NCBI GenBank assembly: GCA_000467715.1
Contig: AJFK01001088.1
Location: 23,344-87,343 of the forward strand
Direction of reading: 5' to 3'
Source: Hysterium pulicare CBS 123377
Lineage: Eukaryota > Ascomycota > Dothideomycetes > Hysteriales > Hysteriaceae
Length of the DNA: 64,000 nucleotides
A model generated the notes under the pieces. It did no database searches, was not told the origin of the DNA, and saw only the letters and a list, made by a program, of their open reading frames with translations. Below are positions 1 through 64,000 of this stretch, in pieces (position 1 is the stretch's first letter; each line of letters begins with the position of its first letter). A program made the position numbers and the translations under genes.

Positions 1-438
1 TAGCCTGAATGCCGACGTTTCGTTTCAGAAGTATAAGTACTGGCCTTATAGAGATTACATACCAGTTCAGCATCTTATTCCAGCGAATTCAAGGACCACA
101 ATTCCTGGTCCGGAAACGCGTTGGTTGGACTAAAACCCCGGTTTGCGATAAATTGAACGTGAATTCTCCGCTGCCGTGTAGATTAATCCTTACCTGGATT
201 ATAATCACCCTAGAACAACCATCGAATCAAGCATGCATCTGCGGAAACCGTCACGTATAGTCTCGGTGTCTACAAGTTTCTCAAAACCTGTGATGTACTG
301 TTTGCTACTCTCACCCTACTCGCATGCAATTCACTAGCCTCTAGTAATAACAGACACTTCGCTATTGCAATCTACTCCCTTTCATTCTTTACTGCTTCTC
401 ACTCACCCATCCACCCACGCAACCAAGTACCCACAAGA

Positions 439-981
439 ATGTTCCTCCAAACTCTCTTAGCAGTCCTCCTCATCCTTCCCTTCACAGCCCTCTCTCTCGT
501 CCTTCCACACCCGAAGTTGCTGAACGCGCACAACCATCACTACTGGAGACGTGCTACCAACTCGACATCATCTGTACGTACCCCATCCGTATGACTGGGC
601 GAGTAATGTCAAAGAAAAGCGTGTGCTGATTCACTTCTAGATCACGACCTGCTCAAACGCCAAATGGTCGGGCAACTGCACCACCCTTTCCATACCGCTC
701 GGAAGTAATCATTGCACGGTTTTCAATTCTACGATTAATAGCATACGCGTGGAGAAGGGTGTTACTTGCGTGCTCTTCAGGTACGTACATAACTATCAAT
801 CTATGTTTTCCCTTCATTTTAGGGCAATGGGGAAGAGATGCTGATGAGATTGATCAGGAATGGGTTTTGCGACGATCTGGGCGATACGCCGCTGAGGAAT
901 ATCACGGCGCCTGGAGTGGCTGATTTGGAGAAAGTGGGGATGTTGAAGGAGGCGAGGGGGTTTGAGTGCGTTGAGGCGTGA
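439..981 (+). CDS. Small secreted Cys-containing protein (hypothetical)
   Basis: I do not recognise the family. The ATG at 439 opens a hydrophobic N-terminus (MFLQTLLAVLLILPFTALSL) that looks like a signal peptide. My model has three exons: 439-573, 641-784 and 823-981, giving about 145 residues with six cysteines spread over exons 2 and 3. The first intron has clear borders (GTACGT..TTCTAG). The second would be only 38 nt with donor GTACAT; the stronger donor at 781 (GTACGT) would put exon 3 out of frame and reach an early stop, so this joint is uncertain. Exon 3 stays open to a TGA at 979-981. Small secreted Cys-containing proteins are typical fungal effectors or surface proteins, but nothing here shows a function. 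Confidence 0.45.
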
Positions 982-1313
982 ATCTTCATCAAGGGTGTTC
1001 GTGTGCTGTAATGTAGATTGGGAGTTGATAATGATTTGGCACGCGATAGACACGTAATAATGGAAAGATGGAACAAGTGCACAAAGACGGTAAACATAGT
1101 CCGAAAATATTAATTCATCAAGGGTATACCGAAATTCGTCCATCCGTGAGAATACTGTCTGAATACCGAGTTAGAGACCAATCATCATACCTCATATGTC
1201 CTTAAGTTTCGTAAGTAGAAGGAAAGTGGTGTGGAATGATATTCCACACCATAGACATTTTCACCAGTCCCATACTGTCATTCTTCCGTATCCATCCCCG
1301 GTGAGAAGAACTT

Positions 1314-2405
1314 TTATTGCTCCTCACGTCTCGCCCATTCGTTTTCAGGTTGAGAAGCTGTGTCTCCATCCTGGACTGCACCTGATAAAGTATTCTTCGC
1401 AGTATTCTTCACATTGTGAGCTCCACCCTCGATGGTTCTCTGCGGAGTGCTTTCCTCTTCGCTGTCAGTTTCTTCAGGATGCGGGTTATCGGCATAAGGC
1501 TGGTAGTCTATGGCACGGCGGACGGTTGATGTCGCGCCTTGCTCCTCGTCTGTCTCGGCGGGTTGTAGTCGACTAGGAAGGACGTGCTGGAGCCAAGAGG
1601 GGCGGGTAGATGGTGTCACGATGATGGAAAGCTAACAGAAGACGATTAGCATCATTTTTGTGATTCTCACATCGCACTCAGCGTTAGGGGAGGATCAAGG
1701 CCCACTTACCTGCCACACAAACACTAGCACAACAACCGCCATCAATATACCCGCTACCCTCTGTTCCTCGCCCTTCCAGTCTGCAAAACAACCCTTGGTC
1801 CTCCCAAAAGCCTTCTGACAGGCATCAATACCATGTTGCTTATCCGGAAATGGCCATGCTCGATCATGTGCGTTTACCAATCCACAGCACTTAAAAGCAT
1901 CTTGTATAGTCTTGATTGCATCCACATCTTTGGCGCTGAACATACGCTTCCAGCGCTGGTCCAAGCGACAATTGAGCTCGGAGGGTGGAGCCGCATGCGT
2001 GCCAAGTAGTGTTATGACGACGGTGGAATAGATTATGATGAGAATATTTGCGAAGATTGTGTATGGTGATCGTATGGTTTGACCACGAGGCGTCTTAGTA
2101 CGCTTCTCTTGATAGCGTGTAAGGTCGTACCCTCCCTCGAGGATTAGGCCAGAGAGAATTGGGAGGGCGGCTGCAAAGCCGGAGAGGGCGGAGGGAATAG
2201 GAATTGAGAGGTTGTTCGACCGAGAGGAGGCATAACTGCGAGTTGTTAGCTGGGATAAGCGACGAGAGGTGAGATAGTACCTTGCGAGAGCCGTGACGAG
2301 GACAAGGTACTAGACAAATATGAGCGATTTCAGGTTGAGTCTTCGACAAAGGATACTGACCACGACGCTAATAGCTGTTACGAGCTGTTTCCGAGTGTAC
2401 GCCAT
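1314..2405 (-). CDS. Tetraspanin (fungal Tsp3-like)
   Basis: A four-span membrane protein that would organise membrane microdomains. Translation from the ATG at 2403-2405 gives MAYTRKQLVTAISVVYLVLV (TM1), a short loop, a second hydrophobic stretch (GFAAALPILSGLIL), a third (FANILIIIYSTVVITLL), then a large extracellular loop with the tetraspanin signature FKCCGL and further cysteines (DACQK, GCFADW). A fourth TM (VAGILMAVVVLVFVW) follows and then a long hydrophilic acidic tail ending EWARREEQ at 1314. I infer at least three introns with normal borders (near 2310-2360, 2235-2280 and 1633-1710). The CCG motif, Cys spacing and TM layout fit fungal tetraspanins; the subfamily name is a guess from architecture. 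Confidence 0.8.
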
Positions 2406-3050
2406 GCCGGTGTTGGTGATTTCGCTGTTCTGAGCAGGTAATATGACTGGCGGTATAGGACTGTTCGATCTGGAGCTGTATTACTTGCTTATTACCGAAT
2501 CTAGAACGTGGGTTGGTAGAAATCAATGAAGAGAGGTTAATTCAATCAGCATGCCCGACGAGAGATGGTTCACAGGGAGTCGAAAGATCAGTTGCAGCCC
2601 TCTTTCATATGAAGTTCTGCACAGCTCAGCCTTCCGGTGAACTTGAGCTTGCGGGACTGAGGGGCACCCTGTCGATCTTCAAACCGCATGACAACGATGG
2701 CAGCCAATGGGTTAGCACTTCTCTGAGGACCTGGTAACACAAGATAGGGAGAGAGGCGAAATAGTAGTAAACGTAGCTCATGCGTTCGGCAAATTTAAAT
2801 CGGTATCAGTAGTATTCATCGGCAATGAATGCAACGGTAAACGAGGAGCATTCTCTTTCGCCGTCAATGCAAGTCGTGGTGTGTCTTTGTTGACTGCGAG
2901 ACGAAACGGAGGTACTTACTTGGTTTCCGTGCCAAGTCTACCCGGCTTGGCATTCGGCCCGAGATCTGACGCCATGATTAGCGACGATTTAAACATGTAG
3001 ACAACTCTCACCACTCTCCTACGCACTCCTGCCTTCAAAACGCAGCCTGA
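2406..3050. other. Intergenic, divergent promoters
   Basis: Region between the tetraspanin start (minus) and the deaminase start (plus). It holds an unremarkable 74-codon open frame at 2513-2737 with no recognisable domain. I see no RNA gene or repeat; it presumably carries both promoters. Confidence 0.5.
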
Positions 3051-3542
3051 ATGCCTCTTCCCCCAGAATTTCAATCCCTCGTGGATGCTGCCAATGCTGC
3101 ACTAGACAGAGTACCACTCACTTCTCCGACTCCTCGGCCCGACGATCACTCGGTGGGCTGTGCCCTCCTCACAAAGTCCGGCTCCATCTACTGTGGAGTG
3201 AACATCTTCCACTGGACAGGAGGACCTTGCGCCGAGAATGTTGCTCTGGGAAACGCTCTCCAAGCAGGTGAAATAGGGGAGGACTTTATCTGCATTGTTG
3301 CAGTCGCGAATAGGCAACGCGGCGTCATCAATCCGTGCGGAAGGTGCAGACAGCAATTACTTGACTATTATCCATGGATCAAAGTTGTCGTTGTTGACAA
3401 GATCAATGACAATATTCTGGTGGTTGGCGTAGAAGAACTGCTTCCATATGCCTACGTTTGGAAGAGAGACAGGGCTTTTGAATTTAAAGAGGTTACTACT
3501 GTGACAGATGGCGGGAAGGTAGACGTACCAGCTCAAATTTAG
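3051..3542 (+). CDS. Blasticidin-S-deaminase-like cytidine deaminase
   Basis: Single-exon 163-residue protein of the cytidine deaminase fold. The zinc site is intact: PCAENVALG supplies a Cys and the catalytic Glu, and NPCGRCRQQLLD supplies the two-Cys PCxxC helix. Zinc is held by three cysteines, as in free-nucleoside deaminases. The N-terminal part (GVNIFHWTGGPCAE) and the end (VGVEELLPYAYVW) follow Aspergillus terreus blasticidin-S deaminase closely as I remember it, more closely than generic CDD. The C-terminus carries about 25 extra residues. Expected activity is hydrolytic deamination of a cytosine nucleoside or of a cytosine-containing antibiotic such as blasticidin S; the natural substrate cannot be told from sequence. 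It lies outside the meroterpenoid cluster and has no CGGCCG box upstream. Confidence 0.8.
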   Translation: MPLPPEFQSLVDAANAALDRVPLTSPTPRPDDHSVGCALLTKSGSIYCGVNIFHWTGGPCAENVALGNALQAGEIGEDFICIVAVANRQRGVINPCGRCRQQLLDYYPWIKVVVVDKINDNILVVGVEELLPYAYVWKRDRAFEFKEVTTVTDGGKVDVPAQI

Positions 3543-4348
3543 ACGATGATAGTTCTCGCATTGGTCTATGAACGTTCAGATGCACAATGGGTATGCCAAT
3601 TCATTAGATTTCAGGTTCAATTTTCCCGCACATATACGACAGAAGTTAGTGTCCGCCGAGGGTTAGATACTCCTTTAAGATCGCACTACCAAGGTCTGCA
3701 TACAGCACGGAGAGTCATTACGAGATTGATGGGGCGCACGGATTCTAACAAATTACGGCAATCACTGTAAGTGCGTTAGTACAGGGAGCTCTTCTTTGTC
3801 TTGATCTTTGTCGAACTTTCTTGCTTTGGGCGTGGCGAAGCAAGCAAACTTCCATCAAAGGATTGCAAACGAACAGCAACAACAATCGGTACGTAAACAC
3901 GATCTTCTTAGACTCAAGATGGGCCATAATTCCGACCATTTCATACTTGCTACCATCAAGACGTAGGTAGTCTCGGCGTTCTTTCCGTATCTCAAATTCA
4001 TGTGACCTGACCCTGACGACTCATCGACATCTTTATTTATTTTTTACAACGCATTCATCACCATCTCCGAGCTACTTTGTGAATAGACAATGTTGATCTC
4101 TTACAAAATTCACTCGTTGACGAAAAAGCCAACATTCACCGCTATCTACGCCTATGTGTCAACTCGACACTATAACTAGAGAGTTTGCAGTCAACAAATT
4201 TCTTCTCCAGATCTTCTCTACATTCACTTCACATTCACTTCACATTTACTTCACAGTCAGCCACATTTTTGATAGACGTTACGACAACGCAGGAGGACCA
4301 GGCACCTCCAGATCGCTTCTCTGAAGATTACGATCAAGCACCAACAAA
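3543..4348. other. Intergenic
   Basis: About 800 bp between the deaminase stop and the next likely start. Only short unrecognised open frames occur. The stretch 4200-4260 has repeated TTCACTTCACATT-like pyrimidine-rich sequence, plausible as the promoter/5' leader of the gene at 4349. Confidence 0.4.
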
Positions 4349-5122
4349 ATGCACCGTACGAAGTCAAACAAATCAGTCCGGATCATCAACGCCCCGACAC
4401 TGATCACTGAAATACCCCCAGGCATGGATTCTTGGGAGAACTCATCACCAGTCCACCATCCAAGCGACGAGGAGCTAAAACGAGCATTTTCCACAATGGG
4501 AACTGAGCCCGCTGTTGAGGAGGAACGGCATGACCTTTCCACTGCGCCAATTCCTGATAGAGCTCATACCGTTTCCCATGGAGCACCTTCTCGATCATTA
4601 GAGGAAGCTGTCGACCAAGTACAACCGAACATCCGACGGACCCACACAGATGTTGTGCAACAACGGCCTACTGGCTCGTTCGAGCAGCTAATGCACGCCC
4701 GACGGGGCTTGGGCATGCCAAATTCTGAAGCTCAAATCTTTCCGAACCAAGCCTTGACGTCGTTCAATTTCTTTGGGGATACCTCTGGCGTTCGCGGTTC
4801 ACCTGCATCGGCGGCGTCATCATCACCATCGCCACCGAAGAGCATACGACGGAAACCAGTCCCAAACAGCCAGACAGCTCCCTCAGTTGGTTCGATTGCC
4901 CCAGCCGTCTATATTCGTGACTCAGCCGCACCAAACAACACCAATCTACAGAAGACAACTACAAACGGCAGCCGTGATTTCGATGCTTTTCTTAATCCTG
5001 ATCAAATGGATCCTGCTAAAGATGAGCCGCCTTTCCTTTCGCCAAATCAGACTATCTTTCGGCAGCTGAAGAAGGCGGGAAAGAAGGCAATGGAGAAGGT
5101 CAAGAGCCGAAATCAGTCGTAG
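4349..5122 (+). CDS. Hypothetical low-complexity protein
   Basis: Uninterrupted 257-codon frame from the ATG at 4349 to a TAG at 5120-5122. The protein is Ser/Pro/Gln-rich and appears disordered, with an acidic N-terminal half, a Ser/Pro tract (SPASAASSSPSPPKSIRRKP) and a basic C-terminus (RQLKKAGKKAMEKVKSRNQS). There is no signal peptide, no TM segment and no domain that I recognise. The length of the open frame and clear downstream AT-rich sequence support a real gene. An upstream exon cannot be excluded. Confidence 0.5.
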   Translation: MHRTKSNKSVRIINAPTLITEIPPGMDSWENSSPVHHPSDEELKRAFSTMGTEPAVEEERHDLSTAPIPDRAHTVSHGAPSRSLEEAVDQVQPNIRRTHTDVVQQRPTGSFEQLMHARRGLGMPNSEAQIFPNQALTSFNFFGDTSGVRGSPASAASSSPSPPKSIRRKPVPNSQTAPSVGSIAPAVYIRDSAAPNNTNLQKTTTNGSRDFDAFLNPDQMDPAKDEPPFLSPNQTIFRQLKKAGKKAMEKVKSRNQS

Positions 5123-5853
5123 ATTCAAATTGGTATGAAGAGTGCTTGTGATACCCATTAGAGCTTCTTATACTCTGCTTACTTTTTCTTTGATTGGTGG
5201 ATTTGGAGAACATTAAGTTCGGTATTGAAAGAGAATGCCTTTTCATTATTTCTTTATATTTGCATCTATTTCCTCATCCGTGACTGATGATTCTTGAAGC
5301 GCTAGATTATAGATGAGCTTCTGCGACCTTGGCCGTAAATGCTTATCCTCCCTGTTAGTCTGCACTTTCAGGCATGGCATAAAGAAACCGGTTCTGTAAA
5401 GGCACCAAATTCTCTAGGGTACGTCATACTGGAGTTGTTGCTAAATGTAATAGAATTTCTAGAATCTACTGCTTTTTGGCCAGTATTGATAACGCGCGCG
5501 TGGGGCTTGAACGAATTCCGTACCCAATAACGTGGCCGCTCATCTGGCATGATCAACACTGGGACCTTATGTTTGAGGTGTGTTAAGATCTCCCAAGAGC
5601 CCTCACTGTATAGCTTCATACAACACTTTTTATGAGTTGATGTCAAATATGAAATTGATTCGAAGTACGACGATGGCGCTGGATTGCTGTGCCTCACCCC
5701 TTACAAATCTACACCCGTCCTCCTTTGAGCCGCAAAGCTTGTTCTCACTTTTCCATCACTTTGTTCGCGACTGTAAAGATTCAAATTCCATAAAGTTACA
5801 TATCAGAAATATCAACCCTTTGCTCCCCCAATAATTCCGTCTCCATTAACTCT
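5123..5853. other. Intergenic between convergent genes
   Basis: 3' region between the hypothetical protein (plus) and the decarboxylase (minus). A few short ORFs on both strands have no recognisable content. Confidence 0.4.
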
Positions 5854-6953
5854 CTATCTTAGCCTCTCAATCAACGCCTTAGCAGCATTATCCCACTCAG
5901 AGTTCTTCGCCCCTTTCCTCACCTTGAGTACCTTATTCCCAGCCCTCGTATGCGTATCCACAGTCTTAAGCGGTGCATAAGGGAAGTCCGATCCAAACAG
6001 CACATGACCCTCCGGCGCAAACTCCATCAACAAAGGCAACGAAAAGTCATTCCCAGACAACGCAGTATCAAAATAGAATTTCCTCACGTCCTCCAAAAAG
6101 TCCTCGGCCGTCATACCCTCGGCCAACAGCCCGGCATCGGCGAGCAAATGCGCCGCCCTTGTAGCAAGGAAAGGTAGATTCCCACCAGCATGCGAGAGGA
6201 TGATTTTAACGTCGGGATAAGCGCGCATAACGCCCGCCATGATCATATCAACAGCCGTCCTCGTCGTCTCGTGCGGATAATCGATAATCGGCTGCGGCAG
6301 CTTCTTGTTCACTAGATTCGTGTCTACAAGATGTGTGGGATGGATAAACACAACCGCCTTCCTCTTGTTCAGAACCTCCCACACGGGCTGGTAGTCCGAG
6401 TGTCCGAGATAGAAGTTGCCCTCGCCGTAGCGCGTGTAGAGCGTCACTCCATCCGCTTTCAGTTCGTCGAGTGCGTACTCGATTTCTGAGATCGCGGCGG
6501 CGGTGTCGTCGAGGACAGGGGGTAGAGAGGCGAAGAAGCCGAATGATTCGGGTTCGGAGTCGCGGATGGAGGCGGCGGATTCATTGACGGCGCGGGCGAG
6601 GGATGAGGCTGCAGAGCCGGAGAGAATGGTGCACCCGGGTGCGGTGAGCGAGAGGATGCTAGTCTGGATATTGTGCGTGTTCATGAGCGATTTTGAGGCC
6701 TCGACGCTCCAGTTGGGGAGCTTCCAGCCGGAGGGATCGCCGCCGGAGGCATGGAGGGCTATGAGAGTAATTCATCTTAGAACAAGAACAGGAAGTGAGG
6801 GATGTAGAGGATGTAAAAGGGTGTGCGATGGGGACGACGAGAGGGACGAGAAGTGGATGATGTACCTTGAGCGTAGCATTCTGGGATGAAGTGATGGTGG
6901 ACGTCGATGAGGCCCTGAGACTTCTCGACTTGCGGTTCGGTGGCTGATGGCAT
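5854..6953 (-). CDS. yanB/macB: 6-methylsalicylate decarboxylase (amidohydrolase-2 family)
   Basis: Two exons: the first starts at the ATG 6951-6953 and runs to about 6866, the second runs from about 6761 to the TAG at 5854-5856. The metal-dependent amidohydrolase-2 (ACMSD-type) ligands are present in order: HxH in DVHHHFIPE near the N-terminus, His in VVFIHPTH, His in IILSHAGGNLPF, and the catalytic Asp in LFGSDFPYA. About 330 residues is normal for the family. Fungal relatives (YanB of yanuthone, PatG of patulin) remove CO2 from 6-methylsalicylate to give m-cresol. The same window carries a 6-MSA synthase and the other genes of that pathway, so this is the second step. It lies about 14 kb from the PKS, but its promoter has the cluster palindrome at 7132-7139. 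Substrate is inferred from context. Confidence 0.85.
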
Positions 6954-7878
6954 ATTGACTTCTTAGGCTACGTGGGTTGGAATATTGGTTCGTGGCTTAG
7001 CGGATCTTGAGAATTCCGGTATAGATGTTTCTTTCATTCCTCCGAAATGGCTGGAACGGGTGTTTTCTACTTCCGGTGCTGTGTTTTCGTGCGGGATGGT
7101 ATGGTGGTCGTACATTGTTGTCTTACTGTTCTCGGCCGACATATAGAGCAAAGTAACGCGCGAGTAGCAATGGCCGCGAATGCGGACAATTATGATGTTT
7201 CAAGTTTCATCTTTTCTTAGTATGCTGTTTCGGATATCTGTAATTCCATGAGCCGTTGTGTCTTTTGGTGGTGTTAGCTTCTGAGAGTGAACGTCATCGC
7301 CACATGTAGCACGTGGGTGCCATAGTTCCTCGTTTTCGGAGGATGTGTTTGAGTCTACCAAGTTCTTTATTATTAGCCTGAAAAAGTAACTCAGATTCGG
7401 TACAAAACAATAAAGCAAGTTGCCATTCTTGAACTTGTTTGGAAAGTAGCATATAGAATAGGATCCATCCACATGTGTACGGTTGTGGAGCTCCGCAGTA
7501 CGTCGAATTATGACACCCACTTTGTAGTATTTCAAAATGCTTCCGTAATTTTACAGATGATTTACCACGTGTCGCATTTACTTGTCCGACCTAGTTTAAT
7601 GGGTTGGTATTGATGAAATAGGAAAATTGACTGTACAATGAAGAATTTACGTTTTTGTTCAAAATATCTGAATTTGGGTATCTCGCTAGTCATGACTGAG
7701 TAGTAGAGTCATTAGAATATGCATGTTGATGAGACACTGACTTCATGCCATATAGAAACATCGAACGTTCATATGATACAAAGAAGATGGTAGAATACAA
7801 GGACAATTTCTCCGAAAAAGAACACCAGAACACCAAAAATCTATATAAGTGGCAGGGCGTTAACACCATGGGATTTTA
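6954..7878. other. Intergenic, promoter of the decarboxylase
   Basis: Apart from the palindrome at 7132-7139, I see only AT-rich sequence and an unsupported 111-codon minus-strand frame at 7200-7535. The right part is the 3' region of the MFS gene. Confidence 0.4.
7132..7139. promoter_or_regulatory. TCGGCCGA palindrome upstream of the decarboxylase
   Basis: Perfect 8-bp palindrome about 180 bp upstream of the decarboxylase ATG (6953). It is the same box found in the promoters of the other cluster genes. It reads as two inverted CGG half-sites without spacer, as expected for a Zn2Cys6 dimer; the role is inferred. Confidence 0.6.
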
Positions 7879-9833
7879 TTAACCCTCTCCGGGCATAATT
7901 GGGCCCGTTAATTGTGTCCACGGCATAAATAATGCGCTCACTAGCGCCAAGAAGGTGTAGGGGATAGCTGAAATGAAAACTTTAGAAAGAGCGTTGTTGT
8001 AGATTTCGACTAGGGCATCTCCAAACTCAGGTGGAACAAGATTCCGCACATTGGTTGCGCCAGCACCCAGGATTTTGGCTGCATTGGGGATGTTGGATTT
8101 GGCTAGTTCCTTGGAAAGCTCGTTTCGGAGGATGGTGTTGGCTACCGAAATGAAGATAGCTCCGGCCAAACCTTGGGCGAAGAGAACGATGGCGCTACCG
8201 ATCGCTGTCCATTCTGGATCCAGCGCAGCTTGCACGGCAATGATGGGTTGCTGCATGGCCATACCCATGCCTGCCCCTGTGAGGATCTGGTACCCGACCC
8301 AGACTCCGGTGCTGGTGTCGGCTTTAAGGGTCGTCATCAGTCCACACCCAATACAAGCGACAATTGGGCCAACAATAGCAGGAGGTGTATAGTAGCCGGT
8401 CTTCTTAACGGCGATGCCGGCAATCATGGAGAAGACGAAGCTTATCGCAACATAAGGGACGAGATCGACACCTGAGCCGATGGCCGATTCGGCGCGGACG
8501 GCCTGGAACCAGAAAGGTAGGTAGTATGTGTGTACGAGCAGCGCCGCGGTGAGGAAAAACATTACTCCTACGGCGGCAATGACACTTCGTTTCGCGAGTA
8601 GGAATAGAGGCGTGAGTGCCTGCTCGCCCATCTTCCACTGCCATACGCCGTATACAGTGAAGCCGATACCTGTAGCCATGAGCAGACCGACCACCTTGCC
8701 ACTACTCCATGCCCAATCAACACCACCCTCTTGCAAGGCGAGGAGAAGCATTAGCACGGTGACGATGATGATGAAGTTTCCCACGAGATCTAACCGAAGA
8801 ATCCGTTGCATGAAGGTTCCTTCGTGGGCTTTGCTGTCGGTTTTCTTTGGATGGAAGAATAGTACGAGGAGGATCACGGTGACGGCGCCGACGGGCAAGT
8901 TGATGTAGAAGCCTAGGGCAAATTAGAATTCGATGTAGATAGATACAGATCAACAAAAAGGGGACTTACACCAGCGCCAAGATACTTCGCTGGTAAAAAC
9001 ACCTCCGATCAGCGGCCCACAGACAGATCCTATGCCAAATCTATACACATGTCAGCTCGTCAGTCCTCACGAATGATCGGGACCATGCACTTACATCGAC
9101 CCTACTGCGGCCATGTAGACGGGCCTGGTTTCCAACGGCGTTACAATCGAGATAATGACAAGACATCCTGCGAATATACCAGCGCACCCTATTCCTGCAA
9201 TGGCTCTTCCAACGATCAGAACATCTGAGTTTGGAGCAACTCCACAGATCAAACTGCCGACCTCGAAGAAGGCGAGTGCGGTAATGAACGACCATCTCAC
9301 ATCGAAATGTGAGTAGACACGACCGTATATAGTTTGGAAAGCGCAGGCAGTGAGTAGATACTAGACTAGATTAGAAACAATAAATAGATTGAATTTGGAG
9401 AGAGACTCACGGCAGATCCATACCAACCGGCATCTGCTGGTGCATCGAACTGGTCAACTATCTTTGGAATAGCGTTGGCAACGATGGTTCGGTCAAGTGC
9501 GACGAGGAATGCGGAGAGACCAATCCCTATCATCAATGAAGCAAGTGCAAGTTTCGACATTGCGAAGGGATCTTTTGGTGCGGACTGCGAGCCCAAGTCG
9601 GCTTCCTCTTTTGGCTTCGCTGGATCATTTCCACAGTGGGCGCAGACATGTGGGGTCACTGCATCATGGCTGTTTGATGCTGTTGCTTCGCCGGACTTTC
9701 GCGAATTCTTTTCCATTTCGAAGTCGAAGGTGTAGAATGAACTGCTGTTTGAACTTCTTGTTGATGTCGAGCTCATACCAGGGCGCGGTGGATCCTGCTC
9801 TTTGTGGATTGAGGAACGTGAAGTCGCAGTCAT
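7879..9833 (-). CDS. MFS exporter, DHA2 (14-TM) drug:H+ antiporter type
   Basis: Start taken at the ATG at 9831-9833. Exons cover about 9410-9833, 9097-9362, a short exon near 8970-9050, and 7879 to about 8910. The N-terminal 100 residues are hydrophilic, then [33 protein letters not shown] is the DHA2 TM1/motif D region; [42 protein letters not shown] and WRW follow as the usual motif C area. About 14 hydrophobic segments follow to [14 protein letters not shown]. Relatives export fungal toxins and antibiotics. Its position between two biosynthetic genes and the cluster palindrome at 10115-10122 suggest that it exports the cluster product and gives self-resistance. Confidence 0.85.
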
Positions 9834-11417
9834 GGTGGATGAAGGCCAAGCCTGGTGGCTCTGAGTTCTTATACGGTCGAGAGTGGCACGACCTCTCCCA
9901 GTGAATGTCTTAACCACCCACATGGAATCCCAATGTACAAACCTGACCCGTCGTATTTCACGGGCTTCAATTGGACTGCGAAAATGCTGGGATTGATATA
10001 TTACAGTAAGAAAAACAGACACTTACCACTGGCCGTGAGCGTATAACCTCAGCTGGCGGATAGCGGGCGGCGAGCACCCGGGGACCTCGCACCAATAAGT
10101 ACGGACCATTTTTCTCGGCCGACACTCAGCCACTCACCGAACGGAAAGCATGGAGGAGTAAGGCTTCTGCTTTGTAAGTGTTCAAGGGCCTCTTTGGCTG
10201 GTATTATTTGTGTAACGTTTGAGCGGAAGACGAAGGTTGGCCGAGTGGGTAGATGAAGCCGTGCATATGCAAGCAGAGTGAGCGTCCGGAGTATAGGTTT
10301 TCGTCCGTCTCTCGTGGGTGGAAGTCGGCCTTCCGAGTACCCGATGGTATGAAGGTAGCATCCATCCATGAGACACATTCCGAGTGAGCTGCAGGTTGCA
10401 ACACCCAATTCGCGATTGCCGTGTTATCGAGGAAAGACGGAGGTCAGAAGGTGTGACAAGTGCAGTACCGGATTAGCAGATTATCCGTTCCGAAGCACGA
10501 ACCACCAAGCCACCAAAGGTCAGAAGTCCGAGAGCTGAACGCAAAGATCATTGCCTGGGGCCAACGTATAAGGTCCTGTACGCGCTCTTTTCTCACCCTC
10601 TCAATCCTATCTCCTATCTGCCTGCCTGATCCAAGGTTACCGTAAGAATTGCCGAAAGATCTCCGGTCAAATGTCCGTAGACAGCTTACGGTGGGTGTCA
10701 CTGTTCGTCGTACTGCCGACTTTTATAGCTGTACAGGCCTGACCATTTCCCAAAACTATGCTACTTTCTGAGTTACCATACTAGAGGGACGTTAACTTGA
10801 ATTCACATCCTTTTCCGAGTCTCAATCGGCTTGGTAGGCTAGTAGTAAGGAAGGAGGTAAGCATAGACTGATCCAGGCGAAACAGACAAATCTTGAAACC
10901 AGTGTCATCGCAGAGGGGTCTTCATTTCATTTGCACTTGCGAGACCACATTCGCAATGGGTTTCATAATTTGTTACATTCCAGCTTCACTTTCTACACGT
11001 CCAGCAACAGAAGGCTATGCGGACCACAACTTCGACGTCAGCTGGAGGCTGGATACTCTCTAGATTTAAGGCACCAAGATGAACTGTGTCTGCGCCCAGT
11101 AAGAAGAGTTATTATTAGCTTAACGCACAGCCCAGCCTGCAACGAGATATTACACCTAGTGTGCATTCTTTTTTGCAACGAAATCCGATTTTTTGCTAAA
11201 ACGGAGGTTCATTTGACTATTCGGTTTATCTTCTTGAGATCGCTTAAAGGGATATTTAAAACACTTCGAAGAATGGAAAGGCGACGTAAAGAGACGGTGC
11301 TAACCACTTCCCCGGCAAGCGACAAACAACCAAGAAACGCCAACTCCAAGCTCATTTTTGTGAAAGACAAAGGAAACATCGATTTTCGACTTAGGTGGTC
11401 TCCTCCACGACACTTAT
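9834..11417. other. Intergenic (MFS promoter and 3' flank of UbiA)
   Basis: Holds the MFS promoter with the palindrome and about 1 kb of sequence without a credible gene. A 199-codon plus-strand frame at 10931-11530 has no domain and runs into the antisense of the UbiA gene, so I treat it as chance. Confidence 0.4.
10115..10122. promoter_or_regulatory. TCGGCCGA palindrome upstream of the MFS exporter
   Basis: Perfect palindrome about 280 bp upstream of the MFS start codon. The context (TTTCTCGGCCGACA) closely matches the site before the decarboxylase (TTCTCGGCCGACA). Candidate operator of the cluster regulator. Confidence 0.6.
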
Positions 11418-12650
11418 CTATCCGCGGCTCGACAGCACGACCTGGCCAATATGAGTCATACCTGAGAGGTAGACCCTGGTGGCAACGAGCTCAAGAAGCG
11501 AAATACCCGTCATGTAAAGACCGAGCATGATGTTGCGCTTGAAAATCTTGCCCCCGGATTTGCGATCCCTAAGGTTGAGCGAACTAACGTGCCAGACCAA
11601 GTTGACGGCCCAAACACCCAAGCCAAGGACCCAGAAAATCAAGGACATGTGTGCCTTCAGACCCGTCAGAACGAAGAAGGCAACCTGGAGGAAGCCCAGG
11701 AAAGTCAGGAAAATAGGAGCATTGTCTCCAAGCAGGACAGCTAGGCCCTTAACACCAGCTTTGATGTCATCTTCGCGATCCTATAATATCGTCACGTCAG
11801 CGTACGTTCTCTTCGATGGGACGGATATCTCACTTGTTCAGCATAAAACAGATCGAAGTAGATGACCCAGCTTGCTGTGGCGAAGAAAAGAGGCACCGCT
11901 TGATCCAGAGTAGACAAGTCACCCGTGACGGAGGCCCAACCTGGGAAGACAGCGGCACCAATGATGGCACCAAGGACGATCTGTGGGAAGTTTGTGACTC
12001 GTTTCATGAGGGGATAAATCATGCTCAGAGCCCAAACAGGTGCGAAAGTCCATATTCCGGCATTTCCAAGGGTTAGGTAAGTTGTTGCATATACGATTGG
12101 AATCCAAGCCAAGAATGCAATGATTGCCTCACGGGTGGTAAGCATACCGGCTGGCAGAGGCCGAACTTTGCAGCGTTCAACGTCCTTATCGAAATCCCGG
12201 TCGCAGATATCACTAGCATATGCTGTCAGCGGATGCTTTCGCGACTATTTTGAATAATTTGTTCTTACTCCCAAGTACAAAACGCGGCATGAGTCACGGT
12301 TACACTGCTCCAGATACCGAAAAGAATCTGGGCCATCTTGAAGATATCGATCTTAACATCTTGAGTTCCTGCGGAGAGGCAGGCTCCCCATACTACGACT
12401 TATCAGCATATTGGGTTTAAAATCATTTTAGGGGTGGAAACCGACCAGCTGGATACCAACACAGCCATGCTTCCTTTGTGTGAAAACGAGCCAGTTCCCA
12501 GACACCTTTCGATACATTCCTGTTTTTGTTTGGATTTGAAGGCTGCTGAGTCGCTTCAGCCTGCACCTTAGAGGGCCCCTTGGTCGCGGTATTGTTCCCC
12601 ATTGCAGTTTCGTAATACTTGTCTAAACTTTTGAGATGTGAATGCTGCAT
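11418..12650 (-). CDS. yanG/macG: UbiA-type aromatic prenyltransferase (farnesyl transfer)
   Basis: Membrane prenyltransferase with about four exons. Exon 1 (ATG 12648-12650) ends with GVWELARFHTKEAWLCWYPA, typical of fungal meroterpenoid UbiA enzymes. After an intron with donor GTAAGAAC and acceptor TGCTAG, the first Asp-rich motif reads DDICDRDFDKDVERCKVRPL (usual form NDxxDxxxDxxVxRTKxRPL, so Asn is replaced by Asp and Thr by Cys). The second motif, rebuilt across the intron near 11780-11830, is YAEQDREDDIKAGVKG. Several TM segments and LELVATR near the end match the family. The stop is at 11418. In the yanuthone/macrophorin route this enzyme would attach a farnesyl group to the methylhydroquinone. 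No FPP synthase is in the window, so FPP comes from primary metabolism. Confidence 0.88.
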
Positions 12651-12713
12651 GGTTTCTTGCTGTAATCTTGCTTTAACTTCACTTTAAGATCTATTCTCAT
12701 TTATCGCAGGGTT

Positions 12714-12756
12714 TCGGCCGATACTCCATTGATATAGGCAACCGGATTCCGGCCGA
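12714..12756. promoter_or_regulatory. Paired CGGCCGA boxes upstream of UbiA
   Basis: TCGGCCGA at 12714-12721, 64 bp upstream of the UbiA ATG, and a second box CCGGCCGA ending at 12756. The pair sits close to the gene and is the densest arrangement on this side of the cluster. Candidate binding sites for the Zn2Cys6 protein encoded at 34645-37639. Confidence 0.6.
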
Positions 12757-12786
12757 ACGAAGACTATTCTCGTAATTCCAACGAAG

Positions 12787-12828
12787 GCTGAACATCAGGT
12801 TAAGCGAGCTGAACATCAGGTTAAGCGA
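12787..12828. repeat. 21-bp perfect tandem duplication
   Basis: Two adjacent identical 21-bp copies, 12787-12807 and 12808-12828, beginning GCTGAACATCAGG. They lie about 140 bp upstream of the UbiA start, just beyond the two palindromes. A role is unknown; it could be a duplicated regulatory element or a replication slip. Confidence 0.85.
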
Positions 12829-13489
12829 GTACGTCGGACATTTGTTCTTATTGGTGGCTACCCTTGCTGTGGCTTAAAAGCCTCATCGATTTCTGCAAAA
12901 CTTACTATCTCAAGGTTAGAGCCGTCGATAGTTACCTAAAAAGAGTTAATATCTTTCTAAAATATGCACAGTCTAATTAATGCTCTAACAATTCTAGAAC
13001 AGCCTTATAAAGCTACACATTGTGCTTTGATAGGGAGGCAGCTGAATCAACAGCACTAGAGCTCGTGTCCGGTCGGAGGTGAAAACATGGTGTACCATCA
13101 GCCCGTGTCTGTACCTGGAAGACACGTGCGTAAGTCCGGGGTACGTGCGGCTTACTATGTAACGATTTTCGGACTTGGGATCTTGGGGCTAAGACATTGT
13201 ATGATAACGCTAATATCTTCTAACGTAAGCAAGATCAGCGGAAGACAGTACCTGTATTATTACATTCCGCAGGCTACTTTTGAGGTATGTTGCTCGTTAA
13301 GGCAAGGCAGACCTGTTATGTGATGTCTGGATCAGTGTCATATTTCCCTGATTATGGTACATCCACCTTTATTTGACCTGAAGGACCCCGGAAACGGCAG
13401 AAGCATTGCCTCTCTAATCCCAAAGACGCTGAGTCCGACCACATATTGGCCTTCATGTCAGAATTATTGTGGCTTTCATGGAGTGGCAG

Positions 13490-13497
13490 TCGGCCGT
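13490..13497. promoter_or_regulatory. TCGGCCGT box upstream of the FAD oxidase
   Basis: One mismatch from the full palindrome, with core CGGCCG intact. It lies about 105 bp upstream of the FAD-oxidase ATG at 13601. The stretch 12829-13489 between UbiA and this gene otherwise shows only AT-rich sequence. Confidence 0.55.
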
Positions 13498-13600
13498 GAT
13501 GGTAGCCTAGATTGAATCTTTGAGAGATAAATAAAAAGCATCGCAAGTATCCGAAGCTGAGCAGTCCCGTAGCTCGCCAAGTCCATTCGCTTTCACCATC

Positions 13601-15326
13601 ATGTTATTCTCTGCTGCTGTCTTGGTCTCTGCCGCTGGTCTTGCAGCGGCATCTCCACTCTCTTCACGTGCGAGTAATGATTCCTGCTATAGACAGCTTG
13701 GCTTACCACCTTCCTGGTCGTCCAACACCACATGCACTGGTGACGCTCAAAACACCTGCCGTACATTGTCGTACCTCCTCCCAAGCAACCACACATATAC
13801 ACCCTCATCCAGATACTATGAATACAATGTGGAGAAGCCATAGTAAGTTACATCATCACTCCTTGAGAAAATCTATGCTAATGGCTCATGATTAGCACCG
13901 AGATTTGCTGGAAAGAACCGGCATGTTTCGTTACACCAAGCTCTGTCGAAGAAGTCTCCATCATAATGAGGGTTTTGTCATCTACAAACACCAAGTTTGC
14001 TATCCGCAGTCAAGGTTTCCTTGACATCCCGGGATGGAACGCTGTTGACGGAGATGGGGTTGTCATTGCTCTGCAGAACCTCAACAAGAAGGTGCTCAGT
14101 GACGACAAGAGCACTGCAACCATCGGTACTGGTCAGGCATGGGCCGATGTCTACAAATGGGTGCAGCCCTATGGCGTGCAAGTCATCGGAAATAGGGAGC
14201 CTGAGATTGGAGTCGGCGGTTTTCTGCTCGGCGGTTTGTTGACCTCCCCTTATCCAGTAGACTTTATACTCATAACTTTCGATAGGTGGTATTGCCCTCT
14301 TCCCTGACTGGTACGGTTTAGGTATGGATCAAGTTGTGAGATACCAGGTTGTTCTGCCCAGCGGTGCCATCGTCAATGCTTCCCCAACCTCGAACTCGGA
14401 TCTCTACAAGGCCTTGAAAGGCGGGTTGTCCAACTTCGGTGTTGTCACCGAGTTCGAAGTACTGACATCCCCCATCGTCGAGGTTGGCTATGAAGTCAAC
14501 ATCTATGCGCCAAACAACACAAAGACTCTGCTCGAGAAGTTCCACGCCTTTATCGAAGGTACTAACAATGGTACCTACTCTGGAAACGCCAGCATTCAAA
14601 TGGAGATCAACCGTAACTACACCCTTATGTTCTATGGCATGGTTGGACATCCTGCCACGGCTCCCGAGTTCGCTCCTTTCCGCTCTGTCCCTGTCATGAA
14701 TGCAGTCATCAAGCCCGGTAACGGCACCGTCAATGATCTGCTCTTTGCCACTGAGGGTAACTCCGGCAACACTGGAGGCAACCCTGGCTCGTAAGTAGAC
14801 AATACCGATCTTCCCCCGATCTTCGCTTAACCTTTCATTCAGATACTATGGCTCCTCCGTCTCCCACAAGGCCCCAGATGCCAGTATTATGCTTCAAGCA
14901 TACGACGTATACCTTTCCCTCAGCAAGCCTCTGCCATCTTCAATGAACATGATCTACGTGCCCCAAGGATTCTCACAAAAGATGGTCCAAGCCGGCAAAT
15001 CCCGCAACGGCGGCAACTTGCTCAACCTCTTCGAAGGTTCTCAGATCTGGCACGACATCTACACCACGTTCCCGGACCCATCCATGACCGGCATAGCCCA
15101 GACGGCCGTAGACTCGTATTACGCACAAGTTAGACAGATCGCCGAGAACAATGATGCCTTCCTCCCCTACATCTACCCCAACAACGGAAACCAGAACTTG
15201 AAGCCTCTAAGCGCTTACGGAGAGGAGAACTTCAACTTCATCAAGCAAGTCGCTCAGAGATATGATCCACGTGGTGTCATGCAGACGCTGCAGAATGATG
15301 GTTTCTTGATCCGCAAGGAACAGTAA
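13601..15326 (+). CDS. yanF/macF: Secreted BBE-like FAD-linked oxidase lacking the usual flavin anchors
   Basis: Four exons: 13601-13842, 13896-14233, 14286-14790 and 14843-15326, about 520 residues. A signal peptide (MLFSAAVLVSAAGLAAASPL) is followed by an FAD-binding-4 domain (CFVTPSSVEEVSIIM.., IGTGQAWADVYKWV, GGFLLGG) and a substrate domain with several N-glycosylation sequons. The C-terminal BBE box would be FNFIKQVAQRYDPRGVMQTL. The FAD loop, usually RSGGH with a His that bonds flavin, reads RSQGF here. The second usual anchor, a Cys in YGxxCDxV, reads YGLGMDQV. So neither covalent anchor is present, and flavin would have to bind non-covalently. In the yanuthone pathway the homologue is linked to late oxidation; that role here is inferred from context. 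Confidence 0.85.
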
Positions 15327-16592
15327 GAACCTTTTCTTTTCGGGGCATAGAAAAAAGTCCTTGTACAGTGTAGCTAATTAGGCTCAATCGTCTTGACATT
15401 CAATCTTTCTCTCGTTTTTGGGTACGCATTTTCTTTTTGGGGACTTGGGTTGCATCTGGGTTTATAGACTTGTACAGACTTCATTGTAAAAATATTAAAC
15501 TTACTGCTACCATTCATGGCCCTTTTCGCGGATCGTGACTTATCTCGTTTTCCCGTTGGGCTGATGTTCTGGTTGGTTTGCTCTCAATACCACTCAGCGG
15601 CTCAGCTCGGCCGAACAGCTCAAGGCAGTTTCTCCAGCCTCTATGTGGGCACGTTCACGTATCCAATCGGTCCAAGTCGGTCATACACATGGCGTCATCG
15701 GTTTGCAGTCTATTAGCAGATAATATCCTGAACCCAAATGTTTTAATAAATCATGTTAGCGCAGTCTGTATCATTACTTCGAAGCTCCTACTCCGTACAC
15801 AGCTTTCCCTCACCTCCGCAGTGTCATAAAAGTCGACCGCTGCTCTACTCTCTTTAAGGAATGCATCGATACTCTCGCACGATAGGTGCAATCAAGAATG
15901 GAAGTAATTTCAATAAATTGGCTGGGGACTCCATTAAAGGACTATGCTTAGCCGAATCGCTCGCTTTCCCACAAGATCTGGAACATGCGTATAATCAACT
16001 CAGCCAGCAACGCAATTCAGGTAACAGCTTCTCGTAGCAAAATCAAAAAATAGTAACAAATGAAACACTGCGTGTATTTGATATGACGTCAAATGAGCGA
16101 CTTTCTTTAATCGGCCGAAAGCTGGGGTGGAAGCTTAAGTCAGCTGGGAACCTTAACGCAACCCACCCCGAGCTGAAATGTTCAGCGCGAACGTCGGAAA
16201 TAGAAATGAACGGACGAGTGCGTAGCTTTCCTTTTTATGCAAACGAATTTTTGGACTTTTGGGAAGCTGGAAATTATTCACGAGGGCGTTTCGCTGTAGC
16301 GAGAATTATAGTCTTTTCGTGGAAAATGGTATTCTAGTGCGGGGTATGGCATATGATGACTATACAGGAATTCGAGTTCTGCAAAATTAGAAGATTTGAT
16401 GGAAATGACTTAAATTGGACTTGGAGTTTGCCAGTAAAATTTGGAACGAAATCACATTTTACAACACCAAGGAATTCAGTAGCCTCTTAATAAAACTCCA
16501 TGCGAACGGTGACTTCCGACCAAAGTAAATGATATACAAAAACCCGAGAAAATTGATGTAAAAGAAAATTTGGCTGACAAAAAGGAAAACAT
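15327..16592. other. Intergenic between convergent genes, carries two palindromes
   Basis: 1.27 kb between the ends of the FAD oxidase and P450 no. 1. TCGGCCGA occurs at 15607-15614 and again at 16111-16118. No credible gene is visible; an 84-codon frame at 16083-16337 starts just before the second box but has no recognisable domain. The boxes here do not face any annotated promoter. Confidence 0.5.
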
Positions 16593-18345
16593 TTAGATCT
16601 CAAACTTGCTGAAAACATTCTGGGAAGCCTCCTCGTACTCCGCAACAATAGCAGCCTTGCGTTTCTCCGCATCGGATCTCACGGTAACATCACAGTCATA
16701 GGGTTTCGCACAGTGCAAGAATCCCTCAGAATAGCCGGTAGTGGGATCGACGTCAATGGGCGACCCCTTCCTCTCCTTGAATTCGAAGGCCCAGAGGAGT
16801 TTGGCAATTCCGAGGAACAAATTGCGCTCAGCGAGATGAATACCAGGGCAAAGTCGGCGGCCTGAACCATAGCCATAGTGGTCACGTGATGCGTAATCGG
16901 CCGAGACTGCGTATTCGGAGGCGAGCTGAGTTCGGCCGTTATAGCGCTCTGGATCAAAGATTGATGGGTGCGATTCAGTGGCAGTACGGGGAGTATTATG
17001 GAGACCCCAGACGTTAATGAGGACGGTGGTGCCTTTGGGGATCATGTAGCCATCAATAACGTCATCTATTTTGAAGTATTAGTGGCTTGAAGGAACCGGT
17101 GTTGGGGTCAATTTCGCTGATTCGGCTTACCGGCACTGGTGGCGTGAGGAAACGCGAGAGGCGTCACCGGACGCCAGCGCATGGTTTCCTTGACAATTTG
17201 AGCGACGTATGAAAGGTTGGCATAGTCTTCCCATCGAGGCGTCCTGTCAGCGGGAACGACCGAGTCTATTTGTTGCTGGGCCTTCTGTTGAACTTGGGGC
17301 CATTTCATCATGGCGTGGATGAAGGCGAGTATAATCGAAGAAGTTGTGTCAGAACCGCCTTCCATGAGCACACCACCGAGGAAGTTGATCTCGTCCTTTT
17401 TCAGAGTGACACCCGGTTCTTGGTCGAGGACGTAATCAAGGAAAGATTCGCGGTTGAAACCTGCTTCACGGCGCTTAGTTACTCGTCCGACCATTTTGCC
17501 GTATAGGACGTCCATCGATCGGCCGACACCATTCGAACGAGACCGCCAGTTGTTGAATAGCGATTCAGGAACCCATTTCAAGAAAGGAAGAATATCGACT
17601 GGAGGAGTTTGGCCGGTTTCCATGACTTTGGACCACCTCTCCATGATCTCGTAAAGCTCAAGCATGTGAGGAACCTGAACGTTGGCAGTACGGATACCGA
17701 AGACGATACTCATGATAATGCTATTACTGAAGCGCTTAGGGTGAAGCATGAGGTCCTGTGGTGCGGTCATGACATCGTAGACCATTTGAGTGGCTTCGGC
17801 ATCGACTAGTCTGATATGCTGTTTCTCGACTCGCGACTCGTTGAACTGTGACTGGAGAAGCTTGCGGAAAAGACGCCATTTCTCGCCATAGTTCATGACA
17901 AGAAGGTGGTTACCTCCAGTGATGAGATCATGAGCGACATGGGATTTGGGTCTGTCGCTGTAGATGTTTCCTTTCTTATCGATCAGTTGCTTAACAAGAC
18001 GAGGCTCTGTGATCACCACGGCGGTTGCGGGGCCGAGCTTGAGAGAGAATATGCCGCCATAAGTCTTAGCCCATTCAGTGAACCTTAGAAGACGTTAGTA
18101 AGATGCGCATAATGATCATGAGTGCAGATGGGTACTTGTAATGAGCTCCAGATGCTGGAAGTTGGTGAAGATTGCCAATCAAAGGTTTTGTTGGCGGGCC
18201 TGAGACATGTGTCAGTGAAGGTCAGCCTTGAGATGTGATGAGATATGTTACCTGGTGGAAGACCCTTGGCTCTGCGTCCAACTGGGTACAGAAGAACAAC
18301 AGCTGCCACCACAGCTACAATAACTAGATACGCCGCGATAGCCAT
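16593..18345 (-). CDS. yanC/macC: Cytochrome P450 no. 1 (m-cresol hydroxylase type)
   Basis: ER-anchored P450 with an N-terminal TM (MAIAAYLVIVAVVAAVVLLY) and the Pro-rich hinge PPGPPTKPLIGNL, rebuilt across the first intron. Introns lie near 18200-18250, 18086-18136 and 17046-17130. The I-helix is EGGSDTTSS, ExxR is KETMRWR, and the haem loop is YGYGSGRRLCPGIHLA with the ligand Cys, so the enzyme looks intact. It ends SQNVFSKFEI at 16593. The general pattern matches the CYP619-like enzymes of patulin and yanuthone clusters, which hydroxylate m-cresol or its derivatives. The inferred job is ring hydroxylation of m-cresol to a hydroquinone before prenylation. The promoter has two CGGCCG boxes. 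Confidence 0.87.
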
Positions 18346-18433
18346 GAGATGGAACTGTTGAAACAGTGAAAGACAACTTCAGAAGTAAGTCTCCAAGGCT
18401 GAGGGGTAAAAACCACATTTTAGAGGGGAAGAA

Positions 18434-18558
18434 TCGGCCGGGATTGTGCCACGAAGTCGCCTGGTTCTCGGTGTCGTATAACCATCGTTTCGGCCTATCC
18501 TGTGAAACGAGCAGGTAGCGCTCTGGCTGGATGTCTATGCTCCCCAGTTTTCGGCCGA
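18434..18558. promoter_or_regulatory. Two CGGCCG boxes upstream of P450 no. 1
   Basis: TCGGCCGG at 18434-18441 and the perfect TCGGCCGA at 18551-18558, about 90 and 205 bp upstream of the P450 ATG at 18345. A half-site TTTCGGCC lies between them near 18489. Confidence 0.6.
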
Positions 18559-19293
18559 CAATAGATGTATCATTGGCTTATAAGTTGAGAAATGTGCCAA
18601 TCAGGCCGAGCTAATGAGAAGGCTGTACGGCTTTCCTCCCACACTGGAACGCATGTTGCTGGCTGAGGCAGGTGAGGAGAAGGCTGATATGCGGAGAAGC
18701 GGCTTGGTAATCCAGAGTCTTCTTGGCAGATGCACCTAGCATAAAACAGCTATTATCCTTTTAGACTGAGCTGGAAGACAGTCTGTCTACGAAGAGTCTC
18801 AATTCTACGCGAATTAAGAGTGAACATTCTACGATCAAGCATAACACGACGCTTACGTCAATGTGGCGGATACACGTGACTTACAGCCCGTTAACCATTT
18901 CAGGTTAGGGCGGAGATATGCTTACCTTAGCTCACTTAGAAAGTTCAACTCGATAACATTACCAACTCCTATGGCCACTTTTAGGAATTTACACTTATCC
19001 AGACTGCTATATCACTAGCTCTATATGATGTCAATAATGCCAAGGCTAGCGCTCGAGAAGACGTCGATTTCTATATTATCCGAATGAGCGAGTTCCCTGC
19101 GCAGCTGATGTAACATGCCCTCTCCGCCGACTTATCAAATCGGCAACGGAATGAAACGGCATACTTCGACCACTTGCATGGAAGACGGTCACTTGCTGGT
19201 GGGGCCGAAATTAAGGTAGGACAAGCGAAAAATTAGACAGGTCCCGGCCCAGCTATTGCTCAAATCTAGATCGAGGATAAATCAGACACGAGA
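18559..19293. other. Long cluster-internal spacer
   Basis: Beyond the P450 promoter this stretch has no gene I can support. It leads into the ankyrin relic at about 19300. Confidence 0.35.
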
Positions 19294-19960
19294 TGGAAAC
19301 GGTGCTTCTGCAAAGCCTTACGATCTGAAGTACGAAACCGCCTTATACAAATGCGTTGTAACGATCGAGTTGGAATAGATACATTCTTCTCTGATCATAT
19401 CTGTGATATGAACATAGCAGTTAGCCAGGGCGAGACGGCTCTTCATATTGCGGCGCTCAGCGGAAACCTCGAAGAGTTCGAATACCTTGTCTCTTGCGGA
19501 TTTCACATTCAAGTAAAAGACACTAAAGATGATTCTATTCTCACTTATATCGGAATGCGGTTTTTTAGATATGCTCAAATTATGCACGAGCTACATGCAG
19601 AATGAATCGAAGCAGCACGGGTGGTCACTCCTTAACTGGACTTGTAGAGCAGGTAATCCTAAGGTTGTCAGAAGAATTCTTGGAAAAGGATATCCAAGTT
19701 AAGTCACGTCGACATAGTTTCTCGCTATGAACTGGACATCGTACGCTATAGCTGTGTACTACAACAGTGAAAAATTATCGATATGCCTACCGAACACCCC
19801 TCTGTTTAGCTCTCATTTTTACCTTTGCTTTTGTCATTTTGAGACTGCTGGGACGCAGTGCACTCCGCTAGATTGTGCCTGGCCGCTGGGGCAACCGCGG
19901 AGTACTGCTTATGGCCTTGCTACGAAATTCCTTTCTCCAAAAAATATCTCTGGGGGGTAG
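19294..19960 (+). pseudogene. Degenerate ankyrin-repeat gene
   Basis: The frame from 19351 carries a recognisable ankyrin repeat (GETALHIAALSGNLEEFEYL). A T6 run at 19561-19566 then shifts the frame: the original frame stops at 19603-19605, while the shifted frame continues as GFLDMLKLCTSYMQNESKQH and into a second repeat-like stretch (GWSLLNWTCRAGNPKVVRR) before a stop near 19700. A third piece, TPLDCAWPLGQP, typical of ankyrin, occurs in another frame near 19860-19900. With several frames and stops this is a relic. Its original partner domains are not visible. Confidence 0.6.
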
Positions 19961-20497
19961 ATATCTGAAAGTGCGATATTGCGCTCTTCTATAACATCTT
20001 GCACCGCAAGGTCCCTATATTTCTTCCGCTCTAGTCCGAAATATGCAGATGTAGGCTTAAGATTGCAGCTTAATGTTTTCAATACTTGGTCATCATGACG
20101 AACAATAACCTGGACCAGCGTTGGTTTGAAGAGACACGAAACTTTATTTTGTTGAAATACAACTGCTGACAAAGTAAGGAGATCTAAGGTACTCTGAAAT
20201 GAAACCCCCATAACTCAAAATACCCCGTCCAAGAACTCCAAAACGATTAAATGCCAGACAGTATTTCTACACGCCAACAGAACATGAGAAGAACGCTACA
20301 CAAAGAGACCTCGAGACATAATGGGAAAGGTCTGGGAAGATGCCAAAGCAAAAGTAACAAAAGGAAAAACAAACCCAGACCCTTGCACCGAGAGATATTT
20401 ATACCGACAAAAGAATCGAAAGGAAAACCAAAAAGAGTCGTCAAAGTTTCGACGTGAAATGAAAAACATCCATCGTACATTTTCAATTATTCATCCT
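19961..20497. other. Spacer downstream of the PKS
   Basis: 3' flank of the PKS gene with no supported gene. Short frames on both strands have no recognisable domains. Confidence 0.35.
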
Positions 20498-23400
20498 TTA
20501 ACCCTCCTTTTCAAAGTGCGCAACGATATGTGCAACAGTGGGGCAATTCCAAAGTAGCGTAGGTCCAACAGTGAAACCAAGCTTTTGTAGTCTGCGTCGC
20601 AGACCAACAGTCATGACGGAGTCCATACCAAGTTCCACCAGCGCCGTGTGCTCATCAATGGAGTCGATCGAAAGCGACAAGACCGCAGAGACACAGTCCA
20701 GAACTCGATCCTTGAGCGACTTAGGCGCCGCAGCAGCCTCTCCTGCGCCAGCCATTTGCGCGGCCTCGATGCCCGCGGGCGGAAGACGAACGGCGGAGTC
20801 CGCGAGGATGTGGTGCGGAAGGGTCTCGCCGTGTTCGATGGGTCGGGCGCGGAGAACGACGGCGTGGTCGGTGTGGGCTTCGTAGATCTGGTCGAGGGCA
20901 TGCTTGGCTTCTTCGAGCGTCACGTCAGTGATGCCCTTGGCCTCGAGCTCGGCGTCGATGAAAGTGGTGCTGACGGACATGCCGAGGCCTCTCCAGCTGG
21001 TCCATTGGATGCTGAAGGTGTTGTCGCCTTGGCTGTTGCGGTGAGCGGCGAGAGCATCCAAGAAGGAATTTCCGGTCGCGTAGGATGCTTGGCCTGGGAA
21101 GCCGACTAGTTGACCGCAGGAAGAGAACATGATCATGAAGTCGAGAGTACCGGTGGGGTACATCTTGTGGAGAGTCATGGCACCGTTGATCTTGGGGGAG
21201 GTGACGGACTTGAAAGCATCCATGGTGACTTCGGAGACCATTTGGTTGTCAAGGGTTCCGGCTGCGTGGACGACACCGAGGACGGGTGGTAGACAAAGCT
21301 GGTCGAGGGCTGTCTGGAGCTTCTCAGCTGCATCGTCAGCGCTGATGTCGACGGCAACGACGTAGATTGAGGCACCACGGCCTTCAAGAGCGAGAAGTTC
21401 CCGGATCAATGGGTCACTGCTTGTTGCGCTCCAAGTTCGGCGGGGTGGCAGGCTGCGACGGGAGTTCAACACAATGCGTGTAGCGCCCTTCTCGACCATC
21501 CATCGGGCAGTCTCGATACCCAAGGCACCAAGACCACCAGTGATGAGGTAAGTGCCATGGACAGAGAGGCGGAGTATGCCCTTGCAAGACTTGTGCTTGT
21601 CAGCATCGACAAGGAGAGGACGAAGACGGCCGCTGCGGGCAACACCATCCTCAACTCGGACCACATCAATGCCTTGGACATATTTCATGGCTTGGATTGG
21701 GAGGGTGGAGTCCTCGGAATCGATGAGGCCACCAAAGATCTCTGGGTGCTCGCTCTGAATGATGCGGGAAAGACCAATGAGAGGAGCCTGGGACAGAGCC
21801 TGGTTGTCGGCACCACCGTGGGCATTCTCGGTCAAGCAGAAGACCACCGCCTTGGACTTGGCCTCAAGAAGGCTTTGAACAAGAGCCAAAAGGCGTTCGC
21901 AGTTGCGCATGGACACCTCGAAGACACCCTCAGCGGAGTGGGCAGTCTCTGCGACATAGGCGATGACGGAGCGTTCGCCAGCGTTCATGACTTGGCTCAT
22001 CTCAGATACAAGATGAGCCTTGATCGATTTCTTGGCCAGTTGCTTGGACCAGCCTTGAACAGTCTCGGTGTTGTTGGCGAGCAAGAAGACTTCATCGAAC
22101 TTGAGACCCTCCTCGGCAAGTTGGACTGGTGGCCAAGCGATGCGGTGAATCAAACCACCATCAGACAAGGGGCTGACGGAGTTACCCTCAATGCTTGCGA
22201 AAGCAATGTTCTTGACATCGACAAGAACTTTACCATTCTCGTCGCAGACGAGCACATCGGCGGCGAACTCGTGCTCTTGCGGGTTGCGCTTGCAGTAGAT
22301 GTAGCTCATTTTGGGAGGAAGGGATCCGGGGAGGAGAGTCACAGCATCGACAGCCGTGGGCATGCGGAGAAGTGGCTGCTTCCAGAAGACAGTGGAGCTG
22401 ATAGAAGTCATGGCATCAAGGGTTGAAGCCCAGGAGTTACCACCGAAGTGCTTGGAGGTTTCCTTGTTCTCTGGGTCGGCATCGACGATAGTCAAGTACT
22501 CGTCGTCGTTGCGGATGTGCTCAAGCACTTGCCATGGGAAGCCCATCTCCGAAACGCCCACCTCAGCAAGGTAGTCAATTGAGAAAGTGGGCTTCAGCTT
22601 CACGTCCATTCGGGCCCTCATGCCTGCAATGTCGATGACCTGGCCGACACGGTTATCGGGATCTTCAGGCCCAACAGCAGTGACTGTATTGGTCAACCAC
22701 GAGTGGTTGTTGGCTTCCTCGCCATGGGCGGCAGCTAGCCTAGAGGAGATGGTAATCTGGTTGTTCTCGTGGAAAATCTGGACTTCACGTGGTGGCTCAA
22801 CAACGACAGGTGATCGAAGGCTGACGTTTCGGAGAGCACGTCCATTGGTGACTGTCAGGAAAGAGTTGAGAAGAACGGCAGCAGGCACGATCTCTGATCC
22901 GTGAAGAGGATGGCGACCGGGGAAGGGCTTAGCGTCTGAGTGGAGGTAAGCTTGCCACAAGGTGGCGCTCGTGCCATTGATGTTGGTCTTCTCTCCAAGA
23001 AGCTTGTGGCCATGGATATCGACGCTTCGGTTGCTGCTGACGCAGTGCTTTGGCTCCTCGAAGGTGGGCCAGAAGTTCTGGTGGTCCCACTGTGTGCCCG
23101 GAACATCGTGATTCCATCGACCGAGGAGACCTTTCTTGAAGTCGATGACATCTCCAGCACAGTGGAGCTTGCTAAGACCAAGGAGCAGGGTCTTGGTCTC
23201 ATCCTGGTGGCGCATTCCAGTGGGGATGACGGTTGCATCGGAGATTCCGGCGACATCGAGGGTCTCTTGGAGCGAGTGAGAGATAATGGCGTGGGAAGAG
23301 ACTTCAACGAACATCCTGAAGCCATCCTGGACAGCTTCGGCGATAGCATTCGTAAGCCTAACAGGCTTGATCATGTTATCAACCCAGTAATCAGCTCCGC

Positions 23401-25887
23401 GCTCATCAGTGGCCTTCGGGTCATCCAGAGAAGTGGAGTAAAGAGGGATCTGTGCAGCCTTGGGGCGAATGTCATTGCCCAAAGCAGCGAAGAGTGGGTC
23501 AGCTAGTTGCTGAAGAACAGGACTGTGGAAAGCGACATCAGTCTTGACCATCCTGGCCTTGACTCCCTTCTGCTCCCAGATAGCAGTGACGGCCTCGACG
23601 GCGTTGACGGTTCCAGAAACGACACATGACTCTGGTGATGAGTAGATGGCGACGACGATATCCTTTCGGCCTTGGAAATCCTTCTCAGCCTCGGCGGCAG
23701 GCATGTTGACCAAAGCCATAGAGCCATAGCCTGCAACGCGGCGGTAGAGGATTGCTCGTCGGCAGCAGATGATTGCTCCCTCAATAGGGCTGAGAGCACC
23801 AGCGACAACGGTAGCAGCAATCTCACCAAGAGAATGACCAAGAACAGCCTTCGGCTCCGCACCTTTCTCCCTAAGAGCCGCAGCCATACCAATGTGCATG
23901 ACATAGGTCAGGACCTGGGCCTTGTCGGTCTCATCGCAGTCTCCAGTCTGGAGGGCTTCGGTGACGGAGAAGTCCATCTCTCGCTGGACGATTTGCTCAA
24001 GCTCGTTGACAGCTTCAGCAAAGGCCTGGCTCTGCTCAAGAAGAACGCGGCCCATTCCCTTCCATTGAGCACCGTGTCCACTGAACACCCAGATAGCTCC
24101 CTGACTAACATTTGCAGGGGAAGACTTGGCCGAAACAACTCCCGCGCTCCTCTTGCCTTCTGCCAGGGCGGTTAGCTGTTCGATGGCGTTGGTCTTGCTT
24201 GAGACAACCATGGCCTTCCTATATCTGTGTTGAGTGCGCTTGGCCGCAAGAGTGAAGGCGACGGAATCCATGTCGAGGTCTTCCGGTTGCTTCTGTAGCC
24301 AGCCTACAAGCTCAGCAGCTTGTTTCTGAATCCGTCGTTCCTGAGGTGCTGAAAGGAGGAGAACAGTGGGTTGGTTTGAGGGCAGCTTGTCTGCGACAAA
24401 GTCCCGCAGGGGTGTGTAGTCTTTAGCAGCCTGGATAATGGCGTGTGAGACGGTACCTCCATAGCCGTAGGAGGCAATGGCAGCAGTGCGAGGAGTTCTG
24501 CTGGCTGGGAAAGGTGTGGCTTCGGTGACTGGGTGGATGCGGGCAGCTTTCCAGTCAATCTTGGTGTTCAGATTGACCAGGTTGGCCTGGGGAGGAATCA
24601 ATCCCTTCTCAACTGCCATGACGGCTTTGATGAAGCCCATGACACCAGCTCCGGCTTCCAGATGACCAATGTTTGGTTTGACTGAGCCGATGATGGCATC
24701 GGGTGCATCAGCCTGGCGAGCCGAGCCGTAGACGGACGCCATAGCGGCGGTTTCAGTTTTGTCACCAAGTGGTGTGGAAGTAGCGTGGGCTTCGATGTAG
24801 TTGACTGCGCTGGCAGGAAGGCGTGCTTCCTTGAGAGCTAAACGGGCGACTTTCTCCTGGGCAAGCTGGTTGGGAGCCATGATACCGTTGGTCTTGCCAT
24901 CGGAACCGACAGCAGAGCCGATGAGAACGGCGAGAACGTTGTCCTCATCGCGAATAGCATCGGAAAGACGCTTAAGGATGACAACACCAGCACCTTCACC
25001 ACGACCGTAGCCGGAAGCGGAGTCGTCGAAAGATCTGCAGCGACCCTCTGGAGAAACGGCACCGGCAACGTCCAATACCCGGGTAAGGTAAGGGCTAATA
25101 TGAGCATTCACACCTCCTGCAATAACAAGGGATGTCTCGCCGGCAATGAGGGCTTGCTTGGCTTGATGGATAGCAACAAGGGAGGAAGCACATGCACCAT
25201 CTACAGCATAGGTGGGGCCAGCGAGATCAAGGATGTAGGAGATACGGTTAGGAATACCGCAGTACGCCGTACCGATACCCATCCATGCATCGATTTTGTT
25301 GATGTCTTCGAGGATAAGGCGGGAGTAGTCATCGGAGTTGACACCCATTATGCAGGCTGTATCGGTTCCAGAGAGGCTTTGTAGAGGGATACCAGCGTGC
25401 TCAAGAGCTTCGCATGCAACTTCGAGAGTGATTCGTTGTTGGGGGTCCATCTGCTCGGCTTCTCGACCAGCAATGCCGAAGTATTGAGCATCGAACTGCT
25501 CCATGTTGTTGATGAAGTAACCCTTGGTGGTTGTTTTTTCTAGAGTCTCGGCACTCTGGGGTTGTCGGTTCTTGAAGGGCGCCCATCGCTTTTCTGGCAT
25601 TTCGCCGCACGCATCCCCTTTCTTCATCAAGAAATCCCATAGCTGGGATGGAGTGTTGTTATCACCTGCTACACGGCAGGCATAACCGATGACTGCAATG
25701 TCTATACGATTGAACGCTTTAGCAAGTCATATAGTAAGAATATGGGGAACTACTTACCATTGCAGCCGTTGGCGGAAGTGCTCTCCGGTGGCGTGGCGGC
25801 GAAGGTCGCGCCTTCGTCGAAAGGAGAGGGAGAAGAGACATCAGACCCCATATCGGAGACGGATGATGAATATGAGCCGATAGCCAT
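20498..25887 (-). CDS. yanA/macA: 6-methylsalicylic acid synthase (partially reducing type I PKS)
   Basis: Two exons: 25758-25887 and 20498-25701, with a 56-nt intron; predicted length 1777 residues, the usual size of 6-MSA synthases. After a Ser-rich leader the KS begins at DIAVIGYACRV (about residue 45), with active Cys in DGACASSL and His in EAHATSTPLGD and NIGHLEAGAG. The AT has VFSGHGAQW, GHSLGE (nucleophile Ser) and AFHSP. The DH/thioester-hydrolase domain has HPLHGSEIVP (HxxxGxxxxP). The KR has TGGLGALG and the Ser/Tyr/Asn set in SSCGQLVGFPGQASYATGNS. A single C-terminal ACP has GMDSV. There is no TE, cMT or ER. The WRGLGMSV segment after the KR is typical of MSAS. It makes 6-MSA from one acetyl- and three malonyl-CoA with one ketoreduction. 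It shares a divergent promoter with the terpene cyclase. Confidence 0.93.
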
Positions 25888-26145
25888 TGTATAAGTTATA
25901 TTATCAGTTATATCATCAGTGGGATCTGAGAGATGTGAAGCGAAGAGATGCTGAATGAGTGGATGGATGACCTTGGAGTAAAGAAGAAAGAGACGAGCGT
26001 GAAGTAGTAGATATATAATGGTGAACATGTATCGTCGATTGAAGCTCAAACAGGCATTGAAATACTCGGCCTAGTTACTTAGACTCCCTCGCGAGATGCT
26101 TAGTGTAGGGCTGAGCTCAGCTCGTGGTCCAAACGTCTAACGTGG

Positions 26146-26234
26146 CCGGCCGGGGTTCCGGCCGAATATGAAGCTGTCTGTGTTCCCATGTCTCAGCTAC
26201 GACTTCATCATATCAGCTCTCAGGTACCGGCCGA
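26146..26234. promoter_or_regulatory. Divergent PKS/terpene-cyclase promoter with CGGCCG boxes
   Basis: The 468 bp between the PKS ATG (25887) and the cyclase ATG (26356) contains CCGGCCGG at 26146-26153, CCGGCCGA ending at 26165 and CCGGCCGA at 26227-26234. The three boxes sit closer to the cyclase but can serve both genes. Confidence 0.6.
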
Positions 26235-26355
26235 GAAAGGCGCTAATGGAAAGTTCCATCTCCCAATTTGTAAGTATAACCTCTCAAGTCTAGGACTTAC
26301 TCGTCAGCCATCAATTCTTCGATTCTTTTTTGAGCTTCTTCCTTAATTTCCTATC

Positions 26356-27170
26356 ATGGGGTTGTTCAAGATCCAAGAGATGGCGGCGGCCAACGCTGAC
26401 TACGCAAATGCGATGGCACCAGTCTGGCACGCGAAAGTGATACCAGACATCTGGACTAGCATTTCTGGTCTGCTTTGGTGTTGGTCGTACATCCTCATGA
26501 CGAGGAAGGGATACAAAGACAAATCCTACTCCATGCCCATTTACTGTCTCTGCCTCAACATCACCTGGGAGTTCGTTTTCGGCTTCATCTACGGCCCCGG
26601 CCTCGTCAATCAAATCAGTTTTGCGCTGTACATGATTGTCGACATACCTCTTTTCTATACCGTTCTCAAATTTGGGCGACATGAGTGGCGACACACGCCG
26701 CTTGTTGCCAATAATCTGGGGAAAATCCTCTTCATCGGCTGTGCTTTCTGTTTGTGGGTGCATTTCGCCGCCGCTGCCACTTTCATTCCAATCGTTGGCC
26801 GACAGACTATTTTCTGGACGGCTTGGCCGATGCAGCTGTGCATTTCGATCGGCTCCGTCGCCCAAGTTCTCGTTCGAGGAGATGATCGAGGCCAATCTAT
26901 GGGAATTTGGTGAGTACTATTAGCCACTCAACTTTTAAGTGCTAACATCGGCGTAGGTGGACAAGATTCTTGGGTACTCTAACGGCCGGTTTCTGCTTCT
27001 ACCATCGGATCTACTTTTGGCCAGAGAGATATGGCTATGCTTGGACGCCATATGGCGCCTTCTTGATGCTCGCTAGCCATATGTTCGATCTGATGTTTCC
27101 ATTTGTTCTTGCATACGTCCGCAGGAATCCATCTAATGGAGCAATCCAAGCCAATGGCAAGATCCATTGA
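26356..27170 (+). CDS. macJ: Integral-membrane terpene cyclase (Pyr4/MacJ family)
   Basis: Two exons, 26356-26909 and 26957-27170, giving about 255 residues with roughly seven hydrophobic segments, the size and topology of the Pyr4 family. The two acidic residues shown to be essential in Pyr4 have clear counterparts: Glu in NITWEFVFGF and Asp in SHMFDLMFPF. Such enzymes protonate an olefin or epoxide at the end of a prenyl chain to start cyclisation. In a 6-MSA/farnesyl pathway the known case is MacJ, which cyclises a yanuthone-like epoxycyclohexenone to the drimane skeleton of macrophorins. The yanuthone cluster itself lacks such a cyclase, so this gene is what points to a macrophorin-type product. 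Confidence 0.87.
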
Positions 27171-27727
27171 GTGTAAGCTATGTGAAGGAAAGTTGTGGAA
27201 AAACGGTGGTATCGAGGATGAAGGAGAGAGAGGAAGTAAGAAACGATAAATGCAAATGTTTGGATGAACGAAATTCTTTGCGGATGAAGGAAAGTGTAAT
27301 AGTACCTACATTTTGGGGAGTTTCCGGTGTTTCGCTGGAGCATTATTTCGGTTTTCATTCAAAAGGTCGGACCGTTGTATACTACCAAACCTCCCTTCGC
27401 AGCGTGTATATAACTTCTCTTGCTCTTGTTGACACCATTTCAGGTCGACATCGATGTAGCATTTTACCAACTCCTCAGCCTTTATCAAAATACAGTACTA
27501 TCATTACATTTTGAGTATTTTCGTTGATTTCTTTTTGTTGAAGAAGAGCGGTGATAAGCATAGAGACAAACACATGATTTTACTACCCTATATGACGAGC
27601 CATTTCCTTGCTATAAACTGATGACAAATTTGGAAAAAGATATCCAGAGAACTTCCAAAGAGTACTTCCAAATATAGATCGAACAGCGATGAAAAGAGTC
27701 GACTTTAGATACGAGAATGCCCTAGAC
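27171..27727. other. Intergenic between convergent genes
   Basis: 3' regions of the cyclase (plus) and the cupin gene (minus). AT-rich, no supported gene and no CGGCCG box. Confidence 0.4.
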
Positions 27728-28547
27728 TTAGTGAGCTTTCCCATTGCCATTCATTTTGTCCATTTGGGCAAATTTTTGTCGGGCCTTCTCTTGAGCATCG
27801 CGCTTAGCGTAGCGCTTCTGGGTCCAGTTCTTCTCCATCTGGTCGCAAGCCTTATCCCAGTCGGTCGTCCATTCTGGATAGAATGGAGCATAGCCAAGCA
27901 GGCCACCGATCCATCGGCCGACGATAATGGTGAACCAGAGACTGAGAAATGTGCGGAAAGGCACCCAAGACGGAGGTGAGAGATAAGTATCACCAGCATC
28001 AAACATCTGAAACTAGTCAATTATCAAAGGAAGGGTTAAATTTCAGGGGGGGGCTACTTACAGCAAGAACCTGGATGAGGTCAAGCTTGGTGCCGCGCTG
28101 GAAGACATCCTCCTGGTAGCCGTACCAGTTCTCAAAGAAAGGCTTGTCCATTGCGTAACCTTCGGAGTTCTTTTCTTCGCCCTCAACCTCGAATTCGACC
28201 TCGTTACGCTCCGTGCCGGGAGTTCCGTAAATTACGTGGTGTGTGAAGGGATGAACGGTGTACCATCCGTTCTTAGGTTCTAAGTCGACGCGCTTTCCGT
28301 TGATATCGACACTTAGATTTCCTTTGAGGACACGGAAATACTCGGTCTGGCTGACGTGGAAGTGGGTTGGTGGCTTCTTGCCGCCAGCGATAAGTTTCGC
28401 GTAGATGCCCAGCCAAGGGCGCATGAAGCCATGAAAAGCGAATTGGCGGGTTGGAGGGGTTGGAAGAGTGCTCATCTCAATTGCCCCATCGAACTTAATC
28501 AGCGGATCCTCGCCGGCGGTGAATGTCTTTGGTTGAACGGGCGCCAT
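27728..28547 (-). CDS. yanE/macE: Cupin-domain protein with C-terminal membrane segment
   Basis: Two exons, 28062-28547 and 27728-28012. The N-terminal 160 residues form a cupin: motif 1 is THFHVSQTEYFRVLKG (two His and a Glu-like ligand set), motif 2 is YTVHPFTHHVIYG. A joint across the intron gives VLAFQMFDAGDTY, followed by a hydrophobic segment (FRTFLSLWFTIIVGRWIGGLLG) and a charged helical tail (KRYAKRDAQEKARQKFAQMD). This layout suggests a membrane-bound small-molecule oxygenase, isomerase or epoxidase partner facing the cytosol. Comparable proteins are encoded in yanuthone/macrophorin clusters, where, as I recall, the exact activity is not settled. Exon coordinates are well supported by splice borders; function is inferred from the cluster. 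Confidence 0.75.
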
Positions 28548-28686
28548 GTTTTGTTTCCAGTAATGCCCTGTAGAGAACTATTGTTGTAGAATCGAATGAA
28601 TGCTTTGAATGACAATGATTAGAATGTATAATCTTTGAGTATACATATCACTGTGTAAGGTGCCGGGCGAGATAGTGTCGTAGATA

Positions 28687-28695
28687 TCCGGCCGA
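28687..28695. promoter_or_regulatory. CCGGCCGA box in the divergent cupin/SDR promoter
   Basis: One CGGCCG core at 28689-28694, in the 277 bp between the cupin ATG (28547) and the SDR ATG (28825). Both genes could be controlled from it. Confidence 0.55.
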
Positions 28696-28824
28696 GATGA
28701 TGACAAAGCGTCGAACCATTATGGTAAGACTGCGAAACCCGAAAGGATTATATTGAACGATCACGCCACTGAGAAGCACTTCTGCCGCAAATTCTTACGT
28801 TCAATTGATATCCAGAAATCGAAA

Positions 28825-29879
28825 ATGCCAATCTTCATGCCTGCTGTCACTCCGTTGCCCTCGGGGTTGAGCCTCAAGGGTAAAACCGTCATTGTGACCG
28901 GTGCGAGCGCTGGAATCGGCCAAGAAATGTCGCGACAGATGCTTATCCTCGGGGTGTCCACCCTCATTATGGCCGTTCGAAATGTCTCCAAGGGTGAGGC
29001 AGTGAAGAGCTCCCTACTCGAAAACGACCAAATTAAGACTGCAAATCCCGATGCCACCATCAAAGTCTTGAAACTGGACACGGAGAGTTATCAGAGCGTG
29101 AAAGGCTTTGTCCAGTCTTTCAGAAAAGAATTCTCGCAGCTGCACAAATTGATGCTCAATGCCGGAATTGGAACATTGACGCGCGAGATGACTACCAACG
29201 GACACGAGAAAAATGTCCAAGTCAACTACCTTTCGAACGTCCTTCTAATTCTCGAGCTGCTTCCGCTTCTCCAACGTTCTGCCGACAAGGCGGGCTCTCC
29301 GTCGCGGATCACCTTGACCGGCAGTCGTTACCATGCTATGACAAGCTTAGCCTGGAAGGCACCGCTTGAGCCCGGAGAGACTGTTCTCGGCCATCTTGAC
29401 AGCGAAAAGCATTTCGTGTCTTATGCTCGATACGGAGACAGCAAATTGCTCCCAGTCCTGTTCCTGCAGGAGCTTCAAAAGCACCTGGGGAGTGAGAAAG
29501 TCATCATCAACAATTTCTGCCCCGGGATGACCGCCACGGATATGAGCGACATCCTACCGTTCTATATGAGGATTCCTATGAACTTCATCAAAGCTATTCG
29601 CGCACGCTCCGTCGAACAGGCCGGATGGATCGGCCTCAATGCAGCTCTGGTAGCGGGACCAGAATCGCACGGCGCATTTCTCGTTGATAAAGACGTTGCA
29701 GAGTAAGTTGTGCATCTTACCCTTATCTCATTCAAATTGCTGACGGTGCGTTTTGCAGACCGGTGGAATATGTTAAGTCCGCAGATGGTCAGAAAGCTCA
29801 AAAGATGCTTTGGAATGAGACGGTGGAGGAAATGTCGAAGTTGACCAATCCTCCAGCGTGGATGACCAAACTCGCATGA
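28825..29879 (+). CDS. yanD/macD: Short-chain dehydrogenase/reductase
   Basis: Two exons: 28825 to about 29703, and about 29760 to 29879. The cofactor motif is TGASAGIG (TGxxxGxG), followed by LMLNAGIG (NAG) and the catalytic region: Ser in ITLTGSRYH and YxxxK in SYARYGDSK, where the Tyr is in ARYGDSK. These place it in the classical SDR family with NAD(P)H. About 330 residues. An alternative start at 28837 is possible; the apparent extension upstream to 28753 has no ATG and is rejected. In the pathway it is a candidate for redox of the cyclohexenone or quinone. It is divergently paired with the cupin gene, which suggests a joint step. Confidence 0.82.
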
Positions 29880-30317
29880 CGGATGTATGACAAAGTATGG
29901 AATGCTGAGGCGATGGTGTCAGAGGCTGAGCTGACTGGAGTGGAAGTCCGGTGGTTGACGCGCAGCTACGGAGGTGGAGACGTTGTATTATACCCCTTTC
30001 TAAGGCTTAAGCCTCCCGTGCTCTCGTGGCTAGGCCTAAAGTGGATTTAGTCGTGCGCGCACAGACGAGACTTAGAGATCCAATTATAGAATCAAGCCGA
30101 GACGTACCAACGAAGAAGAAAGCTTCGGCGTCTCACTTTCCTGTACTTCCTTCCCTTTCTTCTTTCTCGTTTACTTTGAAAAATCCTTTTGATACAGTAG
30201 TAGTAATGCAGATATTGCTCCCTTTGCTTAGCCCGAACTCTAGAAACTCCAGAAACGCCAACTTTCTACTAAATATACAGTACCATACTCCAAAGAAGCG
30301 TGAGCTGTTCACTTTCT
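29880..30317. other. Intergenic between convergent genes
   Basis: 3' flanks of the SDR and the acyltransferase; no supported gene and no palindrome. Confidence 0.4.
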
Positions 30318-31718
30318 TTAACTTCGCAATGCCATCGCCGCCTTTACAAAATTCCCCGGAATAGCATCGAGGTTCAGTCTCACAACTCCAACGGCCTCGT
30401 AAAGCAAGCCACGCTCATCATGAATACCGAAAGCCTTCGCCATTGGTCCAGCCTTCAGCTGTACACGTGTGTATCCATACCAGATTGCCGTGACGAAGTA
30501 TCCGATCAAGCGCCTCCACATACTCGGTGCAGCTGCCCGATCGTCAATACCGGCGTAGTAGCAGACCAAGTCCTCTGCCATGATGGCGAGGCCCTGGGCA
30601 ATAAAAAAGGGCATCTCTCCAAAATCGGTCCATTGGGCGCCGCGAGCTCGGATGACTGCGCGATCGCCGATTGTATGGAAAGCACCCGAGATGAGGAATG
30701 GTAGGACTACAGCGAAATAGCGCCGGAAGAGACGAGCAGATTGGCGCTTTGAAGTTTGCAGCGAGGTCGGGAAGAGCGAAAGCAGGAAGCTTGCGGGAAT
30801 CCCGAGGATCCGGCGAACTTGTTGATGCCAACAGTGACTAGAATAATACAAATTAGCATTCGAGCAAGAGCGCAGGCTTTTATGTGGGAGGCTTTCTCAC
30901 CTCCAGAAACGTCGAATGCTGTAGGCTTGCGAAAGTGAGCCAAAGTTGGCTGGCCAGGCATCCGACTGTTGCCAGTTCTGTGGACCGACGCCGAAGCCGA
31001 CACAAACAATCGCCATTGGGAGCATGAGCATTGCGAAATGGGTGTAGACCATCAGTCCTAGGGCGAGCACAATGAACGGATAGAGGAAGGCTGGGCTACT
31101 CGTGATACTGACTAGACGAGTCTTCAAACCGCCATCATCGAGATCGACGAATTCGTTAAGGATGGCGTCGCATGCTTGTACGGCAAGATATACGCTAGCA
31201 TACATGATGGCCCATCTGATGACCCGGTCTGCGATGAAGGTCCAACGAGGAGTCTTTTTGGCCTTGGGAGTCCCGGAAACGCGCCAGTTCCATCCGACAC
31301 CGCGAGTGACAGCGAAAAGTTCGGCGCTCCAAGCTAATCTGTCGACCGGGGATAGCTTTTTGGGGCTTTCTTCGATTCCCTTACCGTCGACGCGACGGAA
31401 CGTTTCTTCAGGGACATGGATGTAAAGCCGGTCAAAATAACGTAGTGTGAGGTTGCCTAGCAGGACACCAGAGGAGTACACCACGCCCAGATTAATACCT
31501 TCTTCGGCGGCAGGCGCAAGGTATGCCTGGGCGGTGAAATAGATCTGTAGTGCGAGCACGCCGTAGCGGGTCATGGAACCATGATGAAAGCATGGAGTTA
31601 AAACGGCGAGAATAAAAGATATGCCAAGACATGTCTGGAAGTCCAGCTGTGGAACATAGCTAGAGAACGTAATGAGAACCGGAAGAGAGAGCGGTATGTC
31701 TGATTGCAATTTGACCAT
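30318..31718 (-). CDS. yanI/macI: Membrane O-acyltransferase (wax-synthase/YanI-like)
   Basis: Two exons, about 30899-31718 and 30318-30838, giving roughly 445 residues with about eight hydrophobic segments. The joint gives the wax-synthase/MBOAT-like signature SIRRFWSHCWHQQVRR; related enzymes have FWGRRWHQ. The His of this motif is thought to be catalytic in the family. A further conserved-looking His lies in LISGAFHTIGD. YanI in the yanuthone cluster transfers a mevalonyl group to a side-chain hydroxyl; some macrophorins carry a related C6 acyl group. So an O-acyl transfer to a hydroxylated product is expected; the acyl donor is not deducible. It shares a divergent promoter with P450 no. 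2, which would make the hydroxyl it acylates. Confidence 0.8.
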
Positions 31719-31880
31719 GTTGAGCTACAGAGCGCTCAATAACCATGAAAAGATTCTTATGAAAAATGTGAAACGTAAGAGAGAATGAAAAGTGAGAGAG
31801 GGATTTGCTTAACCTTGAGGAATACTGAAGAAACATACGAGCATGATGGTTAGTAAGTAAACGCGGTCCGTCTATGCTTG

Positions 31881-31944
31881 TCGGCCGTGGTGGTGTGATG
31901 GTGCCATCTGTCTGACCTAAATGCTTCGGCGACCTTTCGGCCGA
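31881..31944. promoter_or_regulatory. Two CGGCCG boxes in the divergent acyltransferase/P450 promoter
   Basis: TCGGCCGT at 31881-31888 and the perfect TCGGCCGA at 31937-31944, within the 335 bp between the start codons of the acyltransferase (31718) and P450 no. 2 (32054). They are the rightmost strong boxes that serve structural genes. Confidence 0.6.
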
Positions 31945-32053
31945 GTATAACAACAAGAAGTAGACAGCTTAAAGTAGATTAAATATACCTTTGACGTAGA
32001 TCATTCAAGTTTTGTTGCATAACGACCGTCTTGACATTAGAATTGTTGCAGAA

Positions 32054-33864
32054 ATGGACTACCTATCCGTACTCCACGGGGCTCGTGAGGCTTTCTTTGC
32101 CCACCCGTGGGTCATTCTATTTGGATTATACGCCTGTTACCACCTCGTTAGGGCAGTGTACCTGATTTATTTGAGCCCGCTAGCAAAGTTCCCGGGCTCA
32201 AAATGGGCGGCTCTTGGAGAGTAGTATGTAAGCCTCCAGCGCAGCGGTGGGCGAGCTAACATAGCGTAGCTGGGAGGCGTACTGGAACATCGGAGTAACA
32301 CCGGGGAAGAAGGGTCAAACTCTATTCAAACTAGAACAGATGCACAAAACAATCGGTAAGTAGAAGGAGCGGCAGAGTTGTAACCTTTTCCACTCACTAA
32401 TGTGGTTGTACAGGTCCTGCCCTTCGAATGGGTCCTAACGAAGTCCATGTGTACGACCCAGATTTCTACCACAAGATGTACTTCCCAAATAGCAAGTTCT
32501 ACAAAGATCCTGAGATGCACAAGGTGCTAGGAGCGCCGACCAGTACGCTCGCGGAAAGTGATCCAGTCAGGCACAAGCAACGCAAGGCGCCGCTTGAGCC
32601 TCTCTTTGCCAAAAAGAATATCTACGCTCTCGAGAACATGCTCATGGAACATGTTGATCATTGTTGTAAACGATTCGACGAAATCTATGCTGCCGGAAAG
32701 ACGGTCTCGATGGAATGGGCGCTCAAGTCGCTCGCTATGGGTAAGCAATGCGATTGTTCGAACTCGTAACTGTATCTCACCCTCTTTTAGACATGGTTTC
32801 CCAATTCGCCTTTGGACAATCGCTTGGAGCTCTTGCCGACCCTGAATTCAAATCTTTGCCGGTCCAGGTTTTCAAGCAGTATCTTCCGAGCTTGCACGTC
32901 CTCAAGGCATTCCCCTTCATCAGATATCTCCACAATCTTCCCCTATGGATTGCAAGACGTATCTCTCGCTCCATTGAGATGGGACACGAGCTGGAACAGT
33001 TTGCGATGCAAAGAATCGACGAGTTCCTCGAGATGAAAGCGACCGGAAAGCTGCCTCCGTTTCCCACCATCATGGAGCGACTGCTCATTCCCATTCCCGA
33101 GAGAGGTTACCAGGTCCCAGATAAGCAGGGTCTCCGTGATGAGATCTTGACGACGATCTCTGCTGGCGATGATACGACGGGTATTGCTAACATGGTGACG
33201 ATCTTCAATATCGTCAACAATCCGAAGATCCATGACAAGCTTTTGACCGAGCTAAAGACGCTGATGCCTAACCCAGATTCAACGGTGCCGTACCGTGAGC
33301 TCGAGAAATTGCCATACCTGGTAAGTCGGGCATGATCAAGGGTGATACTGCATGGTGCTGACAAGCTGCAGAGTGCAGTCATCAAGGAGGGCCTCCGTTA
33401 TTCGTCCCCGGCCGCATCTCGCACGCCACGGCTTGTGCCTCCCGGGGGCGTCGCTCTACCAGATGGACGCCAAGTGCCGGGTGGTACGCGAATCGGAATG
33501 TCAATCTACCACATCCACTTCAACGAGACTATCTTCGAGGACCCGCAGCGCTTTGATCCTGAGCGATGGTTGCAGCCAGCTGACCAGATAGCCAAGCAAA
33601 ACAAATTCATGGTGGCATTCTCGCGGGGCAGTCGATCGTGCCTGGGAATCAAGTAAGTGCACGAGCGAATGGGCGCAGCGAACAAGGCCACTGACAAGAC
33701 GCAGTCTAGCGTACATGGAGATGTATATGGCAATCGCTTATCTGATCCGCCGCTTCGATCTGCAGCTGGCCGGCACAACGGTCAAGGAGATGGTGTGGGA
33801 CGATATGGTTGTCCCAGAATTCCATGGCGAGCTGCTCGTCAGGCCAAAGCGACGTGTAGAATAG
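32054..33864 (+). CDS. yanH/macH: Cytochrome P450 no. 2 (side-chain hydroxylase type)
   Basis: Six exons with good borders, ending at the TAG 33862-33864; about 510 residues. The N-terminus has a TM ([24 protein letters not shown]) followed by the hinge [20 protein letters not shown], of the trichodiene-oxygenase-like P450 group. The I-helix is SAGDDTTG, ExxR is KEGLRYS, PERF-like is RFDPERW, and the haem loop is [14 protein letters not shown] with its Cys. All core motifs are intact. In the yanuthone pathway a P450 at this position hydroxylates a methyl group before acylation. Divergent pairing with the acyltransferase supports the same job here, as inference. Confidence 0.85.
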
Positions 33865-34644
33865 TTGAGATGGGCTTCACGAGCAGGACTGGCGCTCGGA
33901 TGGTTGGGGTAGGTTCGATGCTCCGGGGCCAAGAGGGAGAGGGCGTAGAGGGGCAGGACGGATGTGGCGACGTGCCTGAATCTTGCGACAACGGCAATCA
34001 ACTGGCGTCTTTCTTTTTTGGCGTACGATGACTACAAATTACCTTAGAATCAAATGGGCAAAAGGCTGTAAATTAGGCTCAATTTCTGTACTGCAACATG
34101 CAAGACACGCCTTCCTTTATTTTGACAAGAGGTGATTCTGACCGCATATGAGGTGGGATAAGATCCTATCATCGCGCGCATGTTGCAGCTGGGCAACGGT
34201 GAGCAATAATTCCACTTCCGGACCCCAGAGATGATAACGGCCATTAACGGACTTAGTCCAGCCGCCAAGCGTAAGACGAGCGAGGTTAAGTGCGACACAG
34301 CATAAGTGGCCGGCCTGAGGTGAGGGACAGCCCATTGACAGTACTTGGTAAGCTGGTAGCACCAGGGCTGAGACTGAATGGCTGCCTGGCTTCCCATGTC
34401 AAACTGCCAAGCAGCGCTCTGGGACTGCTGTCTTATCCCAGCACTCGTAAACCGGGCATTAACAGGCAGACAAAGCGTACCAAAAGTCCGATGGCGTCAG
34501 CCCCTGGCCTTGCTACCCTTGTGCGAGTATTAATACGATTGGGGCCCGCGTGCTCCCAGCAGACGTATATATTATATAGAACCTTGCCGCAACCACGTGG
34601 TGACCATCTTGTTGTTGTCGAGTACTTCGAGACAGATTCCCATC
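33865..34644. other. Intergenic, regulator promoter
   Basis: 780 bp upstream of the regulator gene. It contains GGCCGGCC at 34308-34315 but no CGGCCG core, so the regulator may not use the same operator for itself. No other gene is visible. Confidence 0.45.
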
Positions 34645-37639
34645 ATGGCCTCCCAGGGAAGAATCATTGTCCGGAACCGCCCGTCGTTGAGCTGCTATGC
34701 CTGCAGAAGGAGAAAGATCAAGTGCGAGAAGCAGCGGCCTGCCTGTGCCAACTGTGTTCGATCCGGCGACGAGTGTGTATACGACAGCGAGGCTGATCAG
34801 CCCAAGAAGACGTCCTCCACCGCGGCACGGAATAGGAAACGCACGCAATCCTCGACCTCGAAAGCGGATCGAGACTCGAGCTCTCCAACGCCCGTAGCAT
34901 TGTCGGCCGAGACCGAAACAAGAACATGCCCATCAACTCCAGCATCGATCAATGAAAGGACGTTTGGGGGCTCCGTCGACGACCTTCCACCAGCCGATCC
35001 GAGCGTCGACTTCGGGAGATTCGCCTCCGCCAACCTTTCCCCCAACCGGGCCGATCATCTGTCAGCTGACAAGCGACTCTCCCAAACCTCAACTCCATTA
35101 CCAATTCCATCGCTGGATGACTACTTCAGTGTTCAGAGGGATGGAACGGAGCTTTTCCCCGACTTTTACCAGGTCAACGGGCTGGTCACACCCAATCCTT
35201 CGGACTCGCATCTGCACTCGGCCGCAGCACTGCTAGAGGAACAACGCGAGAAGCAATTTCCGCAACCCCTGGCTCCGCTGCAGTCCTTTGACGACTTCCT
35301 CAAGAATGGTTCAGATCTGTACGCAGGTCTCAACACTCCAGACCTAGATCACAATCCTGGCCTCGTCACGCCCAGCTATTCTGATGGCAACATAAACTCT
35401 GGTGCATCAAACTCTGACGGGTCACATGACCTGCATCCCTCATTGTTCTCAACTCTGCTCCCAACCTTTGACGGTTACCTTAGTGCCCAGCCGGACGGCT
35501 CCGAGCTCTATGTGGAAGGGACGCATTGGTCCCTTACTTGTCCTGAGGTGAGTTTGTTGGTCTGCTTCCACCTTCTGTCGACACTAATGTAGGACAGTCC
35601 GAGATCCGTGACCGCATTCTTCATGCCTCCGCCCCGCCAGATAAGTGCAAGTTATGTCCTGGGCCATCTCGTGGAGACTTGCACGCCTCTCTGCCACCCA
35701 GACACATATGTGATGCCTTGCTGCAAGCTTTCTTCATATGCGTGCATCCTCTAGTGCCGCTAATACACATTCCAACCTTTTCAAACCAGTATGCTCGTCT
35801 TCGAGCACGCTTGCAAGGCGACCACAAGAATATAATTCCGGAAGGCCTTTCGACTGCAGAGACCGGCTTCGTTGCTCTCGTTTGGTGCCTCTTATATACT
35901 GGTGCCGTCTCAGCTACCGGGACCCCACTCGCCACATCACTAGAACTCCCCAACAGCCAGGATTTCCGTGACCAGCTATACAATGCTTTCACGAGCGCTG
36001 CGAAAGCCTCACGTTTTCCTGAGGTGCCCACGATTGATGCTCTCGTCGCAACATTGATTTTACAATGTGGATTCAGCCGCGAGGACCTTTACCAATTACG
36101 GACTAGCCAGCTCATCGGCACAAGCATACGTGTTGCTCAGCAGCTGGGTCTGCACAGAGAAGCATCCCGTAAAGACAATACATCGGTAAATGGGGAGCTG
36201 GGACGACGCATATGGTGGTTCCTTGTCGGGTTGGATGTTCAGGCAGCCACAATTGCCGGCGCTGAACTACAGGCTGCGTCAAGCAGGGGTCTTTCTGCAA
36301 CGCGAATGCCTGCCGACCTAAAGGAGCCATTCGCTGGCGACATCCTCAATGACCACGGCTTTATGATTGGAGACTCGATGAACAAGTCTTCTGCATTCTT
36401 GCTTTTCGCCGTTGGACAGGCCGAAATCGCTTATGCACAGCAACAGATCATCTTACGCGCTTACGACCACCAACCTCCAGCACAGAAGGACTTAATTCGG
36501 CTCAACGACATGATTCTTAGATTGGAAAAACGGATAGGCGACATCTCAGCTCGGCTGCCAGCTAAGGGAGTGCCCGAGCATGGACTAATTTCCTCTTCTC
36601 AAACGCATGTCGGGCCTACCACTCATTGGAAATTGTACGAAGATGATGCTGAAGCTACGACTGTGTTCAACTTCTGGGCACGATCAGTTCTCAATATGTT
36701 ATGTGTGAAGACCTCGATTCTCCTGCAGAAGCGGTTCCTGAATGAAGTCACCGGCGAACGGCAGGAGAGTCTATGGAATGGGTACGAACTATCTTTCAGT
36801 CTCACACCAAATATCTTTATATGCTTACTATTTTCAGGTTGATGCGTCTCTGCTGCCACTATATTCAAACCTACCTCCGTCTCGCACAATGGCCTGCTGC
36901 CTCTGTGTATCAGTGGTTCCTCCACAGCCGGCTACAACCTCTTGAGGAGTCCCTTATTCTCTTAACATATCTTCGACGACAAGCCTCGCCAATCGAGGCG
37001 GATCTGGTTGGACACCTAATCGAGGAGGTTCTGGATATCTGCAACAACGATGATACATTAGTCGATGTTGGCAAGCATCGACCCACACCAGCGTCCCGTC
37101 GAAAGATCTGGGACATTATTGAAGACGTTAAACGCCACTTACCACGCCACTCTCCCAGAGAGTGGTCGTGGTATGGCGGAGACTCAACCAAAGGTTCCCT
37201 TTGTAGCTCTCCCGTGCCGGACGGCAGCCTTCCCCCCACCCAAAGTCTATCCAAACACAACAGCATGAGCGGTCTACGAGAGGCCGATTACGCACTCGCT
37301 TCCTTTCAGCTAGATACACCTCCCCACCGCCGCGGCCTATCAATGCAGGATGTGACCTCGCGTCCCCGCGCCGAAATAACCTCACATCCTCGCGAAGGCA
37401 TTACCTCGCACCCACAAGACAGCATCATGACATCCCAGGCACAAGAAAACATGACATCCCACTCAGCCGTCCAATCGCCCTTCGCCTTCGACGAATTCCA
37501 AATGGACATCGACATGACGCTACCGCTCGACCAGGGCCAACACAATATGGGCGAGAACACGACCGACATACACATTGATCAGTTCTTCGATTTTGGCTCT
37601 ATCGAGTCCGTTAATGACTGGGTGGGTATGACAGTCTGA
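34645..37639 (+). CDS. yanR/macR: Zn2Cys6 cluster-specific transcription factor
   Basis: Three exons: 34645 to about 35550, about 35605 to 36779, and 36838-37639, about 960 residues. The DNA-binding domain at residues 17-46 has perfect C-x2-C-x6-C-x6-C-x2-C-x6-C spacing (CYACRRRKIKC.. CANCVRSGDEC). A basic Ser-rich linker follows, then a region with three repeats of a (S/T)-F/L-D-(D/G)-Y/F unit plus GLVTP. The middle homology/fungal_trans domain begins around HICDALLQAFFICVHPLVPL and includes GTSIRVAQQLGLHREA and the WW pair in GRRIWWFLVG. The C-terminal region has a short tandem repeat and an acidic, aromatic tail. The position at the cluster edge, next to P450 no. 2, makes it the likely activator of the CGGCCG-boxed genes. 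Confidence 0.87.
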
Positions 37640-40600
37640 TTCAAGAAATCCAGAAAGATCTAACAATACCACTACAGCCTGATGTTGGTAATTAAGAGAA
37701 CCCAGCCACCACTTTTTTTTGATATTCCGCACAGCACAGCGACGGGGAGTTCGGATTCTCAATGTCGGCATTTTTGTTATGATCTTTTAGTTTGCATTCT
37801 ATTCTTCTGATTGTACATCACATATTTCTACATCTACTCTTTTATTTCCGATAGAATTAACGGCCGGTAAGGGAGGTTTGCTTTCGTCTCACGTTTTCAA
37901 AGACCAGATACCAAAACCCTAGTATAGACTGTATATAGAACAAGACATTATCAGAATCGGAAATCACCATTTTACGCTACCTAACTTACTTCCCACATCC
38001 ACATCTCCATCGCATGCGTTTTCCCACGTGTCGCATATTCCAAGCCCTCGAAGTCCGCAGCTTTAAACACAGCCCTCCATTACAAAGCATCCATCCACAA
38101 CGTGCATTCCGCACGTGGGTTTAGGTTCGGAACACCGGGATGCCGGGTCGCTCGACGTGCTGTACAGTAAACGAAAAACACAGCCTACATAGATAATCAC
38201 GGAAACCCTGCAACGTAATCATGACCCGGCCGAAAAGATTGCAAATCGACCTTTTGAATATCGGCAAGGCCGAGGGGGAAGAAACTTGATTACGCTGGTC
38301 CATGTGTGTGTGTGTGTGTGGATAATCCAGGCAAGCCATATTCAGGGATTAGCAAGTTCGAGAATTGATAATATGTCGGGGGGACGTGGAAGCGATAGAA
38401 AGGAATGGATGACTGTTCCACTACATTTTCAACTCGGTGTTTTGATATTCAGGGCTTCGTTAGGAATGTAGGTAGGGTAGCGAAAAGGCTGACGTTAGAA
38501 AATACGGATCCAGATATATTCGGCGAAGTTGAGGAATTGATTCTGGGGCTGAAATGTTGTGTAACATGGGTTTTTCCCTCACTAAAATGCCCAGTTGCTT
38601 GTTTGTGAATTGTGATTCCTGGCCTCGTAATGCCTATGAGTCAAAACGTGAGCTGTGTTTCAAGGCTCGATGGGTGGTGAGAGGAATAGAAGATTATAGG
38701 AAGTAATTGGATTTGATTCTAGCGGAGTTTAGAGGAATGGATAGGCATCCAAGTACTATGTTACATTCAGGCTGGCATGTGCTACGTCAATTGCGTGGCA
38801 ATCAGCATTTGTCTTTGATCATACGGGCAATTTCTGAATAGGGCGGTATCTGGAGAGTAAGTAGGCAGCGAGCTCTATCCTTGTCATAGCTACGATGACT
38901 GTGAAGAGTGGGGTTGTGCGAGTTTTGGAATGGAACATTCAGGCATTTGGGAAGAAACATAACGAAACAACTGTACTTACGATAAGCAACTTACTTCTTC
39001 TCTAAAGATACATGCCAGAAGATGAACCGAGACACTATAATCTGGAATTAGTGCGTCGAACAAACGGCCCGTGAAACTGACGTAGTGTTTTCACGGAGCT
39101 TGGTGGTCTAGCCACGATGCCTTCCCAGGGACGTAGAAACAAAGTTCGGAAATGACCTGCATTACTAGTAAGCTAGAATCCAGAAAGGAAGCACCATGTG
39201 GCATGTGGGCCGAGGAATATCAGATTATGGAGGCTAAGAAACGTGGAACTCTCGAAGACTCATCGAATCAACAGCTCGTCGGTACGAAGAGGGCCGCTGA
39301 CGGCAAGCCCTAAGCCAAAGGACTATTGAGACAGCCCTCTCTCTAAGACTAAACGAAGTTGATGTCGTAGCGATGATTTAAACTTATCTTTGAGTAAGCG
39401 GACCGGTCATTTTAGTTGTCGTAGCTTTAGCCCCAAGGCCTACAGCTCATGGCTTACATGGGCGGCTGCTCAGGCATCGGACGCATGTCGTCTAATTACC
39501 ATATTGAGCGAATATTGCCTTTTGCAAATCCTTTCTTGATCCTTGTTTTGACTAGCCTAAGGTTACGACATATCGATTGACAATCAGATCCGCAAGGAAG
39601 TTCTCCGTGAACCAAATCGTGGGAACAGCTGCATAGAAGAAATTGATGGAAAGGTGCTGACAGTCCGTGGTCTGGACGTACGTGTAACGTGTTCGCAGCT
39701 CGCACTGGCCGATATTTCAACTTCGTTTCCGGGTATTTGAAAACCCATGCACACTCGTGAGGATGCTCATTTCTCTTATCTGACGTCCGGATCGCCTGAT
39801 ATACACTTTCTAGCTATCCGTAAGGACCCGCAGAGGTATGTGTGAGCATGAAAACATACAAGCTGCATAATCCAACATCTTCTCGATAATGGGCCTATAA
39901 TGGCAGAACTAATATGCGCATTTATTGAAGGCTTTTACAATGCATCTGAAAGTTGCGACCAGTAGTGTAATCGCAAGTACGGTGCCAATGCGGTGAATGG
40001 AGCGGGTTTCGTCCGATGTCTACTGGGCTTGCAGTCGATATCGGTCGGTCTGATCAAAAAACCTTTTCCCGCCCTTTGCTGTTCCTCGATATATGTAGTT
40101 GTTGAATCTAGCTGCTATACAGTAGTATCTACTATACATTTTAGGTAGATATTAAGATTTCGCAAGTAGTGACGAAGACAGAAGCGAACCAATATTTTTA
40201 GACCAGAGTTCAAGAAAGTTAGGTCAGCAGGATCATCAAATTGACTTGCTGACCACTGTATGCAGGGCTGATAATGGTCTAGGGTCTCTCATACCGAAAG
40301 TAAGGTTCGCCCATGGGTCGTGGGAAGGCAAGCTACAGTGAGTTGTAAACAGACTAAATATCCCATTTAAGGACTTAGTGGGCATCAACGATGACTATGC
40401 AAAATGGTCAATATTCGTCTTTCCAAAAGGGAATATTGTGGACAATTCGGCTTCCCCGAACCTCAAACTCAGTCAGAAAGGACCGCATTGAACAATACGC
40501 TGAGATCCATTGAACATCCGCGTCGAAGGAAAGCAAATTAAGCCAAGGCATCACAACAAGCGTGTAGGTCACCTAAATATCCGATTACCAATGAGCATGT

Positions 40601-41820
40601 TGTTGGCGGATTTGCCTAACATGCAGTCCGTAAGATTGGACGAAAATGGCGAATTCTGAAACCCCCGTCCTTTTCATGAAGGATGAAGATCCGGTAAACA
40701 ACGTTAAATGACTATCTATCTTTAGTAGGCAGGATTCGTCGAATTCCTGGTAGCCAAAATCCCCGGACTTGGGCTGATCGCCAGTATCTGCACCGGGCGT
40801 CGGGAAGTATCCGGTTTGGCCCCCACCAGGTGGACGATCCTGTCATGCTGTGTAACTTCTAGATGTGGGCTCCTTTACGAATACGAGCGATGGCAGAAGG
40901 ATAATTAGGGTCTAAACGTATTTCGTAATCGGTATGGGTCCAAAAGATTCGATCAGATAAATCATGGAAGCTGGTGGTTTGAATTGGGTCAGTGCAGTGG
41001 CTCGTTATTTCGGCATTCCTGACATTGCTTTTTCTTCGCCCTAACTACTACTAAGAGAAAAGTCCTGCAAGGCCTCTAATGACGTAAAGAGAGGCTTGAT
41101 CTGCGGACTCCAGTTCAGCCAGTTTAGCCCAGTGTGATAAACGTGCTCTCTCCAGTGAAACCGCATGGTAGGCAACCATCCATGATTTACCAATACCTCT
41201 TCTACTGGCATAATTAGTGAGCTTGTCTAGTAGCATGACGTTGTAAATAATCCATATAAGAAGATGGTTTGAATCTCCTCAGAAGCTATATACCAAGAGT
41301 TCGGAGGTCATTCGGCTGGCTGGCATCAAAATCGAATTGGCGTTCGCCCTAAGGAGCTTGTCCTCCGCCATCCGAGGGAGTAAGAACGTAGTCAGTCGCA
41401 GATCGGACAACCTCGGGGGAGCGTGTTGTACGAGATAATAAGATGAACGGTTGTTGCTCGGAGTCGATGGCAGCGATATGTTCGAGCGGCTAAAAGAATG
41501 AGGAAGCCCCAAATACCGAGACTTTACAGGGCCTACGGTCAGTCACATTCTGGGGAAATGGTGACTCCAAGGATGGGTAAGTTAATGTATATGCCGTTGA
41601 CAAGATTGAGAACAGATCAGTTGGGCTCGGTACAAAGTATTGAAATCTAGGGGAAGTTTAATGACGGAGTGGAAAAAGAGCTGGATTGGAAAAATCACTG
41701 GGTTCATCGCACCTTAAACCCAATGGTGCACACCATCAATAGACTTCTCCATCGCAGAAGCCTTCCAAATCACAGTGATCCAGTATCCAATCTACTCCTT
41801 TTCTCCTCTTGCTCATCTTT
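37640..41820. other. 4.2 kb without a recognisable gene
   Basis: Only short frames without domains are present on either strand. Near the left end there is a CCGGCCGA box at 38226-38233 and a GT dinucleotide run at about 38303-38320. A minus-strand frame at 41051-41236 (61 codons) is open but unidentified. The stretch may hold decayed DNA, but I could not recognise any element or terminal repeat. Confidence 0.45.
38303..38320. repeat. GT dinucleotide microsatellite
   Basis: About nine GT units directly visible. Confidence 0.8.
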
Positions 41821-42345
41821 CTACTCAAATTTCCCGCCCTTAATCCCATACCTCCATCCCATGTATCCCGCAACTCCTGAGTTAACTCCCAGTCCCGCGC
41901 CCCCTAGAGTGACTTTCCCCATACCCATACCCACCGGTATCCTCCCCCTCCTCGCGGCCAAAACCCCAGCAACTGCTCCGACGATGCCCCCATTGAGTAT
42001 CCACCAATCGCATTCCACCTGTCCCTTGTTCTCCAACAGCCTCCAGCTTCGGTCCTGCCACTCGATCTCTTCCTTCCCCTGCATTCGTCCCCAAGTCGCT
42101 ATCCCGCCGAATAAAGATCCTATTACAACGCCCCGAGCGGAGTGGGTCAGGAGGCGCGGTACAAGGGAGGAGAGTGTAAACAGTGTTCTGTGGCGGTAGC
42201 GGGAGACGAGAAGAGAGGCGGGTGCCGTTGCAAGTGAGACAATAGTGCCCATTGCGAGACCGGCGCGGATGGTGTGGAGGTAGAGGATCTCGTGGCTACG
42301 GGATTGGTCTTCGGCGTAAAGAGGGTGCGGGAAGAGAGATGTCAT
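41821..42345 (-). CDS. Conserved hypothetical membrane protein
   Basis: Single-exon frame of 174 residues from an ATG at 42343-42345. The protein has several Gly/Ala-rich hydrophobic helices (GLAMGTIVSLATAPASLLV, GVVIGSLFGGIATWG, GGIVGAVAGVLAARRG, GLGVNSGVAGYMGWRYG). They recall small fungal mitochondrial or ER membrane proteins of unknown function (possibly the DUF1757 group, a guess). No catalytic motif is seen. Confidence 0.65.
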   Translation of the reverse strand: MTSLFPHPLYAEDQSRSHEILYLHTIRAGLAMGTIVSLATAPASLLVSRYRHRTLFTLSSLVPRLLTHSARGVVIGSLFGGIATWGRMQGKEEIEWQDRSWRLLENKGQVECDWWILNGGIVGAVAGVLAARRGRIPVGMGMGKVTLGGAGLGVNSGVAGYMGWRYGIKGGKFE

Positions 42346-42999
42346 TTTGGAGATGTTTTCGAGATATTCTATGTGCGTTTGGTGCTCTCCTCAACGTGTT
42401 AGGTACGGTGCTGTAGACGCTTCAATTACGAGGTATGTAGTCCTAACTACTCTTCGGGAAGCGGTATCATGGAGGATAGCGGTATTTGCATTGAATGGAA
42501 TGGAGATGGAGAGTGAGTATCAATTGCAATAGAACCATCGCGACTGGACGAGAGGATCTTTAAACTTCAATGGCATGATGGTTAGCGGAGGTGGCTTGGA
42601 GCCAAAGCCCTATATGCTGATGTAGGTCTGTGCGTGCACGGTGTTGTTCTTCCGCTCGCGCCGTTCAGAGCTCCGTCTCTCCGCTTCCATCATTCATCCT
42701 TCTAGAATATCACCACTACTCGTTCTTTTGTATACTAGCCCGCACCTCCTCATTGTTACTAATATAATTTTAGGTGTGTTAGAATGGAGAGTCTTCAAGT
42801 GGAGCTCCGCATTTCCAGAAACGATGCTCATTTACAGCTTCATTATAAACAAGAATCATAACGTCCTCCTCCTCCTCATCATCATCATATTGATTGAACC
42901 TGGAGATGTATCTACAGTACATATCGGATTCACCGCTTTTAGGAAACGCATTCCCTCACACGTTTCCCGGAGCGGAGGCTCAAATGTATCATTATCCAT
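42346..42999. other. Intergenic
   Basis: No gene that I can support; a 128-codon plus-strand frame at 42641-43027 is AT-rich, without a domain, and overlaps the next gene in antisense. Confidence 0.4.
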
Positions 43000-43800
43000 C
43001 TACAATGAGCCTTCTGGTCGTCTGTAAGGAGGCCAGTCGAAGTCCGGATCATACCTCAACTGCAAAATTACGCTACCCTCAGGGAAAGTCTTGGTCGAGC
43101 CATCTGGCAGTGTTACCGGATGCGCAGCAGTTGGAATAGTCCACCTATTTAGCAACCCATTTGCCTCAGCGACACCTTCTTTCAGTCGAGCCACCTTCTC
43201 AGGTCTAGGCATGAAATTCTTCCGCAATTCTTCATCCGTGGATTCTTCGAACTCTCCTGGCTCAGCCGTGATCCAGGTATCTTGGAGTTTTTGCTGCTCT
43301 TTCATGTCCAGACCAGTAGTGTAGATCTCTGGTTGCTTAAAGTCCTCCGTGACTGGCATTTCCACTCCACAATTGTTCAAGTCTTCTGGGATGCTCATGT
43401 TCGCAATGTCGTAGTTAACCCACATAAGCGGGATGTGTTCTGTTTTGACATGGATCTTCCACAAAACTTCCGTACTCTCCGCTTCGCCATCTTCAACTTC
43501 GTCATCGGCGGCGAACTGATCGACATACCACATCGCGCCATTAGAAGGGGTCTCTCCATCGATCAGCAGGAATGGGCCATCTCTTCCAGCCGCGGTCTCC
43601 GCTCTTCGGATTTCGGCGTGGCTGAGGTCGTGGTATTCAGGGACATCCTCGATATATAGTTTCACAAGTGGATTGAATCTTGAACAAGCGCCGAGTTCAA
43701 AGGCCTGATGGATGGGCTCGAGTTCTTCGGGATTAAGTTTGATGGTCAGATAGGCTGTAAGCCTCTCGGCGACGTTGCGATTGCTTGGTACGAACACCAT
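43000..43800 (-). CDS. Conserved hypothetical protein
   Basis: Single-exon frame of 266 residues, ATG at 43798-43800. It is acidic and soluble, with an alpha/beta look: a segment GPFLLIDGETPSNGAMWYVDQF reads like a core strand and loop, and the C-terminal half is charged and ends in DWPPYRRPEGSL. There is no signal peptide, TM or known catalytic motif. The coding character is good, with long uninterrupted sequence and ordered composition, but I cannot name the family. Confidence 0.6.
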   Translation of the reverse strand: MVFVPSNRNVAERLTAYLTIKLNPEELEPIHQAFELGACSRFNPLVKLYIEDVPEYHDLSHAEIRRAETAAGRDGPFLLIDGETPSNGAMWYVDQFAADDEVEDGEAESTEVLWKIHVKTEHIPLMWVNYDIANMSIPEDLNNCGVEMPVTEDFKQPEIYTTGLDMKEQQKLQDTWITAEPGEFEESTDEELRKNFMPRPEKVARLKEGVAEANGLLNRWTIPTAAHPVTLPDGSTKTFPEGSVILQLRYDPDFDWPPYRRPEGSL

Positions 43801-44330
43801 TCTGGATTCTTCCTCGTTGCTGAGCGGCTGATGAGTCGGCCTTTATAGATGCTAAGGCTTGGGGTGTGTTACTAAACTATGATGTCAGAAGGGTTTTGAA
43901 CGCTTAGTTGCCTGGAGTCGTGCATTTAAAAATTGCTTGGCATGCCAAACTATTGGATGAGTATGCTTTGTGACCTTTTCTCGCCTTCAAAAGAGACTTC
44001 AATGAGGCAGTCGACCACGCCTCCACCACGCGCCATGTGTTAGCACGTGATCGAAGTTTATCCTGTCCCAATCTCAATTATTTCACGATAGGTGTAATCA
44101 TTCGTCATGCTGCTAGTAACTTATTGCAGAATAAGTTATACCTCTTATGCTTCTTCCGAATCACTTCAAAGAGGGGAACTTGCTTTGATGCTTTGTACCG
44201 AGTCCAAACCATCTTTATAGGCTAACAGTAAATATTTTACTAGATGCAGGCACATCCTCCGAAAAGATTAATTATGACACCCGTATGATGGCGTAAGTCA
44301 CACGCTCATCAATACAGCTAGCCAGCAGCT
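43801..44330. other. Intergenic
   Basis: 530 bp between the hypothetical gene and the broken MFS gene, with nothing recognisable. Confidence 0.35.
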
Positions 44331-45600
44331 TTACCGCACCCTCTGAAGCTCCACTCCTGTCACCATCGCCCGATCCGGATCATCATAACCTTCATCGTTC
44401 TCCCAGCCTTCTCTTTCATCTTTCTTCATTCTCACAAAACCAAGGTCTAGAGCCAGGGCGAGCAATGCAATTCCGCAGCCGAACCACAGTGCGGCTCGAT
44501 ATCCACGAATACCTCCGCCAGCAGACTGATCGATTTGTATCTCGATTGTACCAGCAAATCCGAGGCCAATACTAACACCATATAGCATCCCCAATAGCTC
44601 TGTTTCACCGGCATTGTGGCAATGAGTACGTTCGATGCTGCGACCGAGACGAGGCCGATTGCGAAGATGTGTTGCGCCGGTATTCGAGGGACCAGCCAGG
44701 AGGCTAGCCATGCCGCAAACACAGCGAAGAGAAGAAACGGAGTCCACGCAGCCGCAAAATGAAGTACGCTCCAGCCTCGTGCCAGTTGGATCCAAGCAAC
44801 CATGTACCATTGCATGATTCCAAAAGACATGAAAGACATTAGGACCGCAATTATAAGCGGCAAGAAGGATGGCGCTTTCCATACGTCAAGTGGCATAATT
44901 GGCTCTGAGCAACAACGTTCCTACAATGCGAAGGCGCTGAGTACAACAACGCTAATGACTAATATTGCAATCTGATATGGATTCGACCAGCCTGCTGCAG
45001 GCGCTTGGTTCCAGGTAAAATTGAACAGCACCAGGCCACTCGTACCGAGAGTGGCCCCTATCCAGTCAATTTTCCCTTGCCGATCGACCTGTTCCTCGTG
45101 TGGTAAGATTCTCCATAGCACAGCGAACGTGAGCGAAGCAAATACACCCTGGAACAAGAAGAGGGACCACCAGGGCGTAAATTGTGTAAAGACGCCGGCC
45201 AGTACAGCGCCAATGTAGCCTCCGATAGGAGCAGCAGCCCCGAAAATGCCCACACAGAAGTTGCGCATTTTCCCTGGAGGAAAGGTGATACTAATCATGG
45301 CCACAGCATTGGGCAGAATCAATGCACCGCCCATTCCAGTGAAGCCGCGAGCAATATTGAAAGATAAGAAGGAGCGGCAGCCGGCGTTTATGAAAGACCA
45401 CAGTACGAACCAAGCGCCACCTAGGAGCAGCAAACTCTTATGGCCATATAGAGAGCCGAGCCGCCCGCTTACTAGCACGAAGGTGACTTGGGTAAGGCTA
45501 TATGCCAGGGGGTTAGTACAAGAATTATAAGCAGCACAGAGACTGACGGAATGCATTTGGTACAGTATGAGAAAGTCAGAAGGAGACAGTTCCTTACGAA
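44331..45600 (-). pseudogene. Broken MFS transporter (Atr1/aminotriazole-resistance-like)
   Basis: The frame entering at about 45510 reads as an MFS N-half (VSGRLGSLYGHKSLLLLGG, ARGFTGMGGALILPNAVAM). It reaches an in-frame TAG at 44921-44923, eight codons upstream of the continuation (EPIMPLDVWKAPSF), which proceeds in the same frame. The second half reads normally to VKQSYWG near 44600. There the coherent frame switches: the following TMs (LYGVSIGLGFAGTIE.., ALWFGCGIALLALALDLGF) are in another frame, and the family's usual segment of about 50 residues between these parts is missing. The first TMs are also absent upstream. Nonsense, deletion and frameshift together support loss of function. 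No intron explains them. Confidence 0.8.
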
Positions 45601-45800
45601 TAACTAGAGCTTGGAAGTTTCACGGGTAAGTATGGCACATCTTTTATCAAGCTCACTTTCTTTTACTTCTTTCACTTGCTCATCAATTTATTACGTCATA
45701 CCTTAGCACCTTCTGTTAACTACATCAACTGTTTTCACGAGCTGATAAGCTTTATCTACGGCCTACATTTAAGGTTCTCTACAACCGTTGCCCCTGTATA

Positions 45801-46031
45801 CTACTCCTCCTCCGTTTTGGCTCTATCCGCCTCCAAAGCCTCGCGAGCTGCATCTCTTGCGCGGCTCAAACAGTCACCGCAACTATCAGGATTACGGACA
45901 AAGCGAAGCCAACGGGCATGCCATTCCTGTGTCTCTTGAACCCTTGCCATGATGGCAGGCGGGCAGACACGGTCAGGAAATACTTTGGCCAAGTGGCCAC
46001 ACCTGCAGATTTCGATTTGGCTGTGACACAT
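45801..46031 (-). CDS. Small Cys-rich intracellular protein
   Basis: 76 residues from an ATG at 46029-46031, starting MCHSQIEICRCGHLAKVF and containing CPP and SCGDCLSRARD. The start MCxxxxxxCxCGH is common to many short uncharacterised ascomycete proteins, possibly zinc-binding. An ORF extends further upstream, but this ATG fits the known pattern best. Function unknown. Confidence 0.5.
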   Translation of the reverse strand: MCHSQIEICRCGHLAKVFPDRVCPPAIMARVQETQEWHARWLRFVRNPDSCGDCLSRARDAAREALEADRAKTEEE

Positions 46032-46333
46032 TCTTTTTGAAGTGCTTAGTATGATGGATGTACGGTGCCTTTGTCTGGGTAGAGGATATGATCGATGATA
46101 CTGTTGCTTAATATTATGGTGTTGGAATGGTGAGGAAATGAGAAGGTGAGAGCTGTTGAAGGGGGGATTTATATCGCTACATGTTAGGCTGTGAATGGTT
46201 GTACCACCTGTTGGCACAGCTACGTCACATGGGCGCTGGCAACTTATTAACATCCACGTCCCAAAAGATATATTCGCTAAGATCTCCTCCCGTGAAGCCC
46301 ACAAGTCATCCACAAGAGTTCAAGAAAGGGTAA

Positions 46334-47125
46334 TCATTGATCTTGACCGTGAAACTCCCCAACTATAGCATCGTGACCGCTCCTCCGCTCTCCCAGGGAC
46401 TGCCTCATCAACGCCTCCAGCTCATTGAAGTGACTTCTGTCTCCTTGCTCCAACTCACTTAATGATGGTAGGCTTGGAGAGACTAACCCTTGGCATTTGT
46501 GACACTTCATGAATGCTCGCTTTTCGATGTCCTTTACTGGATAGCAGTGCCTCCCTCCTCTCAAAATGGCGTCGCAGCAGAGCTTGACATCACCGATATT
46601 CCTGTTAGGACACTGCTGGTAGATGGTTATGTTGCACCATCACATTGCGGGTGTTGTATTTCGTGAGATAGGGACGTTGGACGAACAGTAAGACAAACTG
46701 GAAGGGGCATGCGTAGCTTAAACGTGAAAGCTCAATATTCTAGAAATGTGACGAAAGTTTGGAAAATCCACGAAGAAGATGAGAATTTGAGAGTAAGGGA
46801 AAAATTTGACATTTGTAGGAACCAGTACACGTACTTGCACGAATGCCATGGCGCTTTGCCTTTCGATACCAATCATTTGCTTGCTACAGCTTTCCTAGCT
46901 TGGCATATTGCCGGAAACCACTTATCGCCTGGGCTTGTCATCATCGTTGCCATACCTAATACTATGCGCCTTACATATCTTACGAGTAGTCGATGTATCT
47001 CCTGGGTTCACTCTGACTACCACACAGGGATTACCTCCACAGCCAGCAGCTTCATCACATAGTTGAATGCTGCCAAAATGTTTACACGGACATTCCGAGA
47101 AAGTGATTAGATTCCGCGAGCACAT
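46334..47125 (-). CDS. Small Cys-rich protein(s), exon structure uncertain
   Basis: Two open pieces lie on the minus strand. 46922-47125 starts MCSRNLITFSECPCKHFG and has further cysteines (QLCDEAAGCGGNPC). 46334-46564 contains GRHCYPVKDIEKRAFMKCHKC and an acidic tail. The first resembles the neighbouring 45801-46031 product in its MC...CxC opening; the second has a CxxC pair, so they may be exons of one gene or tandem relatives. I could not settle a splice pair. Function unknown. Confidence 0.35.
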
Positions 47126-48024
47126 CCTGGCTGTGGTCCAGACAGAGTAGCAGAGAATGTTGGATTTGGTTCGGATAAGAGACGTAGAAGGGTCCTTGTC
47201 TTGCCACCGGATTTGAAAGAGTACTAGATCGTAAGAGGTTACCTCGTGATTTTTCTAGGAGATAGTATGTACACGTGAGTCGCTGAGGAGATGAGAAGGA
47301 GATGAGGAGAGGTTTAAGTAAGGATGCTCTAGGATTTAGCATACGTCCCAAGAGCATGTTTCTAACTCGTGGCGATCCGCTGGAAGTCATGGCGTCTATC
47401 TACGTGGTTCAGTAGTGGCAGAAATCGGAAAACTTGTTAGACAGATGCGTTGTGTGACGAATGCTTAGCCATTAGGATTCTCTAAGTAGATGATCTTTTT
47501 GCCGTCAACGGTGACGACAGCGTAACAGAACCAAAGAAACTAAACCAATGAGAACTCAACGCAAAATCAAAAAGCAACACCGTTACATCATTCAATGAAA
47601 TCAACCATGAATGAGAGCTTTAAATATATAATCACCGCTTTACGCGTGGTTGAGCTGTACAAACGCTTCTTTGGGTAGATGATCTAGGGCCCGTCTTGGT
47701 TGCTTTTAGGGAGGATGTTGTTGTGACTCTCACTTAAGAGATGTCAGGCTTAGCTCCCTAGAATACATAGCAATAGCGATAGAATGTGAGGCGAACTATA
47801 TGGGAGTGAGCGTGTATCCGCTGCAAGGCTTTGGTGTTTGCGGGCAAGCGATAGGGTCCAAGCGCCAACGCGATAAGACTTCTTATCAGTAGCATCATCA
47901 TCACCCCACAGCTACTCCCCTGCATGCTCAGGTAGATCGACAACAAGGTCCCTTCCTAAATATATCGGCCGCCGCCTACTATGGCATCCTCAATTCTCGC
48001 AGATCCACACGTACTACTTTCACA
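47126..48024. other. Intergenic
   Basis: No supported gene; short frames only. A TCGGCCGC near-box occurs at about 47963, just upstream of the amidohydrolase gene. Confidence 0.35.
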
Positions 48025-49670
48025 ATGGCAATATCCATCACGAATCTCGCTTCTACCGCCTTGAGATTGTCAAGCAAGCGCTGGAGAAAGCCATGTGTAG
48101 GATTGGGGGGCATCCTGGGACCAATTGGACATAGATCTTTCTCCGTGTCGGCAAGATGGCAGTTGAAGACAACGGAGATGAATGATGAGCTCCTATCGAG
48201 CTTGAAAGTTAACCAAAGTAGACTCATGGAGGACATACACTACACCTGTCAATGGGGTCCAGGGGAAAGATGGGGGAGGTAAGACCCGAACTTGACCTTT
48301 CCGTGTCTCTGCTTTTATGTTCACATATAGTTAGATGCTTCTAGAGATGATATACTTTGACTGCAGCTATTAACTCTAAGCTAACTTCGATCTCCAGTGC
48401 TCCAACCGAAACAGGCATGTCCCGCCTCTCCCTTTCCGACGCCGACAAAGAAGTCCGCGACTGGTTCGTAGAGACTACTCAAGCCCAAGGCTGCCATACC
48501 ACCGTCGACTCCATGGGCAACATCTTCGCCATCCGCCCCGGCCTACGCAACGACAAGCCTCCCACCTTCGTCGGATCCCATCTAGACACACAACCAACGG
48601 GTGGAAGATACGATGGAATATTAGGCGTGACGGCCGGCGTTGAGATGTTGAAAGTGCTAGCTGAGAACTGGGTTGAGACGGAGTATCCCGTAGGCGTGGT
48701 GAACTGGACGAACGAGGAGGGAGCTCGGTTTCCCATGTCCATGGTCTCGAGTGGTGTGTGGGCTGGAGCTATTCCCGAGAAGACAGCGCATAATTTGAAA
48801 GAAGTTCACCCTGGCACCGCAATGATGGCTTCAGAGCTGGCAAGAATAGGGTATCTGGGAAATGTGCCATGCAGTCATGAATCCATACCCATGGCCGCCC
48901 ACTTCGAACTCCACATCGAACAAGGCCCGATCCTCGAATCCATGGATAAGAAAATAGGGATCGTAAAGGGTGTACAAGCATACCGCTGGTTTACGATCTC
49001 CGTGAAAGGACGAGATACCCACACCGGAACCACCGATCTAAAACGTCGCGCAGACGCCCTCCTCACAGCGTCAAAACTAATTCTCCATTCACACAAACTA
49101 GCCACAAAGCACTCTGCACTCGCTAGTACAGGCATCTTAAACCTAAAACCAGGAAGTACAAACACAGTTCCCGGCCAAGTGACCTTCTCCCTCGACATCC
49201 GCGCGCCAAAGGACTCCGTAGTCCAAGAAATTGAAGAAGCCATTCGAGCCGACTTCCCCAAGATAGCCGCAGGGGAAAACATTCTAAACGCTCAAGATGG
49301 CTGCACGCCTTCTCTCCCAACCTCAGTGACCATAACGCAGGATTCCGACTCCCCGGCCGTGAACTTCCACTCAGACTGCATCTCGGCAGTCACGGAAGCC
49401 GCCAACTCCGCTTTAGGTCCTGATGCTTCTGCGCTAACGGAGGAAATGGTGAGTGGTGCGGGTCATGATTCTGTGTATACGAGCAGGCGGTGTCCGACGA
49501 GTATGATTTTTGTGCCTTGTAGAGAGGGGATTAGTCATAATCCGACAGAGTACTGTAAGCCAGAAGATTGCGCGGTGGGCGCACAGGTTTTGATGCAGGC
49601 GGTGCTGCGGTTTGATAAGATGAGGGCGGAGAGGAGGGTTAGTTGGAAGCAGGAGGGATTCAATCTATAG
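48025..49670 (+). CDS. Zinc amidohydrolase, M20 family (N-carbamoyl-amino-acid hydrolase / beta-ureidopropionase-like)
   Basis: Two exons, 48025-48278 and 48398-49670, about 508 residues. The N-terminus (LASTALRLSSKRWRKP..SFSVSARW) is basic and Arg/Ser-rich, like a mitochondrial targeting peptide. The M20/AtzC zinc ligands are visible: GSHLDTQPTGGRYDGILG (His and bridging Asp), WTNEEGARFP (Glu pair), HFELHIEQGP (His) and GAGHDSVY (C-terminal His). The dimerisation domain includes AYRWFTISVKGRDTHTGTTDL. Members hydrolyse N-carbamoyl-beta-alanine, N-carbamoyl amino acids or allantoate, in pyrimidine or purine catabolism; sequence reading alone does not separate these. It is outside the cluster. 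Confidence 0.85.
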
Positions 49671-50053
49671 ACAAAATTAATAAAACGTCACCGATTAGTG
49701 CTAAGCATTCTCGCTTTCTACCAATCAAGGTTTGGCGTAGGTACGATGATTTCTTAGATGTGTTCATAATAGCAAAGGGATTTAGAGAGCCGTTCGCGAA
49801 TGCCCAAAGGTTTCTGCACGCAGCGGTAAATTAGTTAGACAACGCTCTAGGCACTATAATCAGGAAGGCATCTGTTCATTCGCAACTATGCAGTCCAGAT
49901 GCTAAATTTGCAGTGTCATCTGCCATCTTCGACCTATGCAGCCCCGGCAATTTCTGTCACTCGACCGAACACGCTACCGTCCGACCCAACCAGTATTGTA
50001 TAATCCATAAGAAAGAAATCAGGATAGAAAGCACATGCACCCAGTTGCGCCAA
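49671..50053. other. Intergenic between convergent genes
   Basis: 3' flanks of the amidohydrolase and RPS10; nothing else recognised. Confidence 0.35.
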
Positions 50054-50865
50054 CTAAGAAGCAGGAGCACCACCACGGCCGGCTCCTCGACCGAATCCAC
50101 CACGGAAATCGGGCCTGAACTCTCCTGGGGCACCGCCCTCCTTGCCCTCACCACCGCCATCACGTCTCCTGTATTCTCCACGGTCACGGTCGCCGCCACG
50201 TCCGCCACGTCCACCACCGCGCCTCTCGCGGTCATCACCACCCATCATGCCGCGTGGAGGAGCGTGCGTACGCTGTTGCTTGATATGCGTCTGGGGTACG
50301 ATCTCGGCGGGAAGATGGAGCCATTCACGGAGGTAGTCGAGACCCTCGGGGGTCAAGGTATAGTAATACCATTGCCAGGAGAAGCGGGTCTTGAGGTAAC
50401 CACGGGAGGTGAGGGATTGGCCTTCACCTGCGGTCAGATTTGAAACTGGATGTGAGCTTGAGTTGTGTGGACTTGCATGCTTTGATGACGAAGAGGTTCT
50501 TAGTGTCGATTTCACCGTGCTTTGGTAGATTAAAATCTTTCGTTGCTACGAGTACGCCCTCTGTGGTGACCGTGTGTCAGCCTATCCTTCTTTAATTTGC
50601 AGCTTGGCCGCAGATTTGTATATTTGCCATAACTATGGTGAAGAGTATACTAACCGCGAAAGAGGTACCTGTAAATATATCGTTAGCATTCAACTGAAGG
50701 TAAGTAAAAGAAAGGGCGAAAAATGAGAAAAGCTGGAAGTTTCTAAGAGTGGGAATGTGGAATATTGCAGAGTTGCAAATATTCATTAAACCGAAGGAAA
50801 CGCGGGAGCGCAAGGCATAGTACTAACTCGTGAATCTTCTTTCGATCGGCCTTGGGAATAAGCAT
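50054..50865 (-). CDS. RPS10: 40S ribosomal protein S10 (eS10)
   Basis: Starts [13 protein letters not shown] (ATG 50863-50865), interrupted by several introns with one very short exon (YLFR, near 50655-50668). It continues with [22 protein letters not shown], then [40 protein letters not shown] and [20 protein letters not shown]. It ends in a Gly/Arg-rich tail (RGG repeats) finishing GRGGAPAS. This is the canonical eS10 order and length. The exact splice joint before QSLTS is not resolved. It lies divergent from SDE2. Confidence 0.93.
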
Positions 50866-51298
50866 CTTGATGGAGTTGTCGAGATTGACTAAGATGCTCG
50901 GGTGTGTTGTGCTGGTGGGCGATAGAGGTCGAGGTGGAATTCTTAATCGAACTTTGTCGTGCGGTGCAGGTAATTCTTGGCACATAAGCGAGCGCTTTGA
51001 CCACCTTCGAATCTTAACTGCAACAGCCACCAAACCTCTTAACTCCCACCTCACCACCCAACACAGTCCAAACAACGCACCACCAACCATCACATCGCCA
51101 TCGAAGAAGCACTCGCCACCTCTTCCAAAGTCTTCAGACGTGTCGTGTATCCGGGTTGTAACCTCAAATCGCCGAACGACGGTATCCCAACACGACCCCA
51201 GCAAGTCTCCCGCCACTGGTCCAGGAGAGAAGCACATAGTGCTCACCGAGTCATCGAAGATCCTCTTGTCTACTCCCAAAAAATCACTCGTACACAAC
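50866..51298. promoter_or_regulatory. Bidirectional RPS10/SDE2 promoter
   Basis: 433 bp between the two start codons. The SDE2 frame is open further upstream without stop, but that part has no Sde2 homology and overlaps RPS10 5' sequence, so it is treated as promoter/5' UTR. Confidence 0.55.
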
Positions 51299-52165
51299 AT
51301 GGATTCCCAAATCAACATCCTCCTAACTTCCTTCGGTGGTCTGGACCTTCCGCGCACCCTCTCCTTCCCGATCTCATCTGAAAGCACCATCAGCGACCTC
51401 TCTGCCTCTCTTTCCGAGCAAGTACCACAGTTGGCAACCACCCGACTCATCGTCACGACCACCTCAAATAAGCAGATTCTGCCTTCATCAACTGCGCCAA
51501 TAACATCACTTCTCTCATCTTCCGACGATGCCTTCCTTCCTCTCCGTCTTTCTGCACCCCTCTGCGGAGGCAAGGGTGGATTCGGATCTCAGCTTCGTGC
51601 AGCTGGTGGTCGAATGTCATCACGCAAGAAGCGAAACCAAGGCGAGAACAATGGATCCTCACGCAATCTGGACGGCCGACGTCTACGCACCGTCAACGAG
51701 GCCAAAGCTCTGGCGGAGTACCTAGCCATCAAACCCGAGATGGACAAGAAGGAGAAAGAGGAACGACGAAAGCGATGGGAATCCGTTGTCGAGATGGCTG
51801 ACAAACGCGAAGAAGAAATCAGGCATGGGAAGAACACCAGACTTGACGGGAAATGGGTTGAGGACAAGGAGGAAGCAGAGCAGAAGACACGGGATGCAAT
51901 CATTGCAGCCTATAAAGCTGGCGAAATCAAGAACACTTTAGCGGAGAAGGAAAGCGACAGCTCTGGCGCTGGATCTGAAGACAGTGATAGCGAGGGAGTC
52001 ATCGAAGCAACTGCGTCCACCTCTACCCAAAAATCTAGCGCACCTCCAAAAGCTTTTCACGGCTGGGATGATGAAGATGACGAGTTCATGAGTGACAGCG
52101 AGGAGGAAGAAGAGGCTGATGAGATGACCGTTGAATCGAAAGGCAAGGGAAAAGCAAAAGTATGA
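51299..52165 (+). CDS. SDE2: Sde2, ubiquitin-like splicing / genome-maintenance factor
   Basis: 288 residues from the ATG at 51299. The N-terminal 85 residues form a ubiquitin-like fold ending in the processing site LCGGKGGFGSQLR: cleavage after the first GG leaves a Lys N-terminus, as known for fission yeast Sde2. The conserved RAAGGRMSSRKKR segment follows, then NLDGRRLRTVNEAKALAEYL, a coiled charged stretch and an acidic C-terminus with a nuclear-type basic end (KGKGKAKV). Sde2 acts in splicing of selected introns and in telomere and replication-stress maintenance. The GG-KGG site makes the identification firm. Confidence 0.93.
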   Translation: MDSQINILLTSFGGLDLPRTLSFPISSESTISDLSASLSEQVPQLATTRLIVTTTSNKQILPSSTAPITSLLSSSDDAFLPLRLSAPLCGGKGGFGSQLRAAGGRMSSRKKRNQGENNGSSRNLDGRRLRTVNEAKALAEYLAIKPEMDKKEKEERRKRWESVVEMADKREEEIRHGKNTRLDGKWVEDKEEAEQKTRDAIIAAYKAGEIKNTLAEKESDSSGAGSEDSDSEGVIEATASTSTQKSSAPPKAFHGWDDEDDEFMSDSEEEEEADEMTVESKGKGKAKV

Positions 52166-52621
52166 TCAATATTGATGCTATTGGGGGATTGCTGGGCGTT
52201 GATCGGAGTTTCTGCATACATTCTAGGCGTTACTGGTGGTTTCTAATACAAGGATACCCTTTAGTTCACATTATTCGGAGCATAGGAAGTCAATGCACGA
52301 AACATTTTGCTGCACAGTATCAGCATATATCAATTTCAAGTCCTCATAATGTCTGCGTATATTTTCCAAATATGTTGTTAACAGTCCAGGAGAATGATTT
52401 GGGCCGGTTGTTCGACCCTTGGCACGGGCTCAGTACTTACAACGTAAATGCCTGCAAATTAACCCTGCCAAACCTGTCAGCTTTAAGTATAAAACAATCC
52501 CTAGCACTAAGTACTGCGCCGCACCAGATGAACTGATATGACTCAAGAATTTGTAGGTGCCTTCGTTCCACTTCTATGTTCAATATTCAATTTTCGATCC
52601 ACTCAAAACGATCTCGTTACA
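52166..52621. other. Intergenic
   Basis: Between SDE2 and the esterase; a 124-codon frame at 52162-52536 has no domain. Nothing else recognised. Confidence 0.35.
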
Positions 52622-54563
52622 ATGAAATACCGTCTTTCCGAGGTCTCACTCTTCATTCTTTTCATTAGTAATGTTGCCATCGCAGACCCCGAAGTCTACA
52701 TTCCCAGCAGCAAAGTGACATATCGCGGCACAGTCCAAGACGCAGTCGAGCATTTCCAGAACATCAAATTCGCCCACGACACATCAGGACAGCGTCGCTT
52801 CGCTCCTCCCGAACCATTCACACCTCCCGAAGGCGCTATCATTGACGCTACATTACCTGGCCACGCTTGCCCCCAAATCAAAGATGCCATGTTGCCGTTC
52901 TTCTCCGAGACGGAGGACATGGACGAGGATTGCCTCAATTTGCGAATTGCGCGGCCGAGTGGTTTGAATATCACTTCTGAAAGCAAGTTACCTGTCGTGG
53001 TATGGGTTCATGGTGGCGCGGTCGTTAAGGGTTCAGCATATGACCCGCATTTCGATCCTAACAACCTGATCAAGATATCTGTTTCTCACGGACGGCCTGT
53101 AATCTATGTAGCGATCCACTACCGGCTACTGATCTTCGGTTTCGCACGCTTACCCGCCCTTAAACTCCAACAGTCTCTTAACGTGGGGATGCGAGACCAG
53201 CGAATGGGGTTTCAGTGGGTCAAGGATAATATAGAAGCCTTTGGTGGTGATCCGGATCGGATTACAGCTTTCGGATTGAGTGCCGGAGCGACGTTCATAT
53301 CGATGCATCCTCTGGCGTATGGAGGCGAGCGCGGTGTTCCGTTTCAGCAAGCCTGGATGATGTCTGGACCACCAGGCACGGCGGTGAATATGACGAGTGA
53401 CGCTACGACTCTCCATACTACGGCCGTGGCAAGTAAAGTCGGATGTGGAGAGGTAGACGAGGTGTTAGATTGCCTTCGCGACGTTCCGATGCAAGAGCTA
53501 CTTACTGCTACGTTGGAGTATGCATCGGAGAACCATCCTCCTGCTGGTACATTTACCTTTATCCCCTCTGTTGATGACGACTTCTTTCCCGATCGTCAAT
53601 CCAACTTATATCGTGCGGGGCGGTTTGCCAAAGGTACGGCCCCTTCATTCCTCTTGTGTGGATGAAAACCTGATCTCATATCTACTAGGCATACCGATGG
53701 TCTTCGGCTGGACTCAAGATGATGGCTCTCTCAATGCCGGCCTGGCACCGACAATCGAGAGCGACGAAGACATGATCAAGCCGATCAAAGGATTCGCGCA
53801 TGCTCTGACGGACATTCAGCTGTCCACACTCTTCTCGCTATACCCAGCTTCTGATTTCGAAAAGGACGCGAGCAACTACCGAGCTCGCTTCCAAGAACCC
53901 CCCGCCTCAGTCCACTATTTCCGCCTCTCTCGAATCCTGCGCGACTTGTTGTTCACGTGTTCTTCGATTGATTACGGGTACCACATGGTCAAACATACTC
54001 GAGACACTTACGATCCTAAGTTCACAGGAGTGAGGCTTTACGACCTGAACCAAAGTGTTTACAACCCACTATGGAACGGCGCTGGGATGCCATATATCGG
54101 AGTTTCGCACGGATCCGATACCAACTACATCTTCAATGGCGTTTTCCCGGAAGGCGAGATGAAAGAAGTTGATCGAAAGCTTTCGCAAGACTTCAGCAGA
54201 AGCTTCATCAACTTCGCCTATAGTGGAAATCCGAATCTAGACGCTGCCTCGAGCAGAACTTTTGAAAAATGGCCCGAGAGTTACGGTCAATTTGGCAGTG
54301 GCGAGGCAGACTCAGTGCGCCTGGTAAATATCCAAGTGATAGGAGGCCCGTATGGTTCCGGACCAGCTGCTCTGTCGAGTTCGGCGGACGCGAACTTCTC
54401 GCAGGGGATGGCGGAGGGGATGCAGCATGTGGTAGCAGATATCCTTGATTTTGGAGATACGGATTCGGTTGCGGCAAATGCTCGAAGCTATCTGATCCAG
54501 CAGGAAAACCTTCTTGAGCGGTGTGCCTTTGTGAATAGTCTGACGGAGACATTAGGCGTATAG
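52622..54563 (+). CDS. Secreted type-B carboxylesterase/lipase
   Basis: Two exons, 52622-53633 and 53689-54563 (intron 55 nt, joint KGIPMVFGW), about 628 residues. The start is at the ATG giving a signal peptide (MKYRLSEVSLFILFISNVAIA); the upstream extension to 52538 is rejected. The alpha/beta-hydrolase core is visible: VYIPSSKVTYRG, EDCLNLRIARP, PVVVWVHGGAVV (oxyanion-hole HGG) and the nucleophile elbow FGLSAGATF. The second position of the elbow is Leu where the family usually has Glu (GESAG), though GxSxG is kept. The C-terminal half carries the usual SRSFINFAYSGNPN segment. Expected to be an extracellular esterase; the substrate is unknown. Confidence 0.83.
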
Positions 54564-55279
54564 TTGGAGACGACCGCTTGCACTAGAGCTATGAGTGTGA
54601 ATTCATGGAAGTGTCTCATAATACAGTCCCCTGCGCGCATGAGGAAATAGTTCACTAGGAAGAGGTAACGTAAGCGAATTGCTTGACATAGTCAAAGTCA
54701 AGCGCAATATTTCAGCACCCATATTTGCATTGCAATTATGAAAAGTTCTGATATACTACCTTATCACCATTCAGCAGCCTTATCCGTCCACGAAAGCTCC
54801 AGCCAACATTTGGAAAAGGATTACCATATATATTTCTGCGTGACAAGAAAAGAGAAGAGCCGAAATCGTTAGACTGTGAATCCGTTACTGTTGACGTTTT
54901 CAATTAGACGAAAGAAAGATTTGCATGTTTTGACCAAGGTAGCACACTACGAAAACGTGTGTAAGTCCTTGATAATCTTTCGAACGCATGAACGTGCATG
55001 CTGCGGATGACCTCCGTCTTGGCGATGGACTGTATTGAATAGCCGATGGAGCTGTATGAACATGCCCGCGTCGGGCGTTGGGTCAGGAGAAGGATAATTC
55101 GAGTTTGAGAGCAACATATCTCTTTAGCTGTTTTAGTATTATTAAGTACCTCGTAGCGAAGACCACCATACCGGACCCAAAGGAAGATGAAACCTAACTC
55201 CACCCACTATTAAGAAATCCTTCCATCACTCTTCTACCACAATTCAACCCCATCACCTCCCATCCATGCCATAGTCCCC
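54564..55279. other. Intergenic between convergent genes
   Basis: 3' flanks of the esterase and the PLD-like gene; no supported gene. Confidence 0.35.
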
Positions 55280-57593
55280 TTAGAAACCCCCAGCCCCCCT
55301 AACCCTCTCAATCGCGCCCCAAATCCCCTTAGCCCAAGCGAACTTCCCGGGATCATTCCCAATACTGCCCTCAGCCTGATTGCCCTGCTCATCTCTCCAC
55401 ATACCATCATGACCCGCCCTTCCATAGATATGCGTATTCTGGTTTCGGCGGATAGCGTCGAGCCAGGCGCCGCATACGAGCGGCGAATCGATCATGATGT
55501 TTGTTTCTTGGCTGTGGAAGTGGGATTGCGTGTCTTGGTTGCCGTTGCCTTGGATGCCGAGGTGGCGGTCGGCTATTAGGAGTTTGACTTGAGGAGTGAG
55601 GGTTAGTGAGGTGGGTGAGAAGGGAGTAGGAAAAGGACTTACTGTGACAGCTTCGCTTCTTGAATTTGTTGTGGATTGGTTTCGTTTGATCTTTTCCAAC
55701 ATAATGATGGATCCTCAGCCTGTCTTTCTCCTCGTCGGTTTTCAGTTCGCCGAATAACTTGCTTCCAACCATCTCGTTCGTGCCTCCCTGTAACGGCAAT
55801 AGTTCGCCGGCATCGTTGTATCCGAGACATACATAATACGTCACTACTATTCCTCTTCTGACTGCTGAAAGCAATTCTGGAAGCAATTCCTGGGCATTGA
55901 GATTCGGCGTTTGGATGAAGACTTCGGATTTCGCGTTGCGGATCGCGGAGAGGAAAGCTTCGTTTTGAGGCGTGTATACACAGGAGTGGTTTGGTGCGCC
56001 CCAGGGCTTGCGATTTACAAGTGCGATGGGGAAGGCAGCGTGAGGGGCATGCGGATCTAGAGGGCAGAAGTCTTCGGCTGGGTCACATTCAGGCGCTGTG
56101 GGCTTGGTGTCTTGTCCCGTGGTTTCATCTTGATCCTGTTAGTCCTAGAATATATCCAGAGAGGGCGAGAGGGAAGGGGAGAAAGTAAGACTTACTCAGA
56201 TGCTTAGCAACAGCGTCCATCTTCCTCTGCCCGGGTCCGGGAGTCAGGGACATTTGCATCCTAGCCACCTCGGCCGCGATATCAATGTCGAATTGAGGTA
56301 TTCCATCAGTATAACTCGATATCTCGTTTTGTGCCTCGCCCGCCCTCTTATCAGGCGTAATGCCGTCGTGAAGAACACTCATCTTTATCTTTCCCTCGTG
56401 ATCAAAAAGATCCGTGAATCTCTGATCACTAAACGTCGGATAGGCATCGTTACCGGTCTTCGCTCTGGCGGGACTATCCTTGCACGGCAACGGTGGATTG
56501 AACTCCTTATCCCAACTCACTAGACATAGATCCCAGAAACTGTCGACGATGGGTCCTTCAAGGTGCACGGCCATTTCTAGGTTGTCGTTCGATTGGATGT
56601 TGTTGGATGAGATGATTGCAATTTTGCGATCTACGACCATGTACTTGCAATGGAAGGTGCCGAGAATGGGTCTGTGGTAGTTCATAACTTCTAGAGAGAC
56701 ACCGGGGATTTCTTCGGGAGCGGGGAGCTTGACTGCTTTGCCGGTATATTCGGAGGGTTTGACCACGGTGTGATTGTCGACAACCTGGGCAGACGTTAGG
56801 GAAAGTGGATTTTGGTACCGAGTGCTGAAAATTGAGGAAAGGCAATCGACCGAGGATATGTGAAAGGTAGAAGAATTTAACGAACCTGTTTAAGATGCCC
56901 ACGATCATACATAAGCTTGACCACAGCCTTCGTCCCTCTCTTTTCCTGCCTCCTTGACAACTCGCGAATTCCCTCGCATATCAGATTCGAGCAATCCGAG
57001 TTCATCCAGAAATTCGTCGCAAGAAACACCTCCCTGTCTGCTCTTGAAATCAAGTTTGCCATGTGCAAGCAGATATCCTTAATACTCCCCGTTATACTTA
57101 ATGGACACACGCCGCTGGCGCCCATCAGGCTCGGACTCACACATCCCACCAGTGGATCTCCCTCCAACGTCTTGAGTGCATCGTACCAGCACCTCAAAAA
57201 AAGCTCGCTCGGCTTCGTGTCCCCGAAATTACCACATTCGTAAGCTCGTTGCAAGTCCTCGTCGGTGGCCGGAATGCGCTCCTTGGGTGGCTGTGTTTGA
57301 TGTACAGCATCTATATGCTGGTGATAGAGACGGCTGGAGATTTTCGAAGGCGTAGATGAGGGGTCTTTGGCATACTCGGATGAGATCGAGTCCGGAGAAT
57401 GGCAGAGGTCGTACAATTTATCGGTGATTTTATCTTTTGGAGACATTTCTTTCAGCTTGACCCAGGGTTGGAGGTGCCAGATGTAGAGCCAGCTCGCTAG
57501 GATGAGAGTGGAAGTAGTGAAGACGATGGTTGTTGGTGAGGTAAGGAAGGTTGAAGAAGAAAGCGGAGTAGAAAAGAGGGAGGAGGGTGTCAT
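55280..57593 (-). CDS. Phospholipase D-like protein with two HKD regions
   Basis: At least four exons; start at the ATG 57591-57593 (the frame extends to 57629 only from a TTG). An N-terminal TM (TIVFTTSTLILASWLYIW) is followed by the first PLD region: EVFLATNFW, KAVVKLMYDRG and the HKD motif HCKYMVVDRKIAIISSNN (H-x-K-x4-D). The second half has EVFIQTPNLNA and, across an intron near 55600-55650, a second HKD region reading SCH.KLLIADRHLGIQGNGNQD, with H, K and D present. The end is GAIERVRGAGGF at 55280. This is a membrane-anchored member of the PLD superfamily of the uncharacterised fungal type, different from classical PLD1 (no PX/PH). Substrate unknown. Confidence 0.8.
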
Positions 57594-58357
57594 GATGTAA
57601 GGCCGTGAAAAGGCGCCTGCCGAATCCAAATGCCCTTTGAATCAAGTTCAAGCTCAGGAACGGAGGATGCAGACGCGTGGCTAGCCGTCAAGCCGACCTC
57701 TCCAAAAGCACCCAAATGCGTGCCAAAACAGGCTCAACAAACGCCTTTCCCTTCCGCTTTCAACCGGATCTATCTGCGTCTGTCAAGGAACGTACCTAGG
57801 GAGGTATATTCGGGGTTGAAAAGGCGTCATTCAGCTGTGATGACGGCCAATTGCACGCTGGAGGTACGTAGGTTGCTCGCGCCAACGGCTATGACGCAGT
57901 TCCAACCAAGAAACTTGAAAGTGGCGCTAGTCATGCCAAAATGCCGCATGGGGAAAGGATCGCCGGAAATAAGCATCACCAAGCCTGGACAAGCTTTGGC
58001 AAGCACCGTCAAGCATCGTCAAGCACCGTCAAGCTTTCGTGCACTTTTCTTGGACAGCAGGCCATCGGTGCATGTTTCAAGCGTCCCAGACGGATAGATT
58101 TAGTTTCATCATTCTAAGCCAAAGACATTATCGCTGCGTACCTTGACAACCTGCTTGTTGAGGTCTTTCCGAACGGCGAGAACCATGGTAGTTTCACAGC
58201 AGGCATGTGCACAAGGTTGCATCGCAGGGAGTTCAAGTACTTGATACGTTGATACATTGATGATTGTACTAGACAGGTCGTAACAGTCGTCGTGCATTAT
58301 TTTTTACCCAGCATGTAGCGGTTCCTATTATATGACGTCACCGCCTCGCTTCCATCT
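57594..58357. other. Intergenic with a short tandem repeat
   Basis: 5' region of the PLD-like gene and 3' end of the carboxypeptidase gene. A plus-strand 155-codon frame at 57630-58097 has no domain and probably is not a gene. A 10-bp unit (CAAGCACCGT and variants) is repeated at 58000-58030. Confidence 0.4.
58000..58030. repeat. Three tandem copies of a 10-bp unit
   Basis: CAAGCACCGT, CAAGCATCGT, CAAGCACCGT in direct succession, followed by a fourth partial copy. Seen directly in the sequence. Confidence 0.75.
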
Positions 58358-60454
58358 CTAAGGTCCAAATCTTGGCCTGAATTTCTCCCGATACATCTTC
58401 GGTTCCTCTTGCATTCTCGGGATGATCGGTGCATGGTAAGCATTGTAACTGCTGCCGGACGCTGTGGGAAGTGGCACGAAAGGTTCCGTATGCGTTGCGC
58501 TTGCCTCTCCGGTCGTGCTGAGGTTTGCCGTAACTATCTCAGTGCCATCGGCAATGTTGAAATGGTTGATGGTCCGGTTGAACATGGCGAGTGCAGCAAC
58601 GGGTTGATAGTACGGAACGAGATGGCCAGATTCGTAGACACGGAGGAAGGAGAAGTTGCCGTACTGGCGAACCTCGCCGTACTCGACCCCATCGACAGTC
58701 ATTGGCTCATAACCAGCAGCTGCAAACTCTTCCTTGTTGGCGTAATCGACAGCTAAAGAAACAGCCTGTCCACCAAACCAGTTGCAGATCTGACCGTCTG
58801 GTAAGCAATTTCCAAGAGTCAGTATTTGAGCGAAAGAGAAACTCACATAATCGGCATCTCCGTAGTAGAGCGCGACCCGAACGCCAGCGTCAAGAAGCAT
58901 TTCAAGATCCTTGATGAAATTCGGGTACACGAAGTCACCGGTTTCTTGGAACGCCCAATACACATCGCTGTTCGCTTCCGTGTAATTGAGATTGACACCA
59001 ATAGCATTTTGAACGTCGGCTTGATTCAGATAGTCCGCTAGATAGTCCGGTGGAGTTGGGTCTTCGTAAGGATGCCTGGAATGACTGGTCAGATTCAGCA
59101 GTATGGCAGTTTAACATCTTGCCATACCTAATATCGTACACACCGCGGCCTCCATAAGAATAGTAGGGGCTCTCAACATTATCTCGACACATGTCTGCTG
59201 CCTCGGTACACACGGCATAGTCGGCAAAGCTCGTGCGATTACGGTCTCGACAATATTCAATTTGGTTGAGACATCCACCGATCATGTAAGTCGCGAATTT
59301 CATATAGCTGTAGACTGTATCGTTCACAGCCTTAATGCCGTATGTGTTATTGACTGCGAATTCAGGATACCAGGGGGCCTGCGTATATTCGTCGATGATA
59401 CCGTTGCCAATCTATACACAACTTAGTGCTCGAACATGAAAGAAGAAAGTGTCCTCGGTGTATGTTGAGAAGACAAAGTGGAAGCAAAATTCTCTACTTA
59501 CACCAACGGAATTCAAGTTCAGTTCAACACCGGGTATAGTACCATTAGCAACCAGTAGATTCTGATCATAGAAGTAGTTGTAGAACGAAGGACTTTAAAC
59601 CTTGTAAGCTTCCTGTATATGAATGTTGACGGATAATAACTCACCCATAGTGACCTCCATAAGACTCCGTGAACAAGTTGAAAACCTGAACCTTTTAGTC
59701 AAACATATTGGGGTAATGTGCCGACTGGCATGGCTAACCTTGGACGAGATCTCGCTATCCAGCGAGGGAAGTGCACTGTAGAAGCCCTGTAGGATGTGGT
59801 ATGCAGCGACAGCAGCCTTGTCAGTTGTGTCCAATTCCTCGAAATCAATGACAGGCCATCTTCCGGTCACTGGCCCTTGGGTAGCATTCAAAAATGCACC
59901 AGTATAATTGGCAAGCGATCCCGGTTCTTCTTCCGAGTACGAAAAGCCGGTTCCCACAGGCTGTGAGAGAAACAGAAGGTTGCTGACTTCATTCCAGGCA
60001 TAAGGATTGACTGCGGTTGTGAGGTTCTCCGTAATCGAGCATGGGCCTAGCTCCTCGAATAGTCCAATTAACGAATCTGAACCCGGTCCACCATTCAGCC
60101 ACAGGGTGACGGGATCATTGGCTGGGTCCGACCTGGATTCGAAGAACCAGAAGAATGTATGCGATGTTGGAGAAATGTCGATGTAGCCAGAGTATCTGCC
60201 ATGTTGTCAGAATACGGGGACGCACGACGCCTCTAAAGAAGTACGAACGAATTGACACCTGGAGTTGTCTCACAAATCCCTTCCTTCCCTGGCTCTTTGT
60301 ACCGTATCGTCACGCCTGTCGGCGACGTGATAGTTATTACATCCGTAGCATTGGCTGGCAGCTGTCTCGGCTCGAAAGGAAGCCGCATGAAAGCATCCAC
60401 ACCGTACGACGCAACCAGCGCGACAGCGCTCAATCGCCCAAGAAAAGAAAGCAT
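58358..60454 (-). CDS. Secreted serine carboxypeptidase (S10)
   Basis: About six exons, ATG at 60452-60454. A signal peptide ([21 protein letters not shown]) precedes the S10 domain: [36 protein letters not shown] and VGTGFSYSE. The catalytic Ser is in [10 protein letters not shown] (across an intron near 59645-59745), Asp in YYGDADYICNWFGG (across an intron near 58806-58856), and His in [13 protein letters not shown]. Many N-glycosylation sequons and paired cysteines are present. The oxyanion loop has GGPGSD where most members have GGPGSS. Expected to be a vacuolar or secreted acid carboxypeptidase. Confidence 0.88.
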
Positions 60455-61552
60455 TTTGAGTTGTCGTATTCAATTGCAGTCAATTGAAGCTCGTAGGGGG
60501 AAAAAAGAAGCTCCACCAGGGTGGCATAAACAATATATACAAATAGTGACGCAGCGAGTCAAGGGGAGCTCAGGTCCAAGCTCCCCAACCCCGGTGAAAA
60601 ACGCTACCTGGGGCACCTCCATTCCCTCTTCATCCTGCGGTCGAAAGTTTCTAGCGTCACTCTGCTGTGCCGTGGGTGCCTAGAAGGCTTGTGATAAGCA
60701 GGCGTGATAAGTCGGGGCTTGAGGGTGTCGCCGAGAGGAAAAGTACGATGCCGGTCTGATCCCTGAATTCGGAAGGTCATGGTTCAAGCTCATCCTTGTT
60801 CGATATCGAGCTAGGATGATAATGGTGATGTTCATGTCGACGATCCGGATACTACCATGCATCGTGTAAGGTTGGTGGCGGGATGGCTGGAAGAAGTGAG
60901 ATAGAGTACGGCAAAGGCGGTCGTAGTGGCAACGGTGACGATCGTCGTATCGTGTGTTAGTAAGTAACCCATACTCGATGTTTCATACTACTACAGTGCG
61001 TCTTGAGGGCAATCGGGGATGAAAGGTCTTGCTTCCTCCAAGATTCCGCTTTCTTTGGCATGCCGGCGAAGGATTCTCGGGTTGATGGGGAAGCATGGGT
61101 TGTGCAGACGGTACCTTGCGATGATGACATGGGATAGCTACCTTCCTCATTCAGAAGGTGGGGAGCACACTGTCTCTATCACGGCACACGAAGCCAGAGA
61201 ACAGCTTCGCGGCAAAATGCACAGCTCAGCATACGAAGTACCCGGAATATCTTGTATTCTACACGAGTACCTGCGCGGGGAATCAAGAATTCGGACCGGA
61301 ATTTCACTGCATTCTTCCCATCATCCTGGTTCGAGGAAGTGAGATATGCACTCCGTAAGGCGTTATCACACAACCCATCACGTTTCCACGTCATAGCATC
61401 TCCACTCAGGTTCAGGTACCTTCCAAGGGCTGTAGTGCCTAGAAGTGTGATGAAGTGGCCGATAAGACCTAATCGTATCGAGGGTATTCTATTTTTATAC
61501 CATGCTTTCCACCGAAACGCATGTTGCTCTTCTCTCGACTGCCATGCAATCA
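60455..61552. other. Intergenic
   Basis: 1.1 kb upstream of the carboxypeptidase and downstream of TSR1. Frames up to 107 codons are present, none with a recognisable domain. Confidence 0.4.
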
Positions 61553-64000
61553 TTATGGCTGCAAAGGACGTGCTGGCCGAGGCCAAACGCGCTTGTAGAG
61601 AGAGACAGCGACAGCGTCCATCGGATTGATCTTTCCGTCAAACGTTGCCTTGAAGTATCCGTGTGTTCCTAGACTTTCCTTGATAAACCCGCTTCGGCCT
61701 CGTCTAGTCCACAGCGGCAACGATTTGAACCATTTGACATCGTTGTCGTTGAAGAACATGTAACGGACAGTAACTACCTTCTTATTGATCTTGAGAGGGT
61801 GACCTGTGAGAATGACACGTTTGGCAATGACTCTGCTGAGGGATGGAGGAAGACTTGTGCCAGTGGCAACCAGTTGCAGCGAAGCGTCAGCTGATGGAAG
61901 CGTTTCTTCGTCGGAGGATCTCTCTCTTTCGAAGAAGAGGGCTGGCACTGAGCCCCAGGTTAACGGTCCTATGAAGGAGGCAATAGCAGAACGACCGGGA
62001 TGTAGGTATCGATCGAATTTGTGCACATCATTCGGTGTGTTCCCAGCCTGGGAGAAAAGCTACGAGAGTGGATTAGCATTTCGATGTGTTACAAAGATAG
62101 GAAAATACACGAGGCTGTATGTTTTGACCTACCGGATTGACGACCATTCGCCGTGGCCCGCACTGAAGGATCAATTCCTTTTTCGACTTGATGGGTGCTG
62201 GATATTCCGAGCTGAGATTAATGCTGAAATTGCAGGAGGTTCGTTTGTGTTCATGTCGCAAGAGGGAGAATGCAGCAAGGGGGCGGGAACTGCTGTTCTG
62301 CAGAGAAAGAGGAACTCCTCGTAGATGGATATCTACTCTTGTCCCGGATCTGACGCCTCCAACAAGCGCTTCTTGTATAGTCTTCGTCGCAGTGCGTTTG
62401 TAGTCAGATATCTCCAGAAGACGTGGCCAACCTTCGGGTTCGTATGGTTTGTCCTCGTCCGTCTCCCACACACTTGTCTTCAAACTCTTTAAACCCCGAT
62501 ACCGTGCGAGACGTTCTTGAGCATTCACATTTGGATGAAGTTCAATTTCATCAGGAAACTCGAGATCCTCTTCTGCTTCGGTCTTTCGCGACTTTCGATA
62601 CGCATCAATCTCTTCTGCCTCGTCTTCCGGCGATGGATCCAAAAACATTTCAGATTGGGGATATTCGGAGGGACCAACTTCTGTGGGCGCTCTGGCACCG
62701 TTGATATCAAGCCCCTCAAGACCATCTGCGGGATCAAAGGGACCATCGTGATCTATAGGCCGGTTAAGAATATCTTCTTCGAAATCCTCTAAATCGGACC
62801 CGGAGTCTGACACATCATCGATGAACCATGCACTTTGGTAATTACTTGTGCCTTTTGGAAGTCGCTTCCGCTTTTGGGGTGCTGAAATCTCCTCGTCATC
62901 CGAGAAATAGTGATGATCGTCTAGAAGAACACCCCTTCGTTCTGAAGGTGCCATGGATACGGGATAATCTTCCAAGTCTTCCATGACTGTCTCTTCCGGC
63001 GCAAGCTCGACGAGATCATCCTGATCGGTGGAAGGCGTCTCCAAGATAACCTCCTGGTCCATGTCTACAGCCATTGCATCTTCTTTTCCCCTTTTCCGTA
63101 CTGCCAAAGGAGCAGATGTAATTTTTTTCACTTGATAGTCTCCCCAGTCACCAACCTGCATCAACCTGTCCGCGTTCAAGCCTTGTCCTCGGACCACTCC
63201 TGTTAAAACGACCTCTCCGGTTCCGTCTTCTGTCACAGCGGCTTTCGATCCTGGCCAATGGATGTCTTCAATGAACAGATAACTTCTCTGCTCGCGCCAT
63301 CTCACACCCTTTGTCGTTGTTGTGCATATTGATCGGACAAGGTTGGATGATTCTTGCCTTGAGTCGAGAGAAAATATTTTGTCTGTGTTTGGGAGGTAGT
63401 GTGTGATGTAGGATTTCAGCGAGGATACGACTTGTGGCCTTCGTTTTGGTGGGTCAATTGAATCTAGTCCCTGTGCGACCGTGAAGCAGTTGGCCATTCC
63501 CTGGCTTTCGATGGCCTTTAGGATGAGTTCTCCTTGTTGGTCGACTTCCTCCTGACAAGAGAGGACAAAGACCACAAAGTCAGCCACTCGACAAGCATCG
63601 AGTGCAGCAAACAGATCACGCCTGACCACGAGGTATTGTAACTTTTGCTTGAATCGGTCGACCTCGGTTCGTATCCAGCCCTCTTCTGGGACATCTTCTT
63701 CTATGTCCAAACTCGAGTTAAGGCTCCGTACAGCCTGGGCAGCAGAAGTATCACCGCAAAGTGCCACAACAGCCACAATTCTAGGCGCTCCATCTTTCCC
63801 CGAGAATACGTTTGTAGCCTTCGCATGCTCATGATCTTTGGTAAGTCGGAGTTGCTTCGCTCGATTTCGCCGGTCTAGTTTAGACATGACTTGTTGATGT
63901 GGAGTTTTGCGAACACCCCGCTCGTTTTCGATTTTCCCTACGATCTTACATTAGTCAACTGTCCATGCATTGCGGAGAGGAGAACACACCTTTCGAACGC
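61553..64000 (-). CDS. TSR1: Ribosome biogenesis protein Tsr1 (5' end outside the window)
   Basis: Read on the minus strand from the right edge. A short exon ends GCGTTCGAAAG at about 63990; after an intron, GKIENERGVRKTPHQQVMSK LDRRNRAKQLRL begins the conserved N-terminal block. The GTPase-like domain (RIVAVVALCGDTSAAQ, DFVVFVLS) lacks a working P-loop, as in Tsr1. Long acidic inserts follow (EEDVPEEG, LDDHHYFSDDEE, WETDEDKPYEPEGWP), then the C-terminal domain after an intron near 62060-62130 (ASFIGPLTWGSVPALFF, KRVILTGHPLKINKKVVTVRYMFF, GYFKATFDGKINPMDAVAVSLYKRVWPRP). The stop is at 61553. Tsr1 is needed for 40S subunit maturation. The first codons lie beyond 64000. Confidence 0.93.

Follow-up and report, generated by a model that had tools for sequence, protein, structure and literature searches.

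Gene content of the locus

The window, by which we mean the whole 64-kb stretch of DNA that was analysed, carries the genes listed below, with start codons and promoter borders set by hand.

5857..6953, minus strand: amidohydrolase (PF04909 and ATG placement)
7882..9833, minus strand: MFS transporter (PF07690; start uncertain, at 9716, 9776, 9833 or 9923)
11421..12602, minus strand: UbiA prenyltransferase (PF01040)
13601..15326, plus strand: FAD-binding oxidase (PF01565)
16593..18345, minus strand: cytochrome P450 a (PF00067)
20498..25887, minus strand: 6-methylsalicylic-acid-synthase-type PKS (KS, AT, weak DH, KR and ACP domains)
26356..27170, plus strand: Pyr4-type membrane terpene cyclase (PF25129, E 7.9e-69; intron 26910-26956)
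28017..28547, minus strand: cupin protein (PF07883; likely 3′ exon 27731-28012, which had no Pfam match)
28825..29706, plus strand: short-chain dehydrogenase (SDR; PF00106)
30318..31718, minus strand: membrane-bound O-acyltransferase (MBOAT; PF13813)
32054..33860, plus strand: cytochrome P450 b (PF00067; exon borders approximate)
34645..37639, plus strand: Zn2Cys6 regulator of 962 aa (hand-spliced exons 34645-35547, 35598-36781 and 36838-37639)

Judged by Pfam, this is a macrophorin/yanuthone-type enzyme set, comprising a 6-MSAS, an amidohydrolase, UbiA, a cupin, an SDR, two P450s, an FAD oxidase and an MBOAT, a list of enzyme types that we take to define the yanuthone pathway. The PKS shares 69% identity with a protein bearing the name 6-MSAS, and the amidohydrolase is presumably 6-MSA decarboxylase-like, as its place in the pathway would have it. 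Furthermore, a Pyr4-type terpene cyclase gene, the feature of the macrophorin branch, is present within the cluster; its listed relatives include spyD of Aspergillus stella-maris (55%) and, with a lower score, a Penicillium protein (53%). By its predicted enzymes, the locus is thus a macrophorin/yanuthone-like fungal natural-product gene cluster, and its predicted products are macrophorin/epoxyphomalin-type compounds.

The regulator matches Zn_clus (PF00172, E 2.1e-11) and Fungal_trans (PF04082, E 6.6e-18), and has a DNA-binding domain of the GAL4/HAP1 class. A six-frame search, which would miss a domain split by an intron, found no other Zn2Cys6 pattern on the 87-kb contig. Among the matches listed after scoring 8,000 candidates, its close relatives came from Karstenula and Paraconiothyrium only, and none of the six relatives listed was a Penicillium protein. 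The nearest of them (Karstenula rhodostoma) and a relative of the PKS were both listed with a contig of 1,929,311 bases. Since the 64 residues that follow the zinc cluster include only four hydrophobic ones (LIVMFWY), no coiled coil is evident there. The statement on Zn2Cys6 dimers in the preliminary description of this DNA gains no support from that finding.

A palindromic box in the cluster promoters

The sequence CGGCCG is present upstream of all 11 hand-set start codons of the biosynthetic and transport genes. The copy closest to each ATG lies 90-283 bp upstream, or up to 400 bp if an alternative MFS start is used. These genes are served by seven promoter regions, including four divergent promoters (not three, as first counted) that each serve two genes. 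The promoter copies are the following, with no strand assigned.

7132..7139: TCGGCCGA, 180 bp upstream of the amidohydrolase gene; full 12-mer at 7130
10115..10122: TCGGCCGA, 283 bp upstream of the MFS ATG at 9833 (193-400 bp for the alternative ATGs)
12714..12721: TCGGCCGA, 113 bp upstream of the UbiA prenyltransferase gene
12749..12756: CCGGCCGA, second site on the UbiA side, 35 bp start-to-start from 12715
13490..13497: TCGGCCGT, 105 bp upstream of the FAD-oxidase gene
18434..18441: TCGGCCGG, 90 bp upstream of P450 a
18551..18558: TCGGCCGA, 207 bp upstream of P450 a
26146..26153: CCGGCCGG, divergent PKS/terpene-cyclase promoter
26158..26165: CCGGCCGA, divergent PKS/terpene-cyclase promoter
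26227..26234: CCGGCCGA, divergent PKS/terpene-cyclase promoter, 123 bp upstream of the cyclase
28688..28695: CCGGCCGA, divergent cupin/SDR promoter, 142 and 131 bp from its two ATGs
31881..31888: TCGGCCGT, divergent MBOAT/P450b promoter
31937..31944: TCGGCCGA, divergent MBOAT/P450b promoter

The preliminary description had placed the box in every biosynthetic promoter. This is borne out for CGGCCG, which occurs in all seven regions and serves all 11 genes, but the perfect form TCGGCCGA is restricted to five regions, while the PKS/cyclase and cupin/SDR promoters hold near-forms only. All seven perfect copies and, to within one base, all eight near-forms named in that description were found.

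Both words were strongly over-represented. In the window, TCGGCCGA occurs 11 times against 0.94 in dinucleotide shuffles, none of 100 of which reached 11, and against ~0.81 expected from the genome rate (473 copies in 37.2 Mb). For CGGCCG, 36 copies compare with 12.1 from shuffles and 10.9 from the genome rate. Within the seven promoter regions (6,658 bp), where the whole-genome rate predicts 1.13 copies of CGGCCG and 0.085 of the perfect 8-mer, there were 13 (Poisson 2.8e-10) and five (Poisson 3.4e-8), respectively. In 2,000 dinucleotide shuffles of these regions, the mean number of CGGCCG copies was 0.70 and the maximum 5, and not one shuffle had a copy in all seven regions. An unbiased promoter scan gave the same answer: CGGCCGA ranked first of 2,539 7-mers (17 copies against 0.27, in 7/7 regions) and TCGGCCGA first of 2,971 8-mers. 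By promoter count, CGGCCG likewise ranked first of the 64 palindromic 6-mers and TCGGCCGA first of the 256 palindromic 8-mers, whereas the reversed control words yielded one copy (6-mer) and none (8-mer).

Whole-genome counts of the 6-mer, 8-mer and 12-mer showed that the box is much sparser outside the cluster; all 39 places of the 12-mer were listed, and the first 50 of the 473 places of the 8-mer, which leaves room for another dense spot. A similar density elsewhere had been named beforehand as grounds for abandoning the idea, and these counts (473 8-mers and 6,317 cores in 37.2 Mb) gave no such grounds.

Copies outside the promoters and in the flanks

Six further perfect copies lie within the cluster but outside its promoters, again with no strand assigned.

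15607..15614: TCGGCCGA, tail-to-tail gap between FAD oxidase and P450a
16111..16118: TCGGCCGA, same tail-to-tail gap
16897..16904: TCGGCCGA, P450a coding DNA
17519..17526: TCGGCCGA, P450a coding DNA
27914..27921: TCGGCCGA, likely 3′ exon of the cupin gene
34903..34910: TCGGCCGA as full 12-mer, 258 bp into the regulator's own ORF

The copies at 15607 and 16111 are indeed non-coding, as previously noted, but the gap that holds them separates two 3′ ends and is not a promoter. The four coding copies had been missed, and the two in P450a are perhaps codon-driven. Within the cluster span, the off-promoter excess amounts to six perfect copies against 0.32 and 13 cores against 4.3; for the perfect copies, this excess is not predicted by a pure promoter-operator model. 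The left flank (23.3 kb) holds two cores and no perfect copy and is not enriched, while cores are somewhat frequent right of the cluster (10 against 4.5 expected). To the right of 39 kb none of the copies is perfect, in line with the preliminary description, although eight CGGCCG copies occur there rather than the two that it had named.

Several readings of the box or of its off-promoter copies were considered and rejected. No Pfam match came from three ORFs scanned in the tail-to-tail gap (15324-16595), where a hidden gene might have lain. For the promoter of a lost gene at 15607/16111 the one argument was position, and for an intragenic autoregulatory site at 34903 the arguments were position and the full 12-mer. 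The idea that the box travels with mobile or duplicated DNA was set aside, as no box-spanning repeat was found in five regions (four of the seven promoter regions and the tail-to-tail gap), and so was a structured RNA, as the window had no Rfam match.

The over-representation of perfect copies in the coding DNA of the cluster (four copies) and the 10 cores against 4.5 to its right, which hint at a slightly raised local rate, are what one would cite for chance or local base composition as the origin of the box. This is scarcely credible, and for the promoter copies we reject it on the genome-rate, shuffle and word-rank statistics: the G+C content of the seven promoter regions (40-48%) is below that of the six exon stretches measured (51-56%), and yet these regions hold the most copies per base, while no shuffle exceeded five copies against the 13 observed. 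With the surplus cores right of the cluster in favour, the box could also be read as marking a chromatin or general promoter feature, such as a nucleosome-free region or Rsc3-like binding, rather than as a pathway operator; RSC3 and RSC30, parts of a yeast chromatin remodeller, carry related zinc-cluster domains. However, CGGCCG is no commoner in the genome than its reversed control (6,317 against 7,428). Together with the unenriched left flank, this makes the box unlike a general promoter element, and we consider such a feature very improbable.

An extended palindrome with abutting CGG triplets

When all CGG-Nx-CCG layouts in the promoter regions were compared, only spacer 0 stood out (13 copies against 0.64 expected). 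Spacers 1-20 gave 0-3 copies each, with a largest value of 3 against 0.44 at spacer 18, and the GliZ/PglR-type CGG-N3-CCG, with one copy against 0.59, did not stand out. In promoters, the copies tend towards the 12-bp palindrome TNTCGGCCGANA; their extended consensus is TNYCGGCCGRNA. At position -1 of the promoter half-sites, T is found in 17/26 and G never. Position -3 is also T in 17/26, against 8/26 in 13 non-promoter copies of the cluster region (Fisher 0.025); against 20 half-sites right of the cluster, p was 0.073, and the preference at -3 relative to control copies is thus weak. Among perfect 8-mers alone, T occupies -3 in 9/10 promoter half-sites and in 5/12 others. Genome-wide, TNTCGGCCGANA occurs 39 times in 37.2 Mb (reversed control, 21), five of these in the cluster and four of the five in promoters, an enrichment that is partly circular because the 12-mer was learned from the same sites. 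Elsewhere, the complete list of 39 shows at most two copies within 10 kb.

Together these findings provide good support for the box as a shared cis-element of the cluster, because it is enriched over the genome rate, is the top 7-mer and 8-mer, occurs in 7/7 promoter regions and lies at a promoter-like distance.

A putative operator of the cluster-encoded regulator

The earlier proposal that the box is the operator of the protein encoded at 34645-37639 has held for the shared element; this protein as its binder is our best inference from sequence, because it has the sole Zn2Cys6 pattern found on the contig, a GAL4/HAP1-class domain and, as its nearest listed relative, a Karstenula protein whose contig is listed with the same length as that of a PKS relative. 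We accordingly regard it as quite probable that the box, a zero-spacer inverted CGG pair, is the operator (upstream activating site) of the cluster-encoded regulator. The element might instead be bound by a global or paralogous Zn2Cys6 protein encoded elsewhere, with the local regulator binding something else. CGGCCG is indeed absent from the regulator's own promoter, other parts of the genome account for 23 zinc-cluster stretches among the 40 matches listed, and an AflR-type Zn2Cys6 gene on a different contig also has the full 12-mer upstream. However, the concentration of the 12-mer described above makes a regulon centred on the cluster more likely. In addition, the top three entries of a dyad scan were all readings of the CGGCCG word, and AAG-17-TAA, which came after them with a value of 8e-7 not yet corrected for the 32,796 dyads, occurred in only 4/7 regions, so that no better operator candidate for the local regulator appeared. 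A binder encoded elsewhere therefore seems unlikely.

With the cluster-encoded protein as the binder, its zinc-cluster domain would read TCGG or CCGG half-sites, two of which meet head to head with no spacer between them (CGG-0-CCG; consensus TNYCGGCCGRNA, best TNTCGGCCGANA). The 12-bp palindrome, which precedes each start codon by some 90-280 bp, may be occupied by two subunits, or by one plus a weaker second. The occupied box would then activate the 11 enzyme and transporter genes in concert. Expression of the regulator itself is probably set by other factors, since its promoter lacks the box.

A more specific version, in which a coiled-coil-free cluster-specific Zn2Cys6 regulator recognises the 12-bp palindrome of two abutting CGG triplets, is tentative, and we would sooner doubt than assert it. 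If true, two zinc clusters would sit on neighbouring triplets, and the site would represent a new operator class for Dothideomycetes secondary-metabolite clusters. To our knowledge, this geometry is not shared by GAL4-, PPR1- and PUT3-type dimers. The zero-spacer CGGCCG site lets one ask how two Zn2Cys6 domains can share abutting half-sites, and it offers a testable candidate operator for a regulator that has just two close relatives among the matches listed. The box also suggests, without recourse to expression data, the extent of the co-regulated set, which would run from the amidohydrolase to P450b and include the MFS gene.

Comparison with known systems

No report of TCGGCCGA as a macrophorin/yanuthone cluster operator was among the literature matches listed, which does not establish its absence from print. 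The yeast regulator Rds1 is not known to control a biosynthetic cluster. The motif quoted for this Saccharomyces cerevisiae Zn2Cys6 protein in the available text of PMC4872168 is CGGCCG, and the box described here has the same zero-spacer inverted CGG core. In the available text of another fungal-regulator paper (PMC5469009), CGGCCG occurs in NotI primer sites only.

The Penicillium macrophorin cluster comprises macA-J, including the terpene cyclase gene macJ, and macR (PMC7806857). In P. rubens, activation of macR activates the cluster, as followed by qPCR of macA and macJ (PMC7806857). The locus described here likewise has ten enzyme genes and a regulator, but differs by the MFS gene inside the set. 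An operator of MacR was not found in the available text of PMC7806857, in which "binding site" has no occurrence.

Further parallels come from other cluster regulators. For PglR of the Fusarium PGL1 cluster, CGG-N3-CCG was proposed as the operator; dyad statistics showed it to be over-represented in the cluster promoters, and it was found in 4/5 of them (PMC4872168, available part). As here, a cluster-specific Zn2Cys6 regulator goes with an over-represented inverted CGG pair in cluster promoters, but the spacer is 3 rather than 0. The GliZ operator of gliotoxin clusters, given as TCGGN3CCGA in the available text of PMC7022936, shares the inverted TCGG half-sites in cluster promoters and differs by the same spacer of 3. 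While classical Zn2Cys6 dimers differ from the cluster regulator, which is without an evident coiled coil after its zinc cluster, TerR of the terrein cluster is, as far as the available source goes, likewise a Zn2Cys6 protein without a detected coiled coil, and its high-affinity consensus begins with TCGG. The TerR operator TCGGHHWYHCGGH, however, is a direct repeat with a spacer of 5, bound by TerR predominantly as a monomer according to SPR. By analogy with GliZ, PglR and TerR, the zero-spacer box joins, as a putative member, a known kind of cluster-regulator operators.

Gene content of the cluster

The window spans positions 23344 to 87343 on a contig 87,343 bases long, in a genome of 37.2 Mb and 596 contigs, and carries a fungal biosynthetic gene cluster, as judged from Pfam matches, ORF structure and start codons set by hand. 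Its genes encode an amidohydrolase, an MFS transporter, a UbiA prenyltransferase, a FAD-binding oxidase, P450 a, a polyketide synthase (PKS) of the 6-methylsalicylic-acid-synthase type, a Pyr4-type membrane terpene cyclase, a cupin protein, a short-chain dehydrogenase, an O-acyltransferase (MBOAT), P450 b and a Zn2Cys6 regulator. The enzyme types match those of the yanuthone pathway.

The top named relative of the PKS, among the best 120 of 7,708 matches listed, belongs to Macrophomina phaseolina (69% identity), and named relatives from Bimuria, Didymosphaeria, Karstenula and Paraphaeosphaeria minitans in the same list reach 65-66%. For the cyclase, identity reaches 70% with a Macrophomina protein and 68% with one of Paraphaeosphaeria sporulosa. 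According to PMC7806857, the Penicillium macrophorin cluster consists of macA-J and the regulator gene macR, and is close to the yanuthone clusters, the terpene cyclase gene macJ being extra. The ten enzyme genes found here equal macA-J in number. The 2.1 kb separating P450 a and the PKS contain an ankyrin-repeat-like ORF fragment (19270-19602; best Pfam E 1e-05).

The CGGCCG box is concentrated in the cluster promoters

The palindromic 8-mer TCGGCCGA is present in 11 copies across the window, where ~0.81 copies per 64 kb would be expected from its 473 genome copies, and its core CGGCCG occurs 36 times versus 10.9 expected from 6,317 genome copies. Since the reversed words are counted 395 (8-mer) and 7,428 (6-mer) times in the genome, the box does not stand out as especially frequent across the genome. 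All seven perfect copies given in the preliminary description were located correctly, while four further copies in coding DNA (16897, 17519, 27914 and 34903) had been missed; two of the seven, 15607 and 16111, lie between two 3′ ends rather than in a promoter. Right of 39 kb, where two near-forms had been noticed, there are in fact 8 cores.

The promoter set consisted of the seven intergenic regions (6,658 bp) that hold the 11 biosynthetic and transport start codons, the MFS promoter region starting at the most upstream candidate ATG. This set contained 13 cores versus 1.13 expected (Poisson 2.8e-10) and five perfect copies versus 0.085 expected (Poisson 3.4e-8), with at least one core in each of the seven regions, four of which are divergent promoters. 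By comparison, 2,000 dinucleotide-preserving shuffles of the set gave a mean of 0.70 cores and a maximum of 5, and none reached all seven regions. The copy nearest to the ATG was found at 90-283 bp for all 11 genes, or at 193-400 bp with the alternative MFS starts. The regulator gene had no box within 500 bp upstream, nor in its 783-bp upstream gap. In the UbiA/FAD-oxidase promoter, a perfect 21-bp tandem duplication (12787-12828; two copies of GCTGAACATCAGGTTAAGCGA) adjoins paired boxes.

An unbiased scan set the proximal promoter DNA (3,278 bp) against 66,917 bp of background, which was made up of the left flank, the right part of the window and five other loci of the genome (L011-L015) rather than of a random genome sample, loci picked by motif or overlapping the window being excluded. 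The word CGGCCGA ranked first of 2,539 7-mers (17 vs 0.27; 7/7 regions) and TCGGCCGA first of 2,971 8-mers, while among 1,541 6-mers GGCCGA and CGGCCG took ranks 1 and 2. The top three of 32,796 dyads were overlapping readings of this single word, followed at rank 4 by AAG-17-TAA (10 vs 1.25, 4/7 regions; 8e-7 before correction). Of the inverted CGG-n-CCG pairs, 13 had no spacer (n=0), whereas each n from 1 to 20 gave 0-3, and by promoter count the box ranked first among both the 64 palindromes of length 6 and the 256 of length 8. Together, these findings give good support to the box as a cis-element of the cluster.

An extended, probably symmetric site

Each site was split into two half-sites, so that the 13 promoter copies yielded 26. 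At position -1 these carried T 17, C 7, A 2 and G 0 times. T at -1 was present on both sides of five sites, on one side of seven and on neither side of one, and because this split is about that expected for independent half-sites with 65% T, we infer that the promoter box is a symmetric site. T at -3 occurred in 17/26 promoter half-sites, versus 8/26 for the 13 copies that lie in the cluster region outside promoters and 7/20 right of the cluster (10 copies). This preference was significant against base composition (7e-5) and modest against other copies (Fisher 0.025 for cluster non-promoter copies, 0.073 for the right side, 0.013 pooled); among perfect 8-mers alone, it amounted to 9/10 promoter half-sites versus 5/12 others.

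The full 12-mer TNTCGGCCGANA was found at 39 places in the genome, all listed, versus 21 for the reversed control, an enrichment that is partly circular because the 12-mer was derived from the same sites. Five of the places are in this cluster (7130, 10113, 12712, 18549 and 34901, the last inside the regulator ORF), and outside it only one genome stretch has two 12-mers within 10 kb.

An AflR-type gene elsewhere

At another locus of the genome, L026 (G000:C145:28000-37999), positions 1416-2849 hold a gene whose product is a Zn2Cys6 protein with an AflR domain. Up to 800 bp upstream of its ORF there are three CGGCCG copies, of which one is a full 12-mer; another 12-mer is located 9.7 kb away from that one, beyond L026. 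This gene possibly marks another regulon with a similar site.

Copies outside the promoters

Outside the promoter set, the remaining 25.1 kb of the cluster contained 13 cores versus 4.3 expected and six perfect copies versus 0.32 expected (1.1e-6), and this off-promoter excess of perfect copies fits our model of the box poorly. Right of the cluster there were 10 cores versus 4.5 expected, none of them perfect. The six perfect copies comprise four in coding DNA and two in a tail-to-tail gap:

15607 and 16111: in the gap (15324-16595, 1,272 bp) between the 3′ ends of the FAD oxidase and P450 a genes
16897, 17519 and 27914: in coding DNA
34903-34910: full-12-mer box, 258 bp into the coding region of the regulator gene (34645-37639, plus strand), the promoter of which has no box

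The four coding copies fall into two reading frames, read as Ser-Ala-Asp/Glu and as Val-Gly-Arg, so that protein-level and codon causes are possible. The 34903 copy, which carries the full 12-mer, may serve the regulator as an intragenic site. The gap boxes are perhaps remains of the promoter of a lost cluster gene; three ORFs scanned in the gap gave no Pfam match.

Box pairs 12715/12750 (promoter) and 16898/16933 (P450 coding DNA) share a spacing of 29 bp, seen in 3 of 42 close pairs in the genome-wide list. Their intervening bases agree, ungapped, at 15 of 29 positions, more than expected by chance (binomial 0.002, post hoc).

The regulator as candidate binder

A six-frame search of the whole contig, that is the window plus left flank, for the Zn2Cys6 pattern returned one match, the regulator; an intron-split domain would escape such a search. 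Its domain matches Pfam Zn_clus and, at the sequence level, chains of HAP1, LAC9 and GAL4 for which structures have been solved. Proteins of the GAL4 class make contact with CGG triplets. The box is a predicted operator of this regulator, with moderate support.

Of the candidates, the 8,000 with the most words in common with the regulator were scored, and two of the 6 relatives listed were strong, one from Karstenula rhodostoma CBS 690.94 and one from Paraconiothyrium brasiliense. Both species belong to the Didymosphaeriaceae, so that the source of the window is probably a pleosporalean close to this family; residues 6-46 are identical at 38/41 positions in the Karstenula protein. For both the regulator and the PKS relatives of K. 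rhodostoma the longest contig listed is 1,929,311 bases, which suggests that they are on one scaffold. Karstenula was not seen among the names of the 27 cyclase relatives listed, most entries being nameless.

Comparison with known regulators

Since activation of macR switches on the macrophorin cluster of P. rubens (PMC7806857), a role as activator would be the natural reading for the regulator here. Because only 4 of the 64 residues following its zinc cluster are hydrophobic, no coiled coil is evident by this count, for which TerR of the terrein cluster (PMC4360782) provides a precedent, no coiled coil having been detected there either. Cluster-specific Zn2Cys6 operators are already known as a kind. 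That of PglR is CGG-N3-CCG (PMC4872168), that of GliZ is TCGGN3CCGA (PMC7022936) and that of TerR is a direct repeat, with a high-affinity consensus beginning with TCGG (PMC4360782). The present box differs in its spacer from all three of these filamentous-fungal operators, and adds a member with a different spacer; yeast Rds1 has, according to PMC4872168, the same core without a spacer, CGGCCG.
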